Shown: piece after piece, positions 1-64,000 of the stretch | Layout: every line of letters begins with the position of its first letter | Numbering within the stretch: position 1 is the stretch's first letter | From: Amia ocellicauda | Taxonomy: Eukaryota > Chordata > Actinopteri > Amiiformes > Amiidae | Length of the DNA stretch: 64,000 nt | NCBI RefSeq assembly: GCF_036373705.1 | Contig: NC_089863.1 | Location: 4,423,444-4,487,443, forward strand | Reading direction: 5' to 3' | The notes under the pieces: model-generated | The model's database searches: none | Told to the model about the DNA's origin: nothing | The model's input: only the letters and a program-made list of their open reading frames with translations | Translations under genes and position numbers: made by a program

Positions 1-9
1 TTGAATACA

Positions 10-235
10 GTGTGGAGTAGTGGTTTGGGCTCTGTACCCTGTCGCACAGCACGGTGTGTGCAATCCCTGGTTCGCTGACTACTCTTGAGCAAGGGACTTT
101 AGCTAGATTGCACCAGTTAATGCCCACCCATGCCAATGGGTTAAGTGTAAGGAAAACAAAATGTGGTAATATCTCGTTAACATCTGTAATTTACCCTGGC
201 TTTGGTGTCTGCTAAGAAATCGAATTAAAAAATAC
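10..235 (+). mobile_element. tRNA-derived SINE, degraded, unit 0
   Basis: Most divergent SINE copy of the window. Near position 61-80 it has CCCTGGTTCGCTGACTAC where the others have TCTCTGGTACACTTACTAC, and GTAATTTACC where the others have GTAAGTCACC. It shares CTGTCGCACAG with units 4 and 8. Its tRNA pair lies to the left of the window. Confidence 0.8.
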
Positions 236-788
236 TTTGATATGAATCTCCATTGATTTATTTCTATGTTCAACATGTATAATTCATGTATTTATTATTA
301 TCTTCTCTCTGCATTTATTTTTAATTCTGCCTTGGATTATCCTACATACATGTCGCACAAGTGAATGTACAATGCATTCTGGCCCTTCTCATCACTACAA
401 CAAGCAAAGCCAAAATATGAAAGAGAAAGTGAGTTGAAAAGGTGAGGTGGTGTTTTTCTCTTTATATCTCTATTTACAGAGTAGACGAAATGCAGAGGAG
501 GAAATATAAATAGAAAAGAAGAAAAAATGTCAACGAAGAACTGTAAATGCACAGAGGGAAATGTGAACATAAAATTGGTATTACATACGGACATACGTTT
601 TTTCTTAGATCTATGTAAAAATGTAATATTTTATAGCATAGAGCGAAGTAATATGAACTGATACAGAATATTTGATGAAGTCTAAATACATCTGTTTGTT
701 CAAAACAGAATACACTGTATTGTTCTTGTTGTGAATACATTGGGGTGGATATATTTACGAATGGTATGGTGGTTGTGATCAAGAAGTG

Positions 789-793
789 AAAAA
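789..793 (-). terminator. First T-run downstream of tRNA-Ala (distal, putative pol III terminator)
   Basis: Five A on the + strand (TTTTT in the tRNA-Ala sense) lie 84 bp beyond the gene's 3' end. No run of four T occurs nearer. Pol III tRNA terminators usually sit within a few tens of bases, so the tRNA-Ala trailer would be unusually long. The same arrangement recurs in every unit. Confidence 0.45.
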
Positions 794-825
794 TGACGAC
801 CCCTCGTATGCTTGGGAGGATCTCA

Positions 826-840
826 GCAGGGCTGTCCTGC
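826..840. repeat. Short inverted repeat in the tRNA-Ala 3' flank
   Basis: GCAGG and CCTGC arms flank a 5-nt loop, and an outer TCAGC/GCTGA pair (from 824 to 847) could compete with it. It lies 37 bp past the tRNA-Ala 3' end and would fold in a long trailer. It recurs in every unit, except that unit-specific changes alter it (for example C to G in units 21, 22, 25 and 26). Confidence 0.4.
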
Positions 841-877
841 GGGCTGAAGACGGGTCTGATAGCAGATGAAGGAGCTC

Positions 878-950
878 TGGAGAATGCGGGCATCGGTCCC
901 GCCACCTCTCGCATGCTAAGCGAGCGCTCTACCATCTGAGCTAATTCCCC
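878..950 (-). tRNA. tRNA-Ala (AGC), unit 1, reference copy
   Basis: This is a 73-nt gene with a complete cloverleaf. The acceptor stem GGGGAAT pairs with ATTCTCC and includes the G3:U70 pair that defines alanine identity. The D arm is GCTC/GAGC. The anticodon stem CTCGC/GCGAG holds loop TTAGCAT, with AGC at 34-36. The T stem is GCGGG/CCCGC and the discriminator is A73. The A box (positions 8-18) fits the consensus. The T loop reads ACCGATG: A54 is normal for eukaryotic tRNA-Ala, but C55 replaces a nearly invariant T that becomes pseudouridine and is part of the B box. No CCA is encoded and there is no intron. It stands head to head with tRNA-Arg, 142 bp between their 5' ends. The first T-run downstream is 84 bp away. 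Identity is secure; activity is not. 34 of 40 copies match it exactly. Confidence 0.95.
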
Positions 951-1092
951 GCTGCTTCCTGTGGCAGCACCGCCCTGTGCAGCGCCGGCTGCAGGTTCGC
1001 TCTGAACTTTGCATCCCTTTGGGTTCACTGATACCCTGTTCCAGGACAGAAGAAGCAGTTTCCATCGGATTGCTTGAGTGCGTCCAAACGTG
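951..1092. promoter_or_regulatory. Shared 142-bp 5' flank between divergent tRNA-Ala and tRNA-Arg genes
   Basis: This GC-rich first half and mixed second half form the upstream region of both tRNA genes. No TATA-like element is visible, so transcription would rest on the internal A and B boxes. It holds two inverted repeats (GCTGC at 951-955 with GCAGC at 964-968, and 978-993). In units 3 and 7 the spacer is cut to 55 bp by an 87-bp deletion. Confidence 0.6.
978..993. repeat. Inverted repeat in the head-to-head spacer
   Basis: Arms TGCAGC and GCTGCA flank GCCG, a perfect 6-bp stem. It is present in every unit with a full spacer and missing from units 3 and 7, whose deletion removes it. Its function is unknown. 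Confidence 0.5.
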
Positions 1093-1165
1093 GGGCCAGT
1101 GGCGCAATGGATAACGCGTCTGACTACGAATCAGAAGACTGTAGGTTCGACTCCTACCTGGCTCG
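1093..1165 (+). tRNA. tRNA-Arg (ACG), unit 1, reference copy
   Basis: This is a 73-nt gene with a complete cloverleaf. The acceptor stem GGGCCAG pairs with CTGGCTC (one G:U at 2:71). The D arm starts GCGC, the anticodon stem is TCTGA/TCAGA with loop CTACGAA (ACG at 34-36), the variable loop is AGACT and the T stem GTAGG/CCTAC holds loop TTCGACT. G73 is the discriminator. With A34 edited to inosine, as in eukaryotic tRNA-Arg(ACG), it would read CGU, CGC and CGA. The A box TGGCGCAATGG (8-18) and B box GGTTCGACTCC (52-62) fit the pol III consensus. Position 37 is A, where the vertebrate and fly tRNA-Arg(ACG) genes I recall have G. No CCA or intron. TTTT follows 26 bp downstream. 29 of 40 copies are identical to it. 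Confidence 0.97.
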
Positions 1166-1598
1166 ACAGCATCTACACCCAACTCTCGCTGTTTTCTTCT
1201 CATATCTGGCGACCAGCAGCACTACATCATAGTGTGCCGGACCAGGCATGGGAGGACCATCAAAGTCACCGCTACCACACTCCAATCTCATTCCATGATG
1301 ATTATCAAACCATTGCACCAGTGTGACTGAGGTGCAACATACATTCAATGTGTTCATGGCTCCATCTGCTCATTCAATTCAACCTGTACCCGACTGCTGC
1401 CTCTCACCTGAACCGTAGTCAACAGAAATGCGCACTTGTATCACACCTTGTCGACACTGTTAATGTGTCATTGACACCCAATAACCTGACATGTTGCTTA
1501 ATCCGTTTAATCTCAATTCTTTCATAGTAAGACTCTGTTACAATAAGACACTTCCACAACACTACATTCATTTGAATAGACAATCACTTTTGAATACA
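1166..1598. other. Spacer between tRNA-Arg and SINE (representative copy)
   Basis: Apart from the tRNA-Arg terminator at its start I recognise nothing in this stretch. It recurs in every unit and carries most of the markers that split units into haplotypes: ACACCC or ACAACC just after the tRNA, CCGGACC or CCTGACC, TGTGTTC or TGTCTTC, AATAACC or AATATCC, and TAGACAATC (type A) or CAGATAATC (type B) just before the SINE. These markers assort in many combinations, which points to unequal exchange or gene conversion between units. Confidence 0.7.
1192..1195 (+). terminator. Pol III terminator of tRNA-Arg
   Basis: A TTTT run starts 27 nt past the tRNA-Arg 3' end, an ordinary distance for a tRNA gene. 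The run is kept in all 40 units at tRNA-Arg start +99 (+101 in units 18 and 23). Confidence 0.8.
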
Positions 1599-1824
1599 GT
1601 GTGGAGTAGTGGTTTGGGCTCTGTACCCTGTAGCACAGCACGGTGTGTGCAATCTCTGGTACACTTACTACTCTTGAGCAAGGGACTTTAGCTAGATTGC
1701 ACCAGTTAATGCCCACCCATGCCAATGGGTTAAGTGTAAGGAAAACAAAATGTGGTAATATCTCGTTAACATCTGTAAGTCACCCTGGCTATGGTGTCTG
1801 CTAAGAAATCGAATTAAAAAATAC
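1599..1824 (+). mobile_element. tRNA-derived SINE, degraded, unit 1, reference copy
   Basis: From 5' to 3' it has a tRNA-like head (GTGTGGAGTAGTGGTTTGGG, A-box-like, with a decayed B box), a body with TTGAGCAAGGGACTTTAGC, and a 3' tail GTAAGTCACCCTGG followed by GTCTGCTAAGAAATC, like the L2-clade tails of fish SINEs. I recognise the family from sturgeon-type genomes by memory; the family name is not certain. The internal A and B boxes no longer look active. The head and body are clearly decayed against that remembered family, yet the array copies differ from each other by only a few bases, so the insertion is older than the array. The upstream spacer is type A. Confidence 0.8.
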
Positions 1825-2466
1825 GTTGATATGAATCTCCATTGATTTATTTCTGTGTTCAACATGTATAATTCATGTATTTATTATTATCTTCTCTCTG
1901 CATTTATTTTTAATTCTGCCTTGGATTATCCTCCATACATGTCGCACAAATGAATGTACAATGCATTCTGGCCCTTCTCATCACTACAACAAGCAAAGGC
2001 AAAATATGAAAGAGAACGTGAGTTGAAAAGGTGAGGTGGTGTTTTTCTCTTTATATCTCTATTTACAGAGTAGACGAAATGCAGAGGAGGAAATATAAAT
2101 AGAAAAGAAGAAAAAATGTCAACGAAGAACTGTAAATGCACAGAGGGAAATGTGAACATAAAATTGGTATTACATACGGACATACGTTTTTTCTTAGATC
2201 TATGTAAAAATGTAATATTTTATAGCATAGAGCGAAGTAATATGAACTGATACAGAATATTAGATGAAGTCTAAATACATCTGTTTGTTCAAAACAGAAT
2301 ACACTGTATTGTTCTTGTTGTGAATACATTGGGGTGGATATATTTACGAATGGTATGGTGGTTGTGATCAAGAAGTGAAAAATGACGACCCCTCGTATGC
2401 TTGTGAGGATCTCAGCAGGGCTGTCCTGCGGGCTGAAGACGGGTCTGGTAGCAGATGAAGGAGCTC

Positions 2467-2539
2467 TGGAGAATGCGGGCATCGGTCCCGCCACCTCTCG
2501 CATGCTAAGCGAGCGCTCTACCATCTGAGCTAATTCCCC
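2467..2539 (-). tRNA. tRNA-Ala (AGC), unit 2
   Basis: Same 73 nt as the reference copy. The first base change in its 3' flank is CTTGTGAGG, the form shared by all later units, against CTTGGGAGG in unit 1. Confidence 0.93.
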
Positions 2540-2681
2540 GCTGCTTCCTGTGGCAGCACCGCCCTGTGCAGCGCCGGCTGCAGGTTCGCTCTGAACTTTG
2601 CATCCCTTTGGGTTCACTGATACCCTGTTCCAGGACAGAAGAAGCTGTTTCCATCGGATTGCTTGACTGCATCTAAACGTG

Positions 2682-2754
2682 GGGCCAGTGGCGCAATGGA
2701 TAACGCGTCTGACTACGAATCAGAAGACTGTAGGTTCGACTCCTACCTGGCTCG
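2682..2754 (+). tRNA. tRNA-Arg (ACG), unit 2
   Basis: Same 73 nt as the reference. The 5' flank is unusual (GACTGCATCTAAACG against GAGTGCGTCCAAACG). The 3' flank mixes ACAACC with CTCGCTG, a recombinant of the two common forms. Confidence 0.95.
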
Positions 2755-3187
2755 ACAGCATCTACAACCAACTCTCGCTGTTTTCTTCTCATATCTGGCG
2801 ACCAGCAGCACTACATCATAGTGTGCCGGACCAGGCATGGGAGGACCATCAAAGTCACCGCTACCACACTCCAATCTCATTCCATGATGATTATCAAACC
2901 ATTGCACCAGTGTGACTGAGGTGCAACATACATTCAATGTGTTCATGGCTCCATCTGCTCATTCAATTCAACCTGTACCCGACTGCTGCCTCTCACCTGA
3001 AACGTAGTCAGCAGAAATGCGCACTTGTATCACACCTTGTCGACACTGTTAATGTGTCATTGACACCCAATAACCTGACATGTTGCTTTATCCGTTTAAT
3101 CTCAATTCTTTCATAATAAGACTCTGTTACAATAAGACACTTCCACAACACTACATTCATTTGAATAGACAATCACTTTTGAATACA

Positions 3188-3413
3188 GTGTGGAGTAGTG
3201 GTTTGGGCTCTGTACCCTGTAGCACAGCACGGTGTGTGCAATCTCTGGTACACTTACTACTCTTGAGCAAGGGACTTTAGCTAGATTGCACCAGTTAATG
3301 CCCACCCATGCCAATGGGTTAAGTGTAAGGAAAACAAAATGTGGTAATATCTCGTTAACATCTGTAAGTCACCCTGGCTTTGGTGTCTGCTAAGAAATCG
3401 AATTAAAAAATAC
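3188..3413 (+). mobile_element. tRNA-derived SINE, degraded, unit 2
   Basis: Type A upstream spacer. The tail has CTTTGGTG, the form limited to units 0, 2-5, 7 and 8. Confidence 0.78.
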
Positions 3414-4055
3414 GTTGATATGAATCTCCATTGATTTATTTCTGTGTTCAACATGTATAATTCATGTATTTATTATTATCTTCTCTCTGCATTTATTTTT
3501 AATTCTGCCTTGGATTATCCTACATACATGTCGCACAAGTGAATGTACAATGCATTCTGGCCCTTCTCATCACTACAACAAGCAAAGCCAAAATATGAAA
3601 GAGAAAGTGAGTTGAAAAGGTGAGGTGGTGTTTTTCTCTTTATATCTCTATTTACAGAGTAGACGAAATGCAGAGGAGGAAATATAAATAGAAAAGAAGA
3701 AAAAATGTCAACGAAGAACTGTAAATGCACAGAGGGAAATGTGAACATAAAATTGGTATTACATACGGACATACGTTTTTTCTTAGATCTATGTAAAAAT
3801 GTAATATTTTATAGCATAGAGCGAAGTAATATGAACTGATACAGAATATTTGATGAAGTCTAAATACATCTGTTTGTTCAAAACAGAATACACTGTATTG
3901 TTCTTGTTGTGAATACATTGGGGTGGATATATTTACGAATGGTATGGTGGTTGTGATCAAGAAGTGAAAAATGACGACCCCTCGTATGCTTGTGAGGATC
4001 TCAGCAGGGCTGTCCTGCGGGCTGAAGACGGGTCTGGTAGCAGATGAAGGAGCTC

Positions 4056-4128
4056 TGGAGAATGCGGGCATCGGTCCCGCCACCTCTCGCATGCTAAGCG
4101 AGCGCTCTACCATCTGAGCTAATACCCT
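4056..4128 (-). tRNA. tRNA-Ala (AGC), unit 3, acceptor stem altered by deletion (possible pseudogene)
   Basis: An 87-bp deletion joins the gene after CTGAGCTAAT (4123) to ACCCTG of the spacer. The 5' acceptor strand becomes AGGGTAT in place of GGGGAAT. This leaves A1:C72 and T5:T68 mismatches but keeps the G3:U70 alanine signal. The rest of the gene is intact. The distance to tRNA-Arg drops to 55 bp. The deletion sits across a 2-bp AT match. Confidence 0.8.
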
Positions 4129-4183
4129 GTTCCAGGACAGAAGAAGCTGTTTCCATCGGATTGCTTGAGTGCGTCCAAACGTG

Positions 4184-4256
4184 GGGCCAGTGGCGCAATG
4201 GATAACGCGTCTGACTTCGAATCAGAAGACTGTAGGTTCGACTCCTACCTGGCTCG
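4184..4256 (+). tRNA. tRNA-Arg (TCG), unit 3, anticodon changed
   Basis: Differs from the reference only at position 34 (4217), A to T, giving anticodon TCG. The loop is CTTCGAA. It would read CGA and perhaps CGG instead of the inosine set. C35 and G36 are kept, so arginine identity should hold. Confidence 0.95.
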
Positions 4257-4689
4257 ACAGCATCTACACCCAACTCTCGCTGTTTTCTTCTCATATCTGG
4301 CGACCAGCAGCACTACATCATAGTGTGCCGGACCAGGCATGGGAGGACCATCAAAGTCACCGCTACCACACTCCAATCTCATTCCATGATGATTATCAAA
4401 CCATTGCACCAGTGTGACTGAGGTGCAACATACATTCAATGTGTTCATGGCTCCATCTGCTCATTCAATTCAACCTGTACCCGACTGCTGCCTCTCACCT
4501 GAACCGTAGTCAACAGAAATGCGCACTTGTATCACACCTTGTCGACACTGTTAATGTGTTTTTGACACCCAATATCCTGACATGTTGCTTAATCCGTTTA
4601 ATCTCAATTCTTTCATAATAAGACTCTGTTACAATAAGACACTTCCACAAAACTACATTCATTTGAACAGATAATCACTTTTGAATACA

Positions 4690-4914
4690 GTGTGGAGTAG
4701 TGGTTTGGGCTCTGTACCCTGTAGCACAGCACGGTGTGTGCAATCTCTGGTACACTTACTACTCTTGAGCAAGGGACTTTAGCTAGATTGCACCAGTTAA
4801 TGCCCACCCATGCCAATGGGTTAAGTGTAAGGAAAACAAAATGTGGTAATATCTCGTTAACATCTGTAAGTCACCCTGGCTTTGGTGTCTGCTAAGAAAT
4901 CGAGTTAAAGATAC
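4690..4914 (+). mobile_element. tRNA-derived SINE, degraded, unit 3
   Basis: Type B spacer, preceded by the marker GTGTTTTTGACAC. The tail end reads GAGTTAAAGATAC and is 1 bp shorter than most. Confidence 0.78.
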
Positions 4915-5030
4915 GTTGATATGAATCTCCATTGATTTATTTCTATGCTCAACATGTATAATTAATGTATATATTATTATCTTCTCTCTGCATTTATTTT
5001 TAATTCTGCCTTGGATTATCCTCCATACAT

Positions 5031-5038
5031 GATAGCCT
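5031..5038. other. 8-bp insertion (GATAGCCT) in the AT-rich spacer
   Basis: Present only here and at 11306, exactly 6,275 bp apart. It marks the four-unit higher-order repeat. Confidence 0.85.
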
Positions 5039-5564
5039 GTCGCACAAATGAATGTACAATGCATTCTGGCCCTTCTCATCACTACAACAGGCAAAGCCAA
5101 AATATGAAAGAGAACGTGAGTTGAAAAGGTGAGGTGGTGTTTTTCTCTTTATATCTCTATTTACAGAGTAGACGAAATGCAGAGGAGGAAATATAAATAG
5201 GAAAGAAGAAAAAATGTCAACGAAGAACTGTAAATGCACAGAGGGAAATGTGAACATAAAATTGGTATTACATACGGACATACGCTTTTTCTTAGATCTA
5301 TGTAAAAATGTAATATTTTATAGCATAGAGCGAAGTAATATGAACTGATACAGAATATTTGAAGAAGTCTAAATACATCTGTTTGTTCAAAACAGAATAC
5401 ACTGTATTGTTCTTGTTGTGAATACATTGGGGTGGATATATTTACGAATGGTATGGTGGTTGTGATCAAGAAGTGAAAAACGACGACCCCTCGTATGCTT
5501 GTGAGGATCTCAGCAGGGCTGTCCTGCGGGCTGAAGACGGGTCTGGTAGCAGATGAAGGAGCTC

Positions 5565-5637
5565 TGGAGAATGCGGGCATCGGTCCCGCCACCTCTCGCA
5601 TGCTAAGCGAGCGCTCTACCATCTGAGCTAATTCCCC
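5565..5637 (-). tRNA. tRNA-Ala (AGC), unit 4
   Basis: Same 73 nt as the reference. The full 142-bp spacer to tRNA-Arg is present, with GGGTGCACTG in it. Confidence 0.93.
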
Positions 5638-5779
5638 GCTGCTTCCTGTGGCAGCACCGCCCTGTGCAGCGCCGGCTGCAGGTTCGCTCTGAACTTTGCA
5701 TCCCTTTGGGTGCACTGATACCCTGTTCCAGGACAGAAGAAGCTGTTTCCATCGGATTGCTTGAGTGCGTCCAAACGTG

Positions 5780-5852
5780 GGGCCAGTGGCGCAATGGATA
5801 ACGCGTCTGACTTCGAATCAGAAGACTGTAGGTTCGACTCCTACCTGGCTCG
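5780..5852 (+). tRNA. tRNA-Arg (TCG), unit 4, anticodon changed
   Basis: Only position 34 (5813) differs from the reference, A to T. Unlike unit 3, this TCG copy has a full tRNA-Ala partner, so the anticodon change and the deletion are separable. Confidence 0.95.
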
Positions 5853-6285
5853 ACAGCATCTACACCCAACTCTCGCTGTTTTCTTCTCATATCTGGCGAC
5901 CAGCAGCACTACATCATAGTGTGCCGGACCAGGCATGGGAGGACCATCAAAGTCACCGCTACCACACTCCAATCTCATTCCATGATGATTATCAAACCAT
6001 TGCACCAGTGTGACTGAGGTGCAACATACATTCAATGTGTTCATGGCTCCATCTGCTCATTCAATTCAACCTGTACCCGACTGCTGCCTCTCACCTGAAC
6101 CGTAGTCAACAGAAATGCGCACTTGTATCACACCTTGTCGACACTGTTAATGTGTCATTGACACCCAATAACCTGACATGTTGCTTAATCCGTTTAATCT
6201 CAATTCTTTCATAATAAGACTCTGTTACAATAAGACACTTCCACAACACTACATTCATTTGAATAGACAATCACTTTTGAATACA

Positions 6286-6511
6286 GTGTGGAGTAGTGGT
6301 TTGGGCTCTGTACCCTGTCGCACAGCACGGTGTGTGCAATCTCTGGTACACTTACTACTCTTGAGCAAGGGACTTTAGCTAGATTGCACCAGTTAATGCC
6401 CACCCATGCCAATGGGTTAAGTGTAAGGAAAACAAAATGTGGTAATATCTCGTTAACATCTGTAAGTCACCCTGGCTTTGGTGTCTGCTAAGAAATCGAA
6501 TTAAAAAATAC
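6286..6511 (+). mobile_element. tRNA-derived SINE, degraded, unit 4
   Basis: Type A spacer. Carries CTGTCGCACAG, shared only with units 0 and 8. Confidence 0.78.
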
Positions 6512-7153
6512 GTTGATATGAATCTCCATTGATTTATTTCTATGTTCAACATGTATAATTCATGTATTTATTATTATCTTCTCTCTGCATTTATTTTTAA
6601 TTCTGCCTTGGATTATCCTACATACATGTCGCACAAGTGAATGTACAATGCATTCTGGCCCTTCTCATCACTACAACAAGCAAAGGCAAAATATGAAAGA
6701 GAACGTGAGTTGAAAAGGTGAGGTGGTGTTTTTCTCTTTATATCTCTATTTACAGAGTAGACGAAATGCAGAGGAGGAAATATAAATAGAAAAGAAGAAA
6801 AAATGTCAACGAAGAACTGTAAATGCACAGAGGGAAATGTGAACATAAAATTGGTATTACATACGGACATACGTTTTTTCTTAGATCTATGTAAAAATGT
6901 AATATTTTATAGCATAGAGCGAAGTAATATGAACTGATACAGAATATTTGATGAAGTCTAAATACATCTGTTTGTTCAAAACAGAATACACTGTATTGTT
7001 CTTGTTGTGAATACATTGGGGTGGATATATTTACGAATGGTATGGTGGTTGTGATCAAGAAGTGAAAAATGACGACCCCTCGTATGCTTGTGAGGATCTC
7101 AGCAGGGCTGTCCTGCGGGCTGAAGACGGGTCTGGTAGCAGATGAAGGAGCTC

Positions 7154-7226
7154 TGGAGAATGCGGGCATCGGTCCCGCCACCTCTCGCATGCTAAGCGAG
7201 CGCTCTACCATCTGAGCTAATTCCCC
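7154..7226 (-). tRNA. tRNA-Ala (AGC), unit 5
   Basis: Same 73 nt as the reference. The spacer has GAAGCAGTTTCC, a form shared with units 1, 9 and 11. Confidence 0.93.
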
Positions 7227-7368
7227 GCTGCTTCCTGTGGCAGCACCGCCCTGTGCAGCGCCGGCTGCAGGTTCGCTCTGAACTTTGCATCCCTTTGGGT
7301 TCACTGATACCCTGTTCCAGGACAGAAGAAGCAGTTTCCATCGGATTGCTTGAGTGCGTTCAAACGTG

Positions 7369-7441
7369 GGCCCAGTGGCGCAATGGATAACGCGTCTGAC
7401 TACGAATCAGAAGACTGTAGGTTCGACTCCTACCTGGCTCG
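7369..7441 (+). tRNA. tRNA-Arg (ACG), unit 5, acceptor-stem mismatch
   Basis: The acceptor starts GGCCCAG in place of GGGCCAG: G3 to C (7371), giving a C3:C70 mismatch in the middle of the stem. The anticodon is ACG and the internal boxes are intact, so it may be transcribed but fold less well. Confidence 0.9.
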
Positions 7442-7874
7442 ACAGCATCTACACCCAACTCTCGCTGTTTTCTTCTCATATCTGGCGACCAGCAGCACTA
7501 CATCATAGTGTGCCGGACCAGGCATGGGAGGACCATCAAAGTCACCGCTACCACACTCCAATCTCATTCCATGATGATTATCAAACCATTGCACCAGTGT
7601 GACTGAGGTGCAACATACATTCAATGTGTTCATGGCTCCATCTGCTCATTCAATTCAACCTGTACCCGACTGCTGCCTCTCACCTGAACCGTAGTCAACA
7701 GAAATGCGCACTTGTATCACACCTTGTCGACACTGTTAATGTGTTTTTGACACCCAATATCCTGACATGTTGCTTAATCCGTTTAATCTCAATTCTTTCA
7801 TAATAAGACTCTGTTACAATAAGACACTTCCACAAAACTACATTCATTTGAACAGATAATCACTTTTGAATACA

Positions 7875-8099
7875 GTGTGGAGTAGTGGTTTGGGCTCTGT
7901 ACCCTGTAGCACAGCACGGTGTGTGCAATCTCTGGTACACTTACTACTCTTGAGCAAGGGACTTTAGCTAGATTGCACCAGTTAATGCCCACCCATGCCA
8001 ATGGGTTAAGTGTAAGGAAAACAAAATGTGGTAATATCTCGTTAACATCTGTAAGTCACCCTGGCTTTGGTGTCTGCTAAGAAATCGAGTTAAAGATAC
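7875..8099 (+). mobile_element. tRNA-derived SINE, degraded, unit 5
   Basis: Type B with GTGTTTTTGACAC upstream and the 1-bp shorter tail, like units 3 and 7, but without the 8-bp insertion that follows those. Confidence 0.78.
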
Positions 8100-8741
8100 G
8101 TTGATATGAATCTCCATTGATTTATTTCTATGCTCAACATGTATAATTAATGTATTTATTATTATCTTCTCTCTGCATTTATTTTTAATTCTGCCTTGGA
8201 TTATCCTCCATACATGTCGCACAAATGAATGTACAATGCATTCTGGCCCTTCTCATCACTACAACAAGCAAAGGCAAAATATGAAAGAGAACGTGAGTTG
8301 AAAAGGTGAGGTGGTGTTTTTCTCTTTATATCTCTATTTACAGAGTAGACGAAATGCAGAGGAGGAAATATAAATAGAAAAGAAGAAAAAATGTCAACGA
8401 AGAACTGTAAAGGCACAGAGGGAAATGTGAACATAAAATTGGTATTACATACGGACATACGTTTTTTCTTAGATCTATGTAAAAATGTAATATTTTATAG
8501 CATAGAGCGAAGTAATATGAACTGATACAGAATATTAGATGAAGTCTAAATACATCTGTTTGTTCAAAACAGAATACACTGTATTGTTCTTGTTGTGAAT
8601 ACATTGGGGTGGATATATTTACGAATGGTATGGTGGTTGTGATCAAGAAGTGAAAAATGACGACCCCTCGTATGCTTGTGAGGATCTCAGCAGGGCTGTC
8701 CTGCGGGCTGAAGACGGGTCTGGTAGCAGATGAAGGAGCTC

Positions 8742-8814
8742 TGGAGAATGCGGGCATCGGTCCCGCCACCTCTCGCATGCTAAGCGAGCGCTCTACCATC
8801 TGAGCTAATTCCCC
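8742..8814 (-). tRNA. tRNA-Ala (AGC), unit 6
   Basis: Same 73 nt as the reference. Confidence 0.93.
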
Positions 8815-8956
8815 GCTGCTTCCTGTGGCAGCACCGCCCTGTGCAGCGCCGGCTGCAGGTTCGCTCTGAACTTTGCATCCCTTTGGGTTCACTGATACCC
8901 TGTTCCAGGACAGAAGAAGCTGTTTCCATCGGATTGCTTGAGTGCGTCCAAACGTG

Positions 8957-9029
8957 GGGCCAGTGGCGCAATGGATAACGCGTCTGACTACGAATCAGAA
9001 GACTGTAGGTTCGACTCCTACCTGGCTCG
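8957..9029 (+). tRNA. tRNA-Arg (ACG), unit 6
   Basis: Same 73 nt as the reference. First unit with the ACAACC/CTCACTG 3' flank that dominates from unit 12 on. Confidence 0.95.
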
Positions 9030-9462
9030 ACAGCATCTACAACCAACTCTCACTGTTTTCTTCTCATATCTGGCGACCAGCAGCACTACATCATAGTGTG
9101 CCGGACCAGGCATGGGAGGACCATCAAAGTCACCGCTACCACACTCCAATCTCATTCCATGATGATTATCAAACCATTGCACCAGTGTGACTGAGGTGCA
9201 ACATACATTCAATGTGTTCATGGCTCCATCTGCTCATTCAATTCAACCTGTACCCGACTGCTGCCTCTCACCTGAAACGTAGTCAACAGAAATGCGCACT
9301 TGTATCACACCTTGTCGACACTGTTAATGTGTCATTGACACCCAATATCCTGACATGTTGCTTAATCCGTTTAATCTCAATTCTTTCATAATAAGACTCT
9401 GTTACAATAAGACACTTCCACAACACTACATTCATTTGAATAGACAATCACTTTTGAATACA

Positions 9463-9688
9463 GTGTGGAGTAGTGGTTTGGGCTCTGTACCCTGTAGCAC
9501 AGCACGGTGTGTGCAATCTCTGGTACACTTACTACTCTTGAGCAAGGGACTTTAGCTAGATTGCACCAGTTAATGCCCACCCATGCCAATGGGTTAAGTG
9601 TAAGGAAAACAAAATGTGGTAATATCTCGTTAACATCTGTAAGTCACCCTGGCTATGGTGTCTGCTAAGAAATCGAATTAAAAAATAC
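9463..9688 (+). mobile_element. tRNA-derived SINE, degraded, unit 6
   Basis: Type A spacer; CTATGGTG tail form. Confidence 0.78.
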
Positions 9689-10330
9689 GTTGATATGAAT
9701 CTCCATTGATTTATTTCTGTGTTCAACATGTATAATTCATGTATTTATTATTATCTTCTCTCTGCATTTATTTTTAATTCTGCCTTGGATTATCCTCCAT
9801 ACATGTCGCACAAGTGAATGTACAATGCATTCTGGCCCTTCTCATCACTACAACAGGCAAAGCCAAAATATGAAAGAGAAAGTGAGTTGAAAAGGTGAGG
9901 TGGTGTTTTTCTCTTTATATCTCTATTTACAGAGTAGACGAAATGCAGAGGAGGAAATATAAATAGGAAAGAAGAAAAAATGTCAACGAAGAACTGTAAA
10001 TGCACAGAGGGAAATGTGAACATAAAATTGGTATTACATACGGACATACGCTTTTTCTTAGATCTATGTAAAAATGTAATATTTTATAGCATAGAGCGAA
10101 GTAATATGAACTGATACAGAATATTTGAAGAAGTCTAAATACATCTGTTTGTTCAAAACAGAATACACTGTATTGTTCTTGTTGTGAATACATTGGGGTG
10201 GATATATTTACGAATGGTATGGTGGTTGTGATCAAGAAGTGAAAAATGACGACCCCTCGTATGCTTGTGAGGATCTCAGCAGGGCTGTCCTGCGGGCTGA
10301 AAACGGGTCTGGTAGCAGATGAAGGAGCTC

Positions 10331-10403
10331 TGGAGAATGCGGGCATCGGTCCCGCCACCTCTCGCATGCTAAGCGAGCGCTCTACCATCTGAGCTAATAC
10401 CCT
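10331..10403 (-). tRNA. tRNA-Ala (AGC), unit 7, acceptor stem altered by deletion (possible pseudogene)
   Basis: Same deletion junction as unit 3 (after 10398), hence the same A1:C72 and T5:T68 mismatches with G3:U70 kept. The identical junction 6,275 bp away shows duplication after the deletion. Confidence 0.8.
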
Positions 10404-10458
10404 GTTCCAGGACAGAAGAAGCTGTTTCCATCGGATTGCTTGAGTGCGTCCAAACGTG

Positions 10459-10531
10459 GGGCCAGTGGCGCAATGGATAACGCGTCTGACTTCGAATCAG
10501 AAGACTGTAGGTTCGACTCCTACCTGGCTCG
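10459..10531 (+). tRNA. tRNA-Arg (TCG), unit 7, anticodon changed
   Basis: T34 (10492) is the only difference from the reference. Twin of unit 3. Confidence 0.95.
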
Positions 10532-10964
10532 ACAGCATCTACACCCAACTCTCGCTGTTTTCTTCTCATATCTGGCGACCAGCAGCACTACATCATAGTG
10601 TGCCGGACCAGGCATGGGAGGACCATCAAAGTCACCGCTACCACACTCCAATCTCATTCCATGATGATTATCAAACCATTGCACCAGTGTGACTGAGGTG
10701 CAACATACATTCAATGTGTTCATGGCTCCATCTGCTCATTCAATTCAACCTGTACCCGACTGCTGCCTCTCACCTGAACCGTAGTCAACAGAAATGCGCA
10801 CTTGTATCACACCTTGTCGACACTGTTAATGTGTTTTTGACACCCAATATCCTGACATGTTGCTTAATCCGTTTAATCTCAATTCTTTCATAATAAGACT
10901 CTGTTACAATAAGACACTTCCACAAAACTACATTCATTTGAACAGATAATCACTTTTGAATACA

Positions 10965-11189
10965 GTGTGGAGTAGTGGTTTGGGCTCTGTACCCTGTAGC
11001 ACAGCACGGTGTGTGCAATCTCTGGTACACTTACTACTCTTGAGCAAGGGACTTTAGCTAGATTGCACCAGTTAATGCCCACCCATGCCAATGGGTTAAG
11101 TGTAAGGAAAACAAAATGTGGTAATATCTCGTTAACATCTGTAAGTCACCCTGGCTTTGGTGTCTGCTAAGAAATCGAGTTAACGATAT
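10965..11189 (+). mobile_element. tRNA-derived SINE, degraded, unit 7
   Basis: Type B; the tail reads GAGTTAACGATAT, two changes from unit 3, so the twins have begun to diverge. Confidence 0.78.
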
Positions 11190-11305
11190 GTTGATATGAA
11201 TCTCCATTGATTTATTTCTATGCTCAACATGTATAATTAATGTATATATTATTATCTTCTCTCTGCATTTATTTTTAATTCTGCCTTGGATTATCCTCCA
11301 TACAT

Positions 11306-11313
11306 GATAGCCT
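11306..11313. other. 8-bp insertion (GATAGCCT), second copy
   Basis: Matches the insertion at 5031. Confidence 0.85.
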
Positions 11314-11839
11314 GTCGCACAAATGAATGTACAATGCATTCTGGCCCTTCTCATCACTACAACAGGCAAAGCCAAAATATGAAAGAGAACGTGAGTTGAA
11401 AAGGTGAGGTGGTGTTTTTCTCTTTATATCTCTATTTACAGAGTAGACGAAATGCAGAGGAGGAAATATAAATAGGAAAGAAGAAAAAATGTCAACGAAG
11501 AACTGTAAATGCACAGAGGGAAATGTGAACATAAAATTGGTATTACATACGGACATACGCTTTTTCTTAGATCTATGTAAAAATGTAATATTTTATAGCA
11601 TAGAGCGAAGTAATATGAACTGATACAGAATATTTGAAGAAGTCTAAATACATCTGTTTGTTCAAAACAGAATACACTGTATTGTTCTTGTTGTGAATAC
11701 ATTGGGGTGGATATATTTACGAATGGTATGGTGGTTGTGATCAAGAAGTGAAAAACGACGACCCCTCGTATGCTTGTGAGGATCTCAGCAGGGCTGTCCT
11801 GCGGGCTGAAGACAGGTCTGGTAGCAGATGAAGGAGCTC

Positions 11840-11912
11840 TGGAGAATGCGGGCATCGGTCCCGCCACCTCTCGCATGCTAAGCGAGCGCTCTACCATCTG
11901 AGCTAATTCCCC
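11840..11912 (-). tRNA. tRNA-Ala (AGC), unit 8
   Basis: Same 73 nt as the reference. The 3' flank has a CpG to CpA change (GAAGACAGG). Confidence 0.93.
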
Positions 11913-12054
11913 GCTGCTTCCTGTGGCAGCACCGCCCTGTGCAGCGCCGGCTGCAGGTTCGCTCTGAACTTTGCATCCCTTTGGGTGCACTGATACCCTG
12001 TTCCAGGACAGAAGAAGCTGTTTCCATCGGATTGCTTGAGTGCGTCCAAACGTG

Positions 12055-12127
12055 GGGCCAGTGGCGCAATGGATAACGCGTCTGACTTCGAATCAGAAGA
12101 CTGTAGGTTCGACTCCTACCTGGCTCG
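12055..12127 (+). tRNA. tRNA-Arg (TCG), unit 8, anticodon changed
   Basis: T34 (12088) is the only difference from the reference. Twin of unit 4. Last TCG copy in the window. Confidence 0.95.
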
Positions 12128-12560
12128 ACAGCATCTACACCCAACTCTCGCTGTTTTCTTCTCATATCTGGCGACCAGCAGCACTACATCATAGTGTGCC
12201 GGACCAGGCATGGGAGGACCATCAAAGTCACCGCTACCACACTCCAATCTCATTCCATGATGATTATCAAACCATTGCACCAGTGTGACTGAGGTGCAAC
12301 ATACATTCAATGTGTTCATGGCTCCATCTGCTCATTCAATTCAACCTGTACCCGACTGCTGCCTCTCACCTGAACCGTAGTCAACAGAAATGCGCACTTG
12401 TATCACACCTTGTCGACACTGTTAATGTGTCATTGACACCCAATAACCTGACATGTTGCTTAATCCGTTTAATCTCAATTCTTTCATAATAAGACTCTGT
12501 TACAATAAGACACTTCCACAACACTACATTCATTTGAATAGACAATCACTTTTGAATACA

Positions 12561-12786
12561 GTGTGGAGTAGTGGTTTGGGCTCTGTACCCTGTCGCACAG
12601 CACGGTGTGTGCAATCTCTGGTACACTTACTACTCTTGAGCAAGGGACTTTAGCTAGATTGCACCAGTTAATGCCCACCCATGCCAATGGGTTAAGTGTA
12701 AGGAAAACAAAATGTGGTAATATCTCGTTAACATCTGTAAGTCACCCTGGCTTTGGTGTCTGCTAAGAAATCGAATTAAAAAATAC
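12561..12786 (+). mobile_element. tRNA-derived SINE, degraded, unit 8
   Basis: Type A with CTGTCGCACAG, like units 0 and 4. Confidence 0.78.
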
Positions 12787-13428
12787 GTTGATATGAATCT
12801 CCATTGATTTATTTCTATGTTCAACATGTATAATTCATGTATTTATTATTATCTTCTCTCTGCATTTATTTTTAATTCTGCCTTGGATTATCCTACATAC
12901 ATGTCGCACAAGTGAATGTACAATGCATTCTGGCCCTTCTCATCACTACAACAAGCAAAGGCAAAATATGAAAGAGAACGTGAGTTGAAAAGGTGAGGTG
13001 GTGTTTTTCTCTTTATATCTCTATTTACAGAGTAGACGAAATGCAGAGGAGGAAATATAAATAGAAAAGAAGAAAAAATGTCAACGAAGAACTGTAAATG
13101 CACAGAGGGAAATGTGAACATAAAATTGGTATTACATACGGACATACGTTTTTTCTTAGATCTATGTAAAAATGTAATATTTTATAGCATAGAGCGAAGT
13201 AATATGAACTGATACAGAATATTTGATGAAGTCTAAATACATCTGTTTGTTCAAAACAGAATACACTGTATTGTTCTTGTTGTGAATACATTGGGGTGGA
13301 TATATTTACGAATGGTATGGTGGTTGTGATCAAGAAGTGAAAAATGACGACCCCTCGTATGCTTGTGAGGATCTCAGCAGGGCTGTCCTGCGGGCTGAAG
13401 ACGGGTCTGGTAGCAGATGAAGGAGCTC

Positions 13429-13501
13429 TGGAGAATGCGGGCATCGGTCCCGCCACCTCTCGCATGCTAAGCGAGCGCTCTACCATCTGAGCTAATTCCC
13501 C
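13429..13501 (-). tRNA. tRNA-Ala (AGC), unit 9
   Basis: Same 73 nt as the reference. Confidence 0.93.
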
Positions 13502-13643
13502 GCTGCTTCCTGTGGCAGCACCGCCCTGTGCAGCGCCGGCTGCAGGTTCGCTCTGAACTTTGCATCCCTTTGGGTGCACTGATACCCTGTTCCAGGACAG
13601 AAGAAGCAGTTTCCATCGGATTGCTTGAGTGCGTCCAAACGTG

Positions 13644-13716
13644 GGGCCAGTGGCGCAATGGATAACGCGTCTGACTACGAATCAGAAGACTGTAGGTTCG
13701 ACTCCTACCTGGCTCG
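13644..13716 (+). tRNA. tRNA-Arg (ACG), unit 9
   Basis: Same 73 nt as the reference. A private GTGCTGGACC lies in the 3' spacer. Confidence 0.95.
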
Positions 13717-14149
13717 ACAGCATCTACACCCAACTCTCGCTGTTTTCTTCTCATATCTGGCGACCAGCAGCACTACATCATAGTGTGCTGGACCAGGCAT
13801 GGGAGGACCATCAAAGTCACCGCTACCACACTCCAATCTCATTCCATGATGATTATCAAACCATTGCACCAGTGTGACTGAGGTGCAACATACATTCAAT
13901 GTGTTCATGGCTCCATCTGCTCATTCAATTCAACCTGTACCCGACTGCTGCCTCTCACCTGAACCGTAGTCAACAGAAATGCGCACTTGTATCACACCTT
14001 GTCGACACTGTTAATGTGTCATTGACACCCAATATCCTGACATGTTGCTTAATCCGTTTAATCTCAATTCTTTCATAATAAGACTCTGTTACAATAAGAC
14101 ACTTCCACAACACTACATTCATTTGAATAGACAATCACTTTTGAATACA

Positions 14150-14375
14150 GTGTGGAGTAGTGGTTTGGGCTCTGTACCCTGTAGCACAGCACGGTGTGTG
14201 CAATCTCTGGTACACTTACTACTCTTGAGCAAGGGACTTTAGCTAGATTGCACCAGTTAATGCCCACCCATGCCAATGGGTTAAGTGTAAGGAAAACAAA
14301 ATGTGGTAATATCTCGTTAACATCTGTAAGTCACCCTGGCTATGGTGTCTGCTAAGAAATCGAATTAAAAAATAC
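14150..14375 (+). mobile_element. tRNA-derived SINE, degraded, unit 9
   Basis: Type A; from here rightward all copies have CTATGGTG. Confidence 0.78.
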
Positions 14376-15017
14376 GTTGATATGAATCTCCATTGATTTA
14401 TTTCTGTGTTCAACATGTATAATTCATGTATTTATTATTATCTTCTCTCTGCATTTATTTTTAATTCTGCCTTGGATTATCCTCCATACATGTCGCACAA
14501 ATGAATGTACAATGCATTCTGGCCCTTCTCATCACTACAACAAGCAAAGGCAAAATATGAAAGAGAACGTGAGTTGAAAAGGTGAGGTGGTGTTTTTCTC
14601 TTTATATCTCTATTTACAGAGTAGACGAAATGCAGAGGAGGAAATATAAATAGAAAAGAAGAAAAAATGTCAACGAAGAAATGTAAAGGCACAGAGGGAA
14701 ATGTGAACATAAAATTGGTATTACATACGGACATACGTTTTTTCTTAGATCTATGTAAAAATGTAATATTTTATAGCATAGAGCGAAGTAATATGAACTG
14801 ATACAGAATATTAGATGAAGTCTAAATACATCTGTTTGTTCAAAACAGAATACACTGTATTGTTCTTGTTGTGAATACATTGGGGTGGATATATTTACGA
14901 ATGGTATGGTGGTTGTGATCAAGAAGTGAAAAATGACGACCCCTCGTATGCTTGTGAGGATCTCAGCAGGGCTGTCCTGCGGGCTGAAGACGGGTCTGGT
15001 AGCAGATGAAGGAGCTC

Positions 15018-15090
15018 TGGAGAATGCGGGCATCGGTCCCGCCACCTCTCGCATGCTAAGCGAGCGCTCTACCATCTGAGCTAATTCCCC
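15018..15090 (-). tRNA. tRNA-Ala (AGC), unit 10
   Basis: Same 73 nt as the reference. Spacer to its left has GAAGAAATGTAAAGG, shared with unit 12. Confidence 0.93.
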
Positions 15091-15232
15091 GCTGCTTCCT
15101 GTGGCAGCACCGCCCTGTGCAGCGCCGGCTGCAGGTTCGCTCTGAACTTTGCATCCCTTTGGGTTCACTGATACCCTGTTCCAGGACAGAAGAAGCTGTT
15201 TCCATCGGATTGCTTGAGTGCGTCCAAACGTG

Positions 15233-15305
15233 GGGCCAGTGGCGCAATGGATAACGCGTCTGACTACGAATCAGAAGACTGTAGGTTCGACTCCTACCTG
15301 GCTCG
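15233..15305 (+). tRNA. tRNA-Arg (ACG), unit 10
   Basis: Same 73 nt as the reference. Confidence 0.95.
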
Positions 15306-15738
15306 ACAGCATCTACAACCAACTCTCACTGTTTTCTTCTCATATCTGGCGACCAGCAGCACTACATCATAGTGTGCCGGACCAGGCATGGGAGGACCAT
15401 CAAAGTCACCGCTACCACACTCCAATCTCATTCCATGATGATTATCAAACCATTGCACCAGTGTGACTGAGGTGCAACATACATTCAATGTGTTCATGGC
15501 TCCATCTGCTCATTCAATTCAACCTGTACCCGACTGCTGCCTCTCACCTGAAACGTAGTCAACAGAAATGCGCACTTGTATCACACCTTGTCGACACTGT
15601 TAATGTGTCATTGACACCCAATATCCTGACATGTTGCTTAATCCGTTTAATCTCAATTCTTTCATAATAAGACTCTGTTACAATAAGACACTTCCACAAC
15701 ACTACATTCATTTGAATAGACAATCACTTTTGAATACA

Positions 15739-15964
15739 GTGTGGAGTAGTGGTTTGGGCTCTGTACCCTGTAGCACAGCACGGTGTGTGCAATCTCTGGT
15801 ACACTTACTACTCTTGAGCAAGGGACTTTAGCTAGATTGCACCAGTTAATGCCCACCCATGCCAATGGGTTAAGTGTAAGGAAAACAAAATGTGGTAATA
15901 TCTCGTTAACATCTGTAAGTCACCCTGGCTATGGTGTCTGCTAAGAAATCGAATTAAAAAATAC
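15739..15964 (+). mobile_element. tRNA-derived SINE, degraded, unit 10
   Basis: Type A spacer. Confidence 0.78.
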
Positions 15965-16606
15965 GTTGATATGAATCTCCATTGATTTATTTCTGTGTTC
16001 AACATGTATAATTCATGTATTTATTATTATCTTCTCTCTGCATTTATTTTTAATTCTGCCTTGGATTATCCTCCATACATGTCGCACAAATGAATGTACA
16101 ATGCATTCTGGCCCTTCTCATCACTACAACAAGCAAAGGCAAAATATGAAAGAGAACGTGAGTTGAAAAGGTGAGGTGGTGTTTTTCTCTTTATATCTCT
16201 ATTTACAGAGTAGACGAAATGCAGAGGAGGAAATATAAATAGAAAAGAAGAAAAAATGTCAACGAAGAACTGTAAAGGCACAGAGGGAAATGTGAACATA
16301 AAATTGGTATTACATACGGACATACGATTTTTCTTAGATCTATGTAAAAATGTAATATTTTATAGCATAGAGCGAAGTAATATGAACTGAAACAGAATAT
16401 TAGATGAAGTCTAAATACATCTGTTTGTTCAAAACAGAATACACTGTTTGGTTCTTGTTGTGAATACATTGGGGTGGATATATTTACGAATGGTATGGTG
16501 GTTGTGATCAAGAAGTGAAAAATGATGACCTCTCGTATGCTTGTGAGGATCTCAGCAGGGCTGTCCTGCGGGCTGACGACGGGTCTGGTAGCAGATGAAG
16601 GAGCTC

Positions 16607-16679
16607 TGGAGAATGCGGGCATCGGTCCCGCCACCTCTCGCATGCTAAGCGAGCGCTCTACCATCTGAGCTAATTCCCC
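16607..16679 (-). tRNA. tRNA-Ala (AGC), unit 11
   Basis: Same 73 nt as the reference. The left spacer carries part of a divergent haplotype (GGTTCTTG, GATGACCTC), shared with unit 13. Confidence 0.93.
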
Positions 16680-16821
16680 GCTGCTTCCTGTGGCAGCACC
16701 GCCCTGTGCAGCGCCGGCTGCAGGTTCGCTCTGAACTTTGCATCCCTTTGGGTGCACTGATACCCTGTTCCAGGACAGAAGAAGCAGTTTCCATCGGATT
16801 GCTTGAGTGCGTCCAAACGTG

Positions 16822-16894
16822 GGGCCAGTGGCGCAATGGATAACGCGTCTGACTACGAATCAGAAGACTGTAGGTTCGACTCCTACCTGGCTCG
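16822..16894 (+). tRNA. tRNA-Arg (ACG), unit 11
   Basis: Same 73 nt as the reference. Last unit with the ACACCC/CTCGCTG 3' flank. Confidence 0.95.
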
Positions 16895-17327
16895 ACAGCA
16901 TCTACACCCAACTCTCGCTGTTTTCTTCTCATATCTGGCGACCAGCAGCACTACATCATAGTGTGCCGGACCAGGCATGGGAGGACCATCAAAGTCACCG
17001 CTACCACACTCCAATCTCATTCCATGATGATTATCAAACCATTGCACCAGTGTGACTGAGGTGCAACATACATTCAATGTGTTCATGGCTCCATCTGCTC
17101 ATTCAATTCAACCTGTACCCGACTGCTGCCTCTCACCTGAACCGTAGTCAACAGAAATGCGCACTTGTATCACACCTTGTCGACACTGTTAATGTGTCAT
17201 TGACACCCAATATCCTGACATGTTGCTTAATCCGTTTAATCTCAATTCTTTCATAATAAGACTCTGTTACAATAAGACACTTCCACAACACTACATTCAT
17301 TTGAATAGACAATCACTTTTGAATACA

Positions 17328-17553
17328 GTGTGGAGTAGTGGTTTGGGCTCTGTACCCTGTAGCACAGCACGGTGTGTGCAATCTCTGGTACACTTACTAC
17401 TCTTGAGCAAGGGACTTTAGCTAGATTGCACCAGTTAATGCCCACCCATGCCAATGGGTTAAGTGTAAGGAAAACAAAATGTGGTAATATCTCGTTAACA
17501 TCTGTAAGTCACCCTGGCTATGGTGTCTGCTAAGAAATCGAATTAAAAAATAC
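17328..17553 (+). mobile_element. tRNA-derived SINE, degraded, unit 11
   Basis: Type A spacer. Confidence 0.78.
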
Positions 17554-18195
17554 GTTGATATGAATCTCCATTGATTTATTTCTGTGTTCAACATGTATAA
17601 TTCATGTATTTATTATTATCTTCTCTCTGCATTTATTTTTAATTCTGCCTTGGATTATCCTCCATACATGTCGCACAAATGAATGTACAATGCATTCTGG
17701 CCCTTCTCATCACTACAACAAGCAAAGGCAAAATATGAAAGAGAACGTGAGTTGAAAAGGTGAGGTGGTGTTTTTCTCTTTATATCTCTATTTACAGAGT
17801 AGACGAAATGCAGAGGAGGAAATATAAATAGAAAAGAAGAAAAAATGTCAACGAAGAAATGTAAAGGCACAGAGGGAAATGTGAACATAAAATTGGTATT
17901 ACATACGGACATACGTTTTTTCTTAGATCTATGTAAAAATGTAATATTTTATAGCATAGAGCGAAGTAATATGAACTGATACAGAATATTAGATGAAGTC
18001 TAAATACATCTGTTTGTTCAAAACAGAATACACTGTATTGTTCTTGTTGTGAATACATTGGGGTGGATATATTTACGAATGGTATGGTGGTTGTGATCAA
18101 GAAGTGAAAAATGACGACCCCTCGTATGCTTGTGAGGATCTCAGCAGGGCTGTCCTGCGGGCTGAAGTCGGGTCTGGTAGCAGATGAAGGAGCTC

Positions 18196-18268
18196 TGGAG
18201 AATGCGGGCATCGGTCCCGCCACCTCTCGCATGCTAAGCGAGCGCTCTACCATCTGAGCTAATTCCCC
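18196..18268 (-). tRNA. tRNA-Ala (AGC), unit 12
   Basis: Same 73 nt as the reference. Private GAAGTCGGG in the 3' flank. Confidence 0.93.
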
Positions 18269-18410
18269 GCTGCTTCCTGTGGCAGCACCGCCCTGTGCAG
18301 CGCCGGCTGCAGGTTCGCTCTGAACTTTGCATCCCTTTGGGTTCACTGATACCCTGTTCCAGGACAGAAGAAGCTGTTTCCATCGGATTGCTTGAGTGCG
18401 TCCAAACGTG

Positions 18411-18483
18411 GGGCCAGTGGCGCAATGGATAACGCGTCTGACTACGAATCAGAAGACTGTAGGTTCGACTCCTACCTGGCTCG
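18411..18483 (+). tRNA. tRNA-Arg (ACG), unit 12
   Basis: Same 73 nt as the reference. Confidence 0.95.
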
Positions 18484-18916
18484 ACAGCATCTACAACCAA
18501 CTCTCACTGTTTTCTTCTCATATCTGGCGACCAGCAGCACTACATCATAGTGTGCCGGACCAGGCATGGGAGGACCATCAAAGTCACCGCTACCACACTC
18601 CAATCTCATTCCATGATGATTATCAAACCATTGCACCAGTGTGACTGAGGTGCAACATACATTCAATGTGTTCATGGCTCCATCTGCTCATTCAATTCAA
18701 CCTGTACCCGACTGCTGCCTCTCACCTGAAACGTAGTCAACAGAAATGCGCACTTGTATCACACCTTGTCGACACTGTTAATGTGTCATTGACACCCAAT
18801 ATCCTGACATGTTGCTTAATCCGTTTAATCTCAATTCTTTCATAATAAGACTCTGTTACAATAAGACACTTCCACAACACTACATTCATTTGAATAGACA
18901 ATCACTTTTGAATACA

Positions 18917-19142
18917 GTGTGGAGTAGTGGTTTGGGCTCTGTACCCTGTAGCACAGCACGGTGTGTGCAATCTCTGGTACACTTACTACTCTTGAGCAAG
19001 GGACTTTAGCTAGATTGCACCAGTTCATGCCCACCCATGCCAATGGGTTAAGTGTAAGGAAAACAAAATGTGGTAATATCTCGTTAACATCTGTAAGTCA
19101 CCCTGGCTATGGTGTCTGCTAAGAAATCGAATTAAAAAATAC
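18917..19142 (+). mobile_element. tRNA-derived SINE, degraded, unit 12
   Basis: Type A; CAGTTCATGCCC in the body, shared only with unit 16. Confidence 0.78.
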
Positions 19143-19784
19143 GTTGATATGAATCTCCATTGATTTATTTCTGTGTTCAACATGTATAATTCATGTATTT
19201 ATTATTATCTTCTCTCTGCATTTATTTTTAATTCTGCCTTGGATTATCCTCCATACATGTCGCACAAATGAATGTACAATGCATTCTGGCCCTTCTCATC
19301 ACTACAACAAGCAAAGGCAAAATATGAAAGAGAACGTGAGTTGAAAAGGTGAGGTGGTGTTTTTCTCTTTATATCTCTATTTACAGAGTAGACGAAATGC
19401 AGAGGAGGAAATATAAATAGAAAAGAAGAAAAAATGTCAACGAAGAACTGTAAAGGCACAGAGGGAAATGTGAACATAAAATTGGTATTACATACGGACA
19501 TACGATTTTTCTTAGATCTATGTAAAAATGTAATATTTTATAGCATAGAGCGAAGTAATATGAACTGAAACAGAATATTAGATGAAGTCTAAATACATCT
19601 GTTTGTTCAAAACAGAATACACTGTTTGGTTCTTGTTGTGAATACATTGGGGTGGATATATTTACGAATGGTATGGTGGTTGTGATCAAGAAGTGAAAAA
19701 TGATGACCTCTCGTATGCTTGTGAGGATCTCAGCAGGGCTGTCCTGCGGGCTGACGACGGGTCTGGTAGCAGATGAAGGAGCTC

Positions 19785-19857
19785 TGGAGAATGCGGGCAT
19801 CGGTCCCGCCACCTCTCGCATGCTAAGCGAGCGCTCTACCATCTGAGCTAATTCCCC
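19785..19857 (-). tRNA. tRNA-Ala (AGC), unit 13
   Basis: Same 73 nt as the reference. Confidence 0.93.
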
Positions 19858-19999
19858 GCTGCTTCCTGTGGCAGCACCGCCCTGTGCAGCGCCGGCTGCA
19901 GGTTCGCTCTGAACTTTGCATCCCTTTGGGTTCACTGATACCCTGTTCCAGGACAGAAGAAGCTGTTTCCATCGGATTGCTTGAGTGCGTCCAAACGTG

Positions 20000-20072
20000 G
20001 GGCCAGTGGCGCAATGGATAACGCGTCTGACTACGAATCAGAAGACTGTAGGTTCGACTCCTACCTGGCTCG
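20000..20072 (+). tRNA. tRNA-Arg (ACG), unit 13
   Basis: Same 73 nt as the reference. 3' spacer has ATTATGAAACCAATGC, shared with units 15, 18 and 23. Confidence 0.95.
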
Positions 20073-20505
20073 ACAGCATCTACAACCAACTCTCACTGTT
20101 TTCTTCTCATATCTGGCGACCAGCAGCACTACATCATAGTGTGCCGGACCAGGCATGGGAGGACCATCAAAGTCACCGCTACCACACTCCAATCTCATTC
20201 CATGATGATTATGAAACCAATGCACCAGTGTGACTGAGGTGCAACATACATTCAATGTCTTCATGGCTCCATCTGCTCATTCAATTCAACCTGTACCCGA
20301 CTGCTGCCTCTCACCTGAAACGTAGTCAACAGAAATGCGCACTTGTATCACACCTTGTCGACACTGTTAATGTGTCATTGACACCCAATAACCTGACATG
20401 TTGCTTAATCCGTTTAATCTCAATTCTTTCATAATAAGACTCTGTTACAATAAGACACTTCCACAACACTACATTCATTTGAACAGATAATCACTTTTGA
20501 ATACA

Positions 20506-20731
20506 GTGTGGAGTAGTGGTTTGGGCTCTGTACCCTGTAGCACAGCACGGTGTGTGCAATCTCTGGTACACTTACTACTCTTGAGCAAGGGACTTTAGCT
20601 AGATTGCACCAGTTAATGCCCACCCATGCCAATGGGTTAAGTGTAAGGAAAACAAAATGTGGTAATATCTCGTTAACATCTGTAAGTCACCCTGGCTATG
20701 GTGTCTGCTAAGAAATCGAATTAAAAAATAT
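20506..20731 (+). mobile_element. tRNA-derived SINE, degraded, unit 13
   Basis: Type B; first B copy with the CTATGGTG tail. Confidence 0.78.
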
Positions 20732-21373
20732 GTTGATATGAATCTCCATTGATTTATTTCTGTGTTCAACATGTATAATTCATGTATTTATTATTATCTT
20801 CTCTCTGCATTTATTTTTAATTCTGCCTTGGATTATCCTCCATACATGTCGCACAAATGAATGTACAATGCATTCTGGCCCTTCTCATCACTACAACAAG
20901 CAAAGGCAAAATATGAAAGAGAACGTGAGTTGAAAAGGTGAGGTGGTGTTTTTCTCTTTATATCTCTATTTACAGAGTAGACGAAATGCAGAGGAGGAAA
21001 TATAAATAGAAAAGAAGAAAAAATGTCAACGAAGAACTGTAAATGCACAGAGGGAAATGTGAACATAAAATTGGTATTACATACGGACATACGTTTTTTC
21101 TTAGATCTATGTAAAAATGTAATATTTTATAGCATAGAGCGAAGTAATATGAACTGATACAGAATATTAGATGAAGTCTAAATACATCTGTTTGTTCAAA
21201 ACAGAATACACTGTATTGTTCTTGTTGTGAATACATTGGGGTGGATATATTTACGAATGGTATGGTGGTTGTGATCAAGAAGTGAAAAATGATGACCCCT
21301 CGTATGCTTGTGAGGATCTCAGCAGGGCTGTCCTGCGGGCTGACGACGGGTCTGGTAGCAGATGAAGGAGCTC

Positions 21374-21446
21374 TGGAGAATGCGGGCATCGGTCCCGCCA
21401 CCTCTCGCATGCTAAGCGAGCGCTCTACCATCTGAGCTAATTCCCC
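21374..21446 (-). tRNA. tRNA-Ala (AGC), unit 14
   Basis: Same 73 nt as the reference. Confidence 0.93.
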
Positions 21447-21588
21447 GCTGCTTCCTGTGGCAGCACCGCCCTGTGCAGCGCCGGCTGCAGGTTCGCTCTG
21501 AACTTTGCATCCCTTTGGGTTCACTGATACCCTGTTCCAGGACAGAAGAAGCTGTTTCCATCGGATTGCTTGAGTGCGTCCAAACGTG

Positions 21589-21661
21589 GGGCCAGTGGCG
21601 CAATGGATAACGCGTCTGACTACGAATCAGAAGACTGTAGGTTCGACTCCTACCTGGCTCG
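21589..21661 (+). tRNA. tRNA-Arg (ACG), unit 14
   Basis: Same 73 nt as the reference. Confidence 0.95.
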
Positions 21662-22094
21662 ACAGCATCTACAACCAACTCTCACTGTTTTCTTCTCATA
21701 TCTGGCGACCAGCAGCACTACATCATAGTGTGCCGGACCAGGCATGGGAGGACCATCAAAGTCACCGCTACCACACTCCAATCTCATTCCATGATGATTA
21801 TCAAACCATTGCACCAGTGTGACTGAGGTGCAACATACATTCAATGTCTTCATGGCTCCATCTGCTCATTCAATTCAACCTGTACCCGACTGCTGCCTCT
21901 CACCTGAAACGTAGTCAACAGAAATGCGCACTTGTATCACACCTTGTCGACACTGTTAATGTGTCATTGACACCCAATATCCTGACATGTTGCTTAATCC
22001 GTTTAATCTCAATTCTTTCATAATAAGACTCTGTTACAATAAGACACTTCCACAACACTACATTCATTTGAATAGACAATCACTTTTGAATACA

Positions 22095-22320
22095 GTGTGG
22101 AGTAGTGGTTTGGGCTCTGTACCCTGTAGCACAGCACGGTGTGTGCAATCTCTGGTACACTTACTACTCTTGAGCAAGGGACTTTAGCTAGATTGCACCA
22201 GTTAATGCCCACCCATGCCAATGGGTTAAGTGTAAGGAAAACAAAATGTGGTAATATCTCGTTAACATCTGTAAGTCACCCTGGCTATGGTGTCTGCTAA
22301 GAAATCGAATTAAAAAATAC
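22095..22320 (+). mobile_element. tRNA-derived SINE, degraded, unit 14
   Basis: Type A spacer. Confidence 0.78.
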
Positions 22321-22962
22321 GTTGATATGAATCTCCATTGATTTATTTCTGTGTTCAACATGTATAATTCATGTATTTATTATTATCTTCTCTCTGCATT
22401 TATTTTTTATTCTGCCTTGGATTATCCTCCATACATGTCGCACAAATGAATGTACAATGCATTCTGGCCCTTCTCATCACTACAACAAGCAAAGCCAAAA
22501 TATGAAAGAGAACGTGAGTTGAAAAGGTGAGGTGGTGTTTTTCTCTTTATATCTCTATTTACAGAGTAGACGAAATGCAGAGGAGGAAATATAAATAGAA
22601 AAGAAGAAAAAATGTCAACGAAGAACTGTAAATGCACAGAGGGAAATGTGAACATAAAATTGGTATTACATACGGACATACGATTTTTCTTAGATCTATG
22701 TAAAAATGTAATATTTTATAGCATAGAGCGAAGTAATATGAACTGAAACAGACTATTTGAAGAAGTCTAAATACATCTGCTTGTTCAAAACAGAATACAC
22801 TGTTTGGTTCTTGTTGTGAATACATTGGGGTGGATATATTTACGAATGGTATGGTGGTTGTGATCAAGAAGTGAAAAATGATGACCCCTCGTATGCTTGT
22901 GAGGATCTCAGCAGGGCTGTCCTGCGGGCTGACGACGGGTCTGGTAGCAGATGAAGGAGCTC

Positions 22963-23035
22963 TGGAGAATGCGGGCATCGGTCCCGCCACCTCTCGCATG
23001 CTAAGCGAGCGCTCTACCATCTGAGCTAATTCCCC
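22963..23035 (-). tRNA. tRNA-Ala (AGC), unit 15
   Basis: Same 73 nt as the reference, although the spacer to its left is the full divergent haplotype C. Confidence 0.93.
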
Positions 23036-23177
23036 GCTGCTTCCTGTGGCAGCACCGCCCTGTGCAGCGCCGGCTGCAGGTTCGCTCTGAACTTTGCATC
23101 CCTTTGGGTTCACTGATACCCTGTTCCAGGACAGAAGAAGCTGTTTCCATCGGATTGCTTGAGTGCGTCCAAACGTG

Positions 23178-23250
23178 GGGCCAGTGGCGCAATGGATAAC
23201 GCGTCTGACTACGAATCAGAAGACTGTAGGTTCGACTCCTACCTGGCTCG
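23178..23250 (+). tRNA. tRNA-Arg (ACG), unit 15
   Basis: Same 73 nt as the reference. Confidence 0.95.
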
Positions 23251-23683
23251 ACAGCATCTACAACCAACTCTCACTGTTTTCTTCTCATATCTGGCGACCA
23301 GCAGCACTACATCATAGTGTGCCGGACCAGGCATGGGAGGACCATCAAAGTCACCGCTACCACACTCCAATCTCATTCCATGATGATTATGAAACCAATG
23401 CACCAGTGTGACTGAGGTGCAACATACATTCAATGTCTTCATGGCTCCATCTGCTCATTCAATTCAACCTGTACCCGACTGCTGCCTCTCACCTGAAACG
23501 TAGTCAACAGAAATGCGCTCTTGTATCACACCTTGTCGACACTGTTAATGTGTCATTGACACCCAATAACCTGACATGTTGCTTAATCCGTTTAATCTCA
23601 ATTCTTTCATAATAAGACTCTGTTACAATAAGACACTTCCACAACACTACATTCATTTGAACAGATAATCACTTTTGAATACA

Positions 23684-23909
23684 GTGTGGAGTAGTGGTTT
23701 GGGCTCTGTACCCTGTAGCACAGCACGGTGTGTGCAGTCTCTGGTACACTTACTACTCTTGAGCAAGGGACTTTAGCTGGATTGCACCAGTTAATGCCCA
23801 CCCATGCCAATGGGTTAAGTGTAAGGAAAACAAAATGTGGTAATATCTCGTTAACATCTGTAAGTCACCCTGGCTATGGTGTCTGCTAAGAAATCGAATT
23901 AAAAAATAC
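23684..23909 (+). mobile_element. tRNA-derived SINE, degraded, unit 15
   Basis: Type B; TAGCTGGATTGC in the body, shared with units 38 and 40. Confidence 0.78.
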
Positions 23910-24551
23910 GTTGATATGAATCTCCATTGATTTATTTCTGTGTTCAACATGTATAATTCATGTATTTATTATTATCTTCTCTCTGCATTTATTTTTAATT
24001 CTGCCTTGGATTATCCTCCATACATGTCGCACAAATGAATGTACAATGCATTCTGGCCCTTCTCATCACTACAACAAGCAAAGGCAAAATATGAAAGAGA
24101 ACGTGAGTTGAAAAGGTGAGGTGGTGTTTTTCTCTTTATATCTCTATTTACAGAGTAGACGAAATGCAGAGGAGGAAATATAAATAGAAAAGAAGAAAAA
24201 ATGTCAACGAAGAACTGTAAAGGCACAGAGGGAAATGTGAACATAAAATTGGTATTACATACGGACATACGTTTTTTCTTAGATCTATGTAAAAATGTAA
24301 TATTTTATAGCATAGAGCGAAGTAATATGAACTGATACAGAATATTAGATGAAGTCTAAATACATCTGTTTGTTCAAAACAGAATACACTGTATTGTTCT
24401 TGTTGTGAATACATTGGGGTGGATATATTTACGAATGGTATGGTGGTTGTGATCAAGAAGTGAAAAATGACGACCCCTCGTATGCTTGTGAGGATCTCAG
24501 CAGGGCTGTCCTGCGGGCTGAAGACGGGTCTGGTAGCAGATGAAGGAGCTC

Positions 24552-24624
24552 TGGAGAATGCGGGCATCGGTCCCGCCACCTCTCGCATGCTAAGCGAGCG
24601 CTCTACCATCTGAGCTAATTCCCC
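24552..24624 (-). tRNA. tRNA-Ala (AGC), unit 16
   Basis: Same 73 nt as the reference. Confidence 0.93.
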
Positions 24625-24766
24625 GCTGCTTCCTGTGGCAGCACCGCCCTGTGCAGCGCCGGCTGCAGGTTCGCTCTGAACTTTGCATCCCTTTGGGTTC
24701 ACTGATACCCTGTTCCAGGACAGAAGAAGCTGTTTCCATCGGATTGCTTGAGTGCGTCCAAACGTG

Positions 24767-24839
24767 GGGCCAGTGGCACAATGGATAACGCGTCTGACTA
24801 CGAATCAGAAGACTGTAGGTTCGACTCCTACCTGGCTCG
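24767..24839 (+). tRNA. tRNA-Arg (ACG), unit 16, D-stem change
   Basis: G12 to A (24778), a CpG to CpA change. It breaks the G12:C23 pair and lies inside the A box. The rest matches the reference. Confidence 0.9.
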
Positions 24840-25272
24840 ACAGCATCTACAACCAACTCTCACTGTTTTCTTCTCATATCTGGCGACCAGCAGCACTACA
24901 TCATAGTGTGCCGGACCAGGCATGGGAGGACCATCAAAGTCACCGCTACCACACTCCAATCTCATTCCATGATGATTATCAAACCATTGCACCAGTGTGA
25001 CTGAGGTGCAACATACATTCAATGTGTTCATGGCTCCATCTGCTCATTCAATTCAACCTGTACCCGACTGCTGCCTCTCACCTGAACCGTAGTCAACAGA
25101 AATGCGCACTTGTATCACACCTTGTCGACACTGTTAATGTGTCATTGACACCCAATAACCTGACATGTTGCTTAATCCGTTTAATCTCAATTCTTTCATA
25201 ATAAGACTCTGTTACAATAAGACACTTCCACAACACTACATTCATTTGAACAGATAATCACTTTTGAATACA

Positions 25273-25498
25273 GTGTGGAGTAGTGGTTTGGGCTCTGTAC
25301 CCTGTAGCACAGCACGGTGTGTGCAATCTCTGGTACACTTACTACTCTTGAGCAAGGGACTTTAGCTAGATTGCACCAGTTCATGCCCACCCATGCCAAT
25401 GGGTTAAGTGTAAGGAAAACAAAATGTGGTAATATCTCGTTAACATCTGTAAGTCACCCTGGCTATGGTGTCTGCTAAGAACTCGAATTAAAAAATAC
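25273..25498 (+). mobile_element. tRNA-derived SINE, degraded, unit 16
   Basis: Type B; private GAACTCGAATT at the tail. Confidence 0.78.
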
Positions 25499-26140
25499 GT
25501 TGATATGAATCTCCATTGATTTATTTCTGTGTTCAACATGTATAATTCATGTATTTATTATTATCTTCTCTCTGCATTTATTTTTAATTCTGCCTTGGAT
25601 TATCCTCCATACATGTCGCACAAATGAATGTACAATGCATTCTGGCCCTTCTCATCACTACAACAAGCAAAGGCAAAATATGAAAGAGAACGTGAGTTGA
25701 AAAGGTGAGGTGGTGTTTTTCTCTTTATATCTCTATTTACAGAGTAGACGAAATGCAGAGGAGGAAATATAAATAGAAAAGAAGAAAAAATGTCAACGAA
25801 GAACTGTAAAGGCACAGAGGGAAATGTGAACATAAAATTGGTATTACATACGGACATACGTTTTTTCTTAGATCTATGTAAAAATGTAATATTTTATAGC
25901 ATAGAGCGAAGTAATATGAACTGATACAGAATATTAGATGAAGTCTAAATACATCTGTTTGGTCAAAACAGAATACACTGTATTGTTCTTGTTGTGAATA
26001 CATTGGGGTGGATATATTTACGAATGGTATGGTGGTTGTGATCAAGAAGTGAAAAATGACGACCCCTCGTATGCTTGTGAGGATCTCAGCAGGGCTGTCC
26101 TGCGGGCTGAAGACGGGTCTGGTAGCAGATGAAGGAGCTC

Positions 26141-26213
26141 TGGAGAATGCGGGCATCGGTCCCGCCACCTCTCGCATGCTAAGCGAGCGCTCTACCATCT
26201 GAGCTAATTCCCC
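26141..26213 (-). tRNA. tRNA-Ala (AGC), unit 17
   Basis: Same 73 nt as the reference. Confidence 0.93.
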
Positions 26214-26355
26214 GCTGCTTCCTGTGGCAGCACCGCCCTGTGCAGCGCCGGCTGCAGGTTCGCTCTGAACTTTGCATCCCTTTGGGTTCACTGATACCCT
26301 GTTCCAGGACAGAAGAAGCTGTTTCCATCGGATTGCTTGAGTGCGTCCAAACGTG

Positions 26356-26428
26356 GGGCCAGTGGCGCAATGGATAACGCGTCTGACTACGAATCAGAAG
26401 ACAGTAGGTTCGACTCCTACCTGGCTCG
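26356..26428 (+). tRNA. tRNA-Arg (ACG), unit 17, position 48 changed
   Basis: T48 to A (26403). Position 48 normally pairs with A15 (Levitt pair), so the fold of the core may be weakened. The anticodon and boxes are intact. Confidence 0.92.
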
Positions 26429-26861
26429 ACAGCATCTACAACCAACTCTCACTGTTTTCTTCTCATATCTGGCGACCAGCAGCACTACATCATAGTGTGC
26501 CGGACCAGGCATGGGAGGACCATCAAAGTCACCGCTACCACACTCCAATCTCATTCCATGATGATTATCAAACCATTGCACCAGTGTGACTGAGGTGCAA
26601 CATACATTCAATGTGTTCATGGCTCCATCTGCTCATTCAATTCAACCTGTACCCGACTGCTGCCTCTCACCTGAACCGTAGTCAACAGAAATGCGCACTT
26701 GTATCACACCTTGTCGACACTGTTAATGTGTCATTGACACCCAATAACCTGACATGTTGCTTAATCCGTTTAATCTCAATTCTTTCATAATAAGACTCTG
26801 TTACAATAAGACACTTCCACAACACTACATTCATTTGAACAGATAATCACTTTTGAATACA

Positions 26862-27087
26862 GTGTGGAGTAGTGGTTTGGGCTCTGTACCCTGTAGCACA
26901 GCACGGTGTGTGCAATCTCTGGTACACTTACTACTCTTGAGCAAGGGACTTTAGCTAGATTGCACCAGTTAATGCCCACCCATGCCAATGGGTTAAGTGT
27001 AAGGAAAACAAAATGTGGTAATATCTCGTTAACATCTGTAAGTCACCCTGGCTATGGTGTCTGCTAAGAAATCGAATTAAAAAATAC
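26862..27087 (+). mobile_element. tRNA-derived SINE, degraded, unit 17
   Basis: Type B spacer. Confidence 0.78.
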
Positions 27088-27729
27088 GTTGATATGAATC
27101 TCCATTGATTTATTTCTGTGTTCAACATGTATAATTCATGTATTTATTATTATCTTCTCTCTGCATTTATTTTTTATTCTGCCTTGGATTATCCTCCATA
27201 CATGTCGCACAAATGAATGTACAATGCATTCTGGCCCTTCTCATCACTACAACAAGCAAAGCCAAAATATTAAAGAGAACGTGAGTTGAAAAGGTGAGGT
27301 GGTGTTTTTCTCTTTATATCTCTATTTACAGAGTAGACGAAATGCAGAGGAGGAAATATAAATAGAAAAGAAGAAAAAATGTCAACGAAGAACTGTAAAT
27401 GCACAGAGGGAAATGTGAACATAAAATTGGTATTACATACGGACATACGATTTTTCTTAGATCTATGTAAAAATGTAATATTTTATAGCATAGAGCGAAG
27501 TAATATGAACTGAAACAGACTATTTGAAGAAGTCTAAATACATCTGCTTGTTCAAAACAGAATACACTGTTTGGTTCTTGTTGTGAATACATTGGGGTGG
27601 ATATATTTACGAATGGTATGGTGGTTGTGATCAAGAAGTGAAAAATGATGACCCCTCGTATGCTTGTGAGGATCTCAGCAGGGCTGTCCTGCGGGCTGAC
27701 GACGGGTCTGGTAGCAGATGAAGGAGCTC

Positions 27730-27802
27730 TGGAGAATGCGGGCATCGGTTCCGCCACCTCTCGCATGCTAAGCGAGCGCTCTACCATCTGAGCTAATTCC
27801 CC
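27730..27802 (-). tRNA. tRNA-Ala (AGC), unit 18, T-stem mismatch
   Basis: G53 to A, giving A53:C61 at the base pair that closes the T loop and changing the B box further. Shared with unit 23. Confidence 0.85.
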
Positions 27803-27944
27803 GCTGCTTCCTGTGGCAGCACCGCCCTGTGCAGCGCCGGCTGCAGGTTCGCTCTGAACTTTGCATCCCTTTGGGTTCACTGATACCCTGTTCCAGGACA
27901 GAAGAAGCTGTTTCCATCGGATTGCTTGAGTGCGTCCAAACGTG

Positions 27945-28019
27945 GGGCCAGTGGCGCAATGGATAACGCGTCTGACTACGAATCAGAAGACTGTAGAGGT
28001 TCGACTCCTACCTGGCTCG
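27945..28019 (+). tRNA. tRNA-Arg (ACG), unit 18, 2-nt insertion in T arm (possible pseudogene)
   Basis: 75 nt long. The T-stem 5' strand reads GTAGAGG in place of GTAGG, an extra AG that could come from slippage. Either the stem bulges or two of its five pairs are lost. The anticodon and B box sequence remain. Its Ala partner is also altered. Confidence 0.85.
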
Positions 28020-28452
28020 ACAGCATCTACAACCAACTCTCACTGTTTTCTTCTCATATCTGGCGACCAGCAGCACTACATCATAGTGTGCCTGACCAGG
28101 CATGGGAGGACCATCAAAGTCACCGCTACCACACTCCAATCTCATTCCATGATGATTATGAAACCAATGCACCAGTGTGACTGAGGTGCAACATACATTC
28201 AATGTGTTCATGGCTCCATCTGCTCATTCAATTCAACCTGTACCCGACTGCTGCCTCTCACCTGAAACGTAGTCAACAGAAATGCGCACTTGTATCACAC
28301 CTTGTCGACACTGTTAATGTGTCATTGACACCCAATAACCTGACATGTTGCTTAATCCGTTTAATCTCAATTCTTTCATAATAAGACTCTGTTACAATAA
28401 GACACTTCCACAACACTACATTCATTTGAACAGATAATCACTTTTGAATACA

Positions 28453-28678
28453 GTGTGGAGTAGTGGTTTGGGCTCTGTACCCTGTAGCACAGCACGGTGT
28501 GTGCAATCTCTGGTACACTTACTACTCTTGAGCAAGGGACTTTAGCTAGATTGCACCAGTTAATGCCCACCCATGCCAATGGGTTAAGTGTAAGGAAAAC
28601 AAAATGTGGTAATATCTCGTTAACATCTGTAAGTCACCCTGGCTATGGTGTCTGCTAAGAAATCGAATTAAAAAATAC
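28453..28678 (+). mobile_element. tRNA-derived SINE, degraded, unit 18
   Basis: Type B spacer. Confidence 0.78.
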
Positions 28679-29320
28679 GTTGATATGAATCTCCATTGAT
28701 TTATTTCTGTGTTCAACATGTATAATTCATGTATTTATTATTATCTTCTCTCTGCATTTATTTTTAATTCTGCCTTGGATTATCCTCCATACATGTCGCA
28801 CAAATGAATGTACAATGCATTCTGGCCCTTCTCATCACTACAACAAGCAAAGGCAAAATATGAAAGAGAACGTGAGTTGAAAAGGTGAGGTGGTGTTTTT
28901 CTCTTTATATCTCTATTTACAGAGTAGACGAAATGCAGAGGAGGAAATATAAATAGAAAAGAAGAAAAAATGTCAACGAAGAACTGTAAATGCACAGAGG
29001 GAAATGTGAACATAAAATTGGTATTACATACGGACATACGTTTTTTCTTAGATCTATGTAAAAATGTAATATTTTATAGCATAGAGCGAAGTAATATGAA
29101 CTGATACAGAATATTAGATGAAGTCTAAATACATCTGTTTGTTCAAAACAGAATACACTGTATTGTTCTTGTTGTGAATACATTGGGGTGGATATATTTA
29201 CGAATGGTATGGTGGTTGTGATCAAGAAGTGAAAAATGATGACCCCTCGTATGCTTGTGAGGATCTCAGCAGGGCTGTCCTGCGGGCTGAAGACGGGTCT
29301 GGTAGCAGATGAAGGAGCTC

Positions 29321-29393
29321 TGGAGAATGCGGGCATCGGTCCCGCCACCTCTCGCATGCTAAGCGAGCGCTCTACCATCTGAGCTAATTCCCC
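29321..29393 (-). tRNA. tRNA-Ala (AGC), unit 19
   Basis: Same 73 nt as the reference. Confidence 0.93.
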
Positions 29394-29535
29394 GCTGCTT
29401 CCTGTGGCAGCACCGCCCTGTGCAGCGCCGGCTGCAGGTTCGCTCTGAACTTTGCATCCCTTTGGGTTCACTGATACCCTGTTCCAGGACAGAAGAAGCT
29501 GTTTCCATCGGATTGCTTGAGTGCGTCCAACCGTG

Positions 29536-29608
29536 GGGCCAGTGGCGCAATGGATAACGCGTCTGACTACGAATCAGAAGACTGTAGGTTCGACTCCTAC
29601 CTGGCTCG
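29536..29608 (+). tRNA. tRNA-Arg (ACG), unit 19
   Basis: Same 73 nt as the reference. 5' flank CCAACCGTG (A to C), shared only with unit 24. Confidence 0.95.
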
Positions 29609-30041
29609 ACAGCATCTACAACCAACTCTCACTGTTTTCTTCTCATATCTGGCGACCAGCAGCACTACATCATAGTGTGCCTGACCAGGCATGGGAGGAC
29701 CATCAAAGTCACCGCTACCACACTCCAATCTCATTCCATGATGATTATCAAACCATTGCACCAGTGTGACTGAGGTGCAACATACATTCAATGTGTTCAT
29801 GGCTCCATCTGCTCATTCAATTCAACCTGTACCCGACTGCTGCCTCTCACCTGAAACGTAGTCAACAGAAATGCGCACTTGTATCACACCTTGTCGACAC
29901 TGTTAATGTGTCATTGACACCCAATATCCTGACATGTTGCTTAATCCGTTTAATCTCAATTCTTTCATAATAAGACTCTGTTACAATAAGACACTTCCAC
30001 AACACTACATTCATTTGAATAGACAATCACTTTTGAATACA

Positions 30042-30267
30042 GTGTGGAGTAGTGGTTTGGGCTCTGTACCCTGTAGCACAGCACGGTGTGTGCAATCTCT
30101 GGTACACTTACTACTCTTGAGCAAGGGACTTTAGCTAGATTGCACCAGTTAATGCCCACCCATGCCAATGGGTTAAGTGTAAGGAAAACAAAATGTGGTA
30201 ATATCTCGTTAACATCTGTAAGTCACCCTGGCTATGGTGTCTGCTAAGAAATCGAATTAAAAAATAC
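30042..30267 (+). mobile_element. tRNA-derived SINE, degraded, unit 19
   Basis: Type A spacer. Confidence 0.78.
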
Positions 30268-30909
30268 GTTGATATGAATCTCCATTGATTTATTTCTGTG
30301 TTCAACATGTATAATTCATGTATTTATTATTATCTTCTCTCTGCATTTATTTTTAATTCTGCCTTGGATTATCCTCCATACATGTCGCACAAATGAATGT
30401 ACAATGCATTCTGGCCCTTCTCATCACTACAACAAGCAAAGGCAAAATATGAAAGAGAACGTGAGTTGAAAAGGTGAGGTGGTGTTTTTCTCTTTATATC
30501 TCTATTTACAGAGTAGACGAAATGCAGAGGAGGAAATATAAATAGAAAAGAAGAAAAAATGTCAACGAAGAACTGTAAAGGCACAGAGGGAAATGTGAAC
30601 ATAAAATTGGTATTACATACGGACATACGTTTTTTCTTAGATCTATGTAAAAATGTAATATTTTATAGCATAGAGCGAAGTAATATGAACTGATACAGAA
30701 TATTAGATGAAGTCTAAATACATCTGTTTGTTCAAAACAGAATACACTGTATTGTTCTTGTTGTGAATACATTGGGGTGGATATATTTACGAATGGTATG
30801 GTGGTTGTGATCAAGAAGTGAAAAATGACGACCCCTCGTATGCTTGTGAGGATCTCAGCAGGGCTGTCCTGCGGGCTGAAGACGGGTCTGGTAGCAGATG
30901 AAGGAGCTC

Positions 30910-30982
30910 TGGAGAATGCGGGCATCGGTCCCGCCACCTCTCGCATGCTAAGCGAGCGCTCTACCATCTGAGCTAATTCCCC
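30910..30982 (-). tRNA. tRNA-Ala (AGC), unit 20
   Basis: Same 73 nt as the reference. Confidence 0.93.
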
Positions 30983-31124
30983 GCTGCTTCCTGTGGCAGC
31001 ACCGCCCTGTGCAGCGCCGGCTGCAGGTTCGCTCTGAACTTTGCATCCCTTTGGGTTCACTGATACCCTGTTCCAGGACAGAAGAAGCTGTTTCCATCGG
31101 ATTGCTTGAGTGCGTCCAAACGTG

Positions 31125-31197
31125 GGGCCAGTGGCGCAATGGATAACGCGTCTGACTACGAATCAGAAGACTGTAGGTTCGACTCCTACCTGGCTCG
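31125..31197 (+). tRNA. tRNA-Arg (ACG), unit 20
   Basis: Same 73 nt as the reference. 3' spacer has CCTGACC and TGTCTTC. Confidence 0.95.
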
Positions 31198-31630
31198 ACA
31201 GCATCTACAACCAACTCTCACTGTTTTCTTCTCATATCTGGCGACCAGCAGCACTACATCATAGTGTGCCTGACCAGGCATGGGAGGACCATCAAAGTCA
31301 CCGCTACCACACTCCAATCTCATTCCATGATGATTATCAAACCATTGCACCAGTGTGACTGAGGTGCAACATACATTCAATGTCTTCATGGCTCCATCTG
31401 CTCATTCAATTCAACCTGTACCCGACTGCTGCCTCTCACCTGAAACGTAGTCAACAGAAATGCGCACTTGTATCACACCTTGTCGACACTGTTAATGTGT
31501 CATTGACACCCAATATCCTGACATGTTGCTTAATCCGTTTAATCTCAATTCTTTCATAATAAGACTCTGTTACAATAAGACACTTCCACAACACTACATT
31601 CATTTGAATAGACAATCACTTTTGAATACA

Positions 31631-31856
31631 GTGTGGAGTAGTGGTTTGGGCTCTGTACCCTGTAGCACAGCACGGTGTGTGCAATCTCTGGTACACTTAC
31701 TACTCTTGAGCAAGGGACTTTAGCTAGATTGCACCAGTTAATGCCCACCCATGCCAATGGGTTAAGTGTAAGGAAAACAAAATGTGGTAATATCTCGTTA
31801 ACATCTGTAAGTCACCCTGGCTATGGTGTCTGCTAAGAAATCGAATTAAAAAATAC
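31631..31856 (+). mobile_element. tRNA-derived SINE, degraded, unit 20
   Basis: Type A spacer. Confidence 0.78.
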
Positions 31857-32498
31857 GTTGATATGAATCTCCATTGATTTATTTCTGTGTTCAACATGTA
31901 TAATTCATGTATTTATTATTATCTTCTCTCTGCATTTATTTTTAATTCTGCCTTGGATTATCCTCCATACATGTCGCACAAATGAATGTACAATGCATTC
32001 TGGCCCTTCTCATCACTACAACAAGCAAAGGCAAAATATGAAAGAGAACGTGAGTTGAAAAGGTGAGGTGGTGTTTTTCTCTTTATATCTCTATTTACAG
32101 AGTAGACGAAATGCAGAGGAGGAAATATAAATAGAAAAGAAGAAAAAATGTCAACGAAGAAATGTAAAGGCACAGAATGAAATGTGAACATAAAATTGGT
32201 ATTACATACGGACATACGTTTTTTCTTAGATCTATGTAAAAATGTAATATTTTATAGCATAGAGCGAAGTAATATGAACTGATACAGAATATTAGATGAA
32301 GTCTAAATACATCTGTTTGTTCAAAACAGAATACACTGTATTGTTCTTGTTGTGAATACATTGGGGTGGATATATTTACGAATGGTATGGTGGTTGTGAT
32401 CAAGAAGTGAAAAATGACGACCCCTCGTATGCTTGTGAGGATCTCAGCAGGGCTGTGCTGCGGGCTGAAGACGGGTCTGGTAGCAGATGAAGGAGCTC

Positions 32499-32571
32499 TG
32501 GAGAATGCGGGCATCGGTCCCGCCACCTCTCGCATGCTAAGCGAGCGCTCTACCATCTGAGCTAATTCCCC
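32499..32571 (-). tRNA. tRNA-Ala (AGC), unit 21
   Basis: Same 73 nt as the reference. Flank markers GCTGTGCTGC and CAGAATGAAATG, shared with units 22, 25 and 26. Confidence 0.93.
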
Positions 32572-32713
32572 GCTGCTTCCTGTGGCAGCACCGCCCTGTG
32601 CAGCGCCGGCTGCAGGTTCGCTCTGAACTTTGCATCCCTTTGGGTTCACTGATACCCTGTTCCAGGACAGAAGAAGCTGTTTCCATCGGATTGCTTGAGT
32701 GCGTCCAAACGTG

Positions 32714-32786
32714 GGGCCAGTGGCGCAATGGATAACGCGTCTGACTACGAATCAGAAGACTGTAGGTTCGACTCCTACCTGGCTCG
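32714..32786 (+). tRNA. tRNA-Arg (ACG), unit 21
   Basis: Same 73 nt as the reference. Confidence 0.95.
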
Positions 32787-33219
32787 ACAGCATCTACAAC
32801 CAACTCTCACTGTTTTCTTCTCATATCTGGCGACCAGCAGCACTACATCATAGTGTGCCTGACCAGGCATGGGAGGACCATCAAAGTCACCGCTACCACA
32901 CTCCAATCTCATTCCATGATGATTATCAAACCATTGCACCAGTGTGACTGAGGTGCAACATACATTCAATGTCTTCATGGCTCCATCTGCTCATTCAATT
33001 CAACCTGTACCCGACTGCTGCCTCTCACCTGAAACGTAGTCAACAGAAATGCGCACTTGTATCACACCTTGTCGACACTGTTAATGTGTCATTGACACCC
33101 AATATCCTGACATGTTGCTTAATCCGTTTAATCTCAATTCTTTCATAATAAGACTCTGTTACAATAAGACACTTCCACAACACTACATTCATTTGAATAG
33201 ACAATCACTTTTGAATACA

Positions 33220-33445
33220 GTGTGGAGTAGTGGTTTGGGCTCTGTACCCTGTAGCACAGCACGGTGTGTGCAATCTCTGGTACACTTACTACTCTTGAGC
33301 AAGGGACTTTAGCTAGATTGCACCAGTTAATGCCCACCCATGCCAATGGGTTAAGTGTAAGGAAAACAAAATGTGGTAATATCTCGTTAACATCTGTAAG
33401 TCACCCTGGCTATGGTGTCTGCTAAGAAATCGAATTAAAAAATAC
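33220..33445 (+). mobile_element. tRNA-derived SINE, degraded, unit 21
   Basis: Type A spacer. Confidence 0.78.
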
Positions 33446-34087
33446 GTTGATATGAATCTCCATTGATTTATTTCTGTGTTCAACATGTATAATTCATGTA
33501 TTTATTATTATCTTCTCTCTGCATTTATTTTTAATTCTGCCTTGGATTATCCTCCATACATGTCGCACAAATGAATGTACAATGCATTCTGGCCCTTCTC
33601 ATCACTACAACAAGCAAAGGCAAAATATGAAAGAGAACGTGAGTTGAAAAGGTGAGGTGGTGTTTTTCTCTTTATATCTCTATTTACAGAGTAGACGAAA
33701 TGCAGAGGAGGAAATATAAATAGAAAAGAAGAAAAAATGTCAACGAAGAAATGTAAAGGCACAGAATGAAATGTGAACATAAAATTGGTATTACATACGG
33801 ACATACGTTTTTTCTTAGATCTATGTAAAAATGTAATATTTTATAGCATAGAGCGAAGTAATATGAACTGATACAGAATATTAGATGAAGTCTAAATACA
33901 TCTGTTTGTTCAAAACAGAATACACTGTATTGTTCTTGTTGTGAATACATTGGGGTGGATATATTTACGAATGGTATGGTGGTTGTGATCAAGAAGTGAA
34001 AAATGACGACCCCTCGTATGCTTGTGAGGATCTCAGCAGGGCTGTGCTGCGGGCTGAAGACGGGTCTGGTAGCAGATGAAGGAGCTC

Positions 34088-34160
34088 TGGAGAATGCGGG
34101 CATCGGTCCCGCCACCTCTCGCATGCTAAGCGAGCGCTCTACCATCTGAGCTAATTCCCC
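34088..34160 (-). tRNA. tRNA-Ala (AGC), unit 22
   Basis: Same 73 nt as the reference; near-twin of unit 21. Confidence 0.93.
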
Positions 34161-34302
34161 GCTGCTTCCTGTGGCAGCACCGCCCTGTGCAGCGCCGGCT
34201 GCAGGTTCGCTCTGAACTTTGCATCCCTTTGGGTTCACTGATACCCTGTTCCAGGACAGAAGAAGCTGTTTCCATCGGATTGCTTGAGTGCGTCCAAACG
34301 TG

Positions 34303-34375
34303 GGGCCAGTGGCGCAATGGATAACGCGTCTGACTACGAATCAGAAGACTGTAGGTTCGACTCCTACCTGGCTCG
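34303..34375 (+). tRNA. tRNA-Arg (ACG), unit 22
   Basis: Same 73 nt as the reference. Confidence 0.95.
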
Positions 34376-34808
34376 ACAGCATCTACAACCAACTCTCACT
34401 GTTTTCTTCTCATATCTGGCGACCAGCAGCACTACATCATAGTGTGCCTGACCAGGCATGGGAGGACCATCAAAGTCACCGCTACCACACTCCAATCTCA
34501 TTCCATGATGATTATCAAACCATTGCACCAGTGTGACTGAGGTGCAACATACATTCAATGTGTTCATGGCTCCATCTGCTCATTCAATTCAACCTGTACC
34601 CGACTGCTGCCTCTCACCTGAAACGTAGTCAACAGAAATGCGCACTTGTATCACACCTTGTCGACACTGTTAATGTGTCATTGACACCCAATAACCTGAC
34701 ATGTTGCTTAATCCGTTTAATCTCAATTCTTTCATAATAAGACTCTGTTACAATAAGACACTTCCACAACACTACATTCATTTGAACAGATAATCACTTT
34801 TGAATACA

Positions 34809-35034
34809 GTGTGGAGTAGTGGTTTGGGCTCTGTACCCTGTAGCACAGCACGGTGTGTGCAATCTCTGGTACACTTACTACTCTTGAGCAAGGGACTTTA
34901 GCTAGATTGCACCAGTTAATGCCCACCCATGCCAATGGGTTAAGTGTAAGGAAAACAAAATGTGGTAATATCTCGTTAACATCTGTAAGTCACCCTGGCT
35001 ATGGTGTCTGCTAAGAAATCGAATTAAAAAATAC
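34809..35034 (+). mobile_element. tRNA-derived SINE, degraded, unit 22
   Basis: Type B spacer. Confidence 0.78.
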
Positions 35035-35676
35035 GTTGATATGAATCTCCATTGATTTATTTCTGTGTTCAACATGTATAATTCATGTATTTATTATTAT
35101 CTTCTCTCTGCATTTATTTTTAATTCTGCCTTGGATTATCCTCCATACATGTCGCACAAATGAATGTACAATGCATTCTGGCCCTTCTCATCACTACAAC
35201 AAGCAAAGGCAAAATATGAAAGAGAACGTGAGTTGAAAAGGTGAGGTGGTGTTTTTCTCTTTATATCTCTATTTACAGAGTAGACGAAATGCAGAGGAGG
35301 AAATATAAATAGAAAAGAAGAAAAAATGTCAACGAAGAACTGTAAATGCACAGAGGGAAATGTGAACATAAAATTGGTATTACATACGGACATACGTTTT
35401 TTCTTAGATCTATGTAAAAATGTAATATTTTATAGCATAGAGCGAAGTAATATGAACTGATACAGAATATTAGATGAAGTCTAAATACATCTGTTTGTTC
35501 AAAACAGAATACACTGTATTGTTCTTGTTGTGAATACATTGGGGTGGATATATTTACGAATGGTATGGTGGTTGTGATCAAGAAGTGAAAAATGACGACC
35601 CCTCGTATGCTTGTGAGGATCTCAGCAGGGCTGTCCTGCGGGCTGAAGACGGGTCTGGTAGCAGATGAAGGAGCTC

Positions 35677-35749
35677 TGGAGAATGCGGGCATCGGTTCCG
35701 CCACCTCTCGCATGCTAAGCGAGCGCTCTACCATCTGAGCTAATTCCCC
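35677..35749 (-). tRNA. tRNA-Ala (AGC), unit 23, T-stem mismatch
   Basis: G53 to A as in unit 18. The AT-rich spacer to its left is the common form, not haplotype C as in unit 18, so the shared damage spans only the tRNA pair and what follows. Confidence 0.85.
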
Positions 35750-35891
35750 GCTGCTTCCTGTGGCAGCACCGCCCTGTGCAGCGCCGGCTGCAGGTTCGCT
35801 CTGAACTTTGCATCCCTTTGGGTTCACTGATACCCTGTTCCAGGACAGAAGAAGCTGTTTCCATCGGATTGCTTGAGTGCGTCCAAACGTG

Positions 35892-35966
35892 GGGCCAGTG
35901 GCGCAATGGATAACGCGTCTGACTACGAATCAGAAGACTGTAGAGGTTCGACTCCTACCTGGCTCG
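35892..35966 (+). tRNA. tRNA-Arg (ACG), unit 23, 2-nt insertion in T arm (possible pseudogene)
   Basis: Same AG insertion as unit 18, 7,947 bp away. Confidence 0.85.
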
Positions 35967-36399
35967 ACAGCATCTACAACCAACTCTCACTGTTTTCTTC
36001 TCATATCTGGCGACCAGCAGCACTACATCATAGTGTGCCTGACCAGGCATGGGAGGACCATCAAAGTCACCGCTACCACACTCCAATCTCATTCCATGAT
36101 GATTATGAAACCAATGCACCAGTGTGACTGAGGTGCAACATACATTCAATGTCTTCATGGCTCCATCTGCTCATTCAATTCAACCTGTACCCGACTGCTG
36201 CCTCTCACCTGAAACGTAGTCAACAGAAATGCGCACTTGTATCACACCTTGTCGACACTGTTAATGTGTCATTGACACCCAATAACCTGACATGTTGCTT
36301 AATCCGTTTAATCTCAATTCTTTCATAATAAGACTCTGTTACAATAAGACACTTCCACAACACTACATTCATTTGAACAGATAATCACTTTTGAATACA

Positions 36400-36625
36400 G
36401 TGTGGAGTAGTGGTTTGGGCTCTGTACCCTGTAGCACAGCACGGTGTGTGCAATCTCTGGTACACTTACTACTCTTGAGCAAGGGACTTTAGCTAGATTG
36501 CACCAGTTAATGCCCACCCATGCCAATGGGTTAAGTGTAAGGAAAACAAAATGTGGTAATATCTCGTTAACATCTGTAAGTCACCCTGGCTATGGTGTCT
36601 GCTAAGAAATCGAATTAAAAAATAC
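36400..36625 (+). mobile_element. tRNA-derived SINE, degraded, unit 23
   Basis: Type B spacer. Confidence 0.78.
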
Positions 36626-37267
36626 GTTGATATGAATCTCCATTGATTTATTTCTGTGTTCAACATGTATAATTCATGTATTTATTATTATCTTCTCTCT
36701 GCATTTATTTTTAATTCTGCCTTGGATTATCCTCCATACATGTCGCACAAATGAATGTACAATGCATTCTGGCCCTTCTCATCACTACAACAAGCAAAGG
36801 CAAAATATGAAAGAGAACGTGAGTTGAAAAGGTGAGGTGGTGTTTTTCTCTTTTTATCTCTATTTACAGAGTAGACGAAATGCAGAGGAGGAAATATAAA
36901 TAGAAAAGAAGAAAAAATGTCAACGAAGAACTGTAAATGCACAGAGGGAAATGTGAACATAAAATTGGTATTACATACGGACATACGTTTTTTCTTAGAT
37001 CTATGTAAAAATGTAATATTTTATAGCATAGAGCGAAGTAATATGAACTGATACAGAATATTAGATGAAGTCTAAATACATCTGTTTGTTCAAAACAGAA
37101 TACACTGTATTGTTCTTGTTGTGAATACATTGGGGTGGATATATTTACGAATGGTATGGTGGTTGTGATCAAGAAGTGAAAAATGATGACCCCTCGTATG
37201 CTTGTGAGGATCTCAGCAGGGCTGTCCTGCGGGCTGACGACGGGTCTGGTAGCAGATGAAGGAGCTC

Positions 37268-37340
37268 TGGAGAATGCGGGCATCGGTCCCGCCACCTCTC
37301 GCATGCTAAGCGAGCGCTCTACCATCTGAGCTAATTCCCC
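37268..37340 (-). tRNA. tRNA-Ala (AGC), unit 24
   Basis: Same 73 nt as the reference. Confidence 0.93.
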
Positions 37341-37482
37341 GCTGCTTCCTGTGGCAGCACCGCCCTGTGCAGCGCCGGCTGCAGGTTCGCTCTGAACTTT
37401 GCATCCCTTTGGGTTCACTGATACCCTGTTCCAGGACAGAAGAAGCTGTTTCCATCGGATTGCTTGAGTGCGTCCAACCGTG

Positions 37483-37555
37483 GGGCCAGTGGCGCAATGG
37501 ATAACGCGTCTGACTACGAATCAGAAGACTGTAGGTTCGACTCCTACCTGGCTCG
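37483..37555 (+). tRNA. tRNA-Arg (ACG), unit 24
   Basis: Same 73 nt as the reference; 5' flank CCAACCGTG like unit 19. Confidence 0.95.
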
Positions 37556-37988
37556 ACAGCATCTACAACCAACTCTCACTGTTTTCTTCTCATATCTGGC
37601 GACCAGCAGCACTACATCATAGTGTGCCTGACCAGGCATGGGAGGACCATCAAAGTCACCGCTACCACACTCCAATCTCATTCCATGATGATTATCAAAC
37701 CATTGCACCAGTGTGACTGAGGTGCAACATACATTCAATGTGTTCATGGCTCCATCTGCTCATTCAATTCAACCTGTACCCGACTGCTGCCTCTCACCTG
37801 AAACGTAGTCAACAGAAATGCGCACTTGTATCACACCTTGTCGACACTGTTAATGTGTCATTGACACCCAATATCCTGACATGTTGCTTAATCCGTTTAA
37901 TCTCAATTCTTTCATAATAAGACTCTGTTACAATAAGACACTTCCACAACACTACATTCATTTGAATAGACAATCACTTTTGAATACA

Positions 37989-38214
37989 GTGTGGAGTAGT
38001 GGTTTGGGCTCTGTACCCTGTAGCACAGCACGGTGTGTGCAATCTCTGGTACACTTACTACTCTTGAGCAAGGGACTTTAGCTAGATTGCACCAGTTAAT
38101 GCCCACCCATGCCAATGGGTTAAGTGTAAGGAAAACAAAATGTGGTAATATCTCGTTAACATCTGTAAGTCACCCTGGCTATGGTGTCTGCTAAGAAATC
38201 GAATTAAAAAATAC
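37989..38214 (+). mobile_element. tRNA-derived SINE, degraded, unit 24
   Basis: Type A spacer. Confidence 0.78.
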
Positions 38215-38856
38215 GTTGATATGAATCTCCATTGATTTATTTCTGTGTTCAACATGTATAATTCATGTATTTATTATTATCTTCTCTCTGCATTTATTTT
38301 TAATTCTGCCTTGGATTATCCTCCATACATGTCGCACAAATGAATGTACAATGCATTCTGGCCCTTCTCATCACTACAACAAGCAAAGGCAAAATATGAA
38401 AGAGAACGTGAGTTGAAAAGGTGAGGTGGTGTTTTTCTCTTTATATCTCTATTTACAGAGTAGACGAAATGCAGAGGAGGAAATATAAATAGAAAAGAAG
38501 AAAAAATGTCAACGAAGAAATGTAAAGGCACAGAATGAAATGTGAACATAAAATTGGTATTACATACGGACATACGTTTTTTCTTAGATCTATGTAAAAA
38601 TGTAATATTTTATAGCATAGAGCGAAGTAATATGAACTGATACAGAATATTAGATGAAGTCTAAATACATCTGTTTGTTCAAAACAGAATACACTGTATT
38701 GTTCTTGTTGTGAATACATTGGGGTGGATATATTTACGAATGGTATGGTGGTTGTGATCAAGAAGTGAAAAATGACGACCCCTCGTATGCTTGTGAGGAT
38801 CTCAGCAGGGCTGTGCTGCGGGCTGAAGACGGGTCTGGTAGCAGATGAAGGAGCTC

Positions 38857-38929
38857 TGGAGAATGCGGGCATCGGTCCCGCCACCTCTCGCATGCTAAGC
38901 GAGCGCTCTACCATCTGAGCTAATTCCCC
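38857..38929 (-). tRNA. tRNA-Ala (AGC), unit 25
   Basis: Same 73 nt as the reference; flank markers of units 21 and 22. Confidence 0.93.
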
Positions 38930-39071
38930 GCTGCTTCCTGTGGCAGCACCGCCCTGTGCAGCGCCGGCTGCAGGTTCGCTCTGAACTTTGCATCCCTTTG
39001 GGTTCACTGATACCCTGTTCCAGGACAGAAGAAGCTGTTTCCATCGGATTGCTTGAGTGCGTCCAAACGTG

Positions 39072-39144
39072 GGGCCAGTGGCGCAATGGATAACGCGTCT
39101 GACTACGAATCAGAAGACTGTAGGTTCGACTCCTACCTGGCTCG
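39072..39144 (+). tRNA. tRNA-Arg (ACG), unit 25
   Basis: Same 73 nt as the reference. Confidence 0.95.
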
Positions 39145-39577
39145 ACAGCATCTACAACCAACTCTCACTGTTTTCTTCTCATATCTGGCGACCAGCAGCA
39201 CTACATCATAGTGTGCCTGACCAGGCATGGGAGGACCATCAAAGTCACCGCTACCACACTCCAATCTCATTCCATGATGATTATCAAACCATTGCACCAG
39301 TGTGACTGAGGTGCAACATACATTCAATGTCTTCATGGCTCCATCTGCTCATTCAATTCAACCTGTACCCGACTGCTGCCTCTCACCTGAAACGTAGTCA
39401 ACAGAAATGCGCACTTGTATCACACCTTGTCGACACTGTTAATGTGTCATTGACACCCAATATCCTGACATGTTGCTTAATCCGTTTAATCTCAATTCTT
39501 TCATAATAAGACTCTGTTACAATAAGACACTTCCACAACACTACATTCATTTGAATAGACAATCACTTTTGAATACA

Positions 39578-39803
39578 GTGTGGAGTAGTGGTTTGGGCTC
39601 TGTACCCTGTAGCACAGCACGGTGTGTGCAATCTCTGGTACACTTACTACTCTTGAGCAAGGGACTTTAGCTAGATTGCACCAGTTAATGCCCACCCATG
39701 CCAATGGGTTAAGTGTAAGGAAAACAAAATGTGGTAATATCTCGTTAACATCTGTAAGTCACCCTGGCTATGGTGTCTGCTAAGAAATCGAATTAAAAAA
39801 TAC
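39578..39803 (+). mobile_element. tRNA-derived SINE, degraded, unit 25
   Basis: Type A spacer. Confidence 0.78.
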
Positions 39804-40445
39804 GTTGATATGAATCTCCATTGATTTATTTCTGTGTTCAACATGTATAATTCATGTATTTATTATTATCTTCTCTCTGCATTTATTTTTAATTCTGCCT
39901 TGGATTATCCTCCATACATGTCGCACAAATGAATGTACAATGCATTCTGGCCCTTCTCATCACTACAACAAGCAAAGGCAAAATATGAAAGAGAACGTGA
40001 GTTGAAAAGGTGAGGTGGTGTTTTTCTCTTTATATCTCTATTTACAGAGTAGACGAAATGCAGAGGAGGAAATATAAATAGAAAAGAAGAAAAAATGTCA
40101 ACGAAGAAATGTAAAGGCACAGAATGAAATGTGAACATAAAATTGGTATTACATACGGACATACGTTTTTTCTTAGATCTATGTAAAAATGTAATATTTT
40201 ATAGCATAGAGCGAAGTAATATGAACTGATACAGAATATTAGATGAAGTCTAAATACATCTGTTTGTTCAAAACAGAATACACTGTATTGTTCTTGTTGT
40301 GAATACATTGGGGTGGATATATTTACGAATGGTATGGTGGTTGTGATCAAGAAGTGAAAAATGACGACCCCTCGTATGCTTGTGAGGATCTCAGCAGGGC
40401 TGTGCTGCGGGCTGAAGACGGGTCTGGTAGCAGATGAAGGAGCTC

Positions 40446-40518
40446 TGGAGAATGCGGGCATCGGTCCCGCCACCTCTCGCATGCTAAGCGAGCGCTCTAC
40501 CATCTGAGCTAATTCCCC
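40446..40518 (-). tRNA. tRNA-Ala (AGC), unit 26
   Basis: Same 73 nt as the reference; flank markers of units 21 and 22. Confidence 0.93.
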
Positions 40519-40660
40519 GCTGCTTCCTGTGGCAGCACCGCCCTGTGCAGCGCCGGCTGCAGGTTCGCTCTGAACTTTGCATCCCTTTGGGTTCACTGAT
40601 ACCCTGTTCCAGGACAGAAGAAGCTGTTTCCATCGGATTGCTTGAGTGCGTCCAAACGTG

Positions 40661-40733
40661 GGGCCAGTGGCGCAATGGATAACGCGTCTGACTACGAATC
40701 AGAAGACTGTAGGTTCGACTCCTACCTGGCTCG
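40661..40733 (+). tRNA. tRNA-Arg (ACG), unit 26
   Basis: Same 73 nt as the reference. 3' spacer returns to CCGGACC. Confidence 0.95.
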
Positions 40734-41166
40734 ACAGCATCTACAACCAACTCTCACTGTTTTCTTCTCATATCTGGCGACCAGCAGCACTACATCATAG
40801 TGTGCCGGACCAGGCATGGGAGGACCATCAAAGTCACCGCTACCACACTCCAATCTCATTCCATGATGATTATCAAACCATTGCACCAGTGTGACTGAGG
40901 TGCAACATACATTCAATGTGTTCATGGCTCCATCTGCTCATTCAATTCAACCTGTACCCGACTGCTGCCTCTCACCTGAAACGTAGTCAACAGAAATGCG
41001 CACTTGTATCACACCTTGTCGACACTGTTAATGTGTCATTGACACCCAATAACCTGACATGTTGCTTAATCCGTTTAATCTCAATTCTTTCATAATAAGA
41101 CTCTGTTACAATAAGACACTTCCACAACACTACATTCATTTGAACAGATAATCACTTTTGAATACA

Positions 41167-41392
41167 GTGTGGAGTAGTGGTTTGGGCTCTGTACCCTGTA
41201 GCACAGCACGGTGTGTGCAATCTCTGGTACACTTACTACTCTTGAGCAAGGGACTTTAGCTAGATTGCACCAGTTAATGCCCACCCATGCCAATGGGTTA
41301 AGTGTAAGGAAAACAAAATGTGGTAATATCTCGTTAACATCTGTAAGTCACCCTGGCTATGGTGTCTGCTAAGAAATCGAATTAAAAAATAC
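41167..41392 (+). mobile_element. tRNA-derived SINE, degraded, unit 26
   Basis: Type B spacer. Confidence 0.78.
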
Positions 41393-42034
41393 GTTGATAT
41401 GAATCTCCATTGATTTATTTCTGTGTTCAACATGTATAATTCATGTATTTATTATTATCTTCTCTCTGCATTTATTTTTAATTCTGCCTTGGATTATCCT
41501 CCATACATGTCGCACAAATGAATGTACAATGCATTCTGGCCCTTCTCATCACTACAACAAGCAAAGGCAAAATATGAAAGAGAACGTGAGTTGAAAAGGT
41601 GAGGTGGTGTTTTTCTCTTTATATCTCTATTTACAGAGTAGACGAAATGCAGAGGAGGAAATATAAATAGAAAAGAAGAAAAAATGTCAACGAAGAACTG
41701 TAAATGCACAGAGGGAAATGTGAACATAAAATTGGTATTACATACGGACATACGTTTTTTCTTAGATCTATGTAAAAATGTAATATTTTATAGCATAGAG
41801 CGAAGTAATATGAACTGATACAGAATATTAGATGAAGTCTAAATACATCTGTTTGTTCAAAACAGAATACACTGTATTGTTCTTGTTGTGAATACATTGG
41901 GGTGGATATATTTACGAATGGTATGGTGGTTGTGATCAAGAAGTGAAAAATGACGACCCCTCGTATGCTTGTGAGGATCTCAGCAGGGCTGTCCTGCGGG
42001 CTGAAGACGGGTCTGGTAGCAGATGAAGGAGCTC

Positions 42035-42107
42035 TGGAGAATGCGGGCATCGGTCCCGCCACCTCTCGCATGCTAAGCGAGCGCTCTACCATCTGAGCTA
42101 ATTCCCC
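42035..42107 (-). tRNA. tRNA-Ala (AGC), unit 27
   Basis: Same 73 nt as the reference. Spacer has GGGTGCACTG, otherwise limited to units 4, 8, 9 and 11. Confidence 0.93.
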
Positions 42108-42249
42108 GCTGCTTCCTGTGGCAGCACCGCCCTGTGCAGCGCCGGCTGCAGGTTCGCTCTGAACTTTGCATCCCTTTGGGTGCACTGATACCCTGTTCCA
42201 GGACAGAAGAAGCTGTTTCCATCGGATTGCTTGAGTGCGTCCAAACGTG

Positions 42250-42322
42250 GGGCCAGTGGCGCAATGGATAACGCGTCTGACTACGAATCAGAAGACTGTA
42301 GGTTCGACTCCTACCTGGCTCG
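42250..42322 (+). tRNA. tRNA-Arg (ACG), unit 27
   Basis: Same 73 nt as the reference. 3' spacer has CAGCAACAC, shared with units 30, 36 and 39. Confidence 0.95.
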
Positions 42323-42755
42323 ACAGCATCTACAACCAACTCTCACTGTTTTCTTCTCATATCTGGCGACCAGCAACACTACATCATAGTGTGCCGGACC
42401 AGGCATGGGAGGACCATCAAAGTCACCGCTACCACACTCCAATCTCATTCCATGATGATTATCAAACCATTGCACCAGTGTGACTGAGGTGCAACATACA
42501 TTCAATGTGTTCATGGCTCCATCTGCTCATTCAATTCAACCTGTACCCGACTGCTGCCTCTCACCTGAAACGTAGTCAACAGAAATGCGCACTTGTATCA
42601 CACCTTGTCGACACTGTTAATGTGTCATTGACACCCAATATCCTGACATGTTGCTTAATCCGTTTAATCTCAATTCTTTCATAATAAGACTCTGTTACAA
42701 TAAGACACTTCCACAACACTACATTCATTTGAATAGACAATCACTTTTGAATACA

Positions 42756-42981
42756 GTGTGGAGTAGTGGTTTGGGCTCTGTACCCTGTAGCACAGCACGG
42801 TGTGTGCAATCTCTGGTACACTTACTACTCTTGAGCAAGGGACTTTAGCTAGATTGCACCAGTTAATGCCCACCCATGCCAATGGGTTAAGTGTAAGGAA
42901 AACAAAATGTGGTAATATCTCGTTAACATCTGTAAGTCACCCTGGCTATGGTGTCTGCTAAGAAATCGAATTAAAAAATAC
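42756..42981 (+). mobile_element. tRNA-derived SINE, degraded, unit 27
   Basis: Type A spacer. Confidence 0.78.
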
Positions 42982-43623
42982 GTTGATATGAATCTCCATT
43001 GATTTATTTCTGTGTTCAACATGTATAATTCATGTATTTATTATTATCTTCTCTCTGCATTTATTTTTAATTCTGCCTTGGATTATCCTCCATACATGTC
43101 GCACAAATGAATGTACAATGCATTCTGGCCCTTCTCATCACTACAACAAGCAAAGGCAAAATATGAAAGAGAACGTGAGTTGAAAAGGTGAGGTGGTGTT
43201 TTTCTCTTTATATCTCTATTTACAGAGTAGACGAAATGCAGAGGAGGAAATATAAATAGAAAAGAAGAAAAAATGTCAACGAAGAACTGTAAAGGCACAG
43301 AGGGAAATGTGAACATAAAATTGGTATTACATACGGACATACGTTTTTTCTTAGATCTATGTAAAAATGTAATATTTTATAGCATAGAGCGAAGTAATAT
43401 GAACTGATACAGAATATTAGATGAAGTCTAAATACATCTGTTTGTTCAAAACAGAATACACTGTATTGTTCTTGTTGTGAATACATTGGGGTGGATATAT
43501 TTACGAATGGTATGGTGGTTGTGATCAAGAAGTGAAAAATGACGACCCCTCGTATGCTTGTGAGGATCTCAGCAGGGCTGTCCTGCGGGCTGAAGACGGG
43601 TCTGGTAGCAGATGAAGGAGCTC

Positions 43624-43696
43624 TGGAGAATGCGGGCATCGGTCCCGCCACCTCTCGCATGCTAAGCGAGCGCTCTACCATCTGAGCTAATTCCCC
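43624..43696 (-). tRNA. tRNA-Ala (AGC), unit 28
   Basis: Same 73 nt as the reference. Confidence 0.93.
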
Positions 43697-43838
43697 GCTG
43701 CTTCCTGTGGCAGCACCGCCCTGTGCAGCGCCGGCTGCAGGTTCGCTCTGAACTTTGCATCCCTTTGGGTTCACTGATACCCTGTTCCAGGACAGAAGAA
43801 GCTGTTTCCATCGGATTGCTTGAGTGCGTCCAAACGTG

Positions 43839-43911
43839 GGGCCAGTGGCGCAATGGATAACGCGTCTGACTACGAATCAGAAGACTGTAGGTTCGACTCC
43901 TACCTGGCTCG
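43839..43911 (+). tRNA. tRNA-Arg (ACG), unit 28
   Basis: Same 73 nt as the reference. Confidence 0.95.
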
Positions 43912-44344
43912 ACAGCATCTACAACCAACTCTCACTGTTTTCTTCTCATATCTGGCGACCAGCAGCACTACATCATAGTGTGCCGGACCAGGCATGGGAG
44001 GACCATCAAAGTCACCGCTACCACACTCCAATCTCATTCCATGATGATTATCAAACCATTGCACCAGTGTGACTGAGGTGCAACATACATTCAATGTGTT
44101 CATGGCTCCATCTGCTCATTCAATTCAACCTGTACCCGACTGCTGCCTCTCACCTGAAACGTAGTCAACAGAAATGCGCACTTGTATCACACCTTGTCGA
44201 CACTGTTAATGTGTCATTGACACCCAATATCCTGACATGTTGCTTAATCCGTTTAATCTCAATTCTTTCATAATAAGACTCTGTTACAATAAGACACTTC
44301 CACAACACTACATTCATTTGAATAGACAATCACTTTTGAATACA

Positions 44345-44570
44345 GTGTGGAGTAGTGGTTTGGGCTCTGTACCCTGTAGCACAGCACGGTGTGTGCAATC
44401 TCTGGTACACTTACTACTCTTGAGCAAGGGACTTTAGCTAGATTGCACCAGTTAATGCCCACCCATACCAATGGGTTAAGTGTAAGGAAAACAAAATGTG
44501 GTAATATCTCGTTAACATCTGTAAGTCACCCTGGCTATGGTGTCTGCTAAGAAATCGAATTAAAAAATAC
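44345..44570 (+). mobile_element. tRNA-derived SINE, degraded, unit 28
   Basis: Type A; private CCCATACCAATGG in the body. Confidence 0.78.
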
Positions 44571-45212
44571 GTTGATATGAATCTCCATTGATTTATTTCT
44601 GTGTTCAACATGTATAATTCATGTATTTATTATTATCTTCTCTCTGCATTTATTTTTAATTCTGCCTTGGATTATCCTCCATACATGTCGCACAAATGAA
44701 TGTACAATGCATTCTGGCCCTTCTCATCACTACAACAAGCAAAGGCAAAATATGAAAGAGAACGTGAGTTGAAAAGGTGAGGTGGTGTTTTTCTCTTTAT
44801 ATCTCTATTTACAGAGTAGACGAAATGCAGAGGAGGAAATATAAATAGAAAAGAAGAAAAAATGTCAACGAAGAACTGTAAATGCACAGAGGGAAATGTG
44901 AACATAAAATTGGTATTACATACGGACATACGATTTTTCTTAGATCTATGTAAAAATGTAATATTTTATAGCATAGAGCGAAGTAATATGAACTGATACA
45001 GAATATTAGATGAAGTCTAAATACATCTGTTTGTTCAAAACAGAATACACTGTATTGTTCTTGTTGTGAATACATTGGGGTGGATATATTTACGAATGGT
45101 ATGGTGGTTGTGATCAAGAAGTGAAAAATGACGACCCCTCGTATGCTTGTGAGGATCTCAGCAGGGCTGTCCTGCGGGCTGAAGACGGGTCTGGTAGCAG
45201 ATGAAGGAGCTC

Positions 45213-45285
45213 TGGAGAATGCGGGCATCGGTCCCGCCACCTCTCGCATGCTAAGCGAGCGCTCTACCATCTGAGCTAATTCCCC
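45213..45285 (-). tRNA. tRNA-Ala (AGC), unit 29
   Basis: Same 73 nt as the reference. Confidence 0.93.
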
Positions 45286-45427
45286 GCTGCTTCCTGTGGC
45301 AGCACCGCCCTGTGCAGCGCCGGCTGCAGGTTCGCTCTGAACTTTGCATCCCTTTGGGTTCACTGATACCCTGTTCCAGGACAGAAGAAGCTGTTTCCAT
45401 CGGATTGCTTGAGTGCGTCCAAACGTG

Positions 45428-45500
45428 GGGCCAGTGGCGCAATGGATAACGCGTCTGACTACGAATCAGAAGACTGTAGGTTCGACTCCTACCTGGCTCG
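45428..45500 (+). tRNA. tRNA-Arg (ACG), unit 29
   Basis: Same 73 nt as the reference. Confidence 0.95.
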
Positions 45501-45933
45501 ACAGCATCTACAACCAACTCTCACTGTTTTCTTCTCATATCTGGCGACCAGCAGCACTACATCATAGTGTGCCGGACCAGGCATGGGAGGACCATCAAAG
45601 TCACCGCTACCACACTCCAATCTCATTCCATGATGATTATCAAACCATTGCACCAGTGTGACTGAGGTGCAACATACATTCAATGTGTTCATGGCTCCAT
45701 CTGCTCATTCAATTCAACCTGTACCCGACTGCTGCCTCTCACCTGAACCGTAGTCAACAGAAATGCGCACTTGTATCACACCTTGTCGACACTGTTAATG
45801 TGTCATTGACACCCAATAACCTGACATGTTGCTTAATCCGTTTAATCTCAATTCTTTCATAATAAGACTCTGTTACAATAAGACACTTCCACAACACTAC
45901 ATTCATTTGAACAGATAATCACTTTTGAATACA

Positions 45934-46159
45934 GTGTGGAGTAGTGGTTTGGGCTCTGTACCCTGTAGCACAGCACGGTGTGTGCAATCTCTGGTACACT
46001 TACTACTCTTGAGCAAGGGACTTTAGCTAGATTGCACCAGTTAATGCCCACCCATGCCAATGGGTTAAGTGTAAGGAAAACAAAATGTGGTAATATCTCG
46101 TTAACATCTGTAAGTCACCCTGGCTATGGTGTCTGCTAAGAAATCGAATTAAAAAATAC
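45934..46159 (+). mobile_element. tRNA-derived SINE, degraded, unit 29
   Basis: Type B spacer. Confidence 0.78.
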
Positions 46160-46801
46160 GTTGATATGAATCTCCATTGATTTATTTCTGTGTTCAACAT
46201 GTATAATTCATGTATTTATTATTATCTTCTCTCTGCATTTATTTTTAATTCTGCCTTGGATTATCCTCCATACATGTCGCACAAATGAATGTACAATGCA
46301 TTCTGGCCCTTCTCATCACTACAACAAGCAAAGGCAAAATATGAAAGAGAACGTGAGTTGAAAAGGTGAGGTGGTGTTTTTCTCTTTATATCTCTATTTA
46401 CAGAGTAGACGAAATGCAGAGGAGGAAATATAAATAGAAAAGAAGAAAAAATGTCAACGAAGAACTGTAAAGGCACAGAGGGAAATGTGAACATAAAATT
46501 GGTATTACATACGGACATACGTTTTTTCTTAGATCTATGTAAAAATGTAATATTTTATAGCATAGAGCGAAGTAATATGAACTGATACAGAATATTAGAT
46601 GAAGTCTAAATACATCTGTTTGTTCAAAACAGAATACACTGTATTGTTCTTGTTGTGAATACATTGGGGTGGATATATTTACGAATGGTATGGTGGTTGT
46701 GATCAAGAAGTGAAAAATGACGACCCCTCGTATGCTTGTGAGGATCTCAGCAGGGCTGTCCTGCGGGCTGAAGACGGGTCTGGTAGCAGATGAAGGAGCT
46801 C

Positions 46802-46874
46802 TGGAGAATGCGGGCATCGGTCCCGCCACCTCTCGCATGCTAAGCGAGCGCTCTACCATCTGAGCTAATTCCCC
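46802..46874 (-). tRNA. tRNA-Ala (AGC), unit 30
   Basis: Same 73 nt as the reference. Confidence 0.93.
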
Positions 46875-47016
46875 GCTGCTTCCTGTGGCAGCACCGCCCT
46901 GTGCAGCGCCGGCTGCAGGTTCGCTCTGAACTTTGCATCCCTTTGGGTTCACTGATACCCTGTTCCAGGACAGAAGAAGCTGTTTCCATCGGATTGCTTG
47001 AGTGCGTCCAAACGTG

Positions 47017-47089
47017 GGGCCAGTGGCGCAATGGATAACGCGTCTGACTACGAATCAGAAGACTGTAGGTTCGACTCCTACCTGGCTCG
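47017..47089 (+). tRNA. tRNA-Arg (ACG), unit 30
   Basis: Same 73 nt as the reference; CAGCAACAC and CCTGACC in the 3' spacer. Confidence 0.95.
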
Positions 47090-47522
47090 ACAGCATCTAC
47101 AACCAACTCTCACTGTTTTCTTCTCATATCTGGCGACCAGCAACACTACATCATAGTGTGCCTGACCAGGCATGGGAGGACCATCAAAGTCACCGCTACC
47201 ACACTCCAATCTCATTCCATGATGATTATCAAACCATTGCACCAGTGTGACTGAGGTGCAACATACATTCAATGTGTTCATGGCTCCATCTGCTCATTCA
47301 ATTCAACCTGTACCCGACTGCTGCCTCTCACCTGAAACGTAGTCAACAGAAATGCGCACTTGTATCACACCTTGTCGACACTGTTAATGTGTCATTGACA
47401 CCCAATATCCTGACATGTTGCTTAATCCGTTTAATCTCAATTCTTTCATAATAAGACTCTGTTACAATAAGACACTTCCACAACACTACATTCATTTGAA
47501 TAGACAATCACTTTTGAATACA

Positions 47523-47748
47523 GTGTGGAGTAGTGGTTTGGGCTCTGTACCCTGTAGCACAGCACGGTGTGTGCAATCTCTGGTACACTTACTACTCTTG
47601 AGCAAGGGACTTTAGCTAGATTGCACCAGTTAATGCCCACCCATGCCAATGGGTTAAGTGTAAGGAAAACAAAATGTGGTAATATCTCGTTAACATCTGT
47701 AAGTCACCCTGGCTATGGTGTCTGCTAAGAAATCGAATTAAAAAATAC
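47523..47748 (+). mobile_element. tRNA-derived SINE, degraded, unit 30
   Basis: Type A spacer. Confidence 0.78.
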
Positions 47749-48390
47749 GTTGATATGAATCTCCATTGATTTATTTCTGTGTTCAACATGTATAATTCAT
47801 GTATTTATTATTATCTTCTCTCTGCATTTATTTTTAATTCTGCCTTGGATTATCCTCCATACATGTCGCACAAATGAATGTACAATGCATTCTGGCCCTT
47901 CTCATCACTACAACAAGCAAAGGCAAAATATGAAAGAGAACGTGAGTTGAAAAGGTGAGGTGGTGTTTTTCTCTTTATATCTCTATTTACAGAGTAGACG
48001 AAATGCAGAGGAGGAAATATAAATAGAAAAGAAGAAAAAATGTCAACGAAGAACTGTAAAGGCACAGAGGGAAATGTGAACATAAAATTGGTATTACATA
48101 CGGACATACGTTTTTTCTTAGATCTATGTAAAAATGTAATATTTTATAGCATAGAGCGAAGTAATATGAACTGATACAGAATATTAGATGAAGTCTAAAT
48201 ACATCTGTTTGTTCAAAACAGAATACACTGTATTGTTCTTGTTGTGAATACATTGGGGTGGATATATTTACGAATGGTATGGTGGTTGTGATCAAGAAGT
48301 GAAAAATGACGACCCCTCGTATGCTTGTGAGGATCTCAGCAGGGCTGTCCTGCGGGCTGAAGACGGGTCTGGTAGCAGATGAAGGAGCTC

Positions 48391-48463
48391 TGGAGAATGC
48401 GGGCATCGGTCCCGACACCTCTCGCATGCTCAGCGCGCGCTCTACCATCTGAGCTAATTCCCC
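48391..48463 (-). pseudogene. tRNA-Ala (AGC), unit 31, likely pseudogene
   Basis: Three changes against the reference: T28 to G breaks an anticodon-stem pair, T33 to G removes the universal U-turn base, and G49 to T breaks the T stem. The anticodon triplet AGC itself remains. Two more private changes lie in the adjoining spacer (48586, 48605). Confidence 0.85.
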
Positions 48464-48605
48464 GCTGCTTCCTGTGGCAGCACCGCCCTGTGCAGCGCCG
48501 GCTGCAGGTTCGCTCTGAACTTTGCATCCCTTTGGGTTCACTGATACCCTGTTCCAGGACAGAAGAAGCTGTTTCCATCGGATTGATTGAGTGCGTCCAA
48601 ACGTT

Positions 48606-48678
48606 GGGCCAGTGGCGCAATGGATAACGCGTCTGACTACGAATCAGAAGACTGTAGGTTCGACTCCTACCTGGCTCG
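48606..48678 (+). tRNA. tRNA-Arg (ACG), unit 31
   Basis: Same 73 nt as the reference. The base just before the gene is T in place of G. Confidence 0.95.
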
Positions 48679-49111
48679 ACAGCATCTACAACCAACTCTC
48701 ACTGTTTTCTTCTCATATCTGGCGACCAGCAGCACTACATCATAGTGTGCCGGACCAGGCATGGGAGGACCATCAAAGTCACCGCTACCACACTCCAATC
48801 TCATTCCATGATGATTATCAAACCATTGCACCAGTGTGACTGAGGTGCAACATACATTCAATGTGTTCATGGCTCCATCTGCTCATTCAATTCAACCTGT
48901 ACCCGACTGCTGCCTCTCACCTGAACCGTAGTCAACAGAAATGCGCACTTGTATCACACCTTGTCGACACTGTTAATGTGTCATTGACACCCAATAACCT
49001 GACATGTTGCTTAATCCGTTTAATCTCAATTCTTTCATAATAAGACTCTGTTACAATAAGACACTTCCACAACACTACATTCATTTGAACAGATAATCAC
49101 TTTTGAATACA

Positions 49112-49337
49112 GTGTGGAGTAGTGGTTTGGGCTCTGTACCCTGTAGCACAGCACGGTGTGTGCAATCTCTGGTACACTTACTACTCTTGAGCAAGGGACT
49201 TTAGCTAGATTGCACCAGTTAATGCCCACCCATGCCAATGGGTTAAGTGTAAGGAAAACAAAATGTGGTAATATCTCGTTAACATCTGTAAGTCACCCTG
49301 GCTATGGTGTCTGCTAAGAAATCGAATTAAAAAATAC
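49112..49337 (+). mobile_element. tRNA-derived SINE, degraded, unit 31
   Basis: Type B spacer. Confidence 0.78.
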
Positions 49338-49979
49338 GTTGATATGAATCTCCATTGATTTATTTCTGTGTTCAACATGTATAATTCATGTATTTATTAT
49401 TATCTTCTCTCTGCATTTATTTTTAATTCTGCCTTGGATTATCCTCCATACATGTCGCACAAATGAATGTACAATGCATTCTGGCCCTTCTCATCACTAC
49501 AACAAGCAAAGGCAAAATATGAAAGAGAACGTGAGTTGAAAAGGTGAGGTGGTGTTTTTCTCTTTATATCTCTATTTACAGAGTAGACGAAATGCAGAGG
49601 AGGAAATATAAATAGAAAAGAAGAAAAAATGTCAACGAAGAACTGTAAATGCACAGAGGGAAATGTGAACATAAAATTGGTATTACATACGGACATACGT
49701 TTTTTCTTAGATCTATGTAAAAATGTAATATTTTATAGCATAGAGCGAAGTAATATGAACTGATACAGAATATTAGATGAAGTCTAAATACATCTGTTTG
49801 TTCAAAACAGAATACACTGTATTGTTCTTGTTGTGAATACATTGGGGTGGATATATTTACGAATGGTATGGTGGTTGTGATCAAGAAGTGAAAAATGATG
49901 ACCCCTCGTATGCTTGTGAGGATCTCAGCAGGGCTGTCCTGCGGGCTGACGACGGGTCTGGTAGCAGATGAAGGAGCTC

Positions 49980-50052
49980 TGGAGAATGCGGGCATCGGTC
50001 CCGCCACCTCTCGCATGCTAAGCGAGCGCTCTACCATCTGAGCTAATTCCCC
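49980..50052 (-). tRNA. tRNA-Ala (AGC), unit 32
   Basis: Same 73 nt as the reference. Confidence 0.93.
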
Positions 50053-50194
50053 GCTGCTTCCTGTGGCAGCACCGCCCTGTGCAGCGCCGGCTGCAGGTTC
50101 GCTCTGAACTTTGCATCCCTTTGGGTTCACTGATACCCTGTTCCAGGACAGAAGAAGCTGTTTCCATCGGATTGCTTGAGTGCGTCCAAACGTG

Positions 50195-50267
50195 GGGCCA
50201 GTGGCGCAATGGATAACGCGTCTGACTACGAATCAGAAGACTGTAGGTTCGACTCCTACCTGGCTCG
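50195..50267 (+). tRNA. tRNA-Arg (ACG), unit 32
   Basis: Same 73 nt as the reference. Confidence 0.95.
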
Positions 50268-50700
50268 ACAGCATCTACAACCAACTCTCACTGTTTTCTT
50301 CTCATATCTGGCGACCAGCAGCACTACATCATAGTGTGCCGGACCAGGCATGGGAGGACCATCAAAGTCACCGCTACCACACTCCAATCTCATTCCATGA
50401 TGATTATCAAACCATTGCACCAGTGTGACTGAGGTGCAACATACATTCAATGTGTTCATGGCTCCATCTGCTCATTCAATTCAACCTGTACCCGACTGCT
50501 GCCTCTCACCTGAAACGTAGTCAACAGAAATGCGCACTTGTATCACACCTTGTCGACACTGTTAATGTGTCATTGACACCCAATATCCTGACATGTTGCT
50601 TAATCCGTTTAATCTCAATTCTTTCATAATAAGACTCTGTTACAATAAGACACTTCCACAACACTACATTCATTTGAATAGACAATCACTTTTGAATACA

Positions 50701-50926
50701 GTGTGGAGTAGTGGTTTGGGCTCTGTACCCTGTAGCACAGCACGGTGTGTGCAATCTCTGGTACACTTACTACTCTTGAGCAAGGGACTTTAGCTAGATT
50801 GCACCAGTTAATGCCCACCCATGCCAATGGGTTAAGTGTAAGGAAAACAAAATGTGGTAATATCTCGTTAACATCTGTAAGTCACCCTGGCTATGGTGTC
50901 TGCTAAGAAATCGAATTAAAAAGTAC
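50701..50926 (+). mobile_element. tRNA-derived SINE, degraded, unit 32
   Basis: Type A; private AAAAAGTAC at the tail. Confidence 0.78.
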
Positions 50927-51568
50927 GTTGATATGAATCTCCATTGATTTATTTCTGTGTTCAACATGTATAATTCATGTATTTATTATTATCTTCTCTC
51001 TGCATTTATTTTTAATTCTGCCTTGGATTATCCTCCATACATGTCGCACAAATGAATGTACAATGCATTCTGGCCCTTCTCATCACTACAACAAGCAAAG
51101 GCAAAATATGAAAGAGAACGTGAGTTGAAAAGGTGAGGTGGTGTTTTTCTCTTTATATCTCTATTTACAGAGTAGACGAAATGCAGAGGAGGAAATATAA
51201 ATAGAAAAGAAGAAAAAATGTCAACGAAGAAATGTAAAGGCACAGAGGGAAATGTGAACATAAAATTGGTATTACATACGGACATACGTTTTTTCTTAGA
51301 TCTATGTAAAAATGTAATATTTTATAGCATAGAGCGAAGTAATATGAACTGATACAGAATATTAGATGAAGTCTAAATACATCTGTTTGTTCAAAACAGA
51401 ATACACTGTATTGTTCTTGTTGTGAATACATTGGGGTGGATATATTTACGAATGGTATGGTGGTTGTGATCAAGAAGTGAAAAATGACGACCCCTCGTAT
51501 GCTTGTGAGGATCTCAGCAGGGCTGTCCTGCGGGCTGAAGACGGGTCTGGTAGCAGATGAAGGAGCTC

Positions 51569-51641
51569 TGGAGAATGCGGGCATCGGTCCCGCCACCTCT
51601 CGCATGCTAAGCGAGCGCTCTACCATCTGAGCTAATTCCCC
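51569..51641 (-). tRNA. tRNA-Ala (AGC), unit 33
   Basis: Same 73 nt as the reference. Confidence 0.93.
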
Positions 51642-51783
51642 GCTGCTTCCTGTGGCAGCACCGCCCTGTGCAGCGCCGGCTGCAGGTTCGCTCTGAACTT
51701 TGCATCCCTTTGGGTTCACTGATACCCTGTTCCAGGACAGAAGAAGCTGTTTCCATCGGATTGCTTGAGTGCGTCCAAACGTG

Positions 51784-51856
51784 GGGCCAGTGGCGCAATG
51801 GATAACGCGTCTGACTACGAATCAGAAGACTGTAGGTTCGACTCCTACCTGGCTCG
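51784..51856 (+). tRNA. tRNA-Arg (ACG), unit 33
   Basis: Same 73 nt as the reference. Confidence 0.95.
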
Positions 51857-52289
51857 ACAGCATCTACAACCAACTCTCACTGTTTTCTTCTCATATCTGG
51901 CGACCAGCAGCACTACATCATAGTGTGCCTGACCAGGCATGGGAGGACCATCAAAGTCACCGCTACCACACTCCAATCTCATTCCATGATGATTATCAAA
52001 CCATTGCACCAGTGTGACTGAGGTGCAACATACATTCAATGTGTTCATGGCTCCATCTGCTCATTCAATTCAACCTGTACCCGACTGCTGCCTCTCACCT
52101 GAAACGTAGTCAACAGAAATGCGCACTTGTATCACACCTTGTCGACACTGTTAATGTGTCATTGACACCCAATATCCTGACATGTTGCTTAATCCGTTTA
52201 ATCTCAATTCTTTCATAATAAGACTCTGTTACAATAAGACACTTCCACAACACTACATTCATTTGAATAGACAATCACTTTTGAATACA

Positions 52290-52515
52290 GTGTGGAGTAG
52301 TGGTTTGGGCTCTGTACCCTGTAGCACAGCACGGTGTGTGCAATCTCTGGTACACTTACTACTCTTGAGCAAGGGACTTTAGCTAGATTGCACCAGTTAA
52401 TGCCCACCCATGCCAATGGGTTAAGTGTAAGGAAAACAAAATGTGGTAATATCTCGTTAACATCTGTAAGTCACCCTGGCTATGGTGTCTGCTAAGAAAT
52501 CGAATTAAAAAATAC
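52290..52515 (+). mobile_element. tRNA-derived SINE, degraded, unit 33
   Basis: Type A spacer. Confidence 0.78.
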
Positions 52516-53157
52516 GTTGATATGAATCTCCATTGATTTATTTCTGTGTTCAACATGTATAATTCATGTATTTATTATTATCTTCTCTCTGCATTTATTT
52601 TTAATTCTGCCTTGGATTATCCTCCATACATGTCGCACAAATGAATGTACAATGCATTCTGGCCCTTCTCATCACTACAACAAGCAAAGGCAAAATATGA
52701 AAGAGAACGTGAGTTGAAAAGGTGAGGTGGTGTTTTTCTCTTTATATCTCTATTTACAGAGTAGACGAAATGCAGAGGAGGAAATATAAATAGAAAAGAA
52801 GAAAAAATGTCAACGAAGAAATGTAAAGGCACAGAATGAAATGTGAACATAAAATTGGTATTACATACGGACATACGTTTTTTCTTAGATCTATGTAAAA
52901 ATGTAATATTTTATAGCATAGAGCGAAGTAATATGAACTGATACAGAATATTAGATGAAGTCTAAATACATCTGTTTGTTCAAAACAGAATACACTGTAT
53001 TGTTCTTGTTGTGAATACATTGGGGTGGATATATTTACGAATGGTATGGTGGTTGTGATCAAGAAGTGAAAAATGACGACCCCTCGTATGCTTGTGAGGA
53101 TCTCAGCAGGGCTGTCCTGCGGGCTGAAGACGGGTCTGGTAGCAGATGAAGGAGCTC

Positions 53158-53230
53158 TGGAGAATGCGGGCATCGGTCCCGCCACCTCTCGCATGCTAAG
53201 CGAGCGCTCTACCATCTGAGCTAATTCCCC
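53158..53230 (-). tRNA. tRNA-Ala (AGC), unit 34
   Basis: Same 73 nt as the reference. Left spacer has CAGAATGAAATG as in units 21, 22, 25 and 26, but not their GCTGTGCTGC. Confidence 0.93.
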
Positions 53231-53372
53231 GCTGCTTCCTGTGGCAGCACCGCCCTGTGCAGCGCCGGCTGCAGGTTCGCTCTGAACTTTGCATCCCTTT
53301 GGGTTCACTGATACCCTGTTCCAGGACAGAAGAAGCTGTTTCCATCGGATTGCTTGAGTGCGTCCAAACGTG

Positions 53373-53445
53373 GGGCCAGTGGCGCAATGGATAACGCGTC
53401 TGACTACGAATCAGAAGACTGTAGGTTCGACTCCTACCTGGCTCG
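53373..53445 (+). tRNA. tRNA-Arg (ACG), unit 34
   Basis: Same 73 nt as the reference. Confidence 0.95.
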
Positions 53446-53878
53446 ACAGCATCTACAACCAACTCTCACTGTTTTCTTCTCATATCTGGCGACCAGCAGC
53501 ACTACATCATAGTGTGCCTGACCAGGCATGGGAGGACCATCAAAGTCACCGCTACCACACTCCAATCTCATTCCATGATGATTATCAAACCATTGCACCA
53601 GTGTGACTGAGGTGCAACATACATTCAATGTGTTCATGGCTCCATCTGCTCATTCAATTCAACCTGTACCCGACTGCTGCCTCTCACCTGAAACGTAGTC
53701 AACAGAAATGCGCACTTGTATCACACCTTGTCGACACTGTTAATGTGTCATTGACACCCAATAACCTGACATGTTGCTTAATCCGTTTAATCTCAATTCT
53801 TTCATAATAAGACTCTGTTACAATAAGACACTTCCACAACACTACATTCATTTGAACAGATAATCACTTTTGAATACA

Positions 53879-54104
53879 GTGTGGAGTAGTGGTTTGGGCT
53901 CTGTACCCTGTAGCACAGCACGGTGTGTGCAATCTCTGGTACACTTACTACTCTTGAGCAAGGGACTTTAGCTAGATTGCACCAGTTAATGCCCACCCAT
54001 GCCAATGGGTTAAGTGTAAGGAAAACAAAATGTGGTAATATCTCGTTAACATCTGTAAGTCACCCTGGCTATGGTGTCTGCTAAGAAATCGAATTAAAAA
54101 ATAC
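53879..54104 (+). mobile_element. tRNA-derived SINE, degraded, unit 34
   Basis: Type B spacer. Confidence 0.78.
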
Positions 54105-54746
54105 GTTGATATGAATCTCCATTGATTTATTTCTGTGTTCAACATGTATAATTCATGTATTTATTATTATCTTCTCTCTGCATTTATTTTTAATTCTGCC
54201 TTGGATTATCCTCCATACATGTCGCACAAATGAATGTACAATGCATTCTGGCCCTTCTCATCACTACAACAAGCAAAGGCAAAATATGAAAGAGAACGTG
54301 AGTTGAAAAGGTGAGGTGGTGTTTTTCTCTTTATATCTCTATTTACAGAGTAGACGAAATGCAGAGGAGGAAATATAAATAGAAAAGAAGAAAAAATGTC
54401 AACGAAGAACTGTAAATGCACAGAGGGAAATGTGAACATAAAATTGGTATTACATACGGACATACGTTTTTTCTTAGATCTATGTAAAAATGTAATATTT
54501 TATAGCATAGAGCGAAGTAATATGAACTGATACAGAATATTAGATGAAGTCTAAATACATCTGTTTGTTCAAAACAGAATACACTGTATTGTTCTTGTTG
54601 TGAATACATTGGGGTGGATATATTTACGAATGGTATGGTGGTTGTGATCAAGAAGTGAAAAATGACGACCCCTCGTATGCTTGTGAGGATCTCAGCAGGG
54701 CTGTCCTGCGGGCTGAAGACGGGTCTGGTAGCAGATGAAGGAGCTC

Positions 54747-54819
54747 TGGAGAATGCGGGCATCGGTCCCGCCACCTCTCGCATGCTAAGCGAGCGCTCTA
54801 CCATCTGAGCTAATTCCCC
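54747..54819 (-). tRNA. tRNA-Ala (AGC), unit 35
   Basis: Same 73 nt as the reference. Confidence 0.93.
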
Positions 54820-54961
54820 GCTGCTTCCTGTGGCAGCACCGCCCTGTGCAGCGCCGGCTGCAGGTTCGCTCTGAACTTTGCATCCCTTTGGGTTCACTGA
54901 TACCCTGTTCCAGGACAGAAGAAGCTGTTTCCATCGGATTGCTTGAGTGCGTCCAAACGTG

Positions 54962-55034
54962 GGGCCAGTGGCGCAATGGATAACGCGTCTGACTACGAAT
55001 CAGAAGACTGTAGGTTCGACTCCTACCTGGCTCG
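54962..55034 (+). tRNA. tRNA-Arg (ACG), unit 35
   Basis: Same 73 nt as the reference. Confidence 0.95.
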
Positions 55035-55467
55035 ACAGCATCTACAACCAACTCTCACTGTTTTCTTCTCATATCTGGCGACCAGCAGCACTACATCATA
55101 GTGTGCCGGACCAGGCATGGGAGGACCATCAAAGTCACCGCTACCACACTCCAATCTCATTCCATGATGATTATCAAACCATTGCACCAGTGTGACTGAG
55201 GTGCAACATACATTCAATGTGTTCATGGCTCCATCTGCTCATTCAATTCAACCTGTACCCGACTGCTGCCTCTCACCTGAACCGTAGTCAACAGAAATGC
55301 GCACTTGTATCACACCTTGTCGACACTGTTAATGTGTCATTGACACCCAATAACCTGACATGTTGCTTAATCCGTTTAATCTCAATTCTTTCATAATAAG
55401 ACTCTGTTACAATAAGACACTTCCACAACACTACATTCATTTGAACAGATAATCACTTTTGAATACA

Positions 55468-55693
55468 GTGTGGAGTAGTGGTTTGGGCTCTGTACCCTGT
55501 AGCACAGCACGGTGTGTGCAATCTCTGGTACACTTACTACTCTTGAGCAAGGGACTTTAGCTAGATTGCACCAGTTAATGCCCACCCATGCCAATGGGTT
55601 AAGTGTAAGGAAAACAAAATGTGGTAATATCTCGTTAACATCTGTAAGTCACCCTGGCTATGGTGTCTGCTAAGAAATCGAATTAAAAAATAC
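55468..55693 (+). mobile_element. tRNA-derived SINE, degraded, unit 35
   Basis: Type B spacer. Confidence 0.78.
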
Positions 55694-56335
55694 GTTGATA
55701 TGAATCTCCATTGATTTATTTCTGTGTTCAACATGTATAATTCATGTATTTATTATTATCTTCTCTCTGCATTTATTTTTAATTCTGCCTTGGATTATCC
55801 TCCATACATGTCGCACAAATGAATGTACAATGCATTCTGGCCCTTCTCATCACTACAACAAGCAAAGGCAAAATATGAAAGAGAACGTGAGTTGAAAAGG
55901 TGAGGTGGTGTTTTTCTCTTTATATCTCTATTTACAGAGTAGACGAAATGCAGAGGAGGAAATATAAATAGAAAAGAAGAAAAAATGTCAACGAAGAACT
56001 GTAAATGCACAGAGGGAAATGTGAACATAAAATTGGTATTACATACGGACATACGTTTTTTCTTAGATCTATGTAAAAATGTAATATTTTATAGCATAGA
56101 GCGAAGTAATATGAACTGATACAGAATATTAGATGAAGTCTAAATACATCTGTTTGTTCAAAACAGAATACACTGTATTGTTCTTGTTGTGAATACATTG
56201 GGGTGGATATATTTACGAATGGTATGGTGGTTGTGATCAAGAAGTGAAAAATGATGACCCCTCGTATGCTTGTGAGGATCTCAGCAGGGCTGTCCTGCGG
56301 GCTGACGACGGGTCTGGTAGCAGATGAAGGAGCTC

Positions 56336-56408
56336 TGGAGAATGCGGGCATCGGTCCCGCCACCTCTCGCATGCTAAGCGAGCGCTCTACCATCTGAGCT
56401 AATTCCCC
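56336..56408 (-). tRNA. tRNA-Ala (AGC), unit 36
   Basis: Same 73 nt as the reference. Confidence 0.93.
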
Positions 56409-56550
56409 GCTGCTTCCTGTGGCAGCACCGCCCTGTGCAGCGCCGGCTGCAGGTTCGCTCTGAACTTTGCATCCCTTTGGGTTCACTGATACCCTGTTCC
56501 AGGACAGAAGAAGCTGTTTCCATCGGATTGCTTGAGTGCGTCCAAACGTG

Positions 56551-56623
56551 GGGCCAGTGGCGCAATGGATAACGCGTCTGACTACGAATCAGAACACTGT
56601 AGGTTCGACTCCTACCTGGCTCG
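56551..56623 (+). tRNA. tRNA-Arg (ACG), unit 36, variable-loop change
   Basis: G45 to C (56595) in the variable loop (ACACT). No stem pair is lost; probably mild. Confidence 0.93.
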
Positions 56624-57056
56624 ACAGCATCTACAACCAACTCTCACTGTTTTCTTCTCATATCTGGCGACCAGCAACACTACATCATAGTGTGCCTGAC
56701 CAGGCATGGGAGGACCATCAAAGTCACCGCTACCACACTCCAATCTCATTCCATGATGATTATCAAACCATTGCACCAGTGTGACTGAGGTGCAACATAC
56801 ATTCAATGTCTTCATGGCTCCATCTGCTCATTCAATTCAACCTGTACCCGACTGCTGCCTCTCACCTGAAACGTAGTCAACAGAAATGCGCACTTGTATC
56901 ACACCTTGTCGACACTGTTAATGTGTCATTGACACCCAATATCCTGACATGTTGCTTAATCCGTTTAATCTCAATTCTTTCATAATAAGACTCTGTTACA
57001 ATAAGACACTTCCACAACACTACATTCATTTGAATAGACAATCACTTTTGAATACA

Positions 57057-57282
57057 GTGTGGAGTAGTGGTTTGGGCTCTGTACCCTGTAGCACAGCACG
57101 GTGTGTGCAATCTCTGGTACACTTACTACTCTTGAGCAAGGGACTTTAGCTAGATTGCACCAGTTAATGCCCACCCATGCCAATGGGTTAAGTGTAAGGA
57201 AAACAAAATGTGGTAATATCTCGTTAACATCTGTAAGTCACCCTGGCTATGGTGTCTGCTAAGAAATCGAATTAAAAAATAC
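57057..57282 (+). mobile_element. tRNA-derived SINE, degraded, unit 36
   Basis: Type A spacer; last type A copy in the window. Confidence 0.78.
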
Positions 57283-57924
57283 GTTGATATGAATCTCCAT
57301 TGATTTATTTCTGTGTTCAACATGTATAATTCATGTATTTATTATTATCTTCTCTCTGCATTTATTTTTAATTCTGCCTTGGATTATCCTCCATACATGT
57401 CGCACAAATGAATGTACAATGCATTCTGGCCCTTCTCATCACTACAACAAGCAAAGGCAAAATATGAAAGAGAACGTGAGTTGAAAAGGTGAGGTGGTGT
57501 TTTTCTCTTTATATCTCTATTTACAGAGTAGACGAAATGCAGAGGAGGAAATATAAATAGAAAAGAAGAAAAAATGTCAACGAAGAACTGTAAAGGCACA
57601 GAGGGAAATGTGAACATAAAATTGGTATTACATACGGACATACGTTTTTTCTTAGATCTATGTAAAAATGTAATATTTTATAGCATAGAGCGAAGTAATA
57701 TGAACTGATACAGAATATTAGATGAAGTCTAAATACATCTGTTTGTTCAAAACAGAATACACTGTATTGTTCTTGTTGTGAATACATTGGGGTGGATATA
57801 TTTACGAATGGTATGGTGGTTGTGATCAAGAAGTGAAAAATGACGACCCCTCGTATGCTTGTGAGGATCTCAGCAGGGCTGTCCTGCGGGCTGAAGACGG
57901 GTCTGGTAGCAGATGAAGGAGCTC

Positions 57925-57997
57925 TGGAGAATGCGGGCATCGGTCCCGCCACCTCTCGCATGCTAAGCGAGCGCTCTACCATCTGAGCTAATTCCCC
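57925..57997 (-). tRNA. tRNA-Ala (AGC), unit 37
   Basis: Same 73 nt as the reference. Confidence 0.93.
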
Positions 57998-58139
57998 GCT
58001 GCTTCCTGTGGCAGCACCGCCCTGTGCAGCGCCGGCTGCAGGTTCGCTCTGAACTTTGCATCCCTTTGGGTTCACTGATACCCTGTTCCAGGACAGAAGA
58101 AGCTGTTTCCATCGGATTGCTTGAGTGCGTCCAAACGTG

Positions 58140-58212
58140 GGGCCAGTGGCGCAATGGATAACGCGTCTGACTACGAATCAGAAGACTGTAGGTTCGACTC
58201 CTACCTGGCTCG
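58140..58212 (+). tRNA. tRNA-Arg (ACG), unit 37
   Basis: Same 73 nt as the reference. Confidence 0.95.
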
Positions 58213-58645
58213 ACAGCATCTACAACCAACTCTCACTGTTTTCTTCTCATATCTGGCGACCAGCAGCACTACATCATAGTGTGCCGGACCAGGCATGGGA
58301 GGACCATCAAAGTCACCGCTACCACACTCCAATCTCATTCCATGATGATTATCAAACCATTGCACCAGTGTGACTGAGGTGCAACATACATTCAATGTCT
58401 TCATGGCTCCATCTGCTCATTCAATTCAACCTGTACCCGACTGCTGCCTCTCACCTGAACCGTAGTCAACAGAAATGCGCACTTGTATCACACCTTGTCG
58501 ACACTGTTAATGTGTCATTGACACCCAATAACCTGACATGTTGCTTAATCCGTTTAATCTCAATTCTTTCATAATAAGACTCTGTTACAATAAGACACTT
58601 CCACAACACTACATTCATTTGAACAGATAATCACTTTTGAATACA

Positions 58646-58871
58646 GTGTGGAGTAGTGGTTTGGGCTCTGTACCCTGTAGCACAGCACGGTGTGTGCAAT
58701 CTCTGGTACACTTACTACTCTTGAGCAAGGGACTTTAGCTAGATTGCACCAGTTAATGCCCACCCATGCCAATGGGTTAAGTGTAAGGAAAACAAAATGT
58801 GGTAATATCTCGTTAACATCTGTAAGTCACCCTGGCTATGGTGTCTGCTAAGAAATCGAATTAAAAAATAC
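58646..58871 (+). mobile_element. tRNA-derived SINE, degraded, unit 37
   Basis: Type B spacer. Confidence 0.78.
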
Positions 58872-59513
58872 GTTGATATGAATCTCCATTGATTTATTTC
58901 TGTGTTCAACATGTATAATTCATGTATTTATTATTATCTTCTCTCTGCATTTATTTTTTATTCTGCCTTGGATTATCCTCCATACATGTCGCACAAATGA
59001 ATGTACAATGCATTCTGGCCCTTCTCATCACTACAACAAGCAAAGCCAAAATATGAAAGAGAACGTGAGTTGAAAAGGTGAGGTGGTGTTTTTCTCTTTA
59101 TATCTCTATTTACAGAGTAGACGAAATGCAGAGGAGGAAATATAAATAGAAAAGAAGAAAAAATGTCAACGAAGAACTGTAAATGCACAGAGGGAAATGT
59201 GAACATAAAATTGGTATTACATACGGACATACGATTTTTCTTAGATCTATGTAAAAATGTAATATTTCATAGCATAGAGCGAAGTAATATGAACTGAAAC
59301 AGACTATTTGAAGAAGTCTAAATACATCTGCTTGTTCAAAACAGAATACACTGTTTGGTTCTTGTTGTGAATACATTGGGGTGGATATATTTACGAATGG
59401 TATGGTGGTTGTGATCAAGAAGTGAAAAATGATGACCCCTCGTATGCTTGTGAGGATCTCAGCAGGGCTGTCCTGCGGGCTGACGACGGGTCTGGTAGCA
59501 GATGAAGGAGCTC

Positions 59514-59586
59514 TGGAGAATGCGGGCATCGGTCCCGCCACCTCTCGCATGCTAAGCGAGCGCTCTACCATCTGAGCTAATTCCCC
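59514..59586 (-). tRNA. tRNA-Ala (AGC), unit 38
   Basis: Same 73 nt as the reference. The left spacer is haplotype C. Confidence 0.93.
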
Positions 59587-59728
59587 GCTGCTTCCTGTGG
59601 CAGCACCGCCCTGTGCAGCGCCGGCTGCAGGTTCGCTCTGAACTTTGCATCCCTTTGGGTTCACTGATACCCTGTTCCAGGACAGAAGAAGCTGTTTCCA
59701 TCGGATTGCTTGAGTGCGTCCAAACGTG

Positions 59729-59801
59729 GGGCCAGTGGCGCAATGGATAACGCGTCTGACTACGAATCAGAAGACTGTAGGTTCGACTCCTACCTGGCTC
59801 G
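59729..59801 (+). tRNA. tRNA-Arg (ACG), unit 38
   Basis: Same 73 nt as the reference. The 3' flank starts AAAGCATCTACATCC, shared only with unit 40. Confidence 0.95.
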
Positions 59802-60234
59802 AAAGCATCTACATCCAACTCTCACTGTTTTCTTCTCATATCTGGCGACCAGCAGCACTACATCATAGTGTGCCGGACCAGGCATGGGAGGACCATCAAA
59901 GTCACCGCTACCACACTCCAATCTCATTCCATGATGATTATCAAACCAATGCACCAGTGTGACTGAGGTGCAACATACATTCAATGTCTTCATGGCTCCA
60001 TCTGCTCATTCAATTCAACCTGTACCCGACTGCTGCCTCTCACCTGAAACGTAGTCAACAGAAATGCGCACTTGTATCACACCTTGTCGACACTGTTAAT
60101 GTGTCATTGACACCCAATAACCTGACATGTTGCTTAATCCGTTTAATCTCAATTCTTTCATAATAAGACTCTGTTACAATAAGACACTTCCACAACACTA
60201 CATTCATTTGAACAGATAATCACTTTTGAATACA

Positions 60235-60460
60235 GTGTGGAGTAGTGGTTTGGGCTCTGTACCCTGTAGCACAGCACGGTGTGTGCAATCTCTGGTACAC
60301 TTACTACTCTTGAGCAAGGGACTTTAGCTGGATTGCACCAGTTAATGCCCACCCATGCCAATGGGTTAAGTGTAAGGAAAACAAAATGTGGTAATATCTC
60401 GTTAACATCTGTAAGTCACCCTGGCTATGGTGTCTGCTAAGAAATCGAATTAAAAAATAC
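60235..60460 (+). mobile_element. tRNA-derived SINE, degraded, unit 38
   Basis: Type B; TAGCTGGATTGC as in units 15 and 40. Confidence 0.78.
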
Positions 60461-61102
60461 GTTGATATGAATCTCCATTGATTTATTTCTGTGTTCAACA
60501 TGTATAATTCATGTATTTATTATTATCTTCTCTCTGCATTTATTTTTAATTCTGCCTTGGATTATCCTCCATACATGTCGCACAAATGAATGTACAATGC
60601 ATTCTGGCCCTTCTCATCACTACAACAAGCAAAGGCAAAATATGAAAGAGAACGTGAGTTGAAAAGGTGAGGTGGTGTTTTTCTCTTTATATCTCTATTT
60701 ACAGAGTAGACGAAATGCAGAGGAGGAAATATAAATAGAAAAGAAGAAAAAATGTCAACGAAGAACTGTAAAGGCACAGAGGGAAATGTGAACATAAAAT
60801 TGGTATTACATACGGACATACGTTTTTTCTTAGATCTATGTAAAAATGTAATATTTTATAGCATAGAGCGAAGTAATATGAACTGATACAGAATATTAGA
60901 TGAAGTCTAAATACATCTGTTTGTTCAAAACAGAATACACTGTATTGTTCTTGTTGTGAATACATTGGGGTGGATATATTTACGAATGGTATGGTGGTTG
61001 TGATCAAGAAGTGAAAAATGACGACCCCTCGTATGCTTGTGAGGATCTCAGCAGGGCTGTCCTGCGGGCTGAAGACGGGTCTGGTAGCAGATGAAGGAGC
61101 TC

Positions 61103-61175
61103 TGGAGAATGCGGGGATCGGTCCCGCCACCTCTCGCATGCTAAGCGAGCGCTCTACCATCTGAGCTAATTCCCC
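61103..61175 (-). tRNA. tRNA-Ala (AGC), unit 39, T-loop change
   Basis: G60 to C, giving T loop ACCGATC, on top of the array-wide C55. Confidence 0.88.
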
Positions 61176-61317
61176 GCTGCTTCCTGTGGCAGCACCGCCC
61201 TGTGCAGCGCCGGCTGCAGGTTCGCTCTGAACTTTGCATCCCTTTGGGTTCACTGATACCCTGTTCCAGGACAGAAGAAGCTGTTTCCATCGGATTGCTT
61301 GAGTGCGTCCAAACGTG

Positions 61318-61390
61318 GGGCCAGTGGCGCAATGGATAACACGTCTGACTACGAATCAGAAGACTGTAGGTTCGACTCCTACCTGGCTCG
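61318..61390 (+). tRNA. tRNA-Arg (ACG), unit 39, D-stem change
   Basis: G24 to A (61341), a CpG to CpA change that breaks C11:G24. Confidence 0.9.
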
Positions 61391-61823
61391 ACAGCATCTA
61401 CAACCAACTCTCACTGTTTTCTTCTCATATCTGGCGACCAGCAACACTACATCATAGTGTGCCTGACCAGGCATGGGAGGACCATCAAAGTCACCGCTAC
61501 CACACTCCAATCTCATTCCATGATGATTATCAAACCATTGCACCAGTGTGACTGAGGTGCAACATACATTCAATGTGTTCATGGCTCCATCTGCTCATTC
61601 AATTCAACCTGTACCCGACTGCTGCCTCTCACCTGAACCGTAGTCAACAGAAATGCGCACTTGTATCACACCTTGTCGACACTGTTAATGTGTCATTGAC
61701 ACCCAATAACCTGACATGTTGCTTAATCCGTTTAATCTCAATTCTTTCATAATAAGACTCTGTTACAATAAGACACTTCCACAACACTACATTCATTTGA
61801 ACAGATAATCACTTTTGAATACA

Positions 61824-62049
61824 GTGTGGAGTAGTGGTTTGGGCTCTGTACCCTGTAGCACAGCACGGTGTGTGCAATCTCTGGTACACTTACTACTCTT
61901 GAGCAAGGGACTTTAGCTAGATTGCACCAGTTAATGCCCACCCATGCCAATGGGTTAAGTGTAAGGAAAACAAAATGTGGTAATATCTCGTTAACATCTG
62001 TAAGTCACCCTGGCTATGGTGTCTGCTAAGAAATCGAATTAAAAAATAC
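61824..62049 (+). mobile_element. tRNA-derived SINE, degraded, unit 39
   Basis: Type B spacer. Confidence 0.78.
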
Positions 62050-62691
62050 GTTGATATGAATCTCCATTGATTTATTTCTGTGTTCAACATGTATAATTCA
62101 TGTATTTATTATTATCTTCTCTCTGCATTTATTTTTTATTCTGCCTTGGATTATCCTCCATACATGTCGCACAAATGAATGTACAATGCATTCTGGCCCT
62201 TCTCATCACTACAACAAGCAAAGCCAAAATATGAAAGAGAACGTGAGTTGAAAAGGTGAGGTGGTGTTTTTCTCTTTATATCTCTATTTACAGAGTAGAC
62301 GAAATGCAGAGGAGGAAATATAAATAGAAAAGAAGAAAAAATGTCAACGAAGAACTGTAAATGCACAGAGGGAAATGTGAACATAAAATTGGTATTACAT
62401 ACGGACATACGATTTTTCTTAGATCTATGTAAAAATGTAATATTTTATAGCATAGAGCGAAGTAATATGAACTGAAACAGACTATTTGAAGAAGTCTAAA
62501 TACATCTGCTTGTTCAAAACAGAATACACTGTTTGGTTCTTGTTGTGAATACATTGGGGTGGATATATTTACGAATGGTATGGTGGTTGTGATCAAGAAG
62601 TGAAAAATGATGACCCCTCGTATGCTTGTGAGGATCTCAGCAGGGCTGTCCTGCGGGCTGAAGACGGGTCTGGTAGCAAATGAAGGAGCTC

Positions 62692-62764
62692 TGGAGAATG
62701 CGGGCATCGGTCCCGCCACCTCTCGCATGCTAAGCGAGCGCTCTACCATCTGAGCTAATTCCCC
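62692..62764 (-). tRNA. tRNA-Ala (AGC), unit 40
   Basis: Same 73 nt as the reference. Private GGTAGCAAATG in the 3' flank; the left spacer is haplotype C. Confidence 0.93.
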
Positions 62765-62906
62765 GCTGCTTCCTGTGGCAGCACCGCCCTGTGCAGCGCC
62801 GGCTGCAGGTTCGCTCTGAACTTTGCATCCCTTTGGGTTCACTGATACCCTGTTCCAGGACAGAAGAAGCTGTTTCCATCGGATTGCTTGAGTGCGTCCA
62901 AACGTG

Positions 62907-62979
62907 GGGCCAGTGGCGCAATGGATAACGCGTCTGACTACGAATCAGAAGACTGTAGGTTCGACTCCTACCTGGCTCG
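62907..62979 (+). tRNA. tRNA-Arg (ACG), unit 40
   Basis: Same 73 nt as the reference; 3' flank as in unit 38. Confidence 0.95.
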
Positions 62980-63412
62980 AAAGCATCTACATCCAACTCT
63001 CACTGTTTTCTTCTCATATCTGGCGACCAGCAGCACTACATCATAGTGTGCCGGACCAGGCATGGGAGGACCATCAAAGTCACCGCTACCACACTCCAAT
63101 CTCATTCCATGATGATTATCAAACCAATGCACCAGTGTGACTGAGGTGCAACATACATTCAATGTCTTCATGGCTCCATCTGCTCATTCAATTCAACCTG
63201 TACCCGACTGCTGCCTCTCACCTGAAACGTAGTCAACAGAAATGCGCACTTGTATCACACCTTGTCGACACTGTTAATGTGTCATTGACACCCAATAACC
63301 TGACATGTTGCTTAATCCGTTTAATCTCAATTCTTTCATAATAAGACTCTGTTACAATAAGACACTTCCACAACACTACATTCATTTGAACAGATAATCA
63401 CTTTTGAATACA

Positions 63413-63638
63413 GTGTGGAGTAGTGGTTTGGGCTCTGTACCCTGTAGCACAGCACGGTGTGTGCAATCTCTGGTACACTTACTACTCTTGAGCAAGGGAC
63501 TTTAGCTGGATTGCACCAGTTAATGCCCACCCATGCCAATGGGTTAAGTGTAAGGAAAACAAAATGTGGTAATATCTCGTTAACATCTGTAAGTCACCCT
63601 GGCTATGGTGTCTGCTAAGAAATCGAATTAAAAAATAC
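63413..63638 (+). mobile_element. tRNA-derived SINE, degraded, unit 40
   Basis: Type B; TAGCTGGATTGC. The AT-rich spacer after it runs to the window end, before the next tRNA pair. Confidence 0.78.
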
Positions 63639-64000
63639 GTTGATATGAATCTCCATTGATTTATTTCTGTGTTCAACATGTATAATTCATGTATTTATTA
63701 TTATCTTCTCTCTGCATTTATTTTTAATTCTGCCTTGGATTATCCTCCATACATGTCGCACAAATGAATGTACAATGCATTCTGGCCCTTCTCATCACTA
63801 CAACAAGCAAAGGCAAAATATGAAAGAGAACGTGAGTTGAAAAGGTGAGGTGGTGTTTTTCTCTTTATATCTCTATTTACAGAGTAGACGAAATGCAGAG
63901 GAGGAAATATAAATAGAAAAGAAGAAAAAATGTCAACGAAGAACTGTAAAGGCACAGAGGGAAATGTGAACATAAAATTGGTATTACATACGGACATACG

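What the first reader, a model, noticed from the sequence alone, without database searches (positions are those of the whole stretch)
1..64000. Megasatellite-like array of divergent tRNA-Ala / tRNA-Arg gene pairs
At least 64 kb is made only of a 1,589-bp unit with one head-to-head pair of tRNA genes, 80 tRNA genes in all, and it continues past both edges. Tandem tRNA repeats are known in vertebrates (Xenopus 3.18-kb tDNA, large zebrafish tRNA clusters), but I do not know of this Ala/Arg divergent unit with an embedded SINE.
Basis: partly seen in the sequence, partly recalled or inferred. Interest (0 to 1): 0.8.

Follow-up and report, generated by a model that had tools for sequence, protein, structure and literature searches.

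The report
Giant array of paired tRNA genes
This window is the middle of a quarter-megabase block of about 150 near-identical repeats, each carrying two back-to-back transfer-RNA genes, next to a second tRNA repeat block; it resembles the arrayed tRNA genes that zebrafish and frogs use for eggs and embryos, but that use is not shown here.

Summary
The window is 40 full copies (plus part of one) of a 1,589-bp unit, about 99% identical, each with a head-to-head tRNA-Ala(AGC)/tRNA-Arg(ACG) pair; 79 of 80 tRNA places pass Rfam's cut-off. The source genome (unnamed, 988 Mb) was held. The block is about 245 kb on one contig, partly read and partly sampled: about 154 unit lengths, of which about 7 are probably a false duplication at an assembly gap. 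Its right end abuts a second tRNA array (Leu/Leu/Ser; 1,229- and 1,800-bp units), giving a compound tRNA locus of about 375 kb. Another contig holds an irregular cluster of canonical Ala/Arg pairs in the same head-to-head order. The array's Arg differs from these by one base (G37 to A), its Ala by two (A48 to G, T55 to C), all in 99 of 99 units read. tRNA variants arise but stay rarer than spacer variants, a hint of selection. Best reading: a concertedly evolving tRNA megasatellite amplified from a canonical pair, probably for oocyte/embryo tRNA supply; expression is inferred, not tested. Main rival: a largely silent satellite. The kind is known (Xenopus, zebrafish, human 1q23.3); this composition, layout and array-specific isodecoders were not found in the searches made.

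The parts
1..64000 (.). Part of the Ala/Arg tRNA megasatellite: 40 complete units plus 597 bp of a 41st
   Evidence: Unit starts and lengths; pairwise differences
1..1589 (+). First complete unit (phase used here: position 1 = TTGAATACAGTGTGGAGTAGTGG)
1..231 (+). SINE-like segment; its 3' tail (from about 185) resembles the tail of two dispersed elements in the flank
   Evidence: (79% over 48 bp); tRNA-like head and V-SINE kinship recalled, not tested
878..950 (-). tRNA-Ala(AGC), unit 1; recurs in each unit to 62692-62764
   Evidence: ARAGORN; Rfam RF00005 53.2 bits
951..1092 (.). 142-bp spacer between the divergent Ala and Arg genes
1093..1165 (+). tRNA-Arg(ACG) with A37, unit 1; recurs in each unit to 62907-62979
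   Evidence: ARAGORN; Rfam 63.7 bits; A37 in 99 of 99 units
1192..1195 (+). First T4 run downstream of Arg (begins at nt 27 after the gene) in 40 of 40 window units: candidate Pol III terminator
3179..4680 (+). 1,502-bp unit with an 87-bp deletion that removes the first 7 nt of Ala and part of the spacer; Ala place drops to 42.3 bits
9454..10955 (+). Second 1,502-bp unit with the same 87-bp deletion
4184..4256 (+). tRNA-Arg with anticodon TCG (A34 to T); also 5780-5852, 10459-10531, 12055-12127
3179..9453 (+). Four-unit block whose relatives follow at 9454-15729 (unit pairs differ by 7, 3, 9 and 7 substitutions): internal segmental duplication
26853..28443 (+). 1,591-bp unit with a 2-bp insertion in Arg and a G-to-A change in Ala; the same two changes recur in unit 34800
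48391..48463 (-). Ala copy with three substitutions, called by neither ARAGORN nor Rfam

Best explanation
SHOWN: a tandem tRNA gene megasatellite. About 154 unit lengths (probably about 147 real) of a 1,589-bp unit with a divergent tRNA-Ala(AGC)/tRNA-Arg(ACG) pair form a block of about 245 kb that ends directly against a second tRNA array; the pattern of shared variants shows exchange between units. The same genome has a small irregular cluster of canonical Ala/Arg pairs in the same head-to-head order. INFERRED: the array's pair was amplified from an ancestral copy of that canonical pair and is kept alike by unequal crossing-over and gene conversion. INFERRED, less sure: it works as a dosage amplifier, with Pol III transcribing many copies when very large amounts of tRNA are needed (oocyte and early embryo), while the array is silent in most somatic cells, where the canonical pairs suffice.
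For: Extent and layout: left edge C20:4346821; array present in the right-hand samples L029, L030, L031, L035, L036; change to the Leu/Leu/Ser array between C20:4591443 and 4591463; that array's 30-mer occurs 60 times, all at C20:4592522-4718938. Copy number: an exact Ala-5'-flank 32-mer occurs 196 times (152 + 44 by strand), 0 for the reversed control; the A37 Arg 30-mer 172 times against 11 for the canonical G37 form. Source pair: 7 of 8 canonical Arg sites in the C2 cluster have a canonical Ala at a constant 274-bp offset on the other strand; array Arg differs from the C2 copy by 1 base, Ala by 2. Exchange: 401 of 1,378 site pairs violate the four-gamete test in 40 units; exact duplications of 2.6-4.9 kb at about 3, 4, 19 and 22 units' distance, gap flanks aside. 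Selection hint: in 99 units the 15 variable tRNA sites are mostly singletons (mean log minor-allele count 0.41); of 1,589 rotations of the same windows round the unit (the true place included) 2 are as low, and 0 of 1,298 with little overlap; unchanged after dropping the 6 probably duplicated units. [quoted passage not shown]
Against: No expression data. The array Ala has lost T55 of the T-loop/B box in 99 of 99 units and scores lower than the C2 copy (53.2 against 59.1 bits). The first T4 run begins at nt 27 after Arg in 40 of 40 window units and at nt 85 after Ala in 39 of 40, against nt 4 and nt 6 in the C2 pair (by eye). Variable-site density is not lower in the tRNA genes (15 of 146 sites against 117 of 1,443). 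Other forms of the rotation test are weaker: 31 of 1,589 for the share of sites with count 3 or more, 47 of 1,589 for diversity, 63 after dropping duplicated units, and 87 of 1,589 with the window alone; diversity in the SINE-like segment is about as low as in Arg (0.0054 and 0.0056). Linkage was not modelled. The folds are cloverleaf-like but not unusually stable (11 and 19 of 200 shuffles as low).
Confidence: 0.5

Rival explanations
1. A largely silent satellite: a tRNA pair caught in a tandem amplification that grew by unequal crossing-over and drift, packed into heterochromatin; the canonical C2 genes do the work.
For: Ala T55C in all 99 units read, distant T-runs, low-scoring partners in the neighbouring array (Ser places 31.1-45.3 bits), a broken inverted copy and an old ~80% relict elsewhere. 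In Arabidopsis a tandem Ser/Tyr tRNA cluster is silenced in most tissues (PMC12308677, passages).
Against: 86 of 99 Ala and 87 of 99 Arg (74 ACG + 13 TCG) are otherwise at consensus; tRNA variants stay rarer than spacer variants; Arg scores no lower than the C2 copy (63.7 against 61.8 bits).
Confidence: 0.35
2. A chromatin boundary or insulator: the array's value is Pol III factor binding and chromosome architecture rather than tRNA, as proposed for the human 1q23.3 tDNA repeat.
For: A human tDNA tandem repeat of similar layout binds CTCF and is proposed as a boundary; tRNA genes have shown barrier activity (PMC4041453, passages).
Against: No match to a recalled 14-position CTCF consensus better than 3 mismatches in the unit; no chromatin data.
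Confidence: 0.08
3. An assembly artefact: the array is much shorter in the animal and was expanded by the assembler.
For: 10,933 bp on either side of a 200-N gap outside the window are identical, probably an unmerged overlap of about 7 units.
Against: No N in the window; units carry different substitutions in a mosaic (mean 15.4 differences); further units on a separate contig, C231, though that could be the other haplotype.
Confidence: 0.05

Closest known systems
Zebrafish chromosome 4 long-arm tRNA clusters (PMC11417395, PMC11075544; passages read)
   Same: Large repetitive tRNA clusters beside few isolated genes; the two contexts can encode different isodecoders
   Different: In Danio nearly all adjacent pairs are parallel and K-N, K-S, R-T pairs are most frequent (PMC2888827, section 6 read); here head-to-head Ala/Arg at a fixed 1,589-bp period. 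Linkage to 5S or snRNA genes not tested here (search not answered)
Xenopus tandem tDNA repeats, oocyte-type (3.18-kb repeat recalled; PMC11500080 passages read)
   Same: Kilobase-scale tandem units with tRNA genes, many copies
   Different: Different tRNA set and unit size (recalled); developmental expression is known there, not here
Human 1q23.3 tDNA VNTR (PMC4041453; passages read)
   Same: Head-to-tail repeat units with tRNA genes on both strands, about 98% identical
   Different: 7.3-kb GC-rich unit with five tRNA genes, 9-43 units per allele, CTCF-bound; here 1.6 kb, two tRNA genes, about 150 units, no good CTCF-like site found
Entamoeba tRNA gene arrays (PMC2652664; start of abstract in a search listing only)
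   Same: Tandem arrays of units with up to 5 tRNA genes
   Different: Protist in which almost all tRNA genes are in arrays; here canonical Ala and Arg genes remain outside the array

Membership tests
Tandem tRNA gene (tDNA) macro/megasatellite | Head-to-tail repeats of a kilobase-scale unit carrying tRNA genes | tested here: met
   40 complete units in the window; block of 244,623 bp, 154 unit lengths, partly sampled
Tandem tRNA gene (tDNA) macro/megasatellite | Homogenised copies (concerted evolution) | tested here: met
   Mean 15.4 differences per unit; four-gamete violations 401 of 1,378; exact long duplications
Tandem tRNA gene (tDNA) macro/megasatellite | Copy number varies between individuals | not testable with these tools
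   One assembly only
Oocyte/maternal-type tRNA arrays (Xenopus, zebrafish) | Array isodecoder distinct from dispersed genes of the same anticodon | tested here: met
   Arg G37A and Ala A48G, T55C in 99 of 99 units against the two C2 pairs read; 172 A37 against 11 G37 sites
Oocyte/maternal-type tRNA arrays (Xenopus, zebrafish) | Expression in oocytes or early embryo and less in soma | not testable with these tools
   No expression data held
Oocyte/maternal-type tRNA arrays (Xenopus, zebrafish) | Intact internal Pol III promoter (A and B boxes) | tested here: inconclusive
   Arg has GGTTCGACTCC as in the recalled B-box consensus; Ala has T55C in all 99 units; activity not tested
Human 1q23.3-type tDNA boundary repeat | CTCF motif in the unit | tested here: not met
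   Only 3-mismatch matches to a recalled 14-position consensus
SINE (V-SINE-like) | tRNA-like head, body, LINE-derived 3' tail; dispersed copies | tested here: inconclusive
   Tail resembles that of two elements in the 123-kb flank (alignment score 28 against a best of 26.5 in 200 shuffles); no other copy of the whole segment there at E 1e-6 except the inverted unit

The most novel reading that the evidence does not exclude
The block is a dedicated stage-specific translation locus whose tRNAs are chemically different from the somatic ones: with A37 the Arg cannot carry a G37 modification (m1G37 is common in tRNAs reading CNN codons; recalled), with C55 the Ala cannot carry the near-universal pseudouridine 55 (recalled), and 13 of 99 Arg copies are recoded to a TCG anticodon. 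The egg or embryo would then translate with a modification-poor, array-only tRNA pool supplied by two adjacent megasatellites.
Probability: 0.2. Interest if true: 0.8.

Novelty: new variant of a known kind. Interest (0 to 1): 0.55.

Why it matters
In one genome the same divergent Ala/Arg pair exists both as a few canonical copies and as about 150 array copies that differ by diagnostic bases, so reads could be assigned to one or the other without mapping ambiguity. That makes the zebrafish/Xenopus question (are arrayed tRNA genes the maternal supply?) directly testable in another genome, and shows how tRNA dosage, isodecoder change and satellite dynamics can combine at one locus.

Tried and rejected
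Other RNA genes in the unit: none; the only further Rfam family up to E = 1 in the first 8 kb was antisense to Arg and far below its cut-off. Protein genes: the longest ATG ORF of the consensus unit (153 aa, minus strand) overlaps Ala and its copy at 14614-15075 has no Pfam match at E 0.001. TRF: nothing, period limit 500. A simple higher-order repeat: not supported, mean difference by lag runs only from 11.8 (lag 4) to 16.6 over lags 1-20. Homology of spacer and flanks between array and C2 pair: none (106, 103 and 186 of 300 shuffles as good), so common origin rests on tRNA sequence and order. CTCF motif: nothing convincing. 5S linkage as in zebrafish: search did not complete. Place of 43 of the 44 reverse-strand 32-mer matches: not found, since the lists stop after about 100 places. 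Genome-wide tRNA census: only 63 of 56,076 first-look candidates were scored. Literature: in the results listed by ten searches (listings capped at 10-30) I saw no divergent Ala/Arg tandem array; seven papers were opened, passages only, plus one whole section of PMC2888827; the library lacks most subscription papers.
Full report
WHAT IS IN THE WINDOW. The window is made only of one unit: 40 complete copies and 597 bp of a 41st; 33 of 40 are exactly 1,589 bp. Copies differ by 15.4 substitutions on average (0-37). Each holds tRNA-Ala(AGC) on the minus strand (unit 878-950) and tRNA-Arg(ACG) on the plus strand (1093-1165), head to head over 142 bp. ARAGORN genes, Rfam 79 of 80 places. 34 of 40 Ala and 29 of 40 Arg are at consensus; 4 Arg are recoded to TCG, two units carry an 87-bp deletion into Ala, two share a 2-bp insertion in Arg plus a change in Ala. 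No other RNA family or convincing protein gene was found. Positions 1 to about 231 look like a SINE: about 48 bp at its 3' end match, at 79%, an element in the flank, and one further flank element has the same tail (alignment score 28 against a best of 26.5 in 200 shuffles). The tRNA-like head and V-SINE kinship are recalled, not tested.

THE WHOLE BLOCK. The source genome is held without a name: 988,188,214 bases, 385 contigs; the window is C20:4423444-4487443 of a 36.2-Mb contig. That it is a ray-finned fish is inference from recalled repeat sequences and was not tested. I took 200 kb to the left, which hold two 200-N gaps: the array begins abruptly at C20:4346821, inside the unit (position 847), about 1 kb from a reverse-transcriptase ORF. 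To the right I read 10 kb without a break and then samples; pattern lists show the unit's rhythm on to about 4.529 Mb, where the list stops. The last piece of a unit, an internally deleted one, ends near 4591443 and the second array is recognised from 4591463. So the main block is 244,623 bp, 154 unit lengths; the part from 4.497 to 4.589 Mb was sampled, not read through. One of the gaps lies inside the array, left of the window; the 10,933 bases on its two sides are identical. I take this as an unmerged contig overlap, so about 7 units are probably false.

THE NEIGHBOUR. The second array has 1,229-bp and 1,800-bp units with tRNA-Leu (AAG or TAG) on the minus strand where it can be read, and tRNA-Leu(TAA) and a tRNA-Ser(GCT)-like gene on the plus strand. 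A 30-mer from it occurs 60 times in the genome, all between C20:4592522 and 4718938; 30 of 59 spacings are 1,800 and 10 are 1,229. Ala/Arg units reappear at 4720445-4721443 at 96% identity; neither array is seen in the 2-kb samples at 4727444 and 4777444. A direct comparison of the two units listed no match. The plus-strand Leu and Ser places score 36.4-43.9 and 31.1-45.3 bits, some of them degenerate-looking. Parts of these units are withheld and read N, so they are not fully described.

OTHER COPIES. An exact 32-mer at the Ala 5' end occurs 152 times on one strand and 44 on the other, 0 in the reversed control; one of the 44 is in the lone broken inverted unit at C20:4308047-4309472, the other 43 were not placed. 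A contig of 31,975 bp (C231) holds more units, one with Arg-TCG. On C8 lies an old relative, 80% identical over 520 aligned bases, also with A37, so the family appears older than the roughly 1% divergence within the array, as concerted evolution predicts.

WHERE THE PAIR CAME FROM. A canonical Arg(ACG) pattern (G37; recalled) hits 11 places, 8 of them at C2:15.679-15.778 Mb; a canonical Ala(AGC) pattern (recalled) hits 12, 10 of them in the same 100 kb. 7 of these 8 Arg lie at a constant 274-bp offset (pattern start to pattern start) from an Ala on the other strand: the same head-to-head order, at irregular 4-25-kb spacing. The two places that I read also carry a tRNA-Tyr and are 99.86% identical over 1,380 bp. 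The array Arg differs from the C2 Arg by one base, G37 to A; the Ala by two, A48 to G and T55 to C, all present in 99 of 99 array units. Spacers and flanks do not align better than shuffles. The array pair is best read as an amplified, diverged descendant of such a pair.

DOES IT WORK? For: Arg scores 63.7 bits against 61.8 for the C2 copy, and in 99 units the tRNA genes have as many variable sites (15 of 146 against 117 of 1,443) but their variants stay rare: of 1,589 rotations of the tRNA windows round the unit, the true place included, 2 give as low a mean log count, and none of 1,298 with little overlap. This is what weak purifying selection on many copies would give. The 99 are the complete forward units read on C20 after dropping 1 of 100 that held the gap; 6 of them are probably counted twice, and dropping these leaves the result (2 of 1,589). 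Against: weaker results for other measures (31 of 1,589 for the share of commoner variants; 47 and, without the doubled units, 63 of 1,589 for diversity; 87 of 1,589 in the window alone); linkage not modelled; T55C in the Ala B box, lower Ala score (53.2 against 59.1); first T4 run at nt 85 after Ala (39 of 40 units; nt 28 in unit 9454) and nt 27 after Arg (40 of 40), whereas in the C2 pair such runs begin at nt 6 and nt 4 (by eye). Folds are cloverleaf-like but not unusually stable. So Arg looks fit to work; Ala is doubtful.

MECHANISM. Shown: tandem repetition, exchange between units, two abutting arrays, a canonical counterpart elsewhere. Inferred: dosage amplification for a stage with very high tRNA demand. 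The support is by analogy: zebrafish egg and early-embryo tRNAs come from repetitive regions, later ones from isolated genes (PMC11417395, passages); the same was put forward as a hypothesis for the chromosome-4 block (PMC11075544, passages); Xenopus oocyte-specific tRNA genes are tandem arrays activated at genome activation (PMC11500080, passages). The split between canonical cluster and array found here fits that scheme but does not prove it. The main rival is a silent satellite; a boundary role has no support here.

NOVELTY. Tandem tRNA arrays in vertebrates are known (human 1q23.3, PMC4041453, passages; clusters of fifty and more tDNAs in teleosts, PMC2888827, section read). In the results listed by ten literature searches I saw no divergent Ala/Arg array and no pair of abutting tRNA megasatellites; the library is open-access only. 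I file it as a new variant of a known kind.

Noticed in passing
G000:C20:4592522-4718938 (loci L032-L034, L037, L040-L042): Second tRNA megasatellite, Leu/Leu/Ser, with short (1,229 bp) and long (1,800 bp) unit forms, directly abutting the Ala/Arg array.
   Followed up: partly
G000:C2:15679056-15778162 (L048, L049): Irregularly spaced canonical tRNA-Ala/Arg pairs; the two places read also carry tRNA-Tyr and are almost identical although 82 kb apart.
   Followed up: partly
G000:C27:4252197-4550512 (L044, L045): Many high-scoring tRNA places over ~300 kb; the two pieces read hold tRNA-Cys(GCA) and internal repeats of about 1.1-1.6 kb: probably a third tRNA array.
   Followed up: partly
G000:C188 and C5:52.425 Mb (L046, L047): tRNA-Lys(TTT) genes in the two pieces read; similar-scoring places recur along C188 and on C5.
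   Followed up: no
G000:C20:4366657-4366856: 200-N gap in the array with 10,933 identical bases on both sides: likely a false duplication in the assembly.
   Followed up: yes
G000:C8:23711760-23712492 (L052): Lone ~80% relict of the array unit with an A37 Arg-like gene, far from the array.
   Followed up: partly
window 4184, 5780, 10459, 12055 and 9 further units outside the window: 13 of 99 units carry Arg with anticodon TCG instead of ACG; most sit in clusters, so the recoded form spreads with the units.
   Followed up: partly
G000:C20:4253520-4254960: ORF with a laminin N-terminal domain (netrin-like by recall) about 92 kb left of the array edge.
   Followed up: no
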